NCBI GenBank assembly: GCA_022432975.1
Contig: CM039516.1
Coordinates: 36,669,599 to 36,733,598, forward strand
Length of the DNA: 64,000 nucleotides
Reading direction: 5' to 3'
Source of the DNA: Begonia masoniana
Lineage: Eukaryota; Streptophyta; Magnoliopsida; Cucurbitales; Begoniaceae
In this document: positions 1 through 64,000 of the stretch, one piece after another
Layout of the letters: the number at the start of each line of letters is the position of its first letter
Position numbering within the stretch: position 1 is the stretch's first letter
Notes under the pieces: generated by a model
The model's input: only the letters and a program-made list of their open reading frames with translations
Database searches by the model: none
Told to the model about the DNA's origin: nothing
Program-made: the position numbers and the translations under genes

Positions 1-621
1 ATATTGGCTTGACATTCCTCCTATTTTTTGTTATGCGTGTATAATGGACCCGAGATATAAGTTAAGAGGAGTATGACTCATTGTTAATAAAATTTCTAAT
101 AATTAATAAACTCATTCTTTATTTTCTATAGATCAAATAACTCATGGAATTACTAGTTTATATTCTTCTTATGAATCTAAATATTCGAATGTTAGCCGTG
201 TTTCTTCACATGCTGCTAGTTCAAGTAGTGGTGGTGGAAATATTGTAGGTTCACAATTTGGTATTCATGATATTTAGAATCAGTTAGATACAGATGCATA
301 TTCTAGTTCTATGCGAAATGAACTAGAAATTTATTTTGACACTAGAAATCAATTTTCTCGAGAAAAAATGTTTTCCACCACATATCCTATTCTGTCTATA
401 ATGCACGTGATCTACTAACATCTTCGGTCTCAACTGTAGCATCAGAGTCTCCTTTTAGTGCAGATGGATGTGTGTACGATGATAGCCGAGGACGACTTTC
501 ACCCGATCTCGTGGAGGCACTTATTTGCATGAAGGATTAGAATGACGCGGTTACGAGAAACCAACAACGAGAGGACGAAATACTCGAAGAATTTCAAAAT
601 TTGGACGTTCAAGAAGATTAG
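1..621 (+). pseudogene. hAT transposase, C-terminal remnant
   Basis: The translated segment from about 419 reads as the C-terminal dimerisation region of hAT-superfamily transposases: an ASESPFS motif, then DDSRGRLSP and VEALICMKD. In-frame stop TAG at 538-540 falls where the family has tryptophan (TGG to TAG), and the frame then continues to a second TAG at 619-621. Upstream (about 130-400) lies a serine/glycine-rich linker as in these proteins, with further frame breaks. The rest of the transposase is outside the window to the left. The family assignment is by recognised motif order; the gene is clearly dead. Confidence 0.75.
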
Positions 622-782
622 CCATTTGTAATTTTTTCATTTTATAATTTTTTTTGACATTTTTGCACATGATTGACGATTAGATGGTTGCGAAGCTAGT
701 TGGAATGTGTTTATTTTGTAGTGATGCAAATGTCAAAATTTATAAATTTATAATGAAGATTATATTTTTTAGATATTTGTTT
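622..782. other. AT-rich 3' flank of the hAT remnant
   Basis: AT-rich sequence directly after the transposase stop, probably its 3' untranslated tail. I see no gene or repeat in it. Confidence 0.4.
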
Positions 783-1030
783 TTTTTAAATAAATGTCCG
801 AGTGAAAGCCGATCAGTCGCCTGAGTGGGGTGAGTGATCGACTATCGCTCTAATTTAACCAGATCGATAGCCGATCACTCACCCCAAGGGCGTTGTTTGA
901 TCGGCTGTCGAGCGATCAATCCCCCCAAGTGGGGCAAGTGATCGGCTGTCGCTCTGATTTAACAGGGCGAGAGCTGATCGCTCGCCCCAAGTGGGGCGAT
1001 TGATCGGCTGTTGCTCTTTAGTTTAGGTCA
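783..1030. repeat. GATCG-rich palindromic repeat block
   Basis: Two imperfect hairpins follow one another. In the first, TGGGGTGAGTGATCG pairs with CGATCACTCACCCCA across a short AT spacer. In the second, arms beginning GGGGCAAGTGATCGG pair with a segment ending CTGATCGCTCGCCCC. The block resembles the palindromic arrays found inside the chromovirus LTRs of this window and may be an orphan piece of such an LTR; no LTR end is visible here, so this is inference. Confidence 0.6.
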
Positions 1031-2299
1031 GCAGATAGCAACTTCCCCGAGTCCCGATCAATCGCCCACCCCTAACCCCTTCAACTCTGAAACCTACACA
1101 CAACTAAACTCAACGCCGAAAACCACCAAATCTCCCTTCGCAGCGCCTCCCCTCTCGTCAATCGCAGTTGTTAATGCTATTGTGTGTTGGCATTATATTT
1201 TTGGCAAACTATTATTTTTGGTAAGATATCGTTTTGGAAATTATATTCTTTTGGAATATATATTAGTCTATCCTTATATTTTGGAGAACATATTTAGCAA
1301 AATATTTAGTCAATTCAAATGTGATTTGTTGAAAAAGGAATCGTAACAAACTTGGATCATGTTCCTAATTATTTGAGATACTTTCCTAAAGTGTCATTGA
1401 AGTGTCTCTGCGGCAAATTTGTTAAGCAGAGTTTTTCGGATCCTTAGGCTGGCTTCGTGGGATAAGATCTTTTGCATGAGTAGTCTGTTTTGAGAATATA
1501 TCGTTGAGAGAAACAGATCTTGTGACACCCCGAGTTACCTGAACCTGGTTCGTCACATTTGCTGTTCATGTGTCTAATCGTACTCGAAAATCCATAAAAA
1601 TTTAAAATTTTGCCCATCGTTTAAAATGACATCGTTAAAACATTAAATGTTTGCAGCAGAAAGAAAAGATTACTTTATAGAAGGCTCATTATAAAATCTT
1701 TGAATTAAATAAAATAAGAGAATGAAATCTTGCTTTACATTCACTATCGTTAAAAAAAAAACGACAATATAACGTTTAAAACTATAAAACCAAAACCTGC
1801 AATAAGAAACTAGATTTCCAATATAATTTCCAAAATATATTCATACATCAAAATAGACACTACCATTTAAAGACAACTAAACTTGTCATTTACATACAAA
1901 TCTGCAACTTCAAAACCTTTTGTCCATACATTATCCCAAAATTACTTATGCATTCGCCCACAGGTCAAAATCGCCCTAGCGACTACAAGCACACTCCATG
2001 GACGTCCTCCACCAACTGCTCCATCAACCTTCTTGAGGATCAAGGCCCTCACCTGTATCAAATTTACCTACACCACAAAATAAACTAATGAGCCTAATGC
2101 TCAGTAAGTGATGTAGTAAAATAAAATGCATGCTCATGATTATGCTATGCTGTTCGTAAAAGCATGTACTGAGTCTTCTTTATTTTTCTTGCATGAGATG
2201 AGTTATTGGGGTACTGCTTCTAGAGAAGAGATGGCCTAACTGATTGTCCACCTGGCGGGACGACCAACTCGCTCTAGGGGAAGTGGAATGGCATATATG

Positions 2300-4356
2300 T
2301 GTAACACCCGGTTCTATCGAACCAGCTCTTTTATTATTAATGGTATACACTTTATTAGTTAATAATTTAAGTAGAGTTATTGAATGATTAGACTAGACAA
2401 GGGCATTAGAGTAAATTACATTTTTAAAAGTGGATAACGTATTTAAGGAAAGAGGGATTGGGTTTAATGCACTGTAGCCGCCACCATTTCATACTTTTCT
2501 CTTCGGGTTTTCAGCTCAAGCAGCCGAGCTCTCTAGGCAATTTTCCTCGCCCGATTATCCTTCGACTTAGGTAAGTTTTCCTCATTTCTCTTATGATATA
2601 GTGGTTAAATACCTGAAGGAGTGCAATGTGAGGATTTTGAGGATGCTGAGACTGAGCGTAGATTCAAGTTTTAGTGATAAAGGGGGAATGCTCGGGTAGT
2701 AGAGTTTCTAACTGGATTCCTCGAACCACTGTTTGATTCTTGGTGAGTTTTAGTGAAGTTTTGATTTATATTCTGTTATGAACTTAGGTGAGCAGATTTC
2801 CGAAGTAGCTAGCGACCAGACAATTTCCAGAAGCTAGGTAAGTAAAGTATGCATGTGCCTTCGGGCCTACATCACAAAACAATAGGGTTATGTATCTTGT
2901 GAATGATTTTGTATGTCATGCATCATGTTTTTTTGAAAGATTACGAAAATGAATTTCCATATAAGGATGGTAAGGCATGAACTGAATGTGACAGACAAAC
3001 TATTAAGGGAACTAATCCACCCCTTAACTTATGAAGGGATTTATAACATTGGGAGGATTGATCCCACTCCCAAGGGAACAGGGGGATCAGATCAGCTATT
3101 AAGGGAATTCATTCGCCCCTTAATCGAGTAGAGGATGTATAACATTGGGAAAATTGATCCACTTTCCAAGGGAACCGAGGGATCAAATCAGCTTATGAAT
3201 GAATGTGAATGCAACTGAGATGAGAAAGTAGAAATTGCATGTTTAGGAATTTATGTTTCAGCATTTCATTTCATTACTGCTTTACTTACTTAGCATTAGG
3301 CTAATAGATGAGTTTTGTGATGTAGGTGTTGAGGATACTGCAGGTGAATTCTCTGAGTTGGTTGACGACTAGGCAGGTTGGAGGGGTGCAATCAGGCATC
3401 GATTTGGCATCTGATGGGGCGGTTTAACTGGTGTCAGTGGTTGTGAAGGTTTAGTGGACAAAGATTTCAATTTGAGTATGTTAAACTTTCTGATGATAGA
3501 AGTTGCTTTGATGTTTTCAAAAAGTACTTTGAGACTTTTCTGATAATAGTATTCCGTTGGTTTTTAACACTGGATTATACTGGACTTGAGTAATGCAATG
3601 ATTTGAATTGTTTTGAATGGTTGTGGTGAAATAAGTAAATTCTTTTCTGTACTTAGAGTTGTACTTGCATAGCAAGAAATAGTTCAAATGTCGCTCTGTT
3701 CTCTATCGGAAGATGTCTTCAGAAAAGCCATCGGATGATGTAGGTTTAATTCTATCGAAAGATGTAGGTTTTGCACTACCAGTATGAGTGAGTATTATGC
3801 TTTGTCATTTAGTGATCGGTATATGCAGTTTATTCTATCGGAAGAAGGGAATAAGAGATTTTTGTCAGTTTTTCCGTCGGTAGATACGAGTCGCAAAACT
3901 TGTCGTTTTGCGAACGGTCGATGTCGGATAATTGATTTATCCGGCTGACGTCATCGGTAGATGCAGTCCACTGAGAGATGTCTTTTGTTTCCAACTCTTC
4001 TGGTCCACGTCATCGGTAGAAGCCTTCTATTTGCTGTTTCTGCTTCTTCCGTTGATTTTATCCGTCGGCAGATGCGTTTGACTTCTGCGACTTCCCAGGT
4101 ATTTCACGGTTTAAACCTCTATTTTTTTTAGCCGTTTATTTTTTTACATTTCAAACAATGTTCATAGTTTTGTTTAACTCTATTGTTGTCCAAATGATTT
4201 CCGCTGCAAGTTTTAAATGTTTTGAGATTTTAGCTTATGTCAAATGTTGAATGTTGGGCAAAGTTAAAAAAAAAATATATATATACAGTTGAGATTTTTT
4301 AGTTATGTACGAACTTTTGTGTAACGAACCAGGTTTAGATAACTCGGGGCGTTACA
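2300..4356 (+). mobile_element. Solo LTR H, chromovirus-type, plus strand
   Basis: Starts TGTAACACCCGG and ends CGGGGCGTTACA, with 5-bp duplication ATATG at 2295-2299 and 4357-4361. Length 2057 bp without coding capacity, hence a solo LTR left by LTR-LTR recombination. It has the same leader layout as the other gypsy LTRs here. Between 3670 and 4090 it carries degenerate CATCGG(T/A)AGATGC and TGACGTCATCGG motifs. Inside its putative intron 2 (about 2990-3190) a unit of roughly 105 bp is present twice. Confidence 0.9.
2571..3325 (+). other. Putative two-intron leader of LTR H, with complementary arms
   Basis: Donor AG|GTAAGT at 2571 and acceptor CTTAG at 2787 bound intron 1. Exon 2 is 2788-2837. 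Intron 2 runs from AG|GTAAGT at 2838 to GATGTAG at 3325, with a CTAAT-like branch motif upstream. Arms CCTACATCACAAAAC (2866-2880) and 3312-3326 are perfect 15-nt reverse complements, and the second contains the acceptor AG. Splice signals fit plant consensus; the function is inferred. Confidence 0.6.
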
Positions 4357-5855
4357 ATATGACAATCCCTCTGACGGAACCGGTTTCTCTGGCGGAACTA
4401 CTAAACACAGTTCCCTACCCACAACAACTATTACGTATTTTACTGTTCTATATTCTGTTACTCTTGTTTACATGAAAATTATGTATAAAAACCATTTTCT
4501 ATGCTTTAGGAAAACCATGATGCATGATTACATGTTGCACTCACATCCATCAATTCTATAATATAATATAAACTAATAAGCAAATCATTCATTAAACAAA
4601 CAACTAGCATAATTAACTCACTCACAACCTAAGAGTTCTACCCAACCAACTCTCAAAACTACATTCACCAAATCCTCAATCTCATAATCTTTTGTGGTGT
4701 AGGCCAATCGGCCAAAAAGCATGCATACATACACTTACCTCGTCTCTTGAGTTTGGTTTCGTTAATGTGCTCAAGTTCCTTCTTGACTTGTATACCTAAA
4801 GCATGTCAGTCAACATGATTCATAAAAATTCACTTAACAACCTAATTTTCGGAATTCCCTTCAAATAAACAACAAATTTCAAAATCTCATAACTTTTGCT
4901 ATACATAACCAAATTCGATAATTCTTGAGGCTATGGAATCCTTAAGGAGTCTACTTTAACATGGTAAGGTCAATTTATCAAGATAAACTAGCTCAACATA
5001 TCGAAAAGTTTGACTCCTTCATACCTCCCCTCCATTGGTTCTTCATTGTTGACTATTCAAACTCAACGCTATTCTTCATTCCTATTGGTCCTTATTTTAT
5101 TTTGACTTTTGAAACTCTCTTCAATTGGTTCATCATTCTTCTTTAGATGTTAAAGTTAATTGCTATTGGTCTAATACTTGTTGACTTCTCAATATTCCAT
5201 TGCTTCTCTTTATTTCTAAAATTGAGAAGTTTTAAATCATAAAACACTATGCACGAGTAATAGGGTGTACGATGAAATTTTTGGTTATTACAGATCTGCT
5301 ATTGCGCTTGATATAAAAGTCTTTGCTTTTTATGTTGAAGGTTGCCGACGCCATTATTCTTGTGTGTTGAATTTCTCTGTTCATCTGGGCATCTTTATTT
5401 CCTCACCCATGTTTCTGTGTGGTGTATGTGATTATTGATTAGAGCTTGTCATCTTTATCGTGGGCAAGGAGAGTTTGCCATACACGGATTCCGGGAGGAG
5501 TCATCTTCGACTAAGGGGAGCTTGTCGCATTTAAATCCAGGAGGGATTGTTCTTAAGTCAAGGGGAGCTTGCAAAACAGTTTCACTAGTAAATGTTGGAG
5601 GAGGCAGCATCAAAGATAAGAGGGAGTCTTATTTTGTTTTAGTCCGAGTGTCTTATAACCTTGTTTGAACTCGTGAAATGTTTTCATATCTGGGCGTGGC
5701 CCCGCAGATGTAGGCTGATTGCCGAACTTCGTTACCAACCTCTTGTGTCTTTAAATTTTGCATTTTTAATATTGTTCTATATCGTATTTATAACCGGTGT
5801 CACACGAAGTGTTACAACACTTTATAACATCGAGTCACTAACCTTGATCTTTCAA

Positions 5856-5868
5856 TTGATATCAGAGC
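5856..5868 (+). promoter_or_regulatory. Primer binding site of the Sirevirus-like element (tRNA-iMet)
   Basis: TTGATATCAGAGC begins two bases after the 5' LTR end. It is a one-base variant of the TGGTATCAGAGC sequence complementary to the 3' end of plant initiator tRNA-Met. Confidence 0.8.
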
Positions 5869-5925
5869 GGATCGTCTCTGTTTCTTAGGCGAGATCCGTA
5901 GGACTTGATCTTGGTTTTTGCTACG

Positions 5926-7452
5926 ATGGACTCTATGAAAAAAGGAGGTTCAACAATGCGTCCACCCTTGCTAAATGGAAACAATTATGCTTACTGGAAA
6001 GCTCGAATGAAAGCGTTTATTAAGGCCGTTGATGAAAAAGTCTGGAAATCTATTTTAACAGGTTGGGATCCACCAATGATTACAAGCGAAGCCGGAGTTA
6101 CATCTATCAAACCTGAAGAAAGCTGGTCCGTCACTGAAGATGTTCTAGCAAATAGTAACTCAAAGGCCCTTAATGCTATTTTTAATGGTGTTGATCCAAC
6201 TCAATTCAGACTTATTTCTACATGTGAGTCTGCTAAAAAGGCTTGGGATATTCTTCAGACTACTTATGAAGGTACTTCAGCAGTAAAGCTATCAAAAATG
6301 CAGTTTTTAACAACAAAATTTGAGAACTTGAAGATGCACGATGAAAACATTATCGAGTTTAATGCAAGACTCTGTGATATTGCTAATGAAGCTTTTGCTC
6401 CTGGTGAAACTATTTCTGAAGAGAAACTTGTGAGAAAAACTCTAAGATCTCTGCCCCAACGTTTTGCTTATAAAGTTACTGCAATTGAAGAAGCAAAAGA
6501 TATCACCAAAATGAAATTAGAGGAGCTGATGGGTTCTCTTAGAACATTTGAGATGAATCTCGATGTAGATATGGAAACAAAGAAGGTGAAAGGCTTGGCT
6601 TTAAAAGCAGAAATGCAGAACTCTGAAGAATGTAATGAAGATGATCTGGAAGAATCTTTAGTATTGATATCAAGAAATTTCAGCAGAGTGTTGAAGAAAT
6701 TTGGCAGAAATAATCGTGGTGTCAGACAAAATGTCACTAATACCAAGAATGACTCTACAAGTTATAAGAAGTCCAAAGACGAAAATCAACCTTCAGATAA
6801 ATTCTTGAATAATAAGGGAATTAAATGTAGAGAATGTGATGGTTTTGGACATATTCAGGCTGAATGTGCAAATATCTTGAAGAAGAAAAAGACCTCTCTC
6901 AACACAACTTGGAGTGAGAGTGATTCAGAAAAAGAAGATGAAATCTCAAACCAGAATATGGCATTTGTTGCTAAAGCTAAACCTACAAGTTTTGATAGCA
7001 TCACTCACAATGTCTCTGAAAGTATATCTGAAAATAGCGATGATGATACAGAAGAAGTTACAAAAGAAGATCTTATTGATGAATATAAGAAGTTTTATGA
7101 AAAATTGACAGAATTGGTTGAAATAAATCAACATCTTCGAAGATAGATTGGAAGTCTGAAAAATGAAAATGGAAGTCTTCAAGATTATGTTACTGATTTG
7201 GAAGTTAAACTGAAATCAAGCCAGAATGAGATAGAGCAGTTGTCGAATGATCTAAATCTCATTAAGAAGAATGTTAGAATGCTAAACTCAGGTTCCTCTA
7301 TTCTTGATGATATTCTAATGGCCAGTAGATCATGTGATGATACCACCGGGATTGGTTACAAAGGAGAATGCTCAGTGTCTCCGAAAGTGCCAAAAATCGA
7401 TGCTGAAAATAAAAGGGAAGAAAGTTGCGATATCCATCAACAAAACTGAACA
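5926..7452 (+). pseudogene. gag: Sirevirus gag (interrupted)
   Basis: The reading frame begins with MDSMKKGG followed by PLLNGNNYAYWKARMKAFI, the typical opening of copia Gag (UBN2-type); an upstream ATG at 5905 would add seven residues. A zinc knuckle CRECDGFGHIQAEC (CX2CX4HX4C) lies near residue 305. Stop TAG at 7144-7146 interrupts an acidic, coiled-coil-prone C-terminal region, which continues in the same frame to about 7450. A frameshift then leads into the frame with a second knuckle, CHYCFRQGHIRPRC, and protease. Gag would form the virus-like particle and bind the element RNA. Confidence 0.82.
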
Positions 7453-9350
7453 GAAATCAAACTCTAAAGACAGTTATCAGATGAAGTCCAATCTTCATAT
7501 CCCCAAAGTTAAAGGTAACAAATTTATTACGATTTGCCATTATTGTTTTCGTCAAGGTCATATTCGTCCTAGGTGCTTTGTTTATCTTAATGACTTGAGA
7601 AAAGGTACTGCTGGATATATCTCTTCATACAGATTTCTCAAACAGAAATGGATAAAGAAAACCATTGTAAAGTGTAATGTTGCTCATACTTCTCTAAAGG
7701 CAACATCTGTTGATGCATGCTACTTTGACAGTGGATGTTCTAGACATATGACAGGTGAAGTAAGATTTTTAAATAATATTACATCAAGAGGTTTTGGAAA
7801 AGTAACTTTTGGAAACGGCGTCACAGAAAATGTCATTGGAAAGGGAACATTAGACGTTCCAGGACTGCCTTCTCTGAAAAATGTTCTGCTTGTAAAAGGT
7901 TTGAAAGCGAATCTAATCAGCATCAGTCAGTTATGTGATCAAGATCTGAGGGTGCATTTCACTCGCAACAAATGTGTTGTCTCGGATCATACAAATAAAT
8001 GCATCATCAAAGGAATAAGGTCTTCTGATAATTGCTATCTCATTTCATCATCATCTACATGTGCTTGATCAAGCATGGAAGCCACTATATTATGGCATCG
8101 CAAGCTGGGTCATGTTAATCTCAGGATACTAAAACAAATTATCTCAAAAGGAGCAGTACGAGGAGTTCCCATGATAAATGTTGATGAAGATAGAGTTTGT
8201 GGTCCATGTCAAATTGGGAAACAAACTAAAGTGTCACACCAAATGTCTCAGACACCAGCAACTAAACGTGTTCTTGAATTATTACATATGGATTTAATGG
8301 GTCCTGTGGCAGTTGAAAGCTTCTGAGGAAAACGATATGCATATGTGGTTGTTGATGATTTTTCGAGATACACTTGGATAGAAGTTCTTAGAGAAAAATA
8401 TGACACTTTTAGTGCTTTCAAAGCCTTATGTTTTCGGCTTCAGCGAGAGAAAGATTGCATCATTGTGAAGATTGTTCAAATTTGAAGTGACCATGGAAGA
8501 GAATTTGAGAACTCTGTTTTTGAAAATTTCTGCAATCAACTTGGAATTTCTCATGAATTTTCTGCACCAAAAACTCCTCAGCAGAATGGGGTCGTTGAGC
8601 GAAAAAATCGAACTATAGCAGAAATGTCACGCGTAATGTTACATAAAAAAAATATTCCACAGAGTTTTTGGGCTGAAGCTATGAACACAACTTGCTACAC
8701 TATCAATCGGGTTTATCTACGTGGAGGAACGACAATGACTCCTTATGAATTGTGGAAAGGTAAAACTCCAAATCTTAGTTATTTTCATCCTTTTGGGAGT
8801 ACGTGTTTTGTTTTTAATGATAGGGAGCATAGAGGGAAGATGGATCCCAAGAGTGATGAAAGTATATTTCTGGGATAACGCTACAAATAGTCATGCCTAT
8901 CGGGTATACAACAAAAGGACTCGAAGTGTAATTGAATCTGCAAATGTTCGTGTCGATGATTCACTGAATTCTGTTGATGTTTCTATAGACGATTCATATC
9001 AGAACTACACAGAAGAAAATTCCGATGTTTCAGATACTGTCTCAGAAAATGTCACCGAAAATGTCGCTGAGCAAGCTTGCATCAATCAATATGGGGGATG
9101 AAGTTAATCCTGATAACAGACAACCATCTACACGTGTTCAAAAGAATCATTCTTTAGATGACATTATTAGAGGACTGGATGATGGAATTCGAACTAGAGA
9201 CAAGGCTAGAGTAAATTATCGGGACATGATCCACATGGCATGCTTCACTTCGACGTTTGAGCCAAAAAATGTCACCGAAGCTCTTCTTGATGAACATTGG
9301 ATTAATGCTATGCAAGACAAACTAAGGCAATTCACTAGAAATCATGGTAT
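7453..9350 (+). pseudogene. pol: Sirevirus pol, part 1: protease and integrase (broken)
   Basis: Protease motif YFDSGCSRHM lies near 7725. The GAG-pre-integrase motif LWHRKLGHVN follows from about 8090, then CGPCQ of the integrase zinc site. Catalytic positions are recognisable: HMDLMGP (D near 8290), SDHGREF (D near 8490) and VVERKNR (E near 8600). Stops at 8066, 8324 and 8483 interrupt the frame; the last two look like CGA-to-TGA changes. Frameshifts follow near 8875 and 9090. The acidic stretch around 9000 is the variable linker before RT. The frame is cut at 9351-9355 by insertion of element A and resumes at 19054. Confidence 0.83.
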
Positions 9351-9916
9351 GGGACTGTAATACCCGGCTTTACGGGATATTAATATTATATTATATATGA
9401 TATTTTTGTAAATATGTCAATCAAATCCGTTTTGCGAAAACAAAGCGTCATTAGAATCCTAACGATTAATTAGAATTTTTAGAAATTTACGAGATTTTTC
9501 GGAGTAATAACGCTATATTTTGAGTAATTACGTTTCTCGTAATATAAATCATGTTTTAGTAAAAATAGTAAACGAGGTCCGATTTGCAAACAGACAGTTT
9601 TAATAAATCTCGAATAATAAGTTGGATTTATTGCTGAAATAAGGAAATTTGGAGAAATCGAATAGTTAGCCAATGAACGAAACGAAGGACGAAACAAATA
9701 GAAAATCAAAAGAAGGGCAAAATGGTAATTTTCCAAACCAAAATTATAAAAATATCAGAAATCCCTTTTCTCCCTCATTTCTTCTTCTCTGTTTTCACGA
9801 AAACGCCGGAGGCGATTTCGTTGTTCTCTAGCCGACGATCTCCTCCGTTCCGACCTCCGTTTCTCCTCCGATCGACTCGTTTCTTCCGTGCTTTCTCCTC
9901 CTCTTCGCAACCCTAG

Positions 9917-10943
9917 GTATGAATCTATGATTTTAGAGCGTTAGTTTTCAATTTTTGGGTTGATTTAACGTTAGGGTTTCTGTTTAGGGTTTCGTCGAAA
10001 GTGTGAATTAGGGTTCAAAATTTATAGATTTACCGTAATTAAGGATATAATGATCGTATTGGACGTTATTGGACGAATATAATTGATTTAGGACAAATGT
10101 TAGATTTTGTAAAATTTTGAGATTTAAGGAAAAACTCGTAATTTGCGATTTGAGTTGCCGAGCATGTATTGCTCGATGAAATAGCTCAATGAATTGGATT
10201 AAAGCTTTAGGAAATTTCTTTAGTTAAAGTTTTGTTAAATTTGGACGTTTAGTAGTTTAAATTAGTTTTAACGGCGAATGTTGTGTTTTGACTCAGACGA
10301 ACGACTCTCGTGAACAGAGCTCGAGGTTTAGCGTGCACAAGGTAAGTTCTCGTGACTTACTCTGGCCGATTGGCCAACACCGTACTTCGATGTCGCGTCG
10401 AGGATCTTAGAGTATCGTGTGTTTAAATTGCTTTGGTTGGGATAGTTAGGTTAATCGCTTATTAAGTTATGTTTTTATTCGTCTTGATGGTATGCATGTT
10501 GGTTGTTTATTTTATGCTTATAACTGTTCATGCATCACGTATTTTAACTAAGCATGAAAATGAATTTCCGCACGATGTTTTCATAAAACCGATGTGGCCC
10601 AAAAAGGGGGGCTATTGATCTATTGTGTGGACCGATTAAGGGTCTGACCAATACCACATCTCATGTAATGTAATAAAATACGTAATCTATTATCTAGTCA
10701 CGCGAGGTGGGGCTCAGGCACGGCTGTACGTGTTGTAAGCGTGTACCCCCCTCCTCTAGCTGGAAAGAGTAGTCCGACTGTTAGATGGGCTCTCTCCGGT
10801 TAGGGGGATGAGATCTCGGTGATATTCTGTCTGCCATGATCTGTATGTTATGCATGATTTCTTAACTCCATATGCACTGCACGCATCTGTATTTACGTAG
10901 AATTTACTGAGCCTTTAGCTTATAGTGTGTCTGTATGGTGTAG
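9917..10943 (+). other. Putative two-intron leader in the 5' LTR of A
   Basis: Intron 1 runs from donor CCCTAG|GTATGA (9917) to acceptor ACTCAG (10296). Exon 2 is 10297-10341 (45 nt). Intron 2 goes from AAG|GTAAGT (10342) to GGTGTAG (10943), 602 bp, with TTACTGAGC upstream of the acceptor. The arm starting CCAACACCGTAC (10374-10385) pairs with 10933-10944 apart from one A-A mismatch and a G-U pair. The same structure occurs in the 3' LTR (intron 1 17108-17457, exon 2 17458-17502, intron 2 17503-18103). Confidence 0.55.
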
Positions 10944-11484
10944 GTGATATTGTAGGTGACATTGAGCCAGGTGAGGACGACGTTCCTCCTCCTGATGTAT
11001 GATGCGGTTGATGGAGAATGGCCCGTGGGAGTGTGCTGAACAGTCGGTGCGTTTTGACCCGTGGGGATGTATGTATGTGTTTTGAGAGTACTGAGTTATT
11101 TTTGGACAAAATATGTGTAAAGTAGAACATATTAGGATGCTTGGATCTGGCTAGATGTTAGGTTCATGTTTTGAGGTTTTAAATGTCTTCCAAAACCTGT
11201 TTTATAAATTGTATTTTTGAAATGTTTCATTTGAACTACTTGGAATTTAAAACAGGAGGATTTGATAATTTTTAAATATATCCATGCAGTTCGTTTTTAT
11301 GAAAGTCTAACGTGGGTTTAGATCGTTTAATTAGGGTGCATAAGATGAGAATTGCGCAAGGGATGAGAAAGGAAGGAATGTTGGTGTTTGCTCTCTGGAA
11401 CTTCGGATTCCAGAGAGCACTTGTATAAAAAAAAAAAGAGAGAAGAAAGAAAAGAGGAGAGAAAAAAAAGAAGGAAGGTGGAAG

Positions 11485-11640
11485 GTGACTAATCGCCATT
11501 ATGAGGGGCAACTAATCGCCCCTCCATGCCTTGTGTTCGGCGATCGATCTCCTGAATTTTGGAGATCGATCGCCCCTCACTTTGGTTACACATTGGCGAT
11601 CGATCTCCTGAATATGGAGATCGATCGCCCCTCTCCTGTT
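11485..11640. repeat. GATCGATC hairpin pair in the LTR of A
   Basis: GGCGATCGATCTCC and its exact reverse complement form a 14-bp stem at 11539-11552/11561-11574, and again at 11595-11608/11616-11629, with 7-8 nt loops starting TGAAT. A degenerate third unit lies near 11500. The 3' LTR carries the same block near 18650-18790. It lies between the putative acceptor site and the primer site, so it would be part of the RNA leader. Confidence 0.85.
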
Positions 11641-11896
11641 GGTCGCGGCTTTGACCCTTATGCCCTCCCTCTTTTAGCCGATTGTTTTATAGTTTTAATG
11701 AATTGTTTTAATTAGTTTTAATTGCTTTTTATAATTGATTTTAAGTTTTGGTTTAAGTTGGTTAAAAAAAAAAGAACTAGATTTCAATTTCCGATTTCGA
11801 TTTCATTTCCGTTTAAGTTTAAATTTAAAGTTTATAATAAGGATAAAAAAAAATATGTATGGAAAATTTGGTACAGTATTAGGGTCGCTACAGTTA

Positions 11897-11909
11897 TGGT
11901 ATCAGAGCC
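11897..11909 (+). promoter_or_regulatory. Primer binding site of chromovirus A (tRNA-iMet)
   Basis: TGGTATCAGAGCC four bases after the 5' LTR end is the exact complement of the plant initiator tRNA-Met 3' end. Confidence 0.9.
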
Positions 11910-12054
11910 CCCGGGTTTTAAAATTGGTTCTGTAGACTGCTCGACTGCACAGCTACTACGCGGACATCCTTCCTCAACTGTAAGTACGTTTACTGCTTTA
12001 TTTGATTCCATATTTCTTAGGATTATTGTTTTGATTTTATAGGAGTTATAAAAT

Positions 12055-15000
12055 ATGGTTCGAGGAAAAGATCCTCGGGATGACGCGCTAGATCGACTTA
12101 CGGAGTTGCTAGACCATCAGTCGCAGCACATGGACCGCCAAGCACAACAAATTGAGAATTTAGTAAATCGAGAGAACCAGAGGGCCCAGGATTCGGTGGT
12201 TCCTAATAACCAGGGCATGAAGAAGTTCCAAGGCGTACGGCCTCCAGTATTCGATGGCCGATCATCGGATCCAAATATTGCGGAGGAATGGATCCGGGTG
12301 ATGGAGGATATGCTGGATTATGCAGAGGTAGGGAACGGGAGTAAGGTGGCTTATGTTACCTTCCACCTGGCGTTAGACGCCCGTTTCTGGTGGGATTCGA
12401 TCAAGACAACGACGGACGTGTCAGTTATGACTTAGGAGCAGTTTAAGACCGTATTCTTTGACAAGTATTTCAGCCGCACAGTGTGGGCGGCAAAGAGGAA
12501 TGAGTTCACACAGCTAAAGCAGATAGGTTCGGTTGCTGAGTACATACGGAAGTTCGAGGCTTTATCATGATTTGCCCCACGTCTTGTCAGCGATAACGAG
12601 GAGAAGGTGCACCAGTTTATGGAGGGACTTAATCCGGAGATTCGGATGCACGTTATTGTCTCAGGTATTATTGATGTGCCCTATTCTGACATCACAGCTA
12701 GAGCTCTGGATATTGAGGCTGCCAGAGCTACTTGTGTTAGACCGAGGGAGCCAGCTAAGGGCTTCTTCTGTGAGATCCGACCTCAGTCACAGAATCGAGG
12801 TTGGCAGCCTAGAGCACAGTCCCAGTAGCAGCAGAGGGGTGTTAAAAGACCTCTTGAGGGAGGTAACGATCGGGGTAAGGGGAAGCAAGTACAATGGGCT
12901 TCTCAGATGCCATGGTGCCCCAGGTGCCAGAAGGAGCATAGTGGCGAGTGCCGCGTTGGCACTAATCAGTGTTTTAGATGTGGGGAGATTGGCCATTCCG
13001 TCAAGGATTGCCCGAAACCCGGCCGAGATTTGTCAGGCGGTAATCAGAGGAGGGTTATGCCTAGGATTTTTGAATTTATAGAGCCTGGCGATGTCGACGA
13101 CGAGGCTCAGCCCTCTGTGATGGCAGGTACTATTCTGATTATGGGCACCACTGTTTTTACTTTGATGGATACGGGAGCTACGCACTCCTTCATATCGACT
13201 GCATGCATGACTAGATTGGGATTAGAGTCTGAGTTAGCTGGGGTCGAGTATAGAGTGATGCTGCCTTCAGAAGAGCTTATGCAATCAGAACGTATTCTCT
13301 AGGGCAACGTCATCTCAGTGGGGGATATTACCCTTTATACTCGTTTGACAGTTATGAGCATAGAGCGGTATGATCTTCTCTTAGGGATGGACTGGCTTGC
13401 ACAGCACTTCGCCACCATCGATTGTCGATCCAGGATTGTGACCTTCCGACCCCCTGGTAAAGCCGAGTTTTCTTATCAGGCGATGAGAAAATTGAGCAGA
13501 TCGCCTATTTCTTATTCCATGAAGCTCAACGAGCAGTTTAAAGGTGCGTGCTCTATTTATCTGGCCTTAGTATTTGATATTCAGTTGCTCAGCGGAGTAA
13601 AGCCGAGCGACATTTCTATAGTCAGAGAGTTCTCTGAGATATTCCTTGATGATCTTCCCAGGCTACCGCCAGACCGAGAGATTGAGTTTACTATTGATGT
13701 CTATCCGAATACCGCGCCAAGGTTTAAAAACACGTATCGGTTGGCACCAGCTGAGTTGAGAGAGCTGAGGACTCAGCTTGATGAGTTGTTAGAGAAGGGT
13801 TTTATTCGACCTAGTGTTTCACCCTAGGGTGCGCCCGTTCTGTTTGTCGAGAAAAAAGATGGGACCCTCAGGATATGCATCGATTACAGAGAGTTGAACA
13901 AATTGACGGTGAAGAATAAGTATCCACTGCCCCGGATCGATGACTTGTTTGATCAGCTGTAGGGTGCCCGAGTATTTTCTAGGATTGACCTACGCTCAGG
14001 TTATTATCAGCTGAAGGTCTGGAGGGATGATATTCAGAAAACGACATTCCGAACGAGGTATGGGCATTATGAGTTCCTTGTCATGTCTTTTGGACTTACT
14101 AATGCCCCTGCAGCGTTTATGGATTTGATGAACCGTGTCTTCAAGGAGTATCTGGACAAGTTCGTGGTGGTTTTCATCGACGATATCTTGATCTATTCTA
14201 AGACGAAGGAAGAACACGAGGAACATCTACGGATTGTTTTGCAGATTCTGAGTCAACGCCAGCTATATCCAAAGTTCTCTAAATGCGAGTTTTGGCTGGA
14301 TAGGATCAGTTTTCTTGGCCATATCATATCACAGGAAGAAGTTTCTGTTGATCCGAGCAAGATTCAGGTGGTCAGAGATTGGCCACAGCCGAAGAACGTA
14401 CGTGAGGTGCGTGGATTTCTCGGATTAGCTGGTTATTATCGAAAGTTTATAGAGGGATTTTCGAAGATTGCAGTTCCTCTTTCACGTTTGACTGGGAAGA
14501 ACGAGAAGTTTGTATGGTCGGCTGCTTGTGACGACAGTTTTATGGAGTTAAAGCAGAGATTGACCACCACTCCAGTATTGACTCTACCTGTTGAGGGTGA
14601 CAACTTCAGTATTTATTGTGACGCGTCTGGAGTTGGACTCGGTTGTGTATTGATGCAGGAAGGGAGAGTTATTGCTTATGCTTCTTGGCAGTTGAAGCCG
14701 TACGAGCAGAATTACCCTACGCACGACCTTGAGTTAGCAGCTGTGGTCTTCGCACTGAAGATATGGAGACATTATTTATATGGGCAGCAGTGCGAGATAT
14801 TTTTCGACCACAAGAGCTTGAAGTATTTATTTACGCAGAATGAGCTGAATATGCGACAGAGACGGTGGCTTGAGTTCGTCAAAGATTATGATTTTGATAT
14901 CAAGTACCATCCAGGAAAGGCAAACAAGGTTGCTGATGCTTTGAGTAGAATGCCTTCTACGAGTCAGCCTTCACTAGCAGCGATGTCAGTCACGCTGCGG

Positions 15001-16506
15001 TCTGAGATTGAGAGGTTCGATGTGGAGATAGTGGCAGAGTTGTCCAGTATGCTCACCAACATTTCTCTCGTGCCGACCATTCTGGATAGGATACGCGAAG
15101 CTCAGCAGAATGATACGGACTGTGAGGAGCTTCGATTGAGTATGACGTTGGGAGACTCGTTGGATTTCCATTTATCGGATGATGGTATTCTGAAGTTCAG
15201 GCATAGGTGGTACGTGCCTAACGACGAGGGTCTGAAGAAGAAGATATTGGCCGAGGCACATTCTTCGGCATATTCTGTGCACCCGGGAAGTACTAAGATG
15301 CACCGGGATTTAAAGCAAAATTTCTGGTGGCCAAATATGAAGAGAGAGGTCGCCAAGTACGTTAAAACCTGTCTAATCTGTCAACAGGTAAAGGCAGAGC
15401 ACTAGAGACCGGGCGAAACATTATTGCCACTGCCGATTCTAGAGTGGAAGTGGGAGCAGATGTCCATGGATTTTATTGTTGGGCTCCCGAGGACGACGAA
15501 GGGCCATGATGGGGTTTGGGTGATCGTGGACTGATTGACAAAGTCGGCCCACTTCTTATCTGTGAAGATGGCATCTTTTATGGACCAACTTGCCGAGCTT
15601 TACGTGGAGGAGATTGTTAGACTGCATGGAGTGCCAGTTTCTATTGTCTCAGATCGTGATCCGAGATTTACTTCGAAGTTCTGGAAGAGCCTGCATAAAG
15701 CTATGGGGACTCATCTTATTTTCAGCACGGCATTTCATCCTCAGACTGATGGTCAGACAGAGAGGACGAATCAGATTCTTGAGGATATGCTCAGAGCTTG
15801 TGTGCTGGAGTTTCAGGGCTCGTGCAGCAGATATTTGCCTCTGATTGAGTTCTCGTACAACAACAGCTTTCAGGCTACGATTGGCATGGCTCCGTACGAG
15901 GCAGTGTATGGTCGGAAGTGTAGGTCTCCGTTATATTGGGACGAGGTAGGCGAGGCCAGTATCGTTGGTCCAGAGATTCTACAGCAAATGGCAGAGAAGA
16001 TTGCCATTATCCGACAGGGTATTGAGATAGCCCAGAGTCGACAGAAGAACTATGCTGACACGAGACGGCGAGAGCTAGAGTTCGAAGAAGGTGATGACGT
16101 TTATTTAAAGATTTCTCCGTTTAAGGGAGTTATGCGGTTCAGAAGGAGGGGTAAGTTGAACCCTCGAAATGTGGGGCCCTTTCCTATTCTGAAGAAGATC
16201 GGGAAGTTGGCGTACAGATTAGAGCTTCCGGCTTCTATGGAGGGTATCCACGACGTATTTCATGTGTCCATGCTTCGGAAGTGTTTGCGTGATCCATCAC
16301 ATGCCGTGGAAGCAACAGAGATCGAGGTACAACCTACCTTGACTTATGATGAGAGGCCAGTACATATTTTGGAGTCTTCCATCAAGGTATTGCGCAACAA
16401 GAAGATTCCGCTAGTCAAAGTATTGTGGCAGAACCACGAGGTGGAAGAGGCTACTTGGGAGCGACAGCAGGACATGCTTGCTAAGTATCCTGAGTTGTTT
16501 GTATGA
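12055..16506 (+). pseudogene. gag-pol: Chromovirus A gag-pol, one frame with eight nonsense codons
   Basis: A single uninterrupted frame starting MVRGKDP covers Gag, zinc knuckle CFRCGEIGHSVKDC, protease (MDTGATHSF), RT (FIDDILIYS near 14175), RNase H ([14 protein letters not shown]), integrase (MDFIVGLP, SDRDPRF, GQTERT) and a C-terminal chromodomain ending [19 protein letters not shown]. Premature stops are at 12433, 12568, 12826, 13300, 13825, 13960, 15403 and 15532. By comparison with element E or the family motifs they replace Trp, Arg or Gln codons, all by single transitions. There is no frameshift. Full length would be about 1483 codons, normal for the clade. It is not translatable as is. 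Confidence 0.93.
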
Positions 16507-16546
16507 TTTAATTTTGTGGGCAAAATTTTAAATAAGGTGGATGGAA

Positions 16547-19053
16547 TGTAATACCCGGCTTTACGGGATATTAATATTATATTATATGATGGCATTTTTG
16601 TAAATATGTCAATCAAGTCAGTTTTGTGAAAAGAAAGCGTCATTAGAATCCTAACGATTAATTAGAATTTTTAGAAATTTATGGAATTTTTCGGAGTAAT
16701 AACGCTATATTTCGAGTAATTACGTTTCTCATAATATAAAGGACGTTTTAGTAAAAATAGTAAACGAGGTCCGATTTGCAAACGGACAGTTTTAATAAAT
16801 CCCGAATAATAAGTTGGATTTATTGGTGAAATAAGGAAATTTGGAGAAACCGAATAGTTAGCCAATGAACGAAATGAAGGACGAAACAAATAGAAAATCA
16901 AAAGAAGGGCAAAATGGTAATTTGCCAAACCAAAATTATAAAAATATCAGAAATCCCTTTTCTCCCTCATTTCTTCTTCTCTGTTTTCACGAAAACGCCA
17001 AAGGCGATTTCGTTGTTCTCTAGCCGACGATCTCCTCCGTTCCAACCTCTGTTTCTCCTCTGATCGACCCGTTTCTTCCGTGCTTTCTCCTCCTCTCGCA
17101 ACCCTAGGTATGAATCTATGATTTTAGAGCGTTAGTTTTCAATTTTTGGGTTGATTTAACGTTAGGGTTTCTGTTTAGGGTTTCGTCGAAAGTGTGAATT
17201 AGGGTTCAAAATTTATAGATTGGACGTTATTGGACGAATATAATTGATTTAGGACAAATGTTAGATTTTGTAAAATTTTGAGATTTAAGGAAAAACTCGT
17301 AATTTGGGATTTGAGTTGCCGAGCGTGTATTGCTCAATGAAATAGCTCAATGAATTGGATTAAAGCTTTAGGAAATTTCTTTAGTTAAAGTTTTGTTAAA
17401 TTTGGACGTTTAGTAGTTTAAATTAGTTTTAACGGCGAATGTTGTGTTTTGCCTCAGACGAACGACTCTCGTGAACAGAGCTCGAGGTTTAGCGTGCACA
17501 AGGTAAGTTCTCGTGACTTACTCTGGCCGATTGGCCAACACCGTACTTCGATGTCGCGTCGAGGATCTTAGAGTATCGTGTGTTTAAATTGCTTTGGTTG
17601 GGTAGTTAGGTTAATCGCTTATTAAGTTATGTTTTTATTCGTCTTGATGGTATGCATGTTGGTTGTTTATTTTATGCTTATAACTGTTCATGCATCACGT
17701 ATTTTAACTAAGCATGAAAATGAATTTCCGCACGATGTTTTCATAAAACCGATGTGGCCCAAAAGGGGGGGCTATTGATCTATTGTGTGGACCGATTAAG
17801 GGTCTGACCAATACCACATCTCATGTAATGTAATAAAATACGTAATCTGTTATCTAGTCACGCGAGGTGGGGCTCAGGCACGGCTGTACGTGTTGTAAGC
17901 GTGTACCCCCCTCCTCTAGCTGGAAAGAGTAGTCCGACTGTTGGATGGGCTCTCTCCGGTTAGGGGGATGAGATCTCGGTGATATTCTGTCTGCCATGAT
18001 CTGTATGTTATGCATGATTTCTTAACTCCATATGCACTGCACGCATCTGTATTTACGTAGAATTTACTGAGCCTTTAGCTTATAGTGTGTCTGTATGGTG
18101 TAGGTGATATTGTAGGTGACATTGAGCCAGGTGAGGACGACGTTCCTCCTCCTGATGTATGATGCGGTTGATGGAGAATGGCCCGTGGGAGTGTGCTGAG
18201 CAGTCGGTGCGTTTTGACCCGTGGGGATGTATGTACGTGTTTTGAGAGTACTGAGTTATTTTTGGACAAAATATGTGTAAAGTAGAACATATTAGGATGC
18301 TTGGATCTGGCTAGATGTTAGGTTCATGTTTTGAGGTTTTAAACGTCTTCCAAAACCTGTTTTATAAACTGTGTTTTTGAAATGTTTCATTTGAACTGCT
18401 TGGAATTTAAAACAGGAGGATTTGATAATTTTTAAATATATCTACGCAGTTCGTTTTTATAAAAGTCTAACGTGGATTTAGATCGTTTAATTAGGGTGCA
18501 TAAGATGAGAATTGCGCAAGGGATAAGAAAGGAAGGAATGTTGGTGTTTGCTCTCTGGAACTTCGGATTCCAGAGAGCACTTGTATAAAAAAAAAAAAGA
18601 GAAGAAAGAAAAGAGGAGAGAAAAAAAAGAAGGAAGGTGGGAGGCGACTGATCGCCATTATGAGGGGCGACCAATCGCCCCTCCATGCCTTGTGTTCGGC
18701 GATCGATCTCCTGAATTTTGGAGATCGATCGCCCCTCACTTTGGTTACACATTGGCGATCGATCTCCTGAATATGGAGATCGATCGCCCCTCTCCTGTTG
18801 GTCGCGGCTTTGACCCTTATGCCCTCCCTCTTTTAACCGATTGTTTTATAGTTTTAATGAATCGTTTTAATTAGTTTTAATTTATTTTTATAATTGATTT
18901 TAAGTTTTGGTTTAAGTGGGTTTAAAAAAAACAGAACTAGATTTCAATTTCCGATTTCGATTTCATTTCCGTTTAAGTTTAAATTTAAAGTTTATAATAA
19001 GGATAAAAAAAAAATATGTACGGAAAATTGGGTACAGTATTAGGGTCGCTACA
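16547..19053 (+). repeat. 3' LTR of chromovirus A
   Basis: 2507 bp copy of the 5' LTR, preceded by a purine-rich tract at 16534-16546. It differs by a ~30-bp deletion near 17220, a few single-base changes and small homopolymer differences. Confidence 0.93.
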
Positions 19054-20499
19054 GGGACTTAGTTCCTTGCCCTCCCGATACAAACGTTATTAGAACAAAA
19101 TGGATCTACAAGAACAAAAGTGATGAGCATGAAAACATTATTCGCAACAAAGCTCGATTGGTTGCTCAAGGTTATTTGCAAATTGAAGGGGTTGATTTTG
19201 ACGAGACATTTGCTCCGGTTGCTCGCCTCGAATCCATTAGACTTTTATTAGCATTGTCTGTGTTATGCGCTTTAAACTTTATCAAATGGATGTTAAAGTG
19301 CTTTCCTCAATGGTCATCTCAATGAGGAAGTTTATGTTGCTCAACCAAAGGGTTTTGAAGACCTTCATCATCCCAATTATGTGTACAAGTTGAAGAAAGC
19401 ACTATATGGTCTTAAACAAGCTCCACGCGCGTGGTATGAACGTTTTACAGTGTATCTATTGTCCAAGGGATATGAGCGAGGGGGAGTAGATAAAATATTT
19501 TTCATGCGCCACAATAAAGGTCAACTTTTACTTGCTCAAATTTATGTTGACGACATCGTTTTTGGTTCAGTGTCATAGAAAATGGTAGACGAATTTATTG
19601 ACCAAATGAAGGGAGAATTTAAAATGAGTATGGTAGGTAATCTCAACTATTTCCTTGGACTCCAGATTCAACAAAAAAAAGAAGGTATTTTTATTACTCA
19701 AAACAAATATGCCAAGAATCTGTTGAAGAAATTTAATTTAGAAAAAGGTCGTCCAAGAAGAACTCCGATTGGAACAAATGAAAAACTATCTAAAGATGAT
19801 AAAGGAATTTCTGTTGACAGCTGTATATACAGAAGTATGATTGGTAGTCTCTTATATCTTACAGGTAGCAGACCTGATATTTGCTATAGCGTTGGTCTAT
19901 GCGCTCGTTTTCAAGCAAATCCTAAAGCGTCACACTTAGCGTCTGTGAAACGCATTCTAAAATATATCTGTGGAACAACCGATTATGAGATCTGGTATTC
20001 TTTTGACACTAACGCAAATCTTGTAGGGTATTGTGATGCTGATTGGGCTGGAAGTGCTGATGATAGAAAAAGTACATCGGGTGGATGTTTTTAGTTGGAA
20101 AATAATTTAGTTTCATGGTTTAGCAAGAAACAAAATTCGATATCTCTTTCAACTGCCGAGGCGGAATACATTGCAGCTGGTAGTAGTTGTACCCAGCTTC
20201 TCTAGATGAAGCAAATCTTGAAAGATTATGGTGTTACACAAAATGTCATGACACTTTATTGCGATAATATGAGTGCGATCAATATTTCTAAGAATCCTGT
20301 TCAGCATTCTCGAACAAAACATATTGATATCAGACATCATTTCATTCGATCACTAGTTGAAGAAAAAACTATTATCTTGGAGCATATGACAACAGAAAAA
20401 CAAATAGCAGACATCTTTACAAAAACATTAGATAGCTTGAGATTTGAAGAACTAAGGTCAGCTCTGGGCCTTTGCATTCTCTTAAGAAAGTACTTATGA
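19054..20499 (+). pseudogene. pol: Sirevirus pol, part 2: reverse transcriptase and RNase H (broken)
   Basis: Continuation of the copia pol after element A. It opens with WDLVPCP at the junction, then RTKWIYKNK and [14 protein letters not shown] of copia RT. A frameshift occurs near 19270. [16 protein letters not shown] and the catalytic YVDDI (near 19543) follow. In-frame stops are at 19576, 20092 and 20203. RNase H motifs YCDADWAG, SLSTAEAEY and KHIDIRHHF run to the stop at 20497-20499. All catalytic blocks are recognisable but the frame is dead. Confidence 0.9.
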
Positions 20500-20994
20500 G
20501 TTTTGTTTATATTTTTTTTGCATTCTTAAAATTAAAAAAAAAAGTCACTTGTATTGGGCGATTTCTTTGCTATTTTTGAGTTCTTGGTCTTCAACGTCCT
20601 GCATGACACATGTGATTTTCTATGAAGATTTCGTTCTCTTTTGTGAAAAAAAAAATTGAGTTTATTTCTCAATTTGTGGAAGGATTTGTGGTTTATTTCC
20701 ATAATATTTATGAATCTTTTGGCGGAATTTATGAAAATATGGGAGATAAGATATATTTGTTGGATTTTGGATGTATTTTTCAAATCTGTTGGAATTTAAT
20801 GGTGGATATATCTTTGAGTTTATTTCCCAAACCAGAACAGTATATTTCTCTGAAGTGAGTTTCTTAGGGTTATTTCCCTAAATTGGTGAAAACCCATTCC
20901 ATCACCTTACTGCTTTGTGTTTTTCAAATTCGCACTGAGTTTTTCCCTGCCTTCGTGCTCTCTGTTCTTCTCAAGCGTCTGATTACGCTCATCT
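20500..20994 (+). other. Spacer between pol and the third ORF
   Basis: AT-rich, with A-tracts, ending in a pyrimidine-rich stretch just before the ATG at 20995. A subgenomic or spliced mRNA for the third ORF would need its start or acceptor here; I see pyrimidine tracts but no decisive site. Confidence 0.4.
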
Positions 20995-22593
20995 ATGGCA
21001 AAAATAGTGGACTATAGTGATGGATCGTCTGATAGTGAGCATTTGTCTCACAACGGGTTTCGTGGAATAGGTACGAAATTGGTTCTTTCTGAAGAGTTAT
21101 TTCTAAATGTTGTTGAGGCCGTACCTATTAGTCAGTACAATCCTTCTGGCGAAGAGTGCAGTAAACGCAAGGATCCTCTTGCGCATTTGAAAGTTTCATA
21201 TGGACCTCAAAGGGTTCGCTCAAAGGTAGTATTACCTTTCAAAAGAAAAGTCTCACCTTCTTTAATTGATCAAGAATGTTCTGACAAAGAGTGGGACAGT
21301 AATGTTGACATCCACTCTTTATCTTTCGGGGAAGAGGATAGTTCGAAAGCTTCTGAGAAGAAAGTGTCCCCTCGGAGAAAATTTGCAAGATTGATGGATA
21401 ATCCTCCTAGAAAAACTGTTCTTAAGCCAAGTGCTAAAAGTAAAAGAAAATTAAAAAGAAAAGCTCCAAAGTCCTCGTCTACCAGTTCTAGACCCAAAGA
21501 AGGGTCACACAAAGTGTCTCACAAAAAATCCAGTAAGTCTTCTAAATCTCCTGAGGAATCTGATGTTTTTAGAACACCTTTCAATGCTAGTCTTTGGAGT
21601 ATAGTTTCAAAGAAAAATCTCTGGAGTGAATGGAATATACATATGGTGGATTTTAAGGATTGCAGGGATCTTGTGAATCTTCTAATTAGCCAAGGCCTAG
21701 GAAGAACTTTCAAAGGCTTAAAACCTTTCTCTGACCAAATAGTTCATGAATTTTACTGCAACCTGACTCCATCTATTATTGACCGAGGACATTCTGATTA
21801 TGGTCACGTGTTCTTGAGAGGTTCTTTATTTGAATTCAGTCCATCCACTATAAACACCTATCTTGGAAGTTTTTGGACTGACTCTGAAGCTTTTTCGCCT
21901 GATTTTGACAAGATAATCTCAAGTGTTATAGGAGGTGTTAGACAGATCTGGCCACGTGCAAAAGACTTCCCTGCCTCCCAGCTCACTGTAAAATTTGCTA
22001 TTCTACATAAAATTACAATCAGAAATTGGCTACCATCCTTACATGCCACTGGAATCAACAAGAAGATGGCTAGGGTGCTATTTCAAATTGGTACTGGAAT
22101 TCAATTCGACATTGGACAGTTTTTCTTCGATCAAATTTTGAAACATGTCAATGGCAAACACGACAGGTCTGCCTTACCCTTTCCCTGTTTAATTTTTGGC
22201 ATCCTGTCCTCTCAACAGATTTCTATGAGTGTTTCTGATAGTCTAACAATGGATAGTGAGGAAATACGGATCAGTTATAAACTTCGCACAGGTGGCCATG
22301 TTGATGACTTACAAAATGTTGCTGATTCTGAGGAAATTATTGAGAATAGTATTATTTCACGTACTATTAAAGTAATTAAAGGTGAATTGCAGGATCTTGA
22401 AAATAGAAAGAAGGTATTGTCTGATCTGCTGGATGAACTTGTTCAACATCCCTCTGTCAAAAAATCTTCACATCCAGCGAATCCAGTTCTTGTTAATGAA
22501 TCGAAGAAATCACCCTCTGGCTCCACATCTTCTGAACATGTTTCACCAAATGTCTCTGCAGAACATCCTTCTTCACTTGATCAATCTGGATAG
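20995..22593 (+). CDS. Third ORF of the Sirevirus-like element (envelope-position, plant transposon protein family)
   Basis: 532-aa open frame between pol and the 3' LTR, the position of the so-called envelope-like ORF in Sireviruses. Residues about 115-190 are very Lys/Ser/Arg-rich (possible nuclear localisation). Residues about 240-410 match what I recognise as the 'putative plant transposon protein' family: HEFYCNL (251-257), VFLRG (272-276), INTYLG (286-291), NWLPS (344-348), FDIG (371-374), LPFPCLI (394-400). Residues about 445-490 look like a coiled coil. I see no signal peptide or membrane segment, so a fusogenic envelope role is not supported. It is intact while gag-pol is broken. Function unknown. 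Confidence 0.8.
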   Translation: MAKIVDYSDGSSDSEHLSHNGFRGIGTKLVLSEELFLNVVEAVPISQYNPSGEECSKRKDPLAHLKVSYGPQRVRSKVVLPFKRKVSPSLIDQECSDKEWDSNVDIHSLSFGEEDSSKASEKKVSPRRKFARLMDNPPRKTVLKPSAKSKRKLKRKAPKSSSTSSRPKEGSHKVSHKKSSKSSKSPEESDVFRTPFNASLWSIVSKKNLWSEWNIHMVDFKDCRDLVNLLISQGLGRTFKGLKPFSDQIVHEFYCNLTPSIIDRGHSDYGHVFLRGSLFEFSPSTINTYLGSFWTDSEAFSPDFDKIISSVIGGVRQIWPRAKDFPASQLTVKFAILHKITIRNWLPSLHATGINKKMARVLFQIGTGIQFDIGQFFFDQILKHVNGKHDRSALPFPCLIFGILSSQQISMSVSDSLTMDSEEIRISYKLRTGGHVDDLQNVADSEEIIENSIISRTIKVIKGELQDLENRKKVLSDLLDELVQHPSVKKSSHPANPVLVNESKKSPSGSTSSEHVSPNVSAEHPSSLDQSG

Positions 22594-22828
22594 ATGTATG
22601 TCTGTATTTTCTATGAGACTTCTTCAGGTAATTTTTGCTGGATCCTTTGCACCTGATTAACTCTATGGCTTGATTGACAATGTTTTGTTCCCGTTCGTCT
22701 TTTTATGGCAAAAAGGGGCAGTATTTTTAGAGATTGACTGCTTTTATGATGCTGTGGATGTCTCTTCTTTTGAGCTATTATTTGAAATGATATAATATTG
22801 ATCGGATAGTTTCAAGAACTTCTCATTC

Positions 22829-22895
22829 AGGGGGAGTTTCGAATTCTCTTCTTCAGGGGGAGTTATGTTTTGCCAAAAATGCCAAAGGGGGAGAT
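22829..22895 (+). promoter_or_regulatory. Multiple polypurine tracts before the Sirevirus 3' LTR
   Basis: AGGGGGAG occurs at 22829-22836 and 22855-22862, then AAAGGGGGAGA at 22884-22894 directly before the LTR. A weaker AAAAAGGGGCAG lies near 22710. The last tract primes plus-strand synthesis; serial tracts are characteristic of Sireviruses. Confidence 0.88.
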
Positions 22896-23803
22896 TGTTA
22901 ATGCTATTGTGTGTTGGCATTATATTTTTGGCAAACTGTTATTTTTGGTAAGATATCATTTTGAAAATTATATTCTTTTGGAATATATATTAGTTTATCC
23001 TTATATTTTGGAGAACATATTTGGCAGAATATTTTGTCAATTCAAATGTGATTTGTCGAAAAAGGAATCGTAACAAACTTAGATCATGTTCCTAATTATT
23101 TGGGATACTTTCCTAAAGTGTCATTGGAAGTGTCTCTGCGGCAAATTTGTTAAGCAGAGTTTTTCGGATCCTTAGGCTGACTTCGTGGGATAAGATCTTT
23201 TGAATGAGTAGTCCGTTTTGAGAATATATCGTTGAGAGAAACAGATCTGCTCTTGCGCTTGATATAAAAGTCTTTGCTTTTTATGTTGAAGGTTGCCGAC
23301 GCCATTATTCTTGTGTGATGAATTTCTCTATTCATCTGGCCTCTTTATTTCTTCACCCATGTTTCTGTGTGGTGTATGTGATTATTGATTAGAGTTTGTC
23401 ATCTTTATCGTGGGCAAGGGGAGCTTGCCATACACGGATTCCAGGAGGAGTCATCTTCGACAAGGGGAGCTTGTCGCATTTAAATCCAGGAGGGATTGTT
23501 CTTAAGTCGAGGGGAGCTCGCAAAACAGTTTCACTAGTAAAGGTTGTAGGAGGCGACATCAAAGATAAGAGAGAGTCTTATTTTGTTTTAGTCCGAGAGT
23601 CTTGTAACCTTGTTTGAACTCGTGAAATGTTTTCATATCTGGGCGTGGCGCCGCAGATGTAGGCTGATTGCCGAACTGCGTTACTAACCTCCTGTGTCTT
23701 TAATTTCTGCATTTTTAATATTGTCCCATATCGTATTTATAACCGGTGTCACACGAAGTGTTACAACACTTTATAACATCGAGTCACTAACCTTGATGTT
23801 TCA
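22896..23803 (+). repeat. 3' LTR of the Sirevirus-like element
   Basis: 908 bp, TGTTAATGC to GTTTCA, uninterrupted, giving the true LTR length. Followed by target duplication GCAGT. Confidence 0.93.
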
Positions 23804-23808
23804 GCAGT

Positions 23809-24210
23809 ATCGCAATTCGCACCACAAATTCGACCTCCACGAATCCAGCTCAGTAAGGCTCACCATCCGACCAGGTTATATTTATTGCACAATTTGATAA
23901 TTTAACTTAATATTATTCGATTACTTTGTATTAGTTTGTGCAATTTGGGTTGATTTTGATTGCTGAGGTTGGTTTGAGATACAAAAGTAATTGTGAATGA
24001 AGTTTTATAATTGTGCACACCACTTGTTCGATGAAATATCTATGAGAATTCTAAGTTTAAAAAATTGATAATTGTCTTTATATTTTGTGTGTTGGAAGTT
24101 ACAGTACACAAATATATTGTTTATTTGGGTGTATTGAAACTTGGAAGTTATTGTACACAAATTTGGGTGTTTAGTATTTGTATTTGTGTTCTGTCACTTG
24201 TTAAAAAAAT
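23809..24210 (+). other. Continuation of the pre-insertion locus upstream of the pseudogene
   Basis: Removing the Sirevirus joins 1163 to this segment. Up to about 23874 it is GC-richer and ends CCAG|GTTATA, a possible splice donor, then becomes AT-rich until the ATG at 24211. It could be a 5' untranslated exon plus intron of the following pseudogene; this is inference. Confidence 0.35.
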
Positions 24211-25589
24211 ATGCCGCCAAAACGTTTCAAAGGTTCTTCAAGCTCAAGCTCTCAAATCGATCACTCGTTCGTAAACTCTGAGGCAAACAAATATTTCGTG
24301 GATTTCATGTCCAAAAATAAACCTATTACAACCCGATCGGTATGATGGAGATATTTTAGACATGCTTAGGCAACAAAAATGTGAGGATCTTGCTGTATTA
24401 GGTGGTGATGCGAACGTAAGTATCGTTCGTGAATTCTACGCAAATCTGAGGGTATCCAATTCAGATAGTACGGTTGAAGTTCGTAAAAAGATCATATACT
24501 TCTCTGTCGAGATCATTAATACTAAGCTTGGTTTGGAGAACTTATTATGAGGATGATTATTATACCATGATAGAAGAGGGACCAGATTATGAGAGGATCA
24601 TACAAGAGATGGGACACCGAGGTTCACAGTGGGTTTGCTCAATCGTCAACCGAGCTCAACCATTACACTTGATACTAAGTTGTTTCAATTGCTACGCTCA
24701 AGCTTGGTGCAGGTTGATCAGGGGAAACTTGATGATGACGTCTCAGAGTTCCGAGCTTACCAAAGAGTGGGCGGTACTCCTCTATTGCATTCTCACTGGT
24801 CGCTCCATAAATGTCGGGCGAATTATCCATAATAATATCAGTGCATATCGTAAGGGTTCGACCACTGTTGGCCATATCCACCCCATCCTCATCACGCACC
24901 TATACGCGGCAGAGAGTATCCCTATGAGCTCAACCGACGAGCCTTGAATTCACCAAAGCTTTGTCTCTTCAAATATTTCAAGAATACCTAAGTGGCCATA
25001 CGGCGAAGCTAGAAAAAATGGATTGGGATTCATTGAGCATGGTACTGATGCTGAAATTCCTCATCCACTAATGCCCTTGCCTCGTATCTGGCCCAAAGAT
25101 GATACTATGACGAATGCACAATGAAGCATAGCAGAGGCAAAAAGAGAGCGCGCCGAGACTCGTCGAAAAAAGTGATATGAAAATCAATCAACTATGCTTC
25201 CCGATCAAAGCGCCTCTTCATCATCTGTCGTGCCACCTCGCTCTTACTCAACTAAAGATGTGGAGCAGATGTTAGAAAATTTTACAATCCAACAAGGCTA
25301 AATGTTTGCCAATCTGGCTGCTCAACATACCAGCTTTGAACAGGATGTAAGATAAAGGCTAGAAAATATTTTCGATCAGCAAAGACGCATCGAACATTGG
25401 TTGACGCATATGTAAAATCATTCCGTAGTGCAGACAAACTTCTTTGCACGATATGTGAGAGCATTAAATGCTCATTATGACCATTCGGATCCAGCAAACC
25501 CAAGTTTGCCTATCTTTCCGGAGCACCTATTGAGACCATATCGCCCTCCACAAGAGGGTGAGGACAACGATGAGCTCGACCAGTCATGA
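24211..25589 (+). pseudogene. Broken gene of the 'putative plant transposon protein' family
   Basis: ATG at 24211 gives MPPKRFKGSSSSSSQ, a typical basic/serine N-terminus. A frameshift near 24330 moves to the frame with VREFYANL (near 24427); a stop at 24548 and another shift lead to LLYCILTGRSINVGRII and HPILITHLYAAE (about 24775-24920). Further stops follow before a C-terminal part with NFFARYVRALNAHYD and a proline-rich end stopping at 25587-25589. The order matches the family to which the Sirevirus third ORF belongs. In plants such genes are often parts of Athila-like retroelements; the tail GAGGACATATTTATTTTACA after the stop weakly resembles the pre-LTR sequence of those elements. Confidence 0.65.
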
Positions 25590-25735
25590 CTCATGAGTTA
25601 TGTTATTTTTCACCTACGTTTTTAGTTTATTTTATGCATTGAATTTGAGGACATATTTATTTTACATTTAGGTGATTATAATATATTTTATGATATATTT
25701 TAGTTATACAATCAGAAATCTTTATTTATGTAATT

Positions 25736-26119
25736 GTAAGCTCGTTACGCTCGTTACGCTCGGCTCGTTACGCTCGTTGGGCTGGCTCGGCTTGGATCAT
25801 TAGGCTTGTGGCTCGCGAGCCGGCTCGGGTTGGAAATTTTTTTGATCAGCTCGTTAGGCTCGGCTCGTTCGGCTCGGCAGGCTCGTTAGGCTCAGCTCAT
25901 TTGGCTCGGTGAGCCGAGACTTTCTTGGCTCGGCTCGGCTCGGCTCGATTCGCTCGTTTAACATCTCTAACTAGGCTAGTTAAATTTGTTGAGTCTGCTT
26001 GGCTCGACTCGTTAGGCTCACCAAACTTTTTAGCCTCTTCTTGTTAGACTCGATAGGTTAGTTTAGCCAAATTTTTTTAGGTTTAGTTCGACTCTGCCGA
26101 CTTGTTTGTCATCTCTAGG
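25736..26119. repeat. GGCTCG-rich subterminal repeats, hAT-like
   Basis: Many degenerate GGCTCGTT/GGCTCGGCTCG units, followed by ends reading CATCTCTA at about 25966-25973 and 26111-26118. Such GAGCC-rich subterminal arrays with a CATCTCTA/TAGAGATG end are typical of plant hAT transposons. It might be the 3' end of the element whose transposase is at 1-621. No 8-bp target duplication could be identified. Confidence 0.5.
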
Positions 26120-26754
26120 TGCCATCAATGCCAACACATTGAAGATCATGACGCTAGAAGATTTTCTAGGATGCTTAGTTTCATGACATGTAGCACCCGA
26201 TTCTTTACGGGATTTTGTAATTATATATATAATGACATTTTTGTAATTATATCAAATTAAGTCAATTTCGTAAAAAGAAAGCGTTATTGCGATTCTAATA
26301 ATTAATATAGATTTTAAGAAAATTTCGGGAATTTTAGGAGTTGTAACGCTAATTTTATGAGAATTACGTTTCTCGTAATATAAAGGATATTTTGGTAAAA
26401 ATAGTAAACGAGGTTCGATTTGCGAACGGACAGTTTTTATAAAGCCTTGATAATAAGTTGGAGTTATTGGTGAATTAAGGAAGTTTGGAGGAACTGAATT
26501 GTTAGCTAAATAACGAAACAAAGGACGAAACAAATAGAAAATCAAAGGAAGGGCAAAATGGTAATTTGCCAAGTAAAAATTTAATTAAAATCACAAGTTT
26601 TCTTCTCCAGCAACACTCCACGACTTTTCTTCTCTGTGATTTTCCTCCGCGGCGATTTTCTCCTTCTCCCCTCACGGCGTCCTCCATTCCGGCAACCAAC
26701 ACTCTCCGATCGACCTCCGATCCTTCAAGTTTCCTTATCCAATCCCGACCCTAG

Positions 26755-27756
26755 GTATGATTATATAGTTTTGGAAGGTTATTATTCGGTTTTTTACGAA
26801 GTTACACCGTTAGGATTTCGTTAAAAACGTGATTTAGGGTTTGAAATTTATAGGTTTACCGTGTTTGTTGATATAAAGGACGTATTGAGCGTTATTGGAC
26901 GAAATTAACCTATTTAGGACAAATGTTAGGGATTTATGAAATTTTGGGTTTTTGGAAAAACTCGTTAATGGTGGTTTCGAGCGTTTATTGTTTGTTAAAA
27001 TGCCTTGATTAGTTAAGTTAGAACTTTAGAAATTTCCTTAGTTAAGGATTTTGTTAATTTGGACATTAATGGTTCAAACGCGTTTTAACGATAACTGTTG
27101 TGAACTTCTTAGGTGAACAACGCTCGTGGACGGAGCTTGAAGTTCAACGCGCACGAGGTAAGTTCTCGTGACTTACTCTGGCCGATTGGCCTACACCGTA
27201 TATCGAAGTCGTGTCGAGGGTTATTGTGGAATTGTTTGTTTATACGCTTTGGTTGGGTAGTTAGGGTTAGTTCTTTTATAGGATATGCTTTTAATTACTT
27301 TTATTGTCTTGATGGTACGTATGATGTATGTTTACTTTAAGCACGTAATTGTCCATGCATCACGGTTTTCAATTATACATAGAAAATGAATTTCCGCACT
27401 ATGGTTTTAAAGAAAATGGCGATGTGGCCTGAAAGGGGGCTATTTACCTATTGTGAAGGCTGAGAAGGGCCGGTCACAATACTGCATCTAATAAGAACCC
27501 ATGTATGTTATATGGTCATGCGAGGTGGGGCTCAGGCATGGGTGTGCGTGTTGCAAGCATGTACCCCCCTTCATTAGGTGGAAAGGGTTGTCCAACCGCT
27601 AGACGTGCCCTCTCCATTTAGCGGGTTGAGATCTCGGTGACAACCTATGCAATGATAAGAAAATGTTGCATGATTTATGAACTCATATGCACAGCATGCA
27701 TTTTCATTTACAAAACTTGCTGAGCCTTTAGCTCATAGATTGTCTGTATGGTGTAG
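26755..27756 (+). other. Putative two-intron leader of LTR B, with complementary arms
   Basis: Intron 1 26755-27112 (CCCTAG|GTATGA to TCTTAG), exon 2 27113-27157 (45 nt), intron 2 27158-27756 (GAG|GTAAGT to GGTGTAG). Arms CCTACACCGTATA (from 27190) and TGTATGGTGTAGG (ending 27757) pair over 13 positions with two G-U pairs. Where B has a U-G pair, element A has C-G. Confidence 0.55.
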
Positions 27757-28182
27757 GTGATCTTGATATAGGTGAGGACGAGATCCCTCCACCCGAGGAA
27801 TGATGCAGTTGAAGGAGGATTCCCCGTGGGAGTGTGCTGGGCAGTCGATGCGCCTTTTGACCCGTGGGGATGTACGTAAGTATTTTAGGGACATGATAGT
27901 TAGGTCGTAGAAGAAATTGTATAGATTGAACATATTAGGGTGCTTGGAATCTGGTTAGTTGATAGATAGATGTATTGACATTTTGACGTTTTGGTAAACT
28001 TAATTTATAAAAAATTTGTTAAGGCTTTTATCTGGATTTCAAGGAACTGCTTGAAGTTTTATTTTAAACAGGGGAAATTGTCTAGTTTTTGAACAGATCC
28101 ACGCAGTTTGTATTTGTGAAAACTTATTTTGTTTTAAACTCATTTCGAGTCGGTATGAGTGATATTATGAAGGATGTGCGTG

Positions 28183-29960
28183 TATCGGGCAAAATTGCGG
28201 AAAATTCATCGTCCATAGTCACGTGGACAAATAAGTTCCGTGGACAGATAAGTCGCGTGGACGATTGTGGACGAATAAGCCACATGGACGATAGCGTCGT
28301 CCACGGTCTCCATTGACCATGGTCTCTGTTGACCACAGACGCTGACTCCATCGTCCACGATGCCTTCTGGCTTCGTCGTCCACGAAGCCTTCTGTCCTTA
28401 TTGTCCACGATGCCTTCTGGCTTCGTCGTCCACGAAGCCTTCTGTCCACGATGCCTTCTGGCTTCGTCGTCCACGAAGCCTTCTGTCCTTATTGTCCACG
28501 AAGCCTTCTGTCCTTATTGTCCACGATGCCTTCTGGCTTCGTCGTCCACGAAGCCTTCTGTCCTTATTGTCCACGAAGCCTTCTGTCCTTATTGTCCACG
28601 AAGCCTTCTGTCCTTATTGTCCACGAAGCCTTCTGTCCTTATTGTCCACGAAGCCTTCTGTCCTTATTGTCCACGAAGCCTTCTGTCCTTATTGTCCACG
28701 AAGCCTTCTGTCCTTATTGTCCACGAAGCCTTCTGTCCTTATTGTCCACGATGCCTTCTGGCTTCGTCGTCCACGAAGCCTTCTGTCCTTATTGTCCACG
28801 AAGCCTTCTGTCCTTATTGTCCACGAAGCCTTCTGTCCTTATTGTCCACGAAGCCTTCTGTCCTTATTGTCCACGAAGCCTTCTGTCCTTATTGTCCACG
28901 AAGCCTTCTGTCCTTATTGTCCACGATGCCTTCTGGCTTCGTCGTCCACGAAGCCTTCTGTCCTTATTGTCCACGAAGCCTTCTGTCCTTATTGTCCACG
29001 AAGCCTTCTGTCCTTATTGTCCACGAAGCCTTCTGTCCTTATTGTCCACGAAGCCTTCTGTCCTTATTGTCCACGAAGCCTTCTGTCCTTATTGTCCACG
29101 ATGCCTTCTGGCTTCGTCGTCCACGAAGCCTTCTGTCCTTATTGTCCACGAAGCCTTCTGTCCTTATTGTCCACGAAGCCTTCTGTCCTTATTGTCCACG
29201 AAGCCTTCTGTCCTTATTGTCCACGAAGCCTTCTGTCCTTATTGTCCACGAAGCCTTCTGTCCTTATTGTCCACGAAGCCTTCTGTCCTTATTGTCCACG
29301 AAGCCTTCTGTCCTTATTGTCCACGATGCCTTCTGGCTTCGTCGTCCACGAAGCCTTCTGTCCTTATTGTCCACGAAGCCTTCTGTCCTTATTGTCCACG
29401 AAGCCTTCTGTCCTTATTGTCCACGAAGCCTTCTGTCCTTATTGTCGTCCACGGGTCTCCATTGACCATAGGTCTCTGTTGACCACAGACGCTGACGATC
29501 CATCGTCCACGACACGATGCCTTCTGGCTTCGTCGTCCACGAAGCCTTCTGTCCTTATTGTCCACGAAGCCTTCTGTCCTTATTGTCCACGAAGCCTTCT
29601 GTCCTTATTGTCCACGAAGCCTTCTGTCCTTATTGTCCACGATGCCTTCTGGCTTCGTCGTCCACGAAGCCTTCTGTCCTTATTGTCCACGAAGCCTTCT
29701 GTCCTTATTGTCCACGAAGCCTTCTGTCTATATTATCCACGATGCCTTCTGGCTTCGTCGTCCACGAAGCCTTCTGTCCTTATTGTCCACGAAGCCTTCT
29801 TGCTTCATCGTCCACGAAGCCTTCTGTTCTTATTATCCACGATGCCTTCTGGCTTCGTCATCCACGAAGCCTTCTGACTTCGTCGTCTATGAAGCCTTCT
29901 GTGTTAAACGTCCACGAAGTTTTCAGGTTTAAAAGTCCACGATTGTCTACAGTCCTGTTG
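28183..29960. repeat. 25-bp tandem satellite inside solo LTR B
   Basis: Around 60 units of 25 bp. The main unit has core GAAGCCTTCTGTCC; a variant has GATGCCTTCTGGCTTC. Next to a main unit the variant forms a palindrome (GGCTTCGT / ACGAAGCC). The left border (28183-28360) has degenerate GTCCACG/CGTGGAC palindromes, and a ~75-bp part of it recurs at 29445-29517, marking a higher-order duplication. Units decay after about 29720. Because 25 is not a multiple of three and the unit has no stop, all three plus frames stay open; these are not genes. Confidence 0.95.
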
Positions 29961-30293
29961 TCCAAACCCGATAGAACGAAAAATTGACTTCCACTATTCA
30001 AACTGAAGAAACCCGAGAGGAATTATTGACTTCACACCCTTATGTAATCTGCCGCCCTATGACAATTTTGCCCCTCCAATTGATGGCCGACTCCTTTTAT
30101 GTTTTAATTCTGTTTTCTTTAATTGTTTTCCCCATTCTCTTTAATTTATTTTCTTTAAGTTTTCATCACCTTAAATACGTTTTGTTTAATGATTTTCAAA
30201 TATTTTCTGCTTAAACGTTAAACTTAAAGTTTATAATGATAAAAAAAATAATACGGGAAAATAAGGGTACAGGGTTAGGGTCGCTACATGACA

Positions 30294-32540
30294 AGTGTTG
30301 TGCCTTAGCATCAATAGGTGTGACACATAAGAGTGTTAAAACTGTATTGATGTAAGAACAATTATCGGTACCGAGTTATGAGATTGATTGAATTTCTTGT
30401 ACACTTGATTTAAATATTATCAAGGCAGACACCGATCAAGGTATGAGTGTTATTTAGTTGTACATTTCATGGTTTTCAAAATTTATTTTGAGATAGTTCT
30501 CAAATGCTTATAATATGTCATGTCTTATAACATGTATATTTTTATTGTATGCGTATACTTTTTCTTCATTTTTTTGTCCATGCATCTTATAATTATTGTA
30601 CTTATCGATCGCATATACTAACTTCACTTAAACTAAGTAATGGTTCATATTTGTTATCAATATATTAACATTCAAATATATCATTCCACATTACACAAGC
30701 TTATTATGTGGCAACTTATGATGTTGTGTCTCTAAGTAAAATTTGTTAAACATGTTCACTGTTTGTTGTTACATATCACTATCATCTAAAGATCAGCTTC
30801 TCTCTATTACGCCTATGGCACCGATGCTAAGGGTTTGTTAAAGACTTCTTTTTCATTGATTGCATTTGATACCATGCTAGTGACAAACCATTTTATTAAA
30901 TATGACAATATAGTAACTGTTGCACTACATGGGCTTACAGATGGTTTGTTGATCCTAATTTCCCAACTTCATTTTATCTCGTCTATGATCACTTATTTTT
31001 AAAACACTGGATAGAAAAGTTGAAATCATTATTTGAGTACAGTCAGTTCACCACGATATATTTTAGATCAGAGAGGAGAAAAGTGAGTCAGACATCATTA
31101 CTCAACATTTAATTCTTATTTCGAGTATTTCCAGTATTTCTTTTTGGTAAGAAACTGTAGTATTTTTCATTTCAATTGGGTTTATCTGACTCTATCATAG
31201 TGTTACACTTTTATAAAAGACTATTTTAATTTTGATCTATTATTATCTTATATAGATGTTGTTGTTGGATTGATGTGTAAAAGCCCAAAGTTTTTTAGTA
31301 TTGGCTTCTCTGATGTATTAGTTATTTTTTGAATCTTCTATATGGAGTCACAGTATCTACCTAAGGTTAGACGATATGATCTTTTCGAAGGTCAACTCGT
31401 TCCCATTTTTGTTGCAATATCTTGTTGGGCTATGATAGGAAGTGACGTTGGTTGGCCACTTCATATTTTTTAGAATGTACAGTGGGAAGACGTTCTAGTG
31501 TTTTAACAGTTGACGTGATGACAAAAATGTTAAATGTTCAATTGTTTAAGATAAATTTTAATTAGATATGGTGACCATCCTGAGTTTTTCAGACAAATTA
31601 GATCTCAAGCATACTCTGTTAGTAAAGTCATCATAGGCGTTTTAAAAAAAAGTTTGTTAGTTAGACAACACCTGGGTGTTTCTAGGAAATTGAAAAATGG
31701 AACTTACGCAATTTATGTTGGAGCATTGTCGAACATAATGTTGTGACAATTTTGGCCCCAACTATAATTTTTTAAATTAAAAAAATAGAGGCCGGCCGGT
31801 CCACCTAGACCGGCTGGCCTCCTCACGCAGGCCGATGCCCAGTCCGGACTAAAAGGTTTAAAATGCCTTTTTCTGAAACTTCAAGGTTTTTTCCGTTGAA
31901 CAGAAAAAGTTAAGGTTTTTTTTAAAAAAAACCCTTTATTTTATTATAGTAATGTCTTATTTTTATTATACGTAATAGTCAATTATTTTCGACACTTTCC
32001 CTTGTAATGTTTTCATCCTCAGTTGTAACATATGATTTTAACAGTGTCATGCTCACTCAAAATTTGTAAATCACTATTTATAACATTGAATCCATGTTGT
32101 GTCTCGTCAATGCAGCTCAATGACATCATTTTTCAAGTCATAGTCAAGGTGATCATCAACAGCTGATGTCCGATAGCACTCGACATCACCTAATTATTTT
32201 TACCTTTTTTGATTGGAGAGTTTTCTATGGTGAATATGACTCATTGATTTTAGTTTATCTCCTTAGGTTATTTACTATGTCACTACTTACTGTGGTTGTT
32301 ATTTCTCACCTATTATTTTATGTGTTAGTTTATCCCTATGGTTATTTGTCTCGAACTTGTTTTGTTATATTAATTTACTTCCGTTGAGAGTATATATTAA
32401 TTGTTGTTAACGGTTGGGCAAGTTTGATTTTTTTGAGTTGGATCATTCTCAAAATTTCTTGATATTAGAATAAAATAAAATATCTTGAAAATGACATCAT
32501 TAAGACAGATAGTGTAATAGTATTTAAGAAATTTGTATGC
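30294..32540. other. AT-rich sequence without recognised gene
   Basis: Old, AT-rich DNA. The only distinct element is a short GC-rich imperfect hairpin near 31790-31850 (GGCCGGCCGGTCC ... GACCGGCTGGCC). I find no credible coding region. Confidence 0.4.
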
Positions 32541-33813
32541 CTTTTGGAAGAGCTCCTAGAGATAGAGTTCCTACAACACCCACTGTGTGTACTAAGTCAC
32601 AATTAGCTCATCCTCTAGTTTCTTTGACAGATACGCTGTGGAGTTTGCGAAGGGATGGAATGGTATAGAACCAATAAATTCGTCGTATGAATTTCTTCAA
32701 GGAATTTGATCAGATGAATCCACTAGTATTTGAAGGAGGATTTGACTTGTAGGCTGTTGAAAAATGGACTTAACGTTCTGACGAAGAATCTGAATGGTGA
32801 ATGCATGCCTACTGAGTACAAAATTAGATTTGTCACCTTCTACTTTGACAAAATGATTGGGGTTTATAGAAATCCCTGAGACTTGATTAATCGGTTCAAA
32901 TAATGAGTTGGACACAATTTGAGGTTATTTTAAGAGGTCTCTACTGCAACACTGGTTAGAGCTAGAATATGATCAACCCAATTAAGATCTTGAGCAAGAG
33001 AGATTTATTGTTCTTGAGTATTATACCAAGGTTGTGGAGCTGTTAAAGTATATCAAGGATATAAATCCAGTGAACTAGGTGGTGAAATTCTAGAAGAATT
33101 TAAGACCTAAAATTTGCTTTTGTTTATCTGTTATAAAGCTAAGATTGTCTTCAAGGTTGTTGTTGCTCTTTTGCATGTTGAGACTAATCTAGATGAGTTT
33201 TTGGAAAGTAAAAATGTAAGGGGAAGAAGTTGCAACCAGCTGGTGAAAAGATGACCAAGAAAGTTCAGAAGTAAAGATAGAATAGAGGTAGATATACTTG
33301 GTGTTTTGGCAATGGACAGTCCAACAATGGACATCATCCTAGTTAGCATATTGCCACTGGCTTTTCCATACAGTTGGACAATCTGGGCAAGTGGATAAGT
33401 GATACTCTTACTAGTTCTGCAACAACTCAGGTAGTTACCACTTCACTAAGTTTTGGAGCTAGCAGAGATTACATCAAATTGGGTTAAGTGTGGCTACTGT
33501 GGATCTTAGACATTTTTGCCACCATAGTAAGTTGGTTACCAACAAGCATACCACCATCGATATCAACCTTTTGATACTGACTTTCAAAAGTTTTCTAGTC
33601 ATTGTAGAGTTTTGCATATACGGATCTGCCAATTAAATAGTTGGATATGGTCCCAGCACATCTAGGGATGGTTGTGGTTACAATAGGAAGGCGAAAGAGA
33701 AGATAATTGGTTAGACTTGTGCAGTTAGCATTTCATATAGTTTTGATTAGACTGACAAAGGTCTCATTGTTGTAATGATTCCTTTATGTAACACTATTTG
33801 TTATGTGCATGTA

Positions 33814-34003
33814 TGTTAGTATGCGGCTCTCGTTATTGGGTACTATGAATTCTTAGTTTATCTGATAGTATTATATATGGATTAGTTTGATGTGATTTTA
33901 ATTATGAATTGGTTGAACCTTTATGAGGCCAAGATTGAATATTATTGGAGGAGTGTTACTCATCAGTTCGAGGATAGATAGATTCTGTACATCCTTAGTG
34001 TCA
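33814..34003. repeat. 190-bp direct repeat, copy 1
   Basis: Identical by eye at all 190 positions to 34244-34433, separated by a 240-bp LTR-like fragment. Confidence 0.93.
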
Positions 34004-34243
34004 CAACCCGAGAGGGGGCCTAACAGAAACGCCAGGTTAAACGATCAACCTCGGAGAGGTCCAGAAACGATATAAATTACGAACCGGGGCGAAAACGGGT
34101 CAAAATGACCCGAGTTGATTTTTGGTCAAAAAGTCAAAGTCAACGGTCAACGGTCAACCGTTGACTTTGACTGTCTGGTCAACGGTCAACCGTTGACTTT
34201 GACTAGTCGGTCAAAGTCAACGGTCAACCGTTGACTTTGACCG
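34004..34243 (-). repeat. LTR-end fragment with GTCAACGGTCAACCGTTGAC array
   Basis: With the last bases of the preceding repeat it reads TGTCACAACCCGAG, like the plus-strand left end of a minus-oriented chromovirus LTR. From about 34125 it consists of TCAACGGT/ACCGTTGA palindromes with TTGAC (W-box-like) cores. It stops abruptly at the second 190-bp copy. No primer site, no other LTR end. Confidence 0.65.
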
Positions 34244-34433
34244 TGTTAGTATGCGGCTCTCGTTATTGGGTACTATGAATTCTTAGTTTATCTGATAGTA
34301 TTATATATGGATTAGTTTGATGTGATTTTAATTATGAATTGGTTGAACCTTTATGAGGCCAAGATTGAATATTATTGGAGGAGTGTTACTCATCAGTTCG
34401 AGGATAGATAGATTCTGTACATCCTTAGTGTCA
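34244..34433. repeat. 190-bp direct repeat, copy 2
   Basis: Second copy of 33814-34003, after which the decayed gypsy sequence continues. Confidence 0.93.
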
Positions 34434-35449
34434 ACATTTTCCCTATCAACCATGCTTTACGAGTCTATTTCGGTGGTTGGAGGAAATTGAAACATAATGG
34501 GTTTTTTTTAGATACTAGTTGAAAAATTTTGATAGTCAGGCATGATCAAGATTTATAAGTTGTAATTGATTTACCTTGATGTTTTTCTTGACGATATGCA
34601 AAGATTACCATCTGACCAAAATATTTGAGTTTCATATTTGTTTGATTTCCGTCAATGCTTTAGTTTCTTTTCCTCTATACTAGATGATTCCAATTGAGTT
34701 AAAGGAGTTTCGTTCACAAATTAATGATTTGTCGAGTAATGGTTTTCTTCCTAATAATACATTATCATTGGGTGCACTAGTGTTATTTGCTAAGAAACAT
34801 GACGGTTTGTTTTGACTCTATATGAATTACATAAAATTAAATCAAATAGTGATTAATAACAAGTATTCATTGTCGAAAATAGATGAATTATACGACTAGA
34901 AAAGCAAGTTTAAATTTTTTTCTAAGATTTTTTTGAGATCTTGCTATCATCAATTGAAGATCCGTGAAGAGGATATTCACAAGATCACCTTTTAAACTTG
35001 GTATGGTCCTTTAGAGTTTTTGGTTTTTCCATTCGAATTGATTAATACCCTAATAACATTTATCGATTCGATGAACAAGGCCTTCATTCCTTATCTCAAC
35101 CAGTTTACGGTTCTATTCTAAGTCTCATCATCATGACATGGAGAATCTAAAGATTTTTCTACAGATTCTAAGGACTACCACCATTTATGCAATGAGAGAA
35201 AATGCAATTTCTATATGGCTGATGTGACGTTTTTAGGTCATGTAGTCTCACATGTGTTAGCTTAAAAGAAATTAAGTTTAATTATTTTTATGATGAGTAT
35301 AATTCATTAAATAGATGTAGCTACATAGAGTACATTTGGTTGGTTATATCTAAATTTGATAGTGATTATTATTTAAATAATTTGATTATGAATTATATAT
35401 TTTTGCTTTCATTAGAAGTACCCTCGAATGTTGGTATTTAAAAGTTCTA

Positions 35450-36065
35450 ACATGTTTGTTAAAATTTACAATTATTGTTAAAGTTCACAGGATTTTTACA
35501 AATAAATCAACAAATACGTGTGCGGATGATCTGCCCTAGCTGAGACGTCATCCTCAAAAGGTCCAAAGTGCAAAGAACTCTTAAAAATTTACTGAAGAAG
35601 TTGACTAAGCCTTGACTAGGTTCATCGATGGACCTGTCTGAACTGAGTGGTTGTACTAAAAAATTTCAGAGAACAACGGATGTTTGAAGATTAGTTGAAA
35701 AGGTTGACTAGGCCTTCAATAGGTCGACTAATTTGGTTGACCATTCAGAATTGAGGTCGTTATTGAAAACCTTCCGAGAGCTGCAACATGCTGAAGACGT
35801 TGACCTAGGAGTACGTGTGGTCAACCTAGGCAGTAGATCGAAAGTTACAAGTGCTCGACCTAGCCGGTTCAAAAAAATCTCCCAACGATCATGAAGGGGT
35901 TGACGTGATTTGTATAGGTGGTCAACTAGGCCTCCAAAGTTTTGAAGGTGTCTATAAATAAAAGCAACCTCTGTTGTGCAAACCGTCAAGTGTGATATCT
36001 ATGATGAACTGTGTCCTCGTGTTAACATTATTTGGCTCTTAGAAAACTGAATAAAAAAAAAAATT
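35450..36065 (+). repeat. LTR-like segment with GTTGACTAGGCC repeats and TATA box
   Basis: Contains repeated, partly inverted GTTGACTAGGCC/GGTCAACTAGGCC motifs (35600-35940) followed by a TATA box TATAAATA at 35953-35960. This is the layout of a retrotransposon promoter region, possibly a solo or truncated copia LTR. No paired LTR or target duplication was found. Confidence 0.4.
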
Positions 36066-36987
36066 AGCATAAGAAAAATTATTTAGTGGGTGCAACGTGT
36101 ATTAGTTCTATAGTTTGTAAATTCATATTCTTTAAACCAAATTTTATTCCATGTGAAGTTACAAAAAGAGAAATGACAATCCAACCAAATAACTTTACAA
36201 ACCAATCCTTGTGTTTCAATGATTGTTTATTTATATCAAAATCTTGTTCTCCTTAATTGATAGTTGTCCAAAGAAAACATAGGACTGATTTATGAAACAA
36301 GTATCACTACCTTATACAATAAGTAGCATCATCACCATTTTGACCATAAAAAATTTATAATTAAAACAATCTCTTGTACACTAAACCTGATGCATTATTC
36401 TACATAATAAGCTCAATAATATTATACATATTTATCCATTTTAAATAGATTTAACAAATAGCTATAATGAATAGTACATACTATGTATAAGTTCATCTAT
36501 ATAATGAAATTCTATTTAACAAATCAAGCTTAGAATATACTAGAATTATGCATTTAAAATGATCATCCCATAAATAAACATAAGAAACAAAAAACCGAAG
36601 TTTAATCAGACAAGGATGTCCTAAAAAGAGTAAAATATACTGTAAAAAGACATCTTAAAAATTGATGTAGTTGTAGTCAACATAATCCAAGTGAATGTGG
36701 AAGCTCAAGCGAGACGAAGATGATGAAGATCAGGGGATATGAATCCTTCTTCATGATTATTGTGGAGGCAGAAAGCGTGCAGATTTGTCGCCGCATTCGC
36801 CAGTTCGACCATAGATCCTAACTCACATTCTTCCTTCAGTACGGCAAAAGAAACATGATAAGTGAGAATTTAATTTGTAATTATACGATAGAAACCGGAC
36901 CTTACCCTAAACCAACAAAAAATAATTAATAAAACATATAAATCACATCAATAAGTTTTAAGGATTCTTCTTAACATAAGCTGGATC
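36066..36987. other. AT-rich sequence without recognised gene
   Basis: AT-rich up to about 36660, then a more mixed stretch ending at the target duplication of LTR F. I see no coding region or identifiable repeat. Confidence 0.4.
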
Positions 36988-37650
36988 ATTTTTGCAACAC
37001 CCCCGAACCCACCCTGGCTCGGTGCGCTACTTGGCTCACTCTAACTCCGATTAAAACGACGTTTAAAATAATTTTTATAAACCCCAAAACATAAAAATTA
37101 ACTAACACAGCGGAATTTAAAGCTAAGTCTCCTGAAGCTCTATTATGTCATACTTAGCTGCCTAGACTCATTAATTTCCCTTAATCCTAACCGTTAAGTA
37201 CCACGGCGTCCTCCCCGAAAATTTTGACAAAGTAACGCCTGAAAATGGCGCCTTAAAAATGCTAGGTATCTGCAAACGAATCAATCCTCAATCAGATCCA
37301 GAATACTCTTACTCAACTATCCACTCAACTATCCATGAAATCTCCAAATAGTAGTAAAGAGGGAAACTATAATGCTAACATCCCTAAGTGAAGAAAATCC
37401 ACAGTATAAGGCGACACATCACCCTTAACTTAACTATAACTTTCCAAACATCAACCAAAAAGAGTTATGTATTCCCATCATTTCCATAAACAACAATCTA
37501 CAATAAGCTACCAAAATACAAAGTCCCACATCCCCCGAAGACCATGGTTGAGACGCCCCGACAATTGCCCGCACCGGCGTGCCCCGTGTGCCACCGACTG
37601 CCGCCAAATCCTGGCTCCCTCGTCTAGCTTACTAGTATATACCTCGTCAC

Positions 37651-38405
37651 CTATACCATAGAACACAAAACGTAAGCCTAATGCTTAGTAAGTAGGGAAT
37701 AATGCATATAAAAACACAATGCACACTACACACACACCCTCACACACAACCCTACAATACAACCCAACAACACAACACAACAACACAACACCACACAACA
37801 CGACAACACAACACAACACGAACAAAACTGCCTGCATCGATAGATGCCTTAAGATTTGCCTGCATTGATAGATGCCTTAGTTGCCTGCATCAAAAGATGC
37901 CTTATTGCCTGCACCGAAAGGTGCCTTATTGCCTACACCGAAAGGTGCCTTAGTTGCCTGCATCGAAAGATGCCTTAAGATTTTCCTGCATCGATAGATG
38001 CCTTAGTTGCCTGCATCAAAAGATGCCTTATTGCCTGCACCGAAAGGTGCCTTATTGTCTGCACCGAAAGGTGCCTTAGTTGCCTTCATCGAAAGATGCC
38101 TTATTGGCTGCACCGAAAGGTGCCTTAGTTGCCTGCATCGAAAGATGCCTTATTGCCTGCACCGAAAGGTGCCTTATAAATTTGCTCAACTATCGTTCAC
38201 ACTAACAATGTCAAACAAATGCAACATCACACAACGCCTCAATACAACACACACAATGCCAAACAAATGCAACTTCACACAACACCTCAATACAACACAA
38301 AACAAAACAATAACTCAACAAAATACGAAGCAACACAAATAACCATTAAACCTTACCGTTCTATGGTGTAGGCCCGGAGGCGAAAGGATAATAACCCCTA
38401 CTTAC
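37651..38405 (-). other. Putative leader intron 2 of LTR F, with complementary arms
   Basis: Minus strand: donor CCAG|GTAAGT at 38405, acceptor GGTATAG at 37651, with TTACTAAGC upstream. Exon 2 would be 38406-38461 after acceptor GTTAG. On the minus strand CCTACACCATAGAAC (38372-38358) pairs with GTTCTATGGTATAGG (37664-37650) at 14 of 15 positions. The hairpin array 37828-38174 lies inside this intron, unlike in the other families, where the arrays are downstream. Confidence 0.55.
37828..38174. repeat. Array of 14 GCATC/GATGC hairpins in LTR F
   Basis: About 14 units of 23-29 bp, each a 5-bp stem with a 4-nt loop: GCATC-GAAA-GATGC, GCATC-GATA-GATGC, GCATC-AAAA-GATGC or GCACC-GAAA-GGTGC. Both sides of the stem change together (ATC/GAT versus ACC/GGT). 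The order of unit types in the first half is roughly repeated in the second. On the minus (sense) strand the usual loop is TTTC. Confidence 0.92.
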
Positions 38406-39617
38406 CTGGCTTCCTGCTCGTGCTCGGTTACTCCAACTACACTAAATGTTTGCTCGTCAACCTAACAAATAGGAAGAATTAACTTAGTCATCATTCTAGG
38501 AAATTCTAAGCATTAACTAAGCCAAAACTATAAACAAATCAACCTAATTCACAACAAAACTCTAAAACCCGATTTTCCTCACATTTTCTACCGTACAACT
38601 TCAGACGGCCATATCTTTCTCGTTTCTCAACAGATTTCGACGTGCCACCCCAATCCGTAAACCTCTACACGTCTATTATCCATTGAAATACTCAAATTAA
38701 CCAAATAAATCAATTGGCTGAACCGAAAAGGCAGAAACAGAATCGGTGCACATATTGTATAAAACCGGTTTTTGTGTAACTCTCTTCCAATCCTTAATCT
38801 AACCACCCAAACAACCTAAACTATCATATCTAAGGATTAAAAGATCAAAAGAGGAAGAAAAGTATTAAGGAGAACACAATTTTCGGAATTCATGAACTAG
38901 GGTTTCCAAACCCCATTAAAATCCCCACAAAACTCCATAAAACACCACTAAACCAACCACTAATTGTATATAACCTAAAACCCATTCAATTTTCCCTTGA
39001 AATCCTTGAAAAATCTTGAAGAGATGAAGGAGAGAAACCCTCCAATGGTGGCTGAACTTGGCGTGGAGAGGAAGGGGGAAGAAGAGTGATTTTTGGTGCT
39101 TCTTTCCTTCATTTTTTTCTAATTTATAAAACAAATCTTTTTACTTTTTGATTTTTCCACACTTTTCTTCTAAATTACATAAATCACCCCACCTCCTTTG
39201 CTCCATTATGTTCAACGTGAATCTCATTCTAAAACCAAAATTTCCATTTGTTACATGTGTGACAGCCCGAAACCGAACCCGATTGAAGTTCGGGATTGGA
39301 GCTATCACTCCGGGATAGTGGACAGAAAAAAAAAAAAACGGTGACTAATTTTTTTTTTTAACATAAACAGAGCAGACAGCGTTACTGGAACAACTTATGA
39401 AAGCCAACTGAACTTTTAAAACTTTAACGGAAAACAGAACCGAATGACAGAAAACATGCACTATCAATGCAAACCCTAAAAGAGCATAGATTTACAGAGG
39501 GGAGAAACTACAGTGAGTAACAGAGTATAAATAACAGCAGAAAAACAAGGAATGAAGTCGGAAGGCATAGGCAGAAATCTGGCGGAAAACTTAGTTTAAA
39601 ACTGGGCGGAAGACTTG

Positions 39618-40190
39618 AATGACGTCAGCCGGAAGATATAAATGCAAAGGCAGAAGCGGAGATGACGTCAGCCGGAAGGAACAGACAGCAGCTGAGATCG
39701 GATGAGGTGATGACGTCAGCCGGAAGATGGATGACGTCAACCGGAAGATGTGAAGACGTCATTGGCAGATACAGATAGTAAACAAAATCGGCAAAAGGTG
39801 ATGACATCATCGAAAGATAGATGACGTCACCGGAAGATGTAGGCATTAAATGTAATCGGCAGGAGATGAAAATAGTGGATGACGTCATCGGAAGAGGAGA
39901 TGACGTCAGACGATAGATGCAGGCATTAAACGAAATCGGATTATGTGATGACGTCATCGGAAGATGTGATGACGTCATCGGCAGATAAAGGCATTAAACG
40001 TAATCGGCAGATGAAAAGCTATGGTGACATCATCGGAAGAGGAGATGACGTCGTCGGAAGATGAAGTTAAACTAAGAGACAGATGAAACCGGCAGAAGTA
40101 ACTAAGACTGATGAAATCAACTGTTCACCGGTGGATGAGATAAGACCAAATGTGAACAGTGACTATCGGTGGATGCAGTAAACGTGATCG
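39618..40190. repeat. TGACGTCA palindrome array in the LTR of D
   Basis: About a dozen degenerate units containing GATGACGTCATCGGAAGATG or part of it. TGACGTCA is a perfect palindrome and the classical CRE/TGA-type bZIP binding sequence. The other LTR (46920-47460) has the same array with some units deleted, for example one near 47250. Confidence 0.9.
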
Positions 40191-40779
40191 GAAGATGCAG
40201 TTTAAAAGGGGTAGAATTTGACAACTTTTAACAGAAAACATATAGACAGAGAGCTTAAGGAACAGAAAACATGAAAGTCTCAAATTCTTAAACCAATTCA
40301 AAACATGGTTCTCGAGCACAACAGAAGGCATACAGGTTTCAGACCTTCATTACAAATGACAGATTTCAAGAAAACAAACTGCATGGATAGCTCTAAAATT
40401 CGAGACCATCCATGCATGACTTGAAAAGGGAGAACTCAAGCAGTTCCAGAATGTTTTCAAGACATTTCACAGGAAACAACTAACAACTGTCAACAGAGAT
40501 TTAAAATTCGATCATCAGAACTTATACATTATATATACGTCCAACAGAATTTTCCTACAAAGTTTTTAAGACAAAACACAGGATCTCAACAGAGTTTTAA
40601 AACAAACACACCAGAATTTCAGAAGATTTTACAGATATGAACATTTCTTAAAAGACTAAGACTTAAACCTCGGGACAGAAAATGGTGTCTGACTGCGGCA
40701 ACCACCCTGTGAGCTCGATCCACCAATTACATCAGATCGTCATTTTGAGGAATAAGGTCCTCGGTTTCAGGTTCAGTAC

Positions 40780-41563
40780 CTACATAAGAGAGTTCACCTA
40801 TGAGTCTAAAACTCAGTAAGGACATAATCAGAATGCAGTGATGCAAAATGCTATGCATGCAGTTTTTCATAAATACGGTGACAGTACAGAGCATTAAGTT
40901 ACAGTGGCAGTAGAATTAAGTGGAGCTTATAGGGGAACTGGCAAACAGTGGGGGACGGGGAGGGTGCACTATCAGGCACATTCAGGGATACAGTACAGTA
41001 AACAGTTCTGGGGCCAGTCCCCGTCTCGCACTTAACCTGATACATTTCAGTCGAATTTTATCTTGTTTAGTTTCAAACGGTGTACAGAAATCGGTTTTGC
41101 ATGACTTTCAGAGAAAATGTGTATGCATGAACAGTGCTTGAACTTAAACAGGCAGAGAGTAGATGACAGAACATACAGGAAACAGGACATAGACAACTCA
41201 AAACTTAACTATAACATTTCTACCCAAAACAACCCGACGGAACAGGAAACCTAGTACCTCCGTGATGTAGGGCCTTAAGGGACAACCTACGGTTATAACT
41301 TACCTGTTTGCTGCAATGTAGTATGCTCGAATGTCTTTGGAACGCACGGATCTGTTGCTGCAATGTAGAGAAGTTAAACAAGTTGCAAATGCTAACAAAT
41401 AACTTGGAAGATTATGTAGTAAACTCCATTCAGACTTGTAGAAAACAACGAATGTGTTTCCATACAAAAACCGAGAGTTTTCTCACAACTATCTTAACCT
41501 AAAGCTTCAGCATAACCCATAGTTTTTGCTTGTCCAAATGTGTTAGCATTAGAAGATGTTTAC
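40780..41563 (-). other. Putative two-intron leader of LTR D
   Basis: Minus strand: donor 1 CTAAG|GTAAAC at 41563, acceptor TTGCAG at 41358, exon 2 41357-41304 (54 nt), donor 2 ACAG|GTAAGT at 41303, acceptor TTATGTAG at 40780 (intron 2, 524 bp), with TTACTGAG upstream. The donor-side block CCTACATCACGG shares only the core CCTACAT/ATGTAGG with the acceptor, the shortest complement of all families here. Confidence 0.5.
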
Positions 41564-41965
41564 CTTAGCGGAGGAGCAGAAAGGGATCTGAGAAGATCGA
41601 AGTAACTTCGATGGTTGTTTGTCGACAGGAAGAGAGAATGCAGAGAGGAGAAAGGAGAGAGAGCAGAGAAGAGAAGTGAAGAGGGTTTCACGTAGGGGGA
41701 AGAACTTAACTTCTTCAACAAGCTGCCACATGTCAATCATCCATTTGATTTCTCCCACCAACCTTAATTTCTTCCTAATTTGCCCTTCCATTGGTTTTAA
41801 ACTTAGTGTTATGCTTAGTTAAACATTAGTTTGGTTTTCCAACAAAACATATATTGCATTTATATTAAATTAATCCCGAGAAATGGTTTGGGAAAATAAT
41901 TACATGCAAAAAGGCCGGGTGTTACATTCCACCCACCTTAACAGAAATTTTGTCCCAAAATTTGC

Positions 41966-44900
41966 CTAAGTGAATAGCTCCGGATACTGGGCCCTGACAT
42001 CCGCTTGTCTTTCCCATGTGGCTTCCTCTACATTGTGGTTGCGCCATAACACTTTTACCAGTGGAACCACCTTGTTTCGCAATACTTTGAGTGACATATC
42101 CAATATCTGTATGGGCCTTTCTTCATACGTCAGTGTCGGCATGCTATCAAAGTCCACCTGTTTCACGATTTGAGTTGGATCTCGTACACATTTTCTCAGC
42201 ATCGAAACATGGAAGACATTGTGGACCCCATCCATCGATGCTGGCAACTGTAGTTTATAAGCCGTGTTTCCCACACGCTTCAGGATGGGAAAAGGGCCAA
42301 TGAACCGTGGGCTGAGCTTTCCTTTCTTACCGAATCTCATTACGCCCTTAAAAGGCGACACCTTCAGGAATGCTTCATCGCCTTCGGCAAACTCTAAGTC
42401 CCTTCTTCTATTGTTCGCATAACACTTCTGTCGACTCTGAGCAATTTTTATCCGCTGTTTGATAGCAGCTATCACCTCGGACATCTGCTGTAATATCTCA
42501 GGGCCGATAAGCTTGGTTTCTCTGACCTCATCCCAACACAACGGGGATCTACACTTTCTGCCGTAAAGGGCTTCATATGGAGCCATACCAATTGTAGCCT
42601 GATAGCTATTGTTGTAGGCAAACTCCACGAGTGGCAAGTATCTACTCCAAGGAGCATGAAATTCCAGCACGCACGACCTTAGCATATCTTCCAGTGTCTG
42701 AATCGTCCTCTCAGATTGTCCATCCGTCTGTGGATGAAATGCAGTGCTGAAGTCCAATCTAGTGCCCAAGGAGCTTTGCAAACTTTTCCAAAACCTCGAT
42801 GTGAATCTAGGATCCCGGTCCGAAACAATCGACACCGGTATACCATGCAGTTTGACAATCTCACTAATATATAGTTCTGCATACTGATCCATGGAGTACG
42901 TCGTCTTCACAGGTAGAAAGTGGGCCGACTTCGTCAATCTGTCCACTATGACCCATATGCTATTGTGGCCTTTAGCTGTCCTTGGAAGGCCAACAACAAA
43001 GTCCATCGTTATATTCTCCCATTTCCATTCGGGGATCGGGAGAGGTTGAAGCGTTCCACTTGGTCGTTGATATTCAGCTTTGACCTGTTGACATATCATG
43101 CAAGACTCCACGTATTTGGCCACTTCATTCTTCATATTCGGCCACCAGAAGTGAAGTTTCAAATCCTGATACATCTTCGTGCTTCCAGGATGTACAGAGA
43201 AAGAAGATGAATGGGCTTCCGACAAGATGTGCTGCCGTAGCTCTTCGTCTTTCGGAACATACCATCTGTTTTTGAGCTTCAGAATTCCATCTCCCGAATA
43301 ACTGAAATGGGAAGAAGCCATTGGTACCTTGCCCACCATATCAGCCATCTCCTTTGAATTGATCTTCTGAGCTTCCTTAATTCGGTCCAAGACGGAGGGC
43401 CGTAGTGTTAAGTCTGCTAGTATGGCTGATAGCCCAGAAACTATCTCCATATCGAACTTCTGTATCTCCGTCCTCAAAGGCATTGATATAGCCGACATAG
43501 CTGGTTGTACAATAGCTGGCATCCTGCTCAGTGCATCAGCTACCACATTAGCTTTACCAGGATGGTATTTGATCTCAACATCGTAGTCTTTTACAAATTC
43601 TAACCACCGCCTCTGTCTCATATTCAACTCCTTCTGAGTAAAGAGGTACTTCAAACTCTTGTGGTCAGAAAACACCTCACATGACTGTCCATATAGGTGG
43701 TGTCTCCATACCTTCAGCGCAAATACAACTGCCACTAACTCGAGGTCATGAGTGGGGTAGTTTTCTTCATGGCTCTTCAATTGTCTGGACGCGTATACTA
43801 CCTACTTTCCCTTCTTGCATCAATACACATCCCAAGCCAATTTTTGACGCATCACAATATACGCTGAATTTGCCGTCTTCAACTGGCAATACTAATAGAG
43901 GAGCAGTGGTCAACTTTTGCTTAAGTGTCTGAAAACTCATCTCACATGCTTCAGACCATCTGAACTTGATTTCTTTCCTTGTCAAGCTGGTCATGGGTTT
44001 TGCTATCACGGAAAATCCCTTGATGAATTTCCTGTAATAACCAGCTAGTCCGATAAAGCTCCGTACCTCGCTTGCATTCCTCGGCCTTGGCCAGTCTCTT
44101 ATAGCCTCAATCTTGGCCGGGTCCACAGATACTCCTTCAGCCGACACCACGTGGCCAAGGAAATTAATTTTGTTCAATCAGAATTCACACTTTGATAGCT
44201 TGGCATATAGTTGATGCTGCCTCAGAGTCGATAGCACAATTGCCAAGTGCTCTTCATGCTCGGCCTCACTCCTGGAATAAATTAGGATATCGTCGATGAA
44301 AACGATTACAAATTCATCCAAGACATCTTGGAATATTCTGTTCATCAGGTTCATAAATGCTGCCGGAGCATTAGTTAATCTGAACGACATCACCAAGAAC
44401 TCGTAGTGTCCGTATCGAGTCCTGAAGGTGGTCTTTGGAATATCTTCAGCTCTGACCTTCAACTGGTAATAGCCGGAGCGTAAGTCAATCTTAGAAAATA
44501 CCTGAGCCCCTTGTAGCTGATCAAACAAATCGTCGATTCTTGGCAACGGGTACTTGTTTTTGATAGTCAACTTGTTCAGCTCACGGTAGTCAATACACAT
44601 CCGCAGGGACCCATCCTTCTTCTTAACAAATAAGACGGGAGCACGCCACGGAGAGAAACTAGGGCACACAAAACCCTTGTCCACTAACTCTTTCAGCTGA
44701 GCCTTCAATTCCTTTAGTTCAACTGGTGCCATGCGGTACGGATTCTTCGATACTGGTTCCGCACCAGGATATACATCAATTTAAAACTCGATTTCACGAT
44801 CAGGTGGCAATCCCGGTAAGTCATCTAAGAAAACCTCTGAGAAGTCCCGGACTACCGGAATGTTTTGAAGTTCCACCTCATTTTGCCTTTGAACATCCAC

Positions 44901-46402
44901 AACGTGGGCAAGAAATCCGATGCATCCTGAATTCATCAGCCGTTGAGCTTTCAAGGAGGATATAACAGGCATACTATGTCTTTTTGGTATTGCCTGATAG
45001 GAGAACTCTACTTCGTTCGGGCGCTTAAAAGTTACGAGCCCGGACCTACAGTCGATGGTGGCATGATGTCTAAATAGCCAGTCCATCCCCAGTATCAACT
45101 CGTATCCTTTCATACCGATGACGATAAGATTGGCATACAATTTATGGTCCCCAACTGACACTATATCACCCTGCACTGCCTGCTCGGAGTGCATAAACTC
45201 TTCGGATGGTAGCATAACACTGTAGGGCAAATCTGAGGATGTAAGGCACAAGTTCTCCCTACCCGCAAAGTCCATGGCCACAAATGAATGAGTGGCCCCC
45301 GTGTCTAACAAAGTATATGTAGTTATGTTACACACCAAAATTGTACCTGTGATTGCTGTGTGTAGATCGGCATCATCAACCTCCTCCATCATTGCAAAGA
45401 CTCTTGGCACGGCAGTGATTTTGTCTCGTGTCGGGTATCGGGCAATCACGGACATGATGGCCTCCTTTGCTACATCGGAAACAAGCGCCAGTAATAAGCC
45501 TGCATTCGCCCTGGTGGCTTCTCTGGCACTGTGGACATATGGTGGGCTGCGGAGCTCCCATCGGTCTCTTTCCTTTGTCTGGGTAAGTGATGGTCTCATT
45601 GGGCCTCTTAATGCCCCTGTTTTGTTGCTGCTGAGGTTGAAAATTTTGGCCTCTTAGTTGTTGCTGTTGTTGCTGAGGAACATTTCGAATAATCCCTCTT
45701 GGTGAATCTCTTTGTCTCTGGGACTTTATCTCTAAGGCCTCCAACTGATAAGCCTTGGCCACCACCTTCACATACGGTGCCTCATCGAATCCTCCGGTTG
45801 TGATCCCTCGTAGAAGGTCTATCTTTAACCCTTGAATGAATTGGTGCACCTTGTTCTCATCAGTGGCCACCATATGTGTTGCATATCGGGACAGTGACTC
45901 GAATTTATGAACATATTCAGCCACTGACCCATATTGTCGCAGCCGAGAGAATTCAAGCAACTTTTCCTTCCTCACCCCCCGGTCAAAATACTTCTCGTAG
46001 AAGATCTTCGTGAATCCTTCCCAGCTTAATGCCACTGTAGTTGACTGCACTGTGTCCCACCAAAATCCCGCACTTTCGGTGAGATAGAACGTGGCGCAAA
46101 TAACTTTCTTGTTGTCTTCTACTTCTGCATTCCAAACATTTTCTCCATTGTTCGAATCCAGGTTTCAGCACGGGTCGGGTCTGTAGACAGTCCATCAAAT
46201 GAAGGCGGCTGGAGTCGCCGGAATCTGTCTCCACTGTTGTCTCGCGGCGCATTATCACGATTGTTATTTCCATGATTATTGTTTCTATCGTCTTCTCTGG
46301 CCATCATGCGTTCAACCATGCGTGACTGTGCACCCACCAGTTCTGTTAGTCGGTCAATGGCCGAGAGCTTTCGCTTGACTCTTCTTGATGTCCTCTCACC
46401 AT
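41966..46402 (-). pseudogene. gag-pol: Chromovirus D gag-pol (broken)
   Basis: Starts MVRGHQEE at 46402 but shifts frame within ~20 codons. Gag piece FDGLSTDPTRAETWIRTMEKMF follows, then zinc knuckle CFRCSKGGHHVRDC and protease [10 protein letters not shown] (about 45300). RT motif FIDDILIYS lies near 44290; RNase H YCDASK and HDLELVAV; integrase [15 protein letters not shown] and GQSERT; C-terminal chromodomain [14 protein letters not shown] stop at 44778-44780 follows DREIEF, a TGG-to-TGA stop lies at 44178, and frameshifts occur near 43785, 45550 and 46110. The last 604 codons (integrase plus chromodomain) remain open. Confidence 0.9.
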
Positions 46403-46546
46403 TTCTAATAAACTCTATAAACAGAATAACCTAACTTAATAAACAGAACTTTTATAGGAATTTTTAAACACTTACAATTGGTGGAGCGATCTCACGTGGC
46501 GGGTTGTGCAGTCAGACATTTCACAGAATCGGTTTTAAAACCTTGT

Positions 46547-46559
46547 CTCTCTGATACAA
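46547..46559 (-). promoter_or_regulatory. Primer binding site of chromovirus D (variant tRNA-iMet)
   Basis: On the minus strand TTGTATCAGAGAG lies four bases from the 5' LTR end; two changes from the canonical TGGTATCAGAGCC. Confidence 0.75.
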
Positions 46560-48814
46560 TAACTGTGACAGCCCGAAACCGAACCCGATCAGAGTCCGGG
46601 ATCGAAGCCATCACTCCGGGATAGTGGACAGAAAAAAAAAATGGTGACTAATTTTTTTTTTTTGAACATAAACAGAGCAGATAGCGTTACTGGAACAACT
46701 TATGAAAGCCAACTGAACTTTTAAAACTTTAACGGAAAACAAAACCGAATGACAGAAAACATGCACTATCAATGCAAACCCTAAAAGAGCATAGCTTTAT
46801 AGAGGGGAGAAACTACAATGAGTAACAGAGTATAAATAACAGCAGAAAAACAGGGAATGAAGTCGGAAGGCATAGGCAGAAATCTGGCGGAAAACTTAGT
46901 TTAAAATTGGGCAGATGACTTGAATGACGTCAGTCGGAAGATATAAATGCAAAGGCAGAAGCGGAGATGACGTCAGCCGGAAGGAACAGACAGCAGCTGA
47001 GATCGGATGAGGTGATGACGTCAGCCGGAAGATGGATGAAGTCAAACAGAAGATGTGAAGACGTCATTGGCAGAAACAGATAGTAAACGAAATTGGCAGA
47101 AGGTGATGACGTCATTGGAAGATAGATGACGTCACCGGAAGATGTAGGCATTAAATGTAATCGGCAGGAGATGAAAACAGTGGATGACGTCATCGGAAGA
47201 GGAGATGACGTCAGACGGTAGATGCAGGCATTAAACGAAATCGGATTATGTGATGACGTCATCAGCAGATAAAGGCATTAAACGTAATCGGCAGAAGAAA
47301 AGCTATGGTGACGTTATCGGAAGAGGAGATGACGTCGTCGGAAGATGAAGTTAAACTAAGAGACAGATGAAACCGGCAGAAGTAACTAAGACTGATGAAA
47401 TCAACTGTTCACCGGTGGATGAGATAAGACCAAATGTGAACAGTGACTATCGGTGGATGCAGTAAACGTGATCAGAAGATGCAATTTAAAAGGGGCAGAA
47501 TTTGACTACTTTTAACAGAAAACATGAAAGTCTCAGATTCTTAAACCAATTCAAAACATGGTTCTCGAGCACAACAGAAGGCATACAGGTTTCAGACCTT
47601 CATTACAAATGACAGATTTCAAGAAAACAAACTGCATGGATAGCTCTAAAATTCGAGACCATCCATGCATGACCTGAAAAGGGAGAACTCAAGCAGCTCC
47701 AGAATGTTTTCAAGACATTTCACAGGAAACAACTAACAACTGTCAACAGAGATTTAAAATTCGATCATCAGAACTTATACATTATATATACATCCAACAG
47801 AATTTTCCTACAAAGTTTTTAAGACAAAACACAAGACCTCAACAGAGTTTTAAAACAAACACACCAGAATTTCAGAAGATTTTACAGATATGAACATTTC
47901 TTAAAAGACTAAGACTTAAATCTCGGGACAGAAAATGGTGTTTGACTGTGGCAACCACACTGTGAGCTCGATCCACCAATTACATCAGATCGTCATTTTG
48001 AGGAACAAGGTCCTCGATTTCAAGTTCAGTACCTACATAAGAGAGTTCACCTATGAGTCTAAAACTCAGTAAGGACATAATCAGAATGCAGTGATGCAAA
48101 ATGCTATGCATGCAGTTTTTCAAGAAATACGGTGATAGTACAGAGCATTAAGTTACAGTGGCATTAGAATTAAGTGGAGCTTATAGGGGAACTGGCAAAC
48201 AGTGGGGGAGGGGGAGGGTGCACTATCAGGCACATTCAGGGATACAGTACAGTAAACAGTTCTGGGGCCAGTCCCCGTCTCGCACTTAACCTGGTACATT
48301 TCAGTCGGATTTTATCTTGTTTAGTTTCAAACAGTGTACAGAAATCGATTTTGCATGACTTTCAGAGAAAACGTGTATGCATGAACAGTGCTTGAACTTA
48401 AACAGGCAGAGTGTAACGACCCCGGCCAGGAGCCGTCACGTGTTCATATTCTTTCATTAATCGTTTGCTTGACTTTTACTATTATTACATTCACTTACTA
48501 TCTCTCAACAGACTTCCACATTTTACATATACTTTTTTTTAAAACTGGTAATAGAAACGCAGAACCATTAAGGAAGACGAACCCTCTCGTGCCCGACTTC
48601 CCACGCCTCGTCGGCTCAACCTTCACAGAATCGTGCGACTAGACTCGGTCATTGGCTTCTTGACAATTTCGGGAAAAGAGGAGGTGCCCTCAATTCTCTT
48701 AACTTAATACCACTCGGGTTTGCATGGGTTGCATGCGTTGACAACCCTCAGAAATTTAGTCGTCTGGTCATCACGTGCATTACGCGTGACTCGCTTAACA
48801 TCGCCTAAAAGGAG

Positions 48815-49140
48815 ACATCTTCCGGTGGGCACGTGGGTCTCGCGTGCTAAATTAAAACATCATCCGGTCGCTAATCGACAAAACACATTTTACATCTTCC
48901 GATGACGTCATCCGGAAGACTAAACCATCATACAACTATCCTTCGGCATCTGCCGATGACGTCATCCGGAAGACTAAACCAACAAACAATTAACTCTCGG
49001 CATCTGCCGATGACGTCAACCGGAAGACTAAACCAACAAACAACTACCCTTCGGCATCTGCCGATGACGTCATCCGGAAGACTAAACCAACAAACAATTA
49101 ACTCTCGACATCTGCCGATGACGTCAACCGGAAGATTGCC
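48815..49140. repeat. GATGACGTCATC palindrome array in the LTR of E
   Basis: Five main units, each a near-perfect palindrome built of CTTCCGGATGACGTCATC-like arms around TGACGTCA or the variant TGACGTCAAC, spaced by ACTAAACCAACAAAC-type linkers. The same array is at 55923-56250 in the other LTR. An open frame over it is an artefact of the repeat. Confidence 0.92.
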
Positions 49141-49498
49141 TCGTCCAGCTTCCGTCTTACGGTAGAGAACACTAAATCATCAAATGACTCCTCCCAACAG
49201 AAAGAAAACACAACTCATTCAAGATGCATATAGCGGAAGACTTAAGCAACAGATCATTTATAAATCTATATAATCATTCCCTGACTCAGTGATCCACCAG
49301 ACAGTTTCAAAGCTCAACGTTTTAAAATAATCTCATCCTACTTAAGCTACCATATCCTTTAACATACTGTAACATAAGAATCTTAACCAGGGGTCATAAA
49401 TCGCCTCTCCAGTCCTGCACTGTTACCTTGAGCATCCTCCAGCAACCAGCCTTAAGCATCCTCTTTGAACATAACATCCTCACCTGAACCTTCTTCAC

Positions 49499-50572
49499 CT
49501 ACACCATAAGGTTTAACTATAAACCTAATGCTTAGTAAGGAATGCATGCTGACAGATATACATGAGTACACAATTTAAAGAGACATAATCCATAAACCAT
49601 TCTTCATTCATGTTCATCTTTATCATTTACATAACATGTATTAAGACAGGAGACGAGGGAGGAAGACAGGATACATAGTCATTTGCCTATCGCGGCAGAC
49701 ATACATAATCATTTGCCTATCGCGGCAATCATGATACATCACTCGGCCTCCCCAGTGGGAGAATTCGCGAGCCATACATATCATTAACTCGGCCTCCACC
49801 AGTGGGAGATTTCGCGAGTCGTACATATCATTAACTCGGCCTCCACCAGTGGGAGATTTCGCGAGTCATACATATCATTAACTCGGCCTCCACCAGTGGG
49901 AGAATTCGCGAGTCATACATAACATAGTCTTTCCCCGCTCTGCACTTAATCTTGGTCACATTTGCTTTTCATATTCTCAACTTAATCATAACAGGGACAC
50001 AGTGCATAGACATAAAGTTCATAGAGAGAAGTCATATCATGAGGACAAGTAAAACATCCTGTAACTTTACATTTACTTACACAACTTCTTCATATCGTGG
50101 AAGTAACAAATCATAGTCAATAAACTAACATCTCAGTGATTTCCTAATACCCTTGCGGTGTAGGGCCCTAGTGGCCGGAAATCTTAACACATTCACTTAC
50201 CTGGATTCCTTAGCAATCCGAACTTCTTTCCTTTAAACTTCTTCACCTAAAACATGTACATTACAGTAGTTAAAACAAAGTCCTAATAGTCCTAATCATA
50301 AACCATCCTAGGATCTAATAGCTAAAGTCATTCCGATTCCTCTGTTTGACACACTGCAGTCTGAAATCCGAAACTAGGTGGACAGGTTTTACCATTGGTT
50401 AAATCCGAGTTGGTTACTTAAAATGTTCAGAATCGATTCGGGATGACATTTCTACTCTCAGATTTTAAAAAGTCTTAAACTACTCGGCCACTGCTAAAAA
50501 AATCCGAACTCAGTGCCGAGCTGAAAACAGAGCTCTATTTACTAATGAATGACTACATTGTCCATTTCATAC
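49499..50572 (-). other. Putative two-intron leader of LTR E, with complementary arms
   Basis: Minus strand: donor CCGAG|GTATGA at 50572, acceptor TTTTAG at 50247, exon 2 50246-50201 (46 nt), donor CCAG|GTAAGT at 50200, acceptor GGTGTAG at 49499 (702 bp), with TTACTAAGC upstream. CCTACACCGCAAGG (50164-50151) pairs with CCTTATGGTGTAGG (49511-49498) at 13 of 14 positions including one G-U. Repeated in the other LTR with intron 2 at 56607-57308. Confidence 0.55.
49735..49925. repeat. ~50-bp tandem repeat x4 inside intron 2 of LTR E
   Basis: Four units with core CTCGGCCTCCACCAGTGGGA followed by GA(A/T)TTCGCGAG, preceded by two shorter TTTGCCTATCGCGGCA units. Also at 56845-57030 in the other LTR. 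Confidence 0.88.
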
Positions 50573-50935
50573 CTCGGGTGTGGATTTGCAGAGAAGAGCA
50601 AGCTCGAAACCAGCCGTCGGTAAGGGAAGTTCTGGTAGCCGAGAGCAAGAACTTGGGAAAGAAGGAATCGCCGAGAGGGAATGTCGGCTACAGTGGTAAT
50701 AAATGAGGTTTAAGGTTTCCATTTACTATTTATACCTAATCCATCAATTTTAATTACAAAACTGCCACCCAACCTAGTTTTACTCAACTTGTAATAAATT
50801 TGTCTTAACATTAAATTTAAATCATAAAGGTTAAATAAGAGGGTGACAATGAAAATGGTCAGAAAATCACCTGGCCGAAATGTCGGGTGTTACATCCACC
50901 CCTCCTTAAACAAAATTTTCGTCCTCGAAAATTGC

Positions 50936-53900
50936 TCAGGCAAATAACTTAGGATATTTGTCCAACATCTCCTGCTGCCTTTCCCATGTGGCTTCTTCAA
51001 TGCCGTGATTTGTCCATAAAACTTTCACCAATGGGATCTCTTTGTTTCTCAGAGTCTTGACTGCATATTCCAGTATCTGTATCGGTTTCTCCTCATACTC
51101 TAGTGTCGGTTCTAAACCAATATCCAATGGTTGGATGACCTGCATCGGATCACGAATGCACTTCCTTAACATTGACACATGGAAGACATTATGAACTTTA
51201 TCCAACGATGGGGGCAGTTGCAGTCTGTAAGCTGTACTCCCGATTTTTGCCAAGACAGGGAAGGGTCCAACGAATCTAGGATTAAGTTTTCCCTTCTTGC
51301 CAAATCTTAAGACTCCTTTAAATGGTGACACCTTTAAGAATACTTCATCTCCTACTGAAAACTCGAGTTCCCTTCTCCTTTGATCTGCATAACACTTCTG
51401 CCGGCTTTGTGCAGTCATCATTCTTTTCCGAATAGTGGCAATCTTATCTGACATTTGTTGCAGAACATCAGGTCTAAGAAGTTTTGTTTCACCAACCTCG
51501 TCCCAGTAAAGAGGTGACCTACATTTCCTACCATACAGTGCTTCATAAGGTGCCATACCAATGGTGGACTGATAACTGTTATTGTAGGAGAACTCAACTA
51601 GAGGTAATTGTCTGCTCCAAGTTGTCTGAAAGTCAAGTACACATGCTCTCAACATATCTTCGAGTATTTGAATCGTCCTTTCTGACTGGCCATCGGTCTG
51701 TGGGTGAAAAGCTGTGCTGAAAGATAACTTTGTACCTAATGTGCCTTGCAAACTTTTCCAGAATCGAGAGGTGAACCTGGGGTCACGGTCAGAGACAATG
51801 GATACAGGGATCCCATGCAACCTAATAATTTCCTGAACATAAAGATCAGCAAATTGGTCCATCGTATAGGTGGTCCTTACAGGTAAGAAATGGGCTGATT
51901 TCGTCAGTCTATCCACCACAACCCAAATACAATCATGCCCTTTTGTCGTCTTAGGTAGTCCTACAACAAAATCCATAGCTATATGTTCCCACTTCCATTC
52001 GGGAATAGGCAACGGCTGAAGAGTACCTCCTGGACGTTGGTGCTCGGCTTTGACTTGTTGGCATACTAAACAGGACTCAACATACTTAGCAACATCCCTT
52101 TTTAGGTTAGGCCACCAATACAGTAACTTCAGGTTTCGGTACATCTTGGTGCAGCCAGGATGTACAGAAAAGGAAGAGGAGTGCGCCTCAGCCAAGATCA
52201 ACTTACGCAATTCCACATCATTAGGAATGCACCACCGATTTCTAAACCTCAGGATCCCATCCTTGGAGAGACTGAACTCGGAGGTGGTGTCCTTCAACTT
52301 ATCCATCATGCTGATATTTTCCACTGAATCCTTCTGTTGTGCATCCTTGATCTTTTCCAAAATTGTTGGTTGAATAGTTAACTCAGCGAGCAAGACTGAT
52401 AACTCTGGAACTATCTCCAAGTCAAATTTCTGAACTTCTGTTCTTAAGGGTATAGACATGGTTGACACCACGGGCTGCATTGTTGTTGACATCCTACTCA
52501 ACGCATCAGCTACAGAGTTAGCCTTCCCGGGGTGATACTTGATCTCAAAATCGTAATCCTTGACAAATTCCAACCAACGTCTCTGTCTCATGTTCAATTC
52601 CTTCTGTGTGAAGAGGTACTTTAGACTTTTATGGTCAGAAAACACCTCACATTGCTGTCCATATAAATAGTGTCTCCAAATCTTCAAGGCAAAAACAACA
52701 GCAGCTAATTCCAGATCATGGGTGGGGTAATTTTGCTCGTAACTCTTTAGCTGCCTAGAAGCATACGCTATAACTTTACCCTCTTGCATCAAAACACAAC
52801 CTAACCCAACTTTAGACGCATCACAGTAAACACTAAATTTTCCTTCTTCGGTTGGGAGGGTCAATACAGGAGCTGTTGTTAACTTCAGTTTTAACGTCTG
52901 GAAGCTGTCTTCACAGGCTTCAGTCCAAGCATACTTAATGTCCTTCTTTGTTAAACCTGTCAGGGGTTTAGCTATCATGGAAAATCCCTTGATGAACTTT
53001 CTGTAATAGCCTGCCAATCCAAGGAAGCTGCGGACATCACTGGCATTCTTAGGTTGAGGCCAATCCTTTACCGCCTGAATTTTGGTCGGGTCCACAGATA
53101 TGCCATTAGCAGAAACTACATGGCCAAGGAAATTAACCTTATCTAACCAAAACTCACACTTAGACAGTTTGGCGTAAAGTTGATGCTCCTTCAATGTCGT
53201 CAAAACTACTTTCAAATGTTCTTCATGGTCAGCCACAGTTCGAGAGTATATCAAGATATCATCTATGAGCACAATCACAAACTTATCCAAATACTCACGA
53301 AACACACGGTTCATTAGATCCATAAAAGCGGCAGGGGCGTTTGTCAATCCAAACGACATGACTAAGAATTCATAATGTCCATAGCGGGTTCTGAAGGCTG
53401 TCTTTGGTATATCTCCTTCTTTAACCTTCAGTTGGTAATAACCCGAACGTAAATCTATCTTTGAAAACACCTTAGCTCCTTGCAATTGGTCAAACAAATC
53501 GTCAATCCTGGGTAAGGGGTACCTATTCTTGATTGTCAACTTATTTAGTTCCCTGTAGTCTATGCACATTCTAAGAGAACCATCCTTTTTCATTACAAAT
53601 AAGACTGGTGCACCCCAAGGAGAACTACTGGGGCGAATAAATCCCTTGTCAACCAATTCCTGCAGTTGGACCTTCAATTCTTTCAACTCAACAGGTGCCA
53701 TACGGTACGGATTCTTAGATACAGGTGATGCCTCGGGGTATGTATCAATCACAAATTCTATTTCCCTATCAGGTGGTATACCCGGTAAGTCATCTAAGAA
53801 TGCCTCGGGAAACTCTCGGACTATAGGAATATCCTGTAGCTCAATTTTATTCTTCACCCGACCATCTATTACACTAGACAGGTAGCTCTCACAACCACAT

Positions 53901-55357
53901 CTCAGCATTCGGTATATTTCTAGTGAGGATATAATTGGTATCTTACTTATTTTAGGAATAGCTTGGAAGGAATAATGATTATCATTTGGGGGTCTAAAAT
54001 CAACTATTCCAGATCTACAACTTATCGTGGCATGATGTCTAAATAACCAATCCATCCCTAATATCACCTCATACCCTTTCATGTCAATGATAATTAACTC
54101 CGCATAGAGATCCTTATTCCCTAAGGACACGACGTCACCCTTAACAATCTGTTGTGAATGTAGGGACTTCCCTGATGGCAACACAACACTATATGACCTT
54201 TCAGCTGGTAAGGGTCCTATGTTATGTTTGCATACAAACAAGGTTGATATAAACGAGTGTGTGGCCCCTGTATCTATGAGTGTATAAGCAGCAAAACCAC
54301 AGATCATGATGTTACCTGATATGACTGTATGTTGATCAGCTCCCTCATCTTCCATCAACGCATACACTCTGGGTACAACCCTTGCACGGTTCGGGTCTGG
54401 CGGCATGGGACAATCTCTGACCATGTGTCTGGTCTTATCACACCTGAAACACCGGCCAGAAAGCAGCTTGCACTCACCAGGGTAGTTCCTCTGACATGTA
54501 GGGCATAGAGGCGCCAGAGGTCTCTTTCCTTTTCCCGGGTCATCATTCTGGTTGAGGGGCCTCTTCATTCCATGCTGCTGTTGCTGTGGTCCCCTGATCT
54601 GTCGTGGCTGCCAACCTTTGTTCTGACGTGGTGGCGGCTGAGTGTCCTTCATGAGTTTCTTTGGCTGTTCGCGCTGTGCATATGCTGTCATTTCTGCCTC
54701 TTCCGGCTCCAAGGCCTTAGCCGTCACTTCACCATAAGGTACATTATGTATCCCGGCAGTCTTCACTTTCATGTACAGACTTGGCTTCAGTCCTTGAACA
54801 AACTGGTAAATCTTATCTTCCTCATCCTCAATCATACGGGGAGCAAACTGTGATAAAGCATCAAATTCACATATATAATCCGTCACAGAGCCAGTTTGTC
54901 GTAGATTCATAAACTCCTTCTTCTTGTTGGCCCGAACAGTCCTATTGAAGTACTTGTCAAAGAAGGCAGTCTTGAACATCCCCCAGGTCATAGCTTCGGC
55001 ATTAGCGGTGCTCTGGATCGAGTCCCACCAATGCCTTGCACTTAATTCCAAATGAAAGACAGCATAGGTGACCTTATCCCCTTCGTCAACCTTTGCATAC
55101 TTAAACATGTCTTCTATCTTTTGAATCCACTCCTCAGCATGAATAGGATCTGAGACATACCCATTAAACACCGGGGGTCGAAGCCGGTGAAAGCGCTCAC
55201 CCCCATGATCATGAGTTGCGTTAGTACTGGAGTTGCCTTGTTCTTCTCTAGCTGTCATCAGTCGTTCTATCTGGTGAGATTGGCGCATGACCAACTCAGT
55301 CAACTGAGCAATAGCATTGCTATCCTCATTGGCCTCTCTCTGTTGACCTCTAACCAT
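50936..55357 (-). CDS. gag-pol: Chromovirus E gag-pol polyprotein, intact
   Basis: 1473 aa from the ATG at 55357, chosen because elements A and D also start MVRG; an in-frame ATG at 55411 would give 1491 aa (numbering below uses 1491). Gag about 75-250; zinc knuckle [14 protein letters not shown] 321-334; protease [10 protein letters not shown]380; RT with D653 and DD 717-718 (LIDDILIYS); RNase H with D863, E901, D926, D969; integrase zinc residues H1077, H1084, C1114, C1117; catalytic D1147, D1208, E1244 (DD35E); C-terminal chromodomain about 1440-1491, ending [19 protein letters not shown]. Every catalytic residue is present and there is no stop. The polyprotein would assemble particles, copy the RNA and integrate, with the chromodomain guiding it to chromatin. 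Translation probably starts from the spliced or unspliced LTR leader. Confidence 0.95.
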
Positions 55358-55503
55358 CTTGGGATTCCTAGACAAATCATTACAGGCATAACTTAACTTA
55401 ATGACATACATGAAATCATAAACACTTACAGTTGCTGAGGTGTGCTCAAGTGACAGTCAGTGCTGAGAGGCAGTCTGCAGAATCGGTTTTAGAACCTGGT
55501 TTT

Positions 55504-55515
55504 GCTCTGATACCA
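55504..55515 (-). promoter_or_regulatory. Primer binding site of chromovirus E (tRNA-iMet)
   Basis: TGGTATCAGAGC on the minus strand, four bases from the 5' LTR; exact iMet complement. Confidence 0.9.
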
Positions 55516-55519
55516 CAAT

Positions 55520-58003
55520 TGTAACGACCCCGGCCAGGAGCCGTCACGTGTTCATATTCTTTCATTAATCATTTGCTTGACTTTTACTATTATTACATTC
55601 ACTTACTATCTCTCAACAGACTTCCACATTTTACATATACTTTTTTTTAAAACTGGTAATAGAAACGCAGAACCATTAAGGAAGACGAACCCTCTCGTGC
55701 CCGACTTCCCACGCCTCGTCGGCACAACCTTCACAGAATCGAGCGACTAGACTCGGTCATTGGCTTCTTGACAATTTCGGGAAAAGAGGAGGTGCCCTCA
55801 ATTCTCTTAACTTAATACCACTCGGGTTTGCATGGGTTGCATGCGTTGACAACCCTCAGAAATTTAGTCGTCCGGTCATCACGTGCATTACGCGTGACTC
55901 GCTTAACATCGCCTAAAAGGAGACATCTTCCGGTGGGCACGTGGATCTCGCGTGCTAAATTAAAACATCATCCGGTCGCTAATCGACAAAACACATTTTA
56001 CATCTTCCGATGACGTCATCCGGAAGACTAAACCATCATACAACTATCCTTCGGCATCTGCCGATGACGTCATCCGGAAGACTAAACCAACAAACAATTA
56101 ACTCTCGGCATCTGCCGATGACGTCAACCGGAAGACTAAACCAACAAACAACTACCCTTCGGCATCTGCCGATGACGTCATCCGGAAGACTAAACCAACA
56201 AACAATTAACTCTCGGCATCTGCCGATGACGTCAACCGGAAGATTGCCTCATCCAGCTTCCGTCTTACGGTAGAGAACACTAAATCATCAAATGACTCCT
56301 CCCAACAGAAAGAAAACACAACTCATTCAAGATGCATATAGCGGAAGACTTAAGCAACAGATCATTTATAAATCTATATAATCATTCCCTGACTCAGTGA
56401 TCCACCAGACAGTTTCAAAGCTCAACGTTTTAAAATAATCTCATCCTACTTAAGCTACCATATCCTTTAACATACTGTAACATAAGAGTCTTAACCAGGG
56501 GTCATAAATCGCCTCTCCAGTCCTGCACTGTCACCTTGAGCATCCTCCAGCAACCAGCCTTAAGCATCCTCTTTGAACATAACATCCTCACCTGAACCTT
56601 CTTCACCTACACCATAAGGTTTAACTATAAGCCTAATGCTTAGTAAGGAATGCATGCTGACAGATATACATGAGTACACAATTTAAAGAGACATAATCCA
56701 TAAACCATTATTCATTCATGTTCATCTTTATCATTTACATAACATGTATTAAGGCAGGAGACGAGGGAGGAAGACAGGATACATAGTCATTTGCCTATCG
56801 CGGCAGACATACATAATCATTTGCCTATCGCGGCAATCATGATACATCACTCGGCCTCCCCAGTGGGAGAATTCGCGAGCCATACATATCATTAACTCGG
56901 CCTCCACCAGTGGGAGATTTCGCGAGTCGTACATATCATTAACTCGGCCTCCACTAGTGGGAGATTTCGCGAGTCATACATATCATTAACTCGGCCTCCA
57001 CCAGTGGGAGAATTCGCGAGTCATACATAACATAGTCTTTCCCCGCTCTGCACTTAATCTTGGTCACATTTGCTTTTCATATTCTCAACTTAATCATAAC
57101 AGGGACACAGTGCATAGACATAAAGTTCATAGAGAGAAGTCATATCATGAGGACAAGTAAAACATCCTGTAACTTTACATTTACTTACACAACTTCTTCA
57201 TATCGTGGAAGTAACAAATCATAGTCAATAAACTAACATCTCAGTGATTTCCTAATACCCTTGCGGTGTAGGGCCCTAGTGGCCGGAAATCTTAACACAT
57301 TCACTTACCTGGATTCCTTAGCAATCCGAACTTCTTTCCTTTAAACTTCTTCACCTAAAATATGTACATTACAGTAGTTAAAACAAAGTCTTAATAGTCC
57401 TAATCATAAACCATCCTAGGATCTAATAGCTAAAGTCATTCCGATTCCTCTGTTTGACACACTGCAGTCTGAAATCCGAAACTAGGTGGAAAGGTTTTAC
57501 CATTGGTTAAATCCGAGTTGGTTACTTAAAATGTTCAGAATCGATTCGGGATGACATTTCTACTCTCAGATTTTAAAAAGTCTTAAACTACTCGGCCACT
57601 GCTAAAAAAAATCCGAACTCAGTGCCGAGCTGAAAACAGAGCTCTATTTACTAATGAATGACTACATTGTCCATTTCATACCTTGGGTGTGGATTTGCAG
57701 AGAAGAGCAAGCTCGAAACCAGCCGTCGGTAAGGGAAGTTCTGGTAGCCGAGAGCAAGAACTTGGGAAAGAAGGAATCGCCGAGAGGGAATGTCGGCTAC
57801 AGTGGTAATAAATGAGGTTTAAGGTTTCCATTTACTATTTATACCTAATCCATCAATTTTAATTACAAAACTGCCACCCAACCTAGTTTTACTCAACTTG
57901 TAATAAATTTGTCTTAACATTAAATTTAAATCATAAAGGTTAAATAAGAGGGTGACAATGAAAATGGTCAGAAAATCACCTGGCCGAAATGTCGGGTGTT
58001 ACA
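55520..58003 (-). repeat. 5' LTR of chromovirus E
   Basis: 2484 bp, nearly identical to 48412-50894; offset 7108 bp. Would supply the promoter and leader for the intact polyprotein. Confidence 0.95.
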
Positions 58004-59131
58004 CAGAGAGTAGATGACAGAAATAACAGAACATACGGGAAACAGGACATAGACAACTCAGAACTTAACTATAACCTTTCTACCGAAAACAACCCAACGG
58101 AACTGGAAACCTAGTACGTCCGTGATGTAGGGCCTTAAGGGACAACCTACGGTTATGAACTTACCTGTTTGCTGCAATGTAGTATGCTCGAATGTCTTTG
58201 GAACGCACGGATCTGTTGCTGCAATGTAGAGAAGTTAAACAAGTTGCAAATACTAACAAATAACTTGGAAGATTATGTAGTAAACTCCATTCAGACTTGT
58301 AGTAAACAACGAATGTGTTTCCATACAAAAACCGAGAGTTTTCTCACAACTATCTTAACCTAAAGCTTCAGCATAACCCATAGTTTTTGCTTGTCCAAAT
58401 GTGTTAGCATTAGAAGATGTTTACCTTAGCGGAGGAGCAGAAAGGGATCTGAGAAGATCGAAGTAACTTCGATGGTTGTTTGTCGACAGGAAGAGAGAAT
58501 GCAGAGAGGAGAAAGGAGAGAGAGCAGAGAAGAGAAGTGAAGAGGGTTTCACGTAGGGGGAAGAACTTAACTTCTTCAACAAGCTGCCACATGTCAATCA
58601 TCCATTTGATTTCTCCTACCAACTTTAATTTCTTCCTAATTTGCCCTTCCATTGGTTTTAAACTTAGTGTTATGCTTAGTTAAACATTAGTTTGGTTTTC
58701 CAACAAAACATATATTGCATTTATATTAAATTAATCCCGAGAAATGGTTCGGGAAAATAATTACATGCAAAAAGACCGGTTGTTACAACATGCTTGTTAT
58801 TCATTTATGAAAGTTTGACTTTTCAAACACTTTAAATTTTCAACCATAACACTTTTTATTTTGACTTGTCAACCTTCTCTTCTTCCATTTGTATTATACT
58901 TCTAATCCCTTCAACACTTATCTTTTATTTATCTTTAATCACCTTTAATCAAATTTTTATCTCAACACAATTTTTAACCCCTAAAATTCTAGGGTTTTCT
59001 CTTACATTCCTTTCAATTGTCCACTTCTAAATCTAACACTTAATATACTCTAGAATCAACGTTAAATTATCATAACACACATAATCTAAGGCTATGCACG
59101 CTATAGAAAAATTCCCGGGTGTTACAATTTT

Positions 59132-59460
59132 GCTGAAGAAAATTTCACCAACATTGAGATAAGTTTTGAAAAATGCTCCTCCATGTAAATTTTTTTGTCA
59201 GTTCCTATCATATCATAAGCTATTTATATGTGGTCAGGATCGATATATCCTAAGGATTACTTCTATGAGTGTGCTTATCTCAACTTAGTTCAATTGTAAC
59301 TTTTTCAATATGGTGCATGTCAGGATCTGACCCGACAAGCCTTGATGATTAGGATTTTCGAGATGGGAAATAACTTAAATAAATTTTCTAGTTTTCAATC
59401 TACATGAATACGTTTGTATTTCTAAGTAATCTCGTCTGGATCGTATCTAATATCTTATAA
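59132..59460. other. Sequence between LTR F and the foldback element
   Basis: AT-rich; a TGTCAGGATCTGACCCG string near 59327 could be the end of another minus-strand LTR, but no partner end was found. Confidence 0.3.
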
Positions 59461-59469
59461 TAAGATCTA

Positions 59470-60417
59470 CGGTTAAATCCAAAAACTGGCTCAAACTATC
59501 CATTTGGTTTAAAAAACGGCTCAAACTTTTTTTTCGTAAAAAAAAAAGCTCAAAGTATTGAAAATGTTCAAAAAAAGACTTTGCGGGGGCAATTTTGAGA
59601 ATGAAGATCCCCCGCACTCTAACTTTTGAAGGAGAACAGTTGGCTGCGTACGGAGAACGACCAACCGTTCTCCGCGGGGGCATTTTTGAGGATGAAGATC
59701 CCCTCACATTTTTGGTTGAATTTTAAAAAAAATACCAAACGATATTCAATTTACTTGAAATTTTTACCACATATTTCCCATACCATGAAAAGATAATTTA
59801 AAAAATTTCGTAATTTTCTAACACTTGTACGATTTATTATAATTTTTTAAAATTAAGATTTGTTTTTTAAATTAATATTAGTTTCTTCTTCACTTTATAA
59901 ATTAATTTTAAAAAAATATCAAACGATATTGAAATTTTTATCACATGTTTCCCACATTATGAGAAGATAATCGAAAAATTTTCGTGTTTTTTTGACACTT
60001 GTATAATATATTATAATTTTTTTATAAAATAACTAAAAAAAATTAGAATAAATCGTACTAGTCTTAGAAAATAACGAAACTTTCCAGATTATCTTTCCCT
60101 TATATGGGAAACATGTGATAAAAATTTCAAGTAAATTAAATATCGTTTGATATTTTTTTTTAAATTTACCAAAAAATGCGAGGAGATTTTCATCCTAAAA
60201 AATGTCTCTGGAGAGAACAGTTGGCCATTCTCCAGACGCGACCAACCATTCTCATTCAGAAATTGGAGTGCGGGGGATTTTCATCCTTAAAAGTGCCCCC
60301 GCAAAGCCCTTTTTTGCACATTTTTAATACTTCGAGTTTTTTTTTTTGACGAAAAAAAAGTTTAAGCCATTTTTTAAACTAAATAGATAGTTGGAGCCGT
60401 TTTTTTGGATTTAACCC
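59470..60417. mobile_element. Foldback Mutator-like element (non-autonomous)
   Basis: 948 bp bounded by CGGTTAAATCC and GGATTTAACCC, with a perfect 9-bp target duplication TAAGATCTA at 59461-59469 and 60418-60426. The terminal inverted repeats extend for more than 250 bp on each side (for example GATCCCCCGCACT left, AGTGCGGGGGATT right), and part of the TIR sequence (ATCAAACGATATTGAA) recurs in the centre. Nine-base duplication with long TIRs is characteristic of Mutator-like elements. No transposase. Confidence 0.82.
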
Positions 60418-60426
60418 TAAGATCTA

Positions 60427-61834
60427 TCCCAAACAGTTTAGTATTCTCAGCTAAATAATTAAACCAATAGTATATCCAAACAGATTAAACATAATGTATT
60501 TAACAATTTCTATCATTTACATCATTCTATCGAAGTTTTCTAATAGAAGCTAAGTAAATAAACTTAGATCACTACACGTGACCTGTACAAAAGGTTCTAT
60601 ACAATTCAAAAGTACCTATTCCACTCTCAAAACTAAATAAAACCATCTACCTCGATGGTTTTATACCTATGCCTCTTTAATTCTTCAAGTTGCATTTCCT
60701 TTCTCATCTCGGTGAACGATCTCGTTATTTGAAAAACATGAATATCCACAAAATGAGCCATTGGCCCAGTAAATTAGTCTAATAGCTAGAATAGCTAACT
60801 TAGACTCTAATACACTACCTAGGACCAATCTCTGTCACCTATTATTGATTATTTTTTAAATCAACTAAAATTAATTTGTTTTGATTTAAAATTCATGCCA
60901 TTTATATAAAATGCATATATGTTCATATTTGAACTATTTAAAATCCATCAAATCACGGTTTAAAACAAATTTTAATAATTAAATCAATCTAATACAATTA
61001 TTAAGAAAATGAATTATGTACAAAAACTATAATTTAATCCAAGGTTTCCAAAATAGCTTTTAACATTCAAATTGAAATGTTAAAAATGCACGTATGACCA
61101 TCACACAACCCTACAAGTTTTCAGACTTTCACCGGTAAGGTTGTATAACCATACACATTACTTTCCCGCGAGATTTAGGGATTTTCAACCCAAGGAGGAC
61201 ATACAGTTAATCTCCAAATCATTTTCATAGTCATACTATCATACACTAAGAGGCGAGTCCAGCCCAATGAATTCTTATGTTACTACGACTTTCCTACTCC
61301 CTAACTCCTAAATGCATGCTAAATAATTATAAAGCAATGCTATGAATGTTTAAAACACACACTCACCCATGAAATTTATATTTAAAATCAATGAATTCAA
61401 CATAATATAAAATGTAGTTTTCAAATACTAAGTTTAATAATTCAATATAAATCAAATTTAACAACATTTCAATAAAAACTGGAATTTAACCATTTTAAAA
61501 ATTCATAGTTCAATTTCAATAGAAATGATATCAATTTAGTTCTTCAACCTATACAATCTCAACAAGTTCACCAAAAATCTCTAACCTATCCAAATCCATG
61601 GTAGAAACATATTCCATCTCCACGTAGTAATGCATTAAAACATAAATTAACTAATCTAACTGATAGATTTACTTACTAATACGTCGGTTCCTCTACTTTG
61701 ATTGAAAATCTCCACCAAATCGATCGATTCTTCCACAAATACACTCCTCTCAGCGAGATAAATACTTTATCCTAAAGGACGGATCGACGAATCTCACATT
61801 TTCCCCTCAATTTCTCTCTCTTTTCCCACGAGTT

Positions 61835-61900
<66 letters not shown>

Positions 61901-62157
61901 TTTTCTCTCTCTTTGTGAATCACTAGATGAATGCCCCCTTTATCTTTTGTAATAGTTGTTTAATAGTTAAATACCATTAAACCATTGTTATCCATAATAA
62001 AAGACCATTTTACCCTTATATTTACCATAAAACCAAACTTCCTTACTCTTAACCATGATTAACTTTAATTTAATCACAATTAAATTAATATTAATTAAAT
62101 TTTCATAATTAATCAAAAATTTATTCAAATGTCGAATTTTTCAAATGTTTTAAATTT
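60427..62157. other. AT-rich region, possible old LTR
   Basis: A minus-strand reading gives TTACTGGGCC near 60780 and TTAGTAAGTAAAT near 61670, vaguely like the acceptor and donor regions of the LTR leaders, but there is no CCTACAC-type complementary pair and no LTR ends. No coding region found. Confidence 0.3.
61839..61897. repeat. (CT)n microsatellite
   Basis: 59 bp of uninterrupted CT dinucleotides within a longer pyrimidine-rich tract. Confidence 0.98.
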
Positions 62158-62420
62158 TTAGAGGGGCGATCGATCGGCCAGAGACAGCCGATCGATTAGC
62201 TGCCTGCTGGCCGATCGATCGGCACCCATTCTGCACAAAGCCGATCGATCACCTGACCCTAGTCAATCGATCGGCACTTCCCCTTCTCAAATTCTCTGTT
62301 TTTCCATTCAACAGCCAATCGATTGCCTCTCTTTTGGCGATGGGTCGACAGCTCTCTGTTTTTCTCTTGCTAAAATCACCTTCGTGGATCGCCTATCCTT
62401 AGTGATCGATCGACCAAGAA
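62158..62420. repeat. GATCGATCGGC palindromic array
   Basis: About seven units of (C)CGATCGATCGGC or decayed forms, spaced 25-45 bp. The motif GGGGCGATCGATCG is shared with the LTR hairpins of element A and the block at 783-1030. Confidence 0.85.
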
Positions 62421-64000
62421 TAAAATTTAAAAAATTTTCAAAACATCAAATTTTATATTTTCAACGTATCCTTTCTTTAATCCAACTTTTCCTATGTATA
62501 TGTAAATATTCTTTGGATGTAATTATACATGTTTACAATTTTTTTAAAAAAATAAAATTTCGATCCATTTTATTTACAAAGATCCAAACTATTAGAGTGC
62601 ATCAACTTTAAGAGTGGACAAGGCTCGGTTCAGTCCGATTTCGAAGTGAAAACAAACCAAACTAGTCAGTCATAGTTTCATAAAAATGAGACCCTAAATT
62701 GAACCAAAAACCAAACTGAATTATGTACTAAACAATGAGCAATTATAGGATTTAAAATAAATTTAGCCTATTTTAAGGTTTTATAATGAAATGTTATTAA
62801 TATATGTGTAGTGTTGGGCAACGAAATTCTGAGAATGGAGGAGGGGGCTTGAAGGAAATTTTCTTCGACACAATAGAGAAGGGAGGCAGAAAAGGGAGAG
62901 GTTCGTGAGATGAGAGTGAATCCAAAATCTTGTGTTGCAAACATTCTATTTTACGTTCTCTATCAACGGTGTTCAAAGTTATGTCAAATCTAACTCTATT
63001 TTTTTTTTTTGTCAGCTTTCAAGTGTAATGCATTTTTAGAGAAAACCAAATTTCAAGTTCAAATACTTGTAATAGGTAGTCCTCTTAGTTTTTTTTTGGG
63101 CTAAACTCTAAGCATTCAAACCCATTTTGCACTGTGGCGACATTGAAAAATTGTGCCCTTGGAGTGGGGGGTGTGAACATCACGCTGTGACGCTTGTTGT
63201 TCTTCCAGACCTACCAGGTGTGTGACATGTGTTGCCCCATGATACCATGATGGCGAGGCTAAGGCACAAACACTGTGCAGGCGAGTGTGAGTGCTAGGAG
63301 TTTCGGCACTGACCTCTGTTTAGTGTTGTGACATCACTTTGTTTAGGTTGCAGTCAAGCCTTATTTGCCCTTTTTTTAAGTTCTCCTTAAATAATTCCCG
63401 AGTTGGGTCCTATTCTCAGTATGGGAACCTGCCATCGTCACCCCCCATTTTCTAAACTTGAATGGAGTCATTGTTTGTTGTAAACCTAAAACTAGATGAC
63501 TAGGTGTTTGCATATTTCGTGAAAGATTTGGGGCTTGTAGCGATATTGTGTCCATAGATGAAAATCCCACAATGTGCTTGTAGTATTTCTTGACGTTTCA
63601 GCTGGTCTCTTTCGTAGTTGTCTCTTTTACTATATAGACTGATGACACCGAATTGATACGTCAATAAATTGACCTTATTTTTAGCACAATGTTTTCCACG
63701 AAAATAGTAATAACACTATTTTATTACACGTTGGGATAGTATGTAGCAACTCTTTTTCGATATTCGCCTTTGTGAAGGTTATCAAACAAGATTTTTAAAT
63801 GGTAATATTTAAATTAGAAATCCATGCATTTATGTATTAATTGATGAAACCAATTTTCAAACAATGGGTTGAGCATTTTTCCTTTTTGAGTGTAGTCAGT
63901 TGACCTCCAAATGACTATTTTTTGAGAAAGGAACTAGGTTTGTTCATGTGTAGCCCACCATGTGAAGGTAATGATGACACAAGATTCTATTAATTGTGAA
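62421..64000. other. No recognised gene
   Basis: Around 62630-62760 a stretch with GGCTCGGTT and repeated AACCAAAC/GAACCAAA motifs resembles hAT subterminal sequence. The remainder (62800-64000) is mixed DNA with no open frame I would support. Confidence 0.35.

Follow-up and report, generated by a model that had tools for sequence, protein, structure and literature searches.

In LTR retrotransposons of Begonia masoniana, complementary arms at the two ends of an intron in the LTR leader show covarying pairing, and this pattern in the sequence argues that they form a selected RNA helix, here called P2. Together with two small flanking hairpins, P1 and P3, the helix may restrain splicing of this intron (intron 2) and leave unspliced RNA for reverse transcription. 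We give this reading, in which the direction of the effect is what we infer, a probability of roughly 0.55. The analysis started from the window, a 64,000-nucleotide stretch of contig CM039516.1, and was extended to copies throughout the genome.

Results

Seven LTR families share the arm pairing

The host elements are plant LTR retrotransposons of the chromovirus-like Ty3/gypsy type. The E element carries a 1,491-aa gag-pol ORF (50936-55411, minus strand) with the domain order of plant Ty3/gypsy chromoviruses (gag, protease, RT, RNase H, integrase) and a weak chromodomain match; Pfam Chromo reached 17.8-19 bits (E 0.0013-0.0032) in E, B and D, in all cases below the cutoff of 25.1. LTR pairs are present for B, D and E. 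H is a solo LTR (2300-4356, plus strand) flanked by the 5-bp target duplication ATATG, and a sequence check placed it inside the intron of the G LTR. Rfam families gave no match at gathering score within the window, a pattern scan of viral contigs returned no match and a scan with RT pieces found no relative among them.

The H LTR illustrates the arrangement (plus strand; a slash marks the splice site). Intron 1 (2571-2787, 217 nt, GT-AG) is followed by the 50-nt exon 2 (2788-2837) and by intron 2 (2838-3325, 488 nt) with donor AG/GTAAGT and acceptor TGTAG/G. P1 is a GCC-TTCG-GGC hairpin (2857-2866) that adjoins arm 1, the 5' strand of P2 (2866-2880). P3 is a TTAG-loop-CTAA hairpin (3290-3304); it ends with the A of CTAAT that resembles a branch point and lies 21 nt upstream of the last intron base. 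Arm 2, the 3' strand of P2, lies over the 3' splice site (3312-3326).

P2 is found in all seven window families as a block 28-36 nt past the AG/GTAAGT donor that is complementary to the 3' splice-site segment, where the distance runs from the first intron base to the start of arm 1; the last base of arm 2 is the exon base that directly follows AG. When the sequence was re-checked, the pair counts of an earlier sequence-only reading were reproduced for six families. H pairs at 15/15 positions and G at 14/14 (minus strand; intron 2 2068-4738, 613 nt once the H LTR is subtracted; arm 1 4690-4703, P3 2089-2103, arm 2 2067-2080). F pairs at 14/15 (minus; intron 2 37651-38405; arm 1 38358-38372, P3 37673-37687, arm 2 37650-37664). 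Both E LTRs pair at 13/14 with one G-U (minus; intron 2 56607-57308, P1 57272-57284, arm 1 57259-57272, P3 56628-56642, arm 2 56606-56619; and intron 2 49499-50200, arm 1 50151-50164, arm 2 49498-49511). A pairs at 13/13 with two G-U (plus; intron 2 27158-27756; P1 27180-27191, arm 1 27190-27202, P3 27721-27735, arm 2 27745-27757), and B at 11/13 with one G-U (plus; intron 2 10342-10943, arm 1 10374-10386, arm 2 10932-10944; second copy 17503-18103, arm 1 starting at 17535 and arm 2 running to 18104). The exception was D, which had been credited with a 7-bp core only. This was an undercount, as D pairs at 12/14 positions (11 Watson-Crick, one G-U) in its first copy (minus; intron 2 40780-41303; arm 1 41258-41271, P3 40801-40815, arm 2 40779-40792). 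The second D copy (minus; 48033-58164, arm 1 from 58131, arm 2 end 48032) is interrupted by the E element insertion.

When arms were permuted among the seven families, the true matching was the best of 5,040 arrangements, in a two-way tie because A and B have an identical arm 2; without B it ranked first of 720. In a register test on these six families, with the 76 registers on the true diagonal set apart, the pair total was 79 versus at most 50.5 over 5,700 off-diagonal registers, and z was 4.19 versus at most 3.05 (0/5,700 reached it). These gapless in-register tests replaced RNAduplex on 90 x 75-nt windows, which was too permissive because many scattered pairs can score in long windows. There, none of 1000 dinucleotide shuffles was as good as H or G, 5 were as good as F and 13 as A, and the true arms did no better than shuffles for E (570/1000), D (501/1000) and B (158/1000; second copies 328, 423 and 148 of 1000 for E, D and B). 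Folding of whole introns backs P2 in only 4/7 families: the helix is highly probable in A, G and H, reaches a probability of about 0.6 in B and stays at or below 0.01 in D, E and F.

P2 and P3 covary across the genome

Counts of the clamp motifs in the genome range from thousands to tens of thousands, versus 0-33 for reversed controls. For copies taken from pattern lists, the pattern constrained arm 1 and left arm 2 free, and the CTNAY motif formed part of the anchor for finding acceptors. Among the resulting 58 copies, some elements are represented by both LTRs. L003 and L005, which overlap L004 and L006, were dropped before counting, and 27 arm-1 candidates lacking a P3-anchored acceptor (spurious starts, edge-cut or decayed) were excluded. 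In L029, L045, L053 and L078 the AG rule took a wrong acceptor, the true AG looking mutated; these copies stayed in the set and weigh against the helix. The copies fall into 28 family clusters, with one artefact omitted in which the second D copy had been read into the E element, and into four superfamilies defined by the letters preceding arm 1.

Over the 28 clusters P2 covaried with z 5.5, and with 4.7 within superfamilies. Counting G-U as half, columns 7-15 gave 171 pairs between own arms, whereas shuffles averaged 142.8 and peaked at 164 (0/100,000 reached the observed total; 2/100,000 when shuffled inside superfamilies). Arms slid by 1-3 columns scored 47-87.5 over columns 7-13, compared with 148 in register. 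The core CCTACA/TGTAGG is nearly invariant, yet the outer columns vary on both sides and stay paired, within superfamilies too. Column 12 is GC in 9 clusters, AT in 6, CG in 3 and TA in 1, column 10 is TA in 11 and CG in 7, and column 7 is CG in 17 and TA in 7; the related copies L069 and L070 differ by an A-U to G-C swap at column 11. Compensatory double changes in P2 thus exceed chance by shuffle statistics, which are not tree-aware. The best partner of arm 1 at 250-1350 nt downstream was the 3' splice site in 52/58 copies and lay elsewhere in 6/58. Covariation over the clusters bears out the claim that the outer arm bases are family-specific and change together.

The flanking hairpins P1 and P3 had both been missed by the sequence-only reading. 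P1 is small, mostly G+C-rich, and lies about 20-30 nt past the donor, adjoining arm 1. It is present in 23/28 clusters, compared with at most 13 in shuffles at equal score and at most 19 for any 3-bp hairpin; its stems differ between clusters while its position at the intron end recurs. P3, a hairpin of 4 bp, lies shortly before arm 2 and contains the branch-point-like CTNAY. It covaries at the N-N' pair (GC 13, AT 11, TA 1, GT 1, two unpaired), with a score of 25.5 versus at most 24 in 20,000 shuffles. Judged by motif only, a branch-like A lies 20-27 nt from AG in 55/58 copies.

Retrocopies record exact excision of two LTR introns

Both LTRs of one element on contig C9 (L079 and L080) lack intron 1 and intron 2 with exact excision, and exon 2 is joined to exon 1 and to exon 3. 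Five further LTR copies (L081-L085) lack intron 1 exactly, with exon 1 joined to exon 2, and keep intron 2 with its donor, both arms and acceptor. Rare genomic copies with such exact losses establish that these splice sites are real. Exact excision is possible for both introns, which with their GT-AG ends behave as U2-type spliceosomal introns, so that the earlier view of the clamped segment as a real spliceosomal intron holds. Intron 1, upstream of it, had been absent from that view. The consensus donor, AGGTAAGT, was matched in 23/28 clusters by a search allowing AGGTA[AT][GA]; the other five (L071, L074, L078, L049 and L065) entered without a donor match and are by eye 1-2 letters off. Intron 2 varies from about 400 to 1,300 nt, with a variable interior.

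Loss of H-type intron 2 was seen in one element only, versus 6,415 intron-bearing acceptors, by junction patterns that fix exon letters (exon 3 of L081/L082 would fail) and may miss intron-2-less copies. Exon-junction searches for the E, A and D families found none. The contrast between intron 1 and intron 2 retrocopies comprises few events. L081/L082 and the C9 element have an exon 2 variant in common, and may descend from one ancestor without intron 1.

Discussion

The sequence-only reading had proposed a leader structure that joins the intron ends or masks the 3' splice site, perhaps separating mRNA from genomic RNA. The joining of the two intron ends stands; the masking of AG and the separating role are possible functions. 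P2 is a long-range helix, some 11-15 bp in length, that links the segment directly following P1 to the 3' splice site with its AG/G. In the mechanism that we favour, the complete P1-P2-P3 clamp would bury the branch-point motif and the acceptor and leave a perfect donor free, so that intron 2 would be spliced slowly and much RNA would keep it. Spliced RNA would serve as mRNA and unspliced RNA as the sole template that preserves the LTR; as the clamp would leave with the intron, the fold would also tell the two apart. Restraint is supported because L081-L085 lost intron 1 and kept intron 2, and because loss of H-type intron 2 was seen in just one element. As a counterpoint, the scarcity of intron-2-less copies may reflect packaging, not rare splicing.

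We considered whether the same structure might act with the opposite sign, P2 joining the ends of a long intron and promoting or proofreading its splicing like the RPS17B zipper stem. This is a possible but clearly less probable reading. With P2 formed, an intron of some 400-1,300 nt would be left with 28-40 nt between donor and arm and the 20-27 nt between branch motif and AG, and excerpts of PMC2536676 describe the RPS17B pairing as promoting splicing. However, arm 2 comes after the branch-point motif and sits on AG itself, P3 pairs that motif, and intron 2 is kept in copies without intron 1. The sign varies even there, as RPL28 zipper-stem variants are reported to have lowered intron retention.

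More speculatively, P1-P2-P3 could be a retroelement switch that senses its own splicing state, both blocking the branch point and acceptor and marking the genome for packaging. Somewhat less probable still, and unlikely in our view, is a clamp that is only a packaging, dimerisation or export signal of unspliced genomic RNA, tied to that form by its overlap with the splice sites. It would resemble retroviral packaging signals, which are placed 3' of the major donor. As the two arms are intronic, this fold would exist only in unspliced RNA, and intron-2-less insertions look very rare by the H-type count. A signal of this kind needs no coincidence with the branch-point motif and AG, yet the clamp coincides with them in family after family, and one intron-2-less element was reverse transcribed and inserted.

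It is highly improbable that the arms are conserved for other reasons such as inverted DNA binding sites, a protein-coding function of arm 2 or a recent inverted duplication: the core is nearly invariant, but the outer columns co-change and stay paired, P3 covaries and P1 recurs at the same ends with different stems. Coding was rejected; in many families the frame over arm 2 reads YGV, CGV or CDV followed by G, and exon 3 has an open frame, but many copies have stops close upstream in the intron frame. Recent inverted duplication was also rejected, as the arms sit at fixed offsets with compensatory changes on both sides.

A search of part of the open-access literature on LTR introns and intron pairing gave no title or abstract opening that describes the clamp arrangement. 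Yeast RPS17B (RP51B) and zipper stems likewise have complementary segments near the intron ends that alter the effective splice-site distance (PMC2536676; PMC12350175). As far as excerpts of these papers tell, those stems place their 3' strand upstream of the branch point, and the pairing in RPS17B promotes splicing, whereas here arm 2 follows CTNAY and ends at AG/G, covering the 3' splice site. In addition, a hairpin here contains the branch-point motif, and the pairing occurs in LTRs of multicopy retrotransposons. Human PCCRs are conserved complementary regions with compensatory changes, some of which overlap the polypyrimidine tract, with the acceptor blocked, and on average they avoid branch points, according to excerpts of PMC8052449; in contrast, the clamp is one architecture across many repeat families with branch-point motif and acceptor both paired. 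Internal pairing also brings the splice sites of long diplomonad and parabasalid introns near each other, but the excerpted text of PMC6679479 presents an MFOLD prediction in which a constraint kept the splice sites and the branch point single-stranded, and mentions no retroelement or acceptor-covering helix.

Among retroelements, plant elements are generally without introns, with exceptions, according to parts of a 2025 review (PMC12786077). Ogre, EVADE and BARE1 have distinct roles for their spliced and unspliced RNAs (PMC12786077; PMC6317226; PMC3735527), as the clamp elements would have. In these sources, the intron of Ogre is located between coding domains, splicing of EVADE takes out the protease domain and splicing of BARE1 yields a Gag-only mRNA, whereas the clamp elements have both introns in the LTR leader. 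In the retroviral leader, too, unspliced RNA is kept as genome and can be marked by an intronic structure (see PMC5035971). The clamp elements differ in being no retroviruses and in their long-range helix on the acceptor, and a role for Gag would be purely by analogy.

An LTR intron must escape splicing in each RNA that is reverse transcribed, or else it is lost, and intron-less genomic LTRs are a natural record of introns that were spliced in such RNA. A clamp conserved at both the branch-point motif and the acceptor would offer a retroelement a simple means of separating its RNAs for translation and replication. If the switch reading were true, one structure would decide between mRNA and genome, and the survival of LTR-internal introns in tens of thousands of copies would be explained.

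Results

The 64-kb window, contig C15 positions 36669599-36733598, holds nested Ty3/gypsy LTR retrotransposons. The E element is complete, with two LTRs of 99.3% identity and a gag-pol ORF of 1,491 aa that comprises gag, protease, RT, RNase H and integrase domains. It splits an LTR of the D element (41926-58787), whose LTR identity is lower at about 94-97%. In E, B and D the integrase is followed by a chromodomain match that scores under the Pfam cutoff. A 532-aa ORF (20995-22593) holds the plant Pfam domain Transposase_32; this domain and the elements themselves indicate a plant genome.

The LTR leader carries two introns (intron 1 and intron 2) flanked by exons 1 to 3. A reading of the sequence alone had proposed that a block behind a donor (arm 1) pairs with the segment ending at the 3' splice site (arm 2), a long-range helix of intron 2 that we call P2. 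All arms it had described by coordinates or letters are present where it placed them. For family D it underestimated the pairing as a 7-bp core, since 12 of 14 positions pair. That reading also gave the elements their provisional label, Tekay/Del. The order of elements is the same in all seven families (A, B, D, E, F, G and H): a short exon ending in AG is followed by the donor GTAAGT and, after about 30 nt, by arm 1; beyond a long interior of variable sequence come a conserved CTNAY block and finally arm 2, which terminates in TGTAG|G across families and in TATAG|G in F. Tandem arrays lie inside intron 2 of F (37829-38176, 24-bp units), E (49741-49925, 47-bp units) and H (3000-3193, 96-bp units); by eye, the units of F and E contain inverted-repeat letters.

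Within the window, the true arm partners in register out-paired every other matching of the seven families (2/5,040 including the true one, rather than 1, because A and B have an identical arm 2). With family B left out, the true matching was 1/720. The observed pairing was never approached when 15-nt windows were slid through 5,700 off-diagonal registers, and a looser RNAduplex test with long windows was clear for H, G, F and A only.

The motifs are abundant in the assembly, which comprises 795,452,319 bases. Matches to the H arm CCTACATCACAAAAC number 13,209 + 13,179 (reversed control, 1), and 68 of the 100 matches listed form 34 facing pairs spaced by 347-755 bp. The arm-1 pattern of other families gave 12,449 matches (control, 22), a narrower subset of it 3,346 (control, 12), a further arm-1 pattern 12,201 (control, 13) and the branch-point block 27,013 (control, 33). 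Copies were sampled from 20 stretches of 10 kb, 18 placed irrespective of motif and 2 at listed H arm sites, and from 50 short stretches picked for diversity of arm 1. The donor or the pattern served to anchor arm 1, and the CTNAY block plus the next AG to anchor arm 2; this left 58 usable copies in 28 clusters and 27 unusable candidates. Intron 2 measures 396 to about 1,330 nt in the 58 copies (with an assumed offset where a donor match is absent), and the A of CTNAY sits 20-27 nt before the AG in 55 of them. In one family of copies (L042, L048, L049, L065, L066) arm 1 resembles CCTACAYCACAGTTG; in L042, L048 and L066 the donor precedes it by 46 nt, and arm 2 was located in L049 and L065, more than 1 kb from arm 1.

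The proposal that the outer arm bases covary held in this sample. Columns 7-15 of P2 pair with their own partner far above shuffles across the 28 clusters, and the excess persists when shuffling stays within four superfamilies. For columns 7-13, 148 pairs form in register versus 47-87.5 in slid registers. Column 12 uses GC, AT, CG and TA; pairing is weak in columns 14-16 (12, 10 and 6 Watson-Crick pairs among 28 clusters). In column 11, one of the two related copies L069 and L070 has A-U and the other G-C. Column 10 of an F-like group is U-A in L041 and L061 and C-G in L034, L016 and L050, while L051 holds the intermediate U-G and L056 a broken C-A. When arm 1 was compared with the 250-1350 nt downstream and the acceptor did not serve as an anchor, its best partner was the 3' splice site in 52/58 copies and 23/28 clusters; with the outer arm part alone this was so in 9/28 clusters, versus 37/560 for shuffled letters and 109/756 for arms of other clusters. 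When whole introns were folded in silico, P2 was strong in A, G and H, moderate in B and not favoured in D, E and F.

Two hairpins accompany P2. P1, of 3-5 bp, abuts arm 1 in 23/28 clusters in variants such as GGCC-loop-GGCC, GCC-TTCG-GGC, GGC-TACG-GCC and GCCC-AGAA-GGGC; its last 1-2 pairs use bases that also belong to arm 1. In 2,000 shuffles that fixed the last four bases, no more than 13 clusters attained an equal score, and at most 19 contained a 3-bp hairpin of any kind. P3, TNAG-loop-CTN'A, encloses the branch-point-like CTNAY motif. Its N-N' pair is G-C, A-U or U-A in 25/28 clusters and G-U in one more; by eye it is Watson-Crick in 99 of the 100 branch-point-block matches listed, among which a few families dominate.

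The H-type exon 2-exon 3 junction occurs at two genomic places, on one strand of contig C9 and 6,085 bp apart, and a wider pattern found no further places genome-wide; the same pattern of exon 3 follows 6,415 acceptors that retain the intron. The two places look like both LTRs of one element (the C9 element): they are 98.2% identical across 1,216 bp, and the end of pol precedes one. Both introns are exactly absent, joining exon 1 (...CTTAG) to exon 2 and exon 2 (...CCAG) to exon 3. The exon 1-exon 2 junction occurs at seven places, the two C9 LTRs and five other copies (L081-L085) that lack exactly intron 1 and keep intron 2 with its donor; a P3-like block, arm 2 and the acceptor are present in the sequence next to it, and four of the five have an exact arm 1, the fifth a mutated one. 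Both LTR introns are thus real. Such LTRs are most simply explained by reverse transcription of spliced RNA. Since the C9 element has an exon 2 variant in common with L081 and L082, there were probably two or more losses of intron 1 and a single loss of intron 2, which may have followed that of intron 1. Because the junction patterns prescribe the exon letters, copies spelled differently could escape these counts; patterns for E, A and D matched none in the genome search.

Exon 3 follows intron 2 at, for example, 3326-3373, 27757-27804 and 56559-56606 (minus). Read in the frame G|GT, most copies give a short, mostly acidic peptide and then a stop (e.g. GDLDIGEDEIPPPEE, GEEGSGEDVMFKEDA), and the spacing between AG|GT and the GGTG[AT][GATA]-type word that follows is divisible by three in 41 of the 44 copies measured (of 58). 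No start codon was seen by eye in E exon 1. Arm 2 of several families holds an ATG-TAG or ATG-GTG-TAG start-stop pair, by eye absent in G and L034, which is probably a side effect of the pairing motif. The 3' parts of the otherwise dissimilar D, E and H LTRs have in common repeats around TGACGTCA and CGGAAGATG-like words (39699-40052, 48892-49135, 56001-56243 and about 3940-4024), which we take to be bZIP-like. An array of a 25-bp GTCCACGAAGCCTTCTGTCCTTATT-like unit (28351-29919) comes after the point where the A LTR stops resembling B; GTCCAC words flank the C9 retrocopy as well.

Discussion

Closest in how they work to P1-P2-P3, which we call the clamp, are yeast zipper stems (PMC2536676; PMC12350175), human long-range pairings (PMC8052449) and diplomonad introns with pairing (PMC6679479). 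In the texts consulted, none of these combines an acceptor helix and a branch-motif hairpin in a retroelement. Few plant retrotransposons with splicing appear in the literature (PMC12786077; PMC6317226; PMC3735527), and the texts consulted describe no introns in the LTR, whereas here both lie inside it.

How might the clamp act? The main rival reading is that P2 joins the intron ends and promotes splicing. We favour restraint, because the donor is perfect and the branch-point motif and acceptor lie inside helices. The retrocopy contrast between intron 1 and intron 2 points the same way; it is small and could also reflect packaging. Because the introns sit inside the LTR, an element whose RNA was all spliced would lose them. 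Judged from its sequence, the clamp would restrain the splicing of intron 2.
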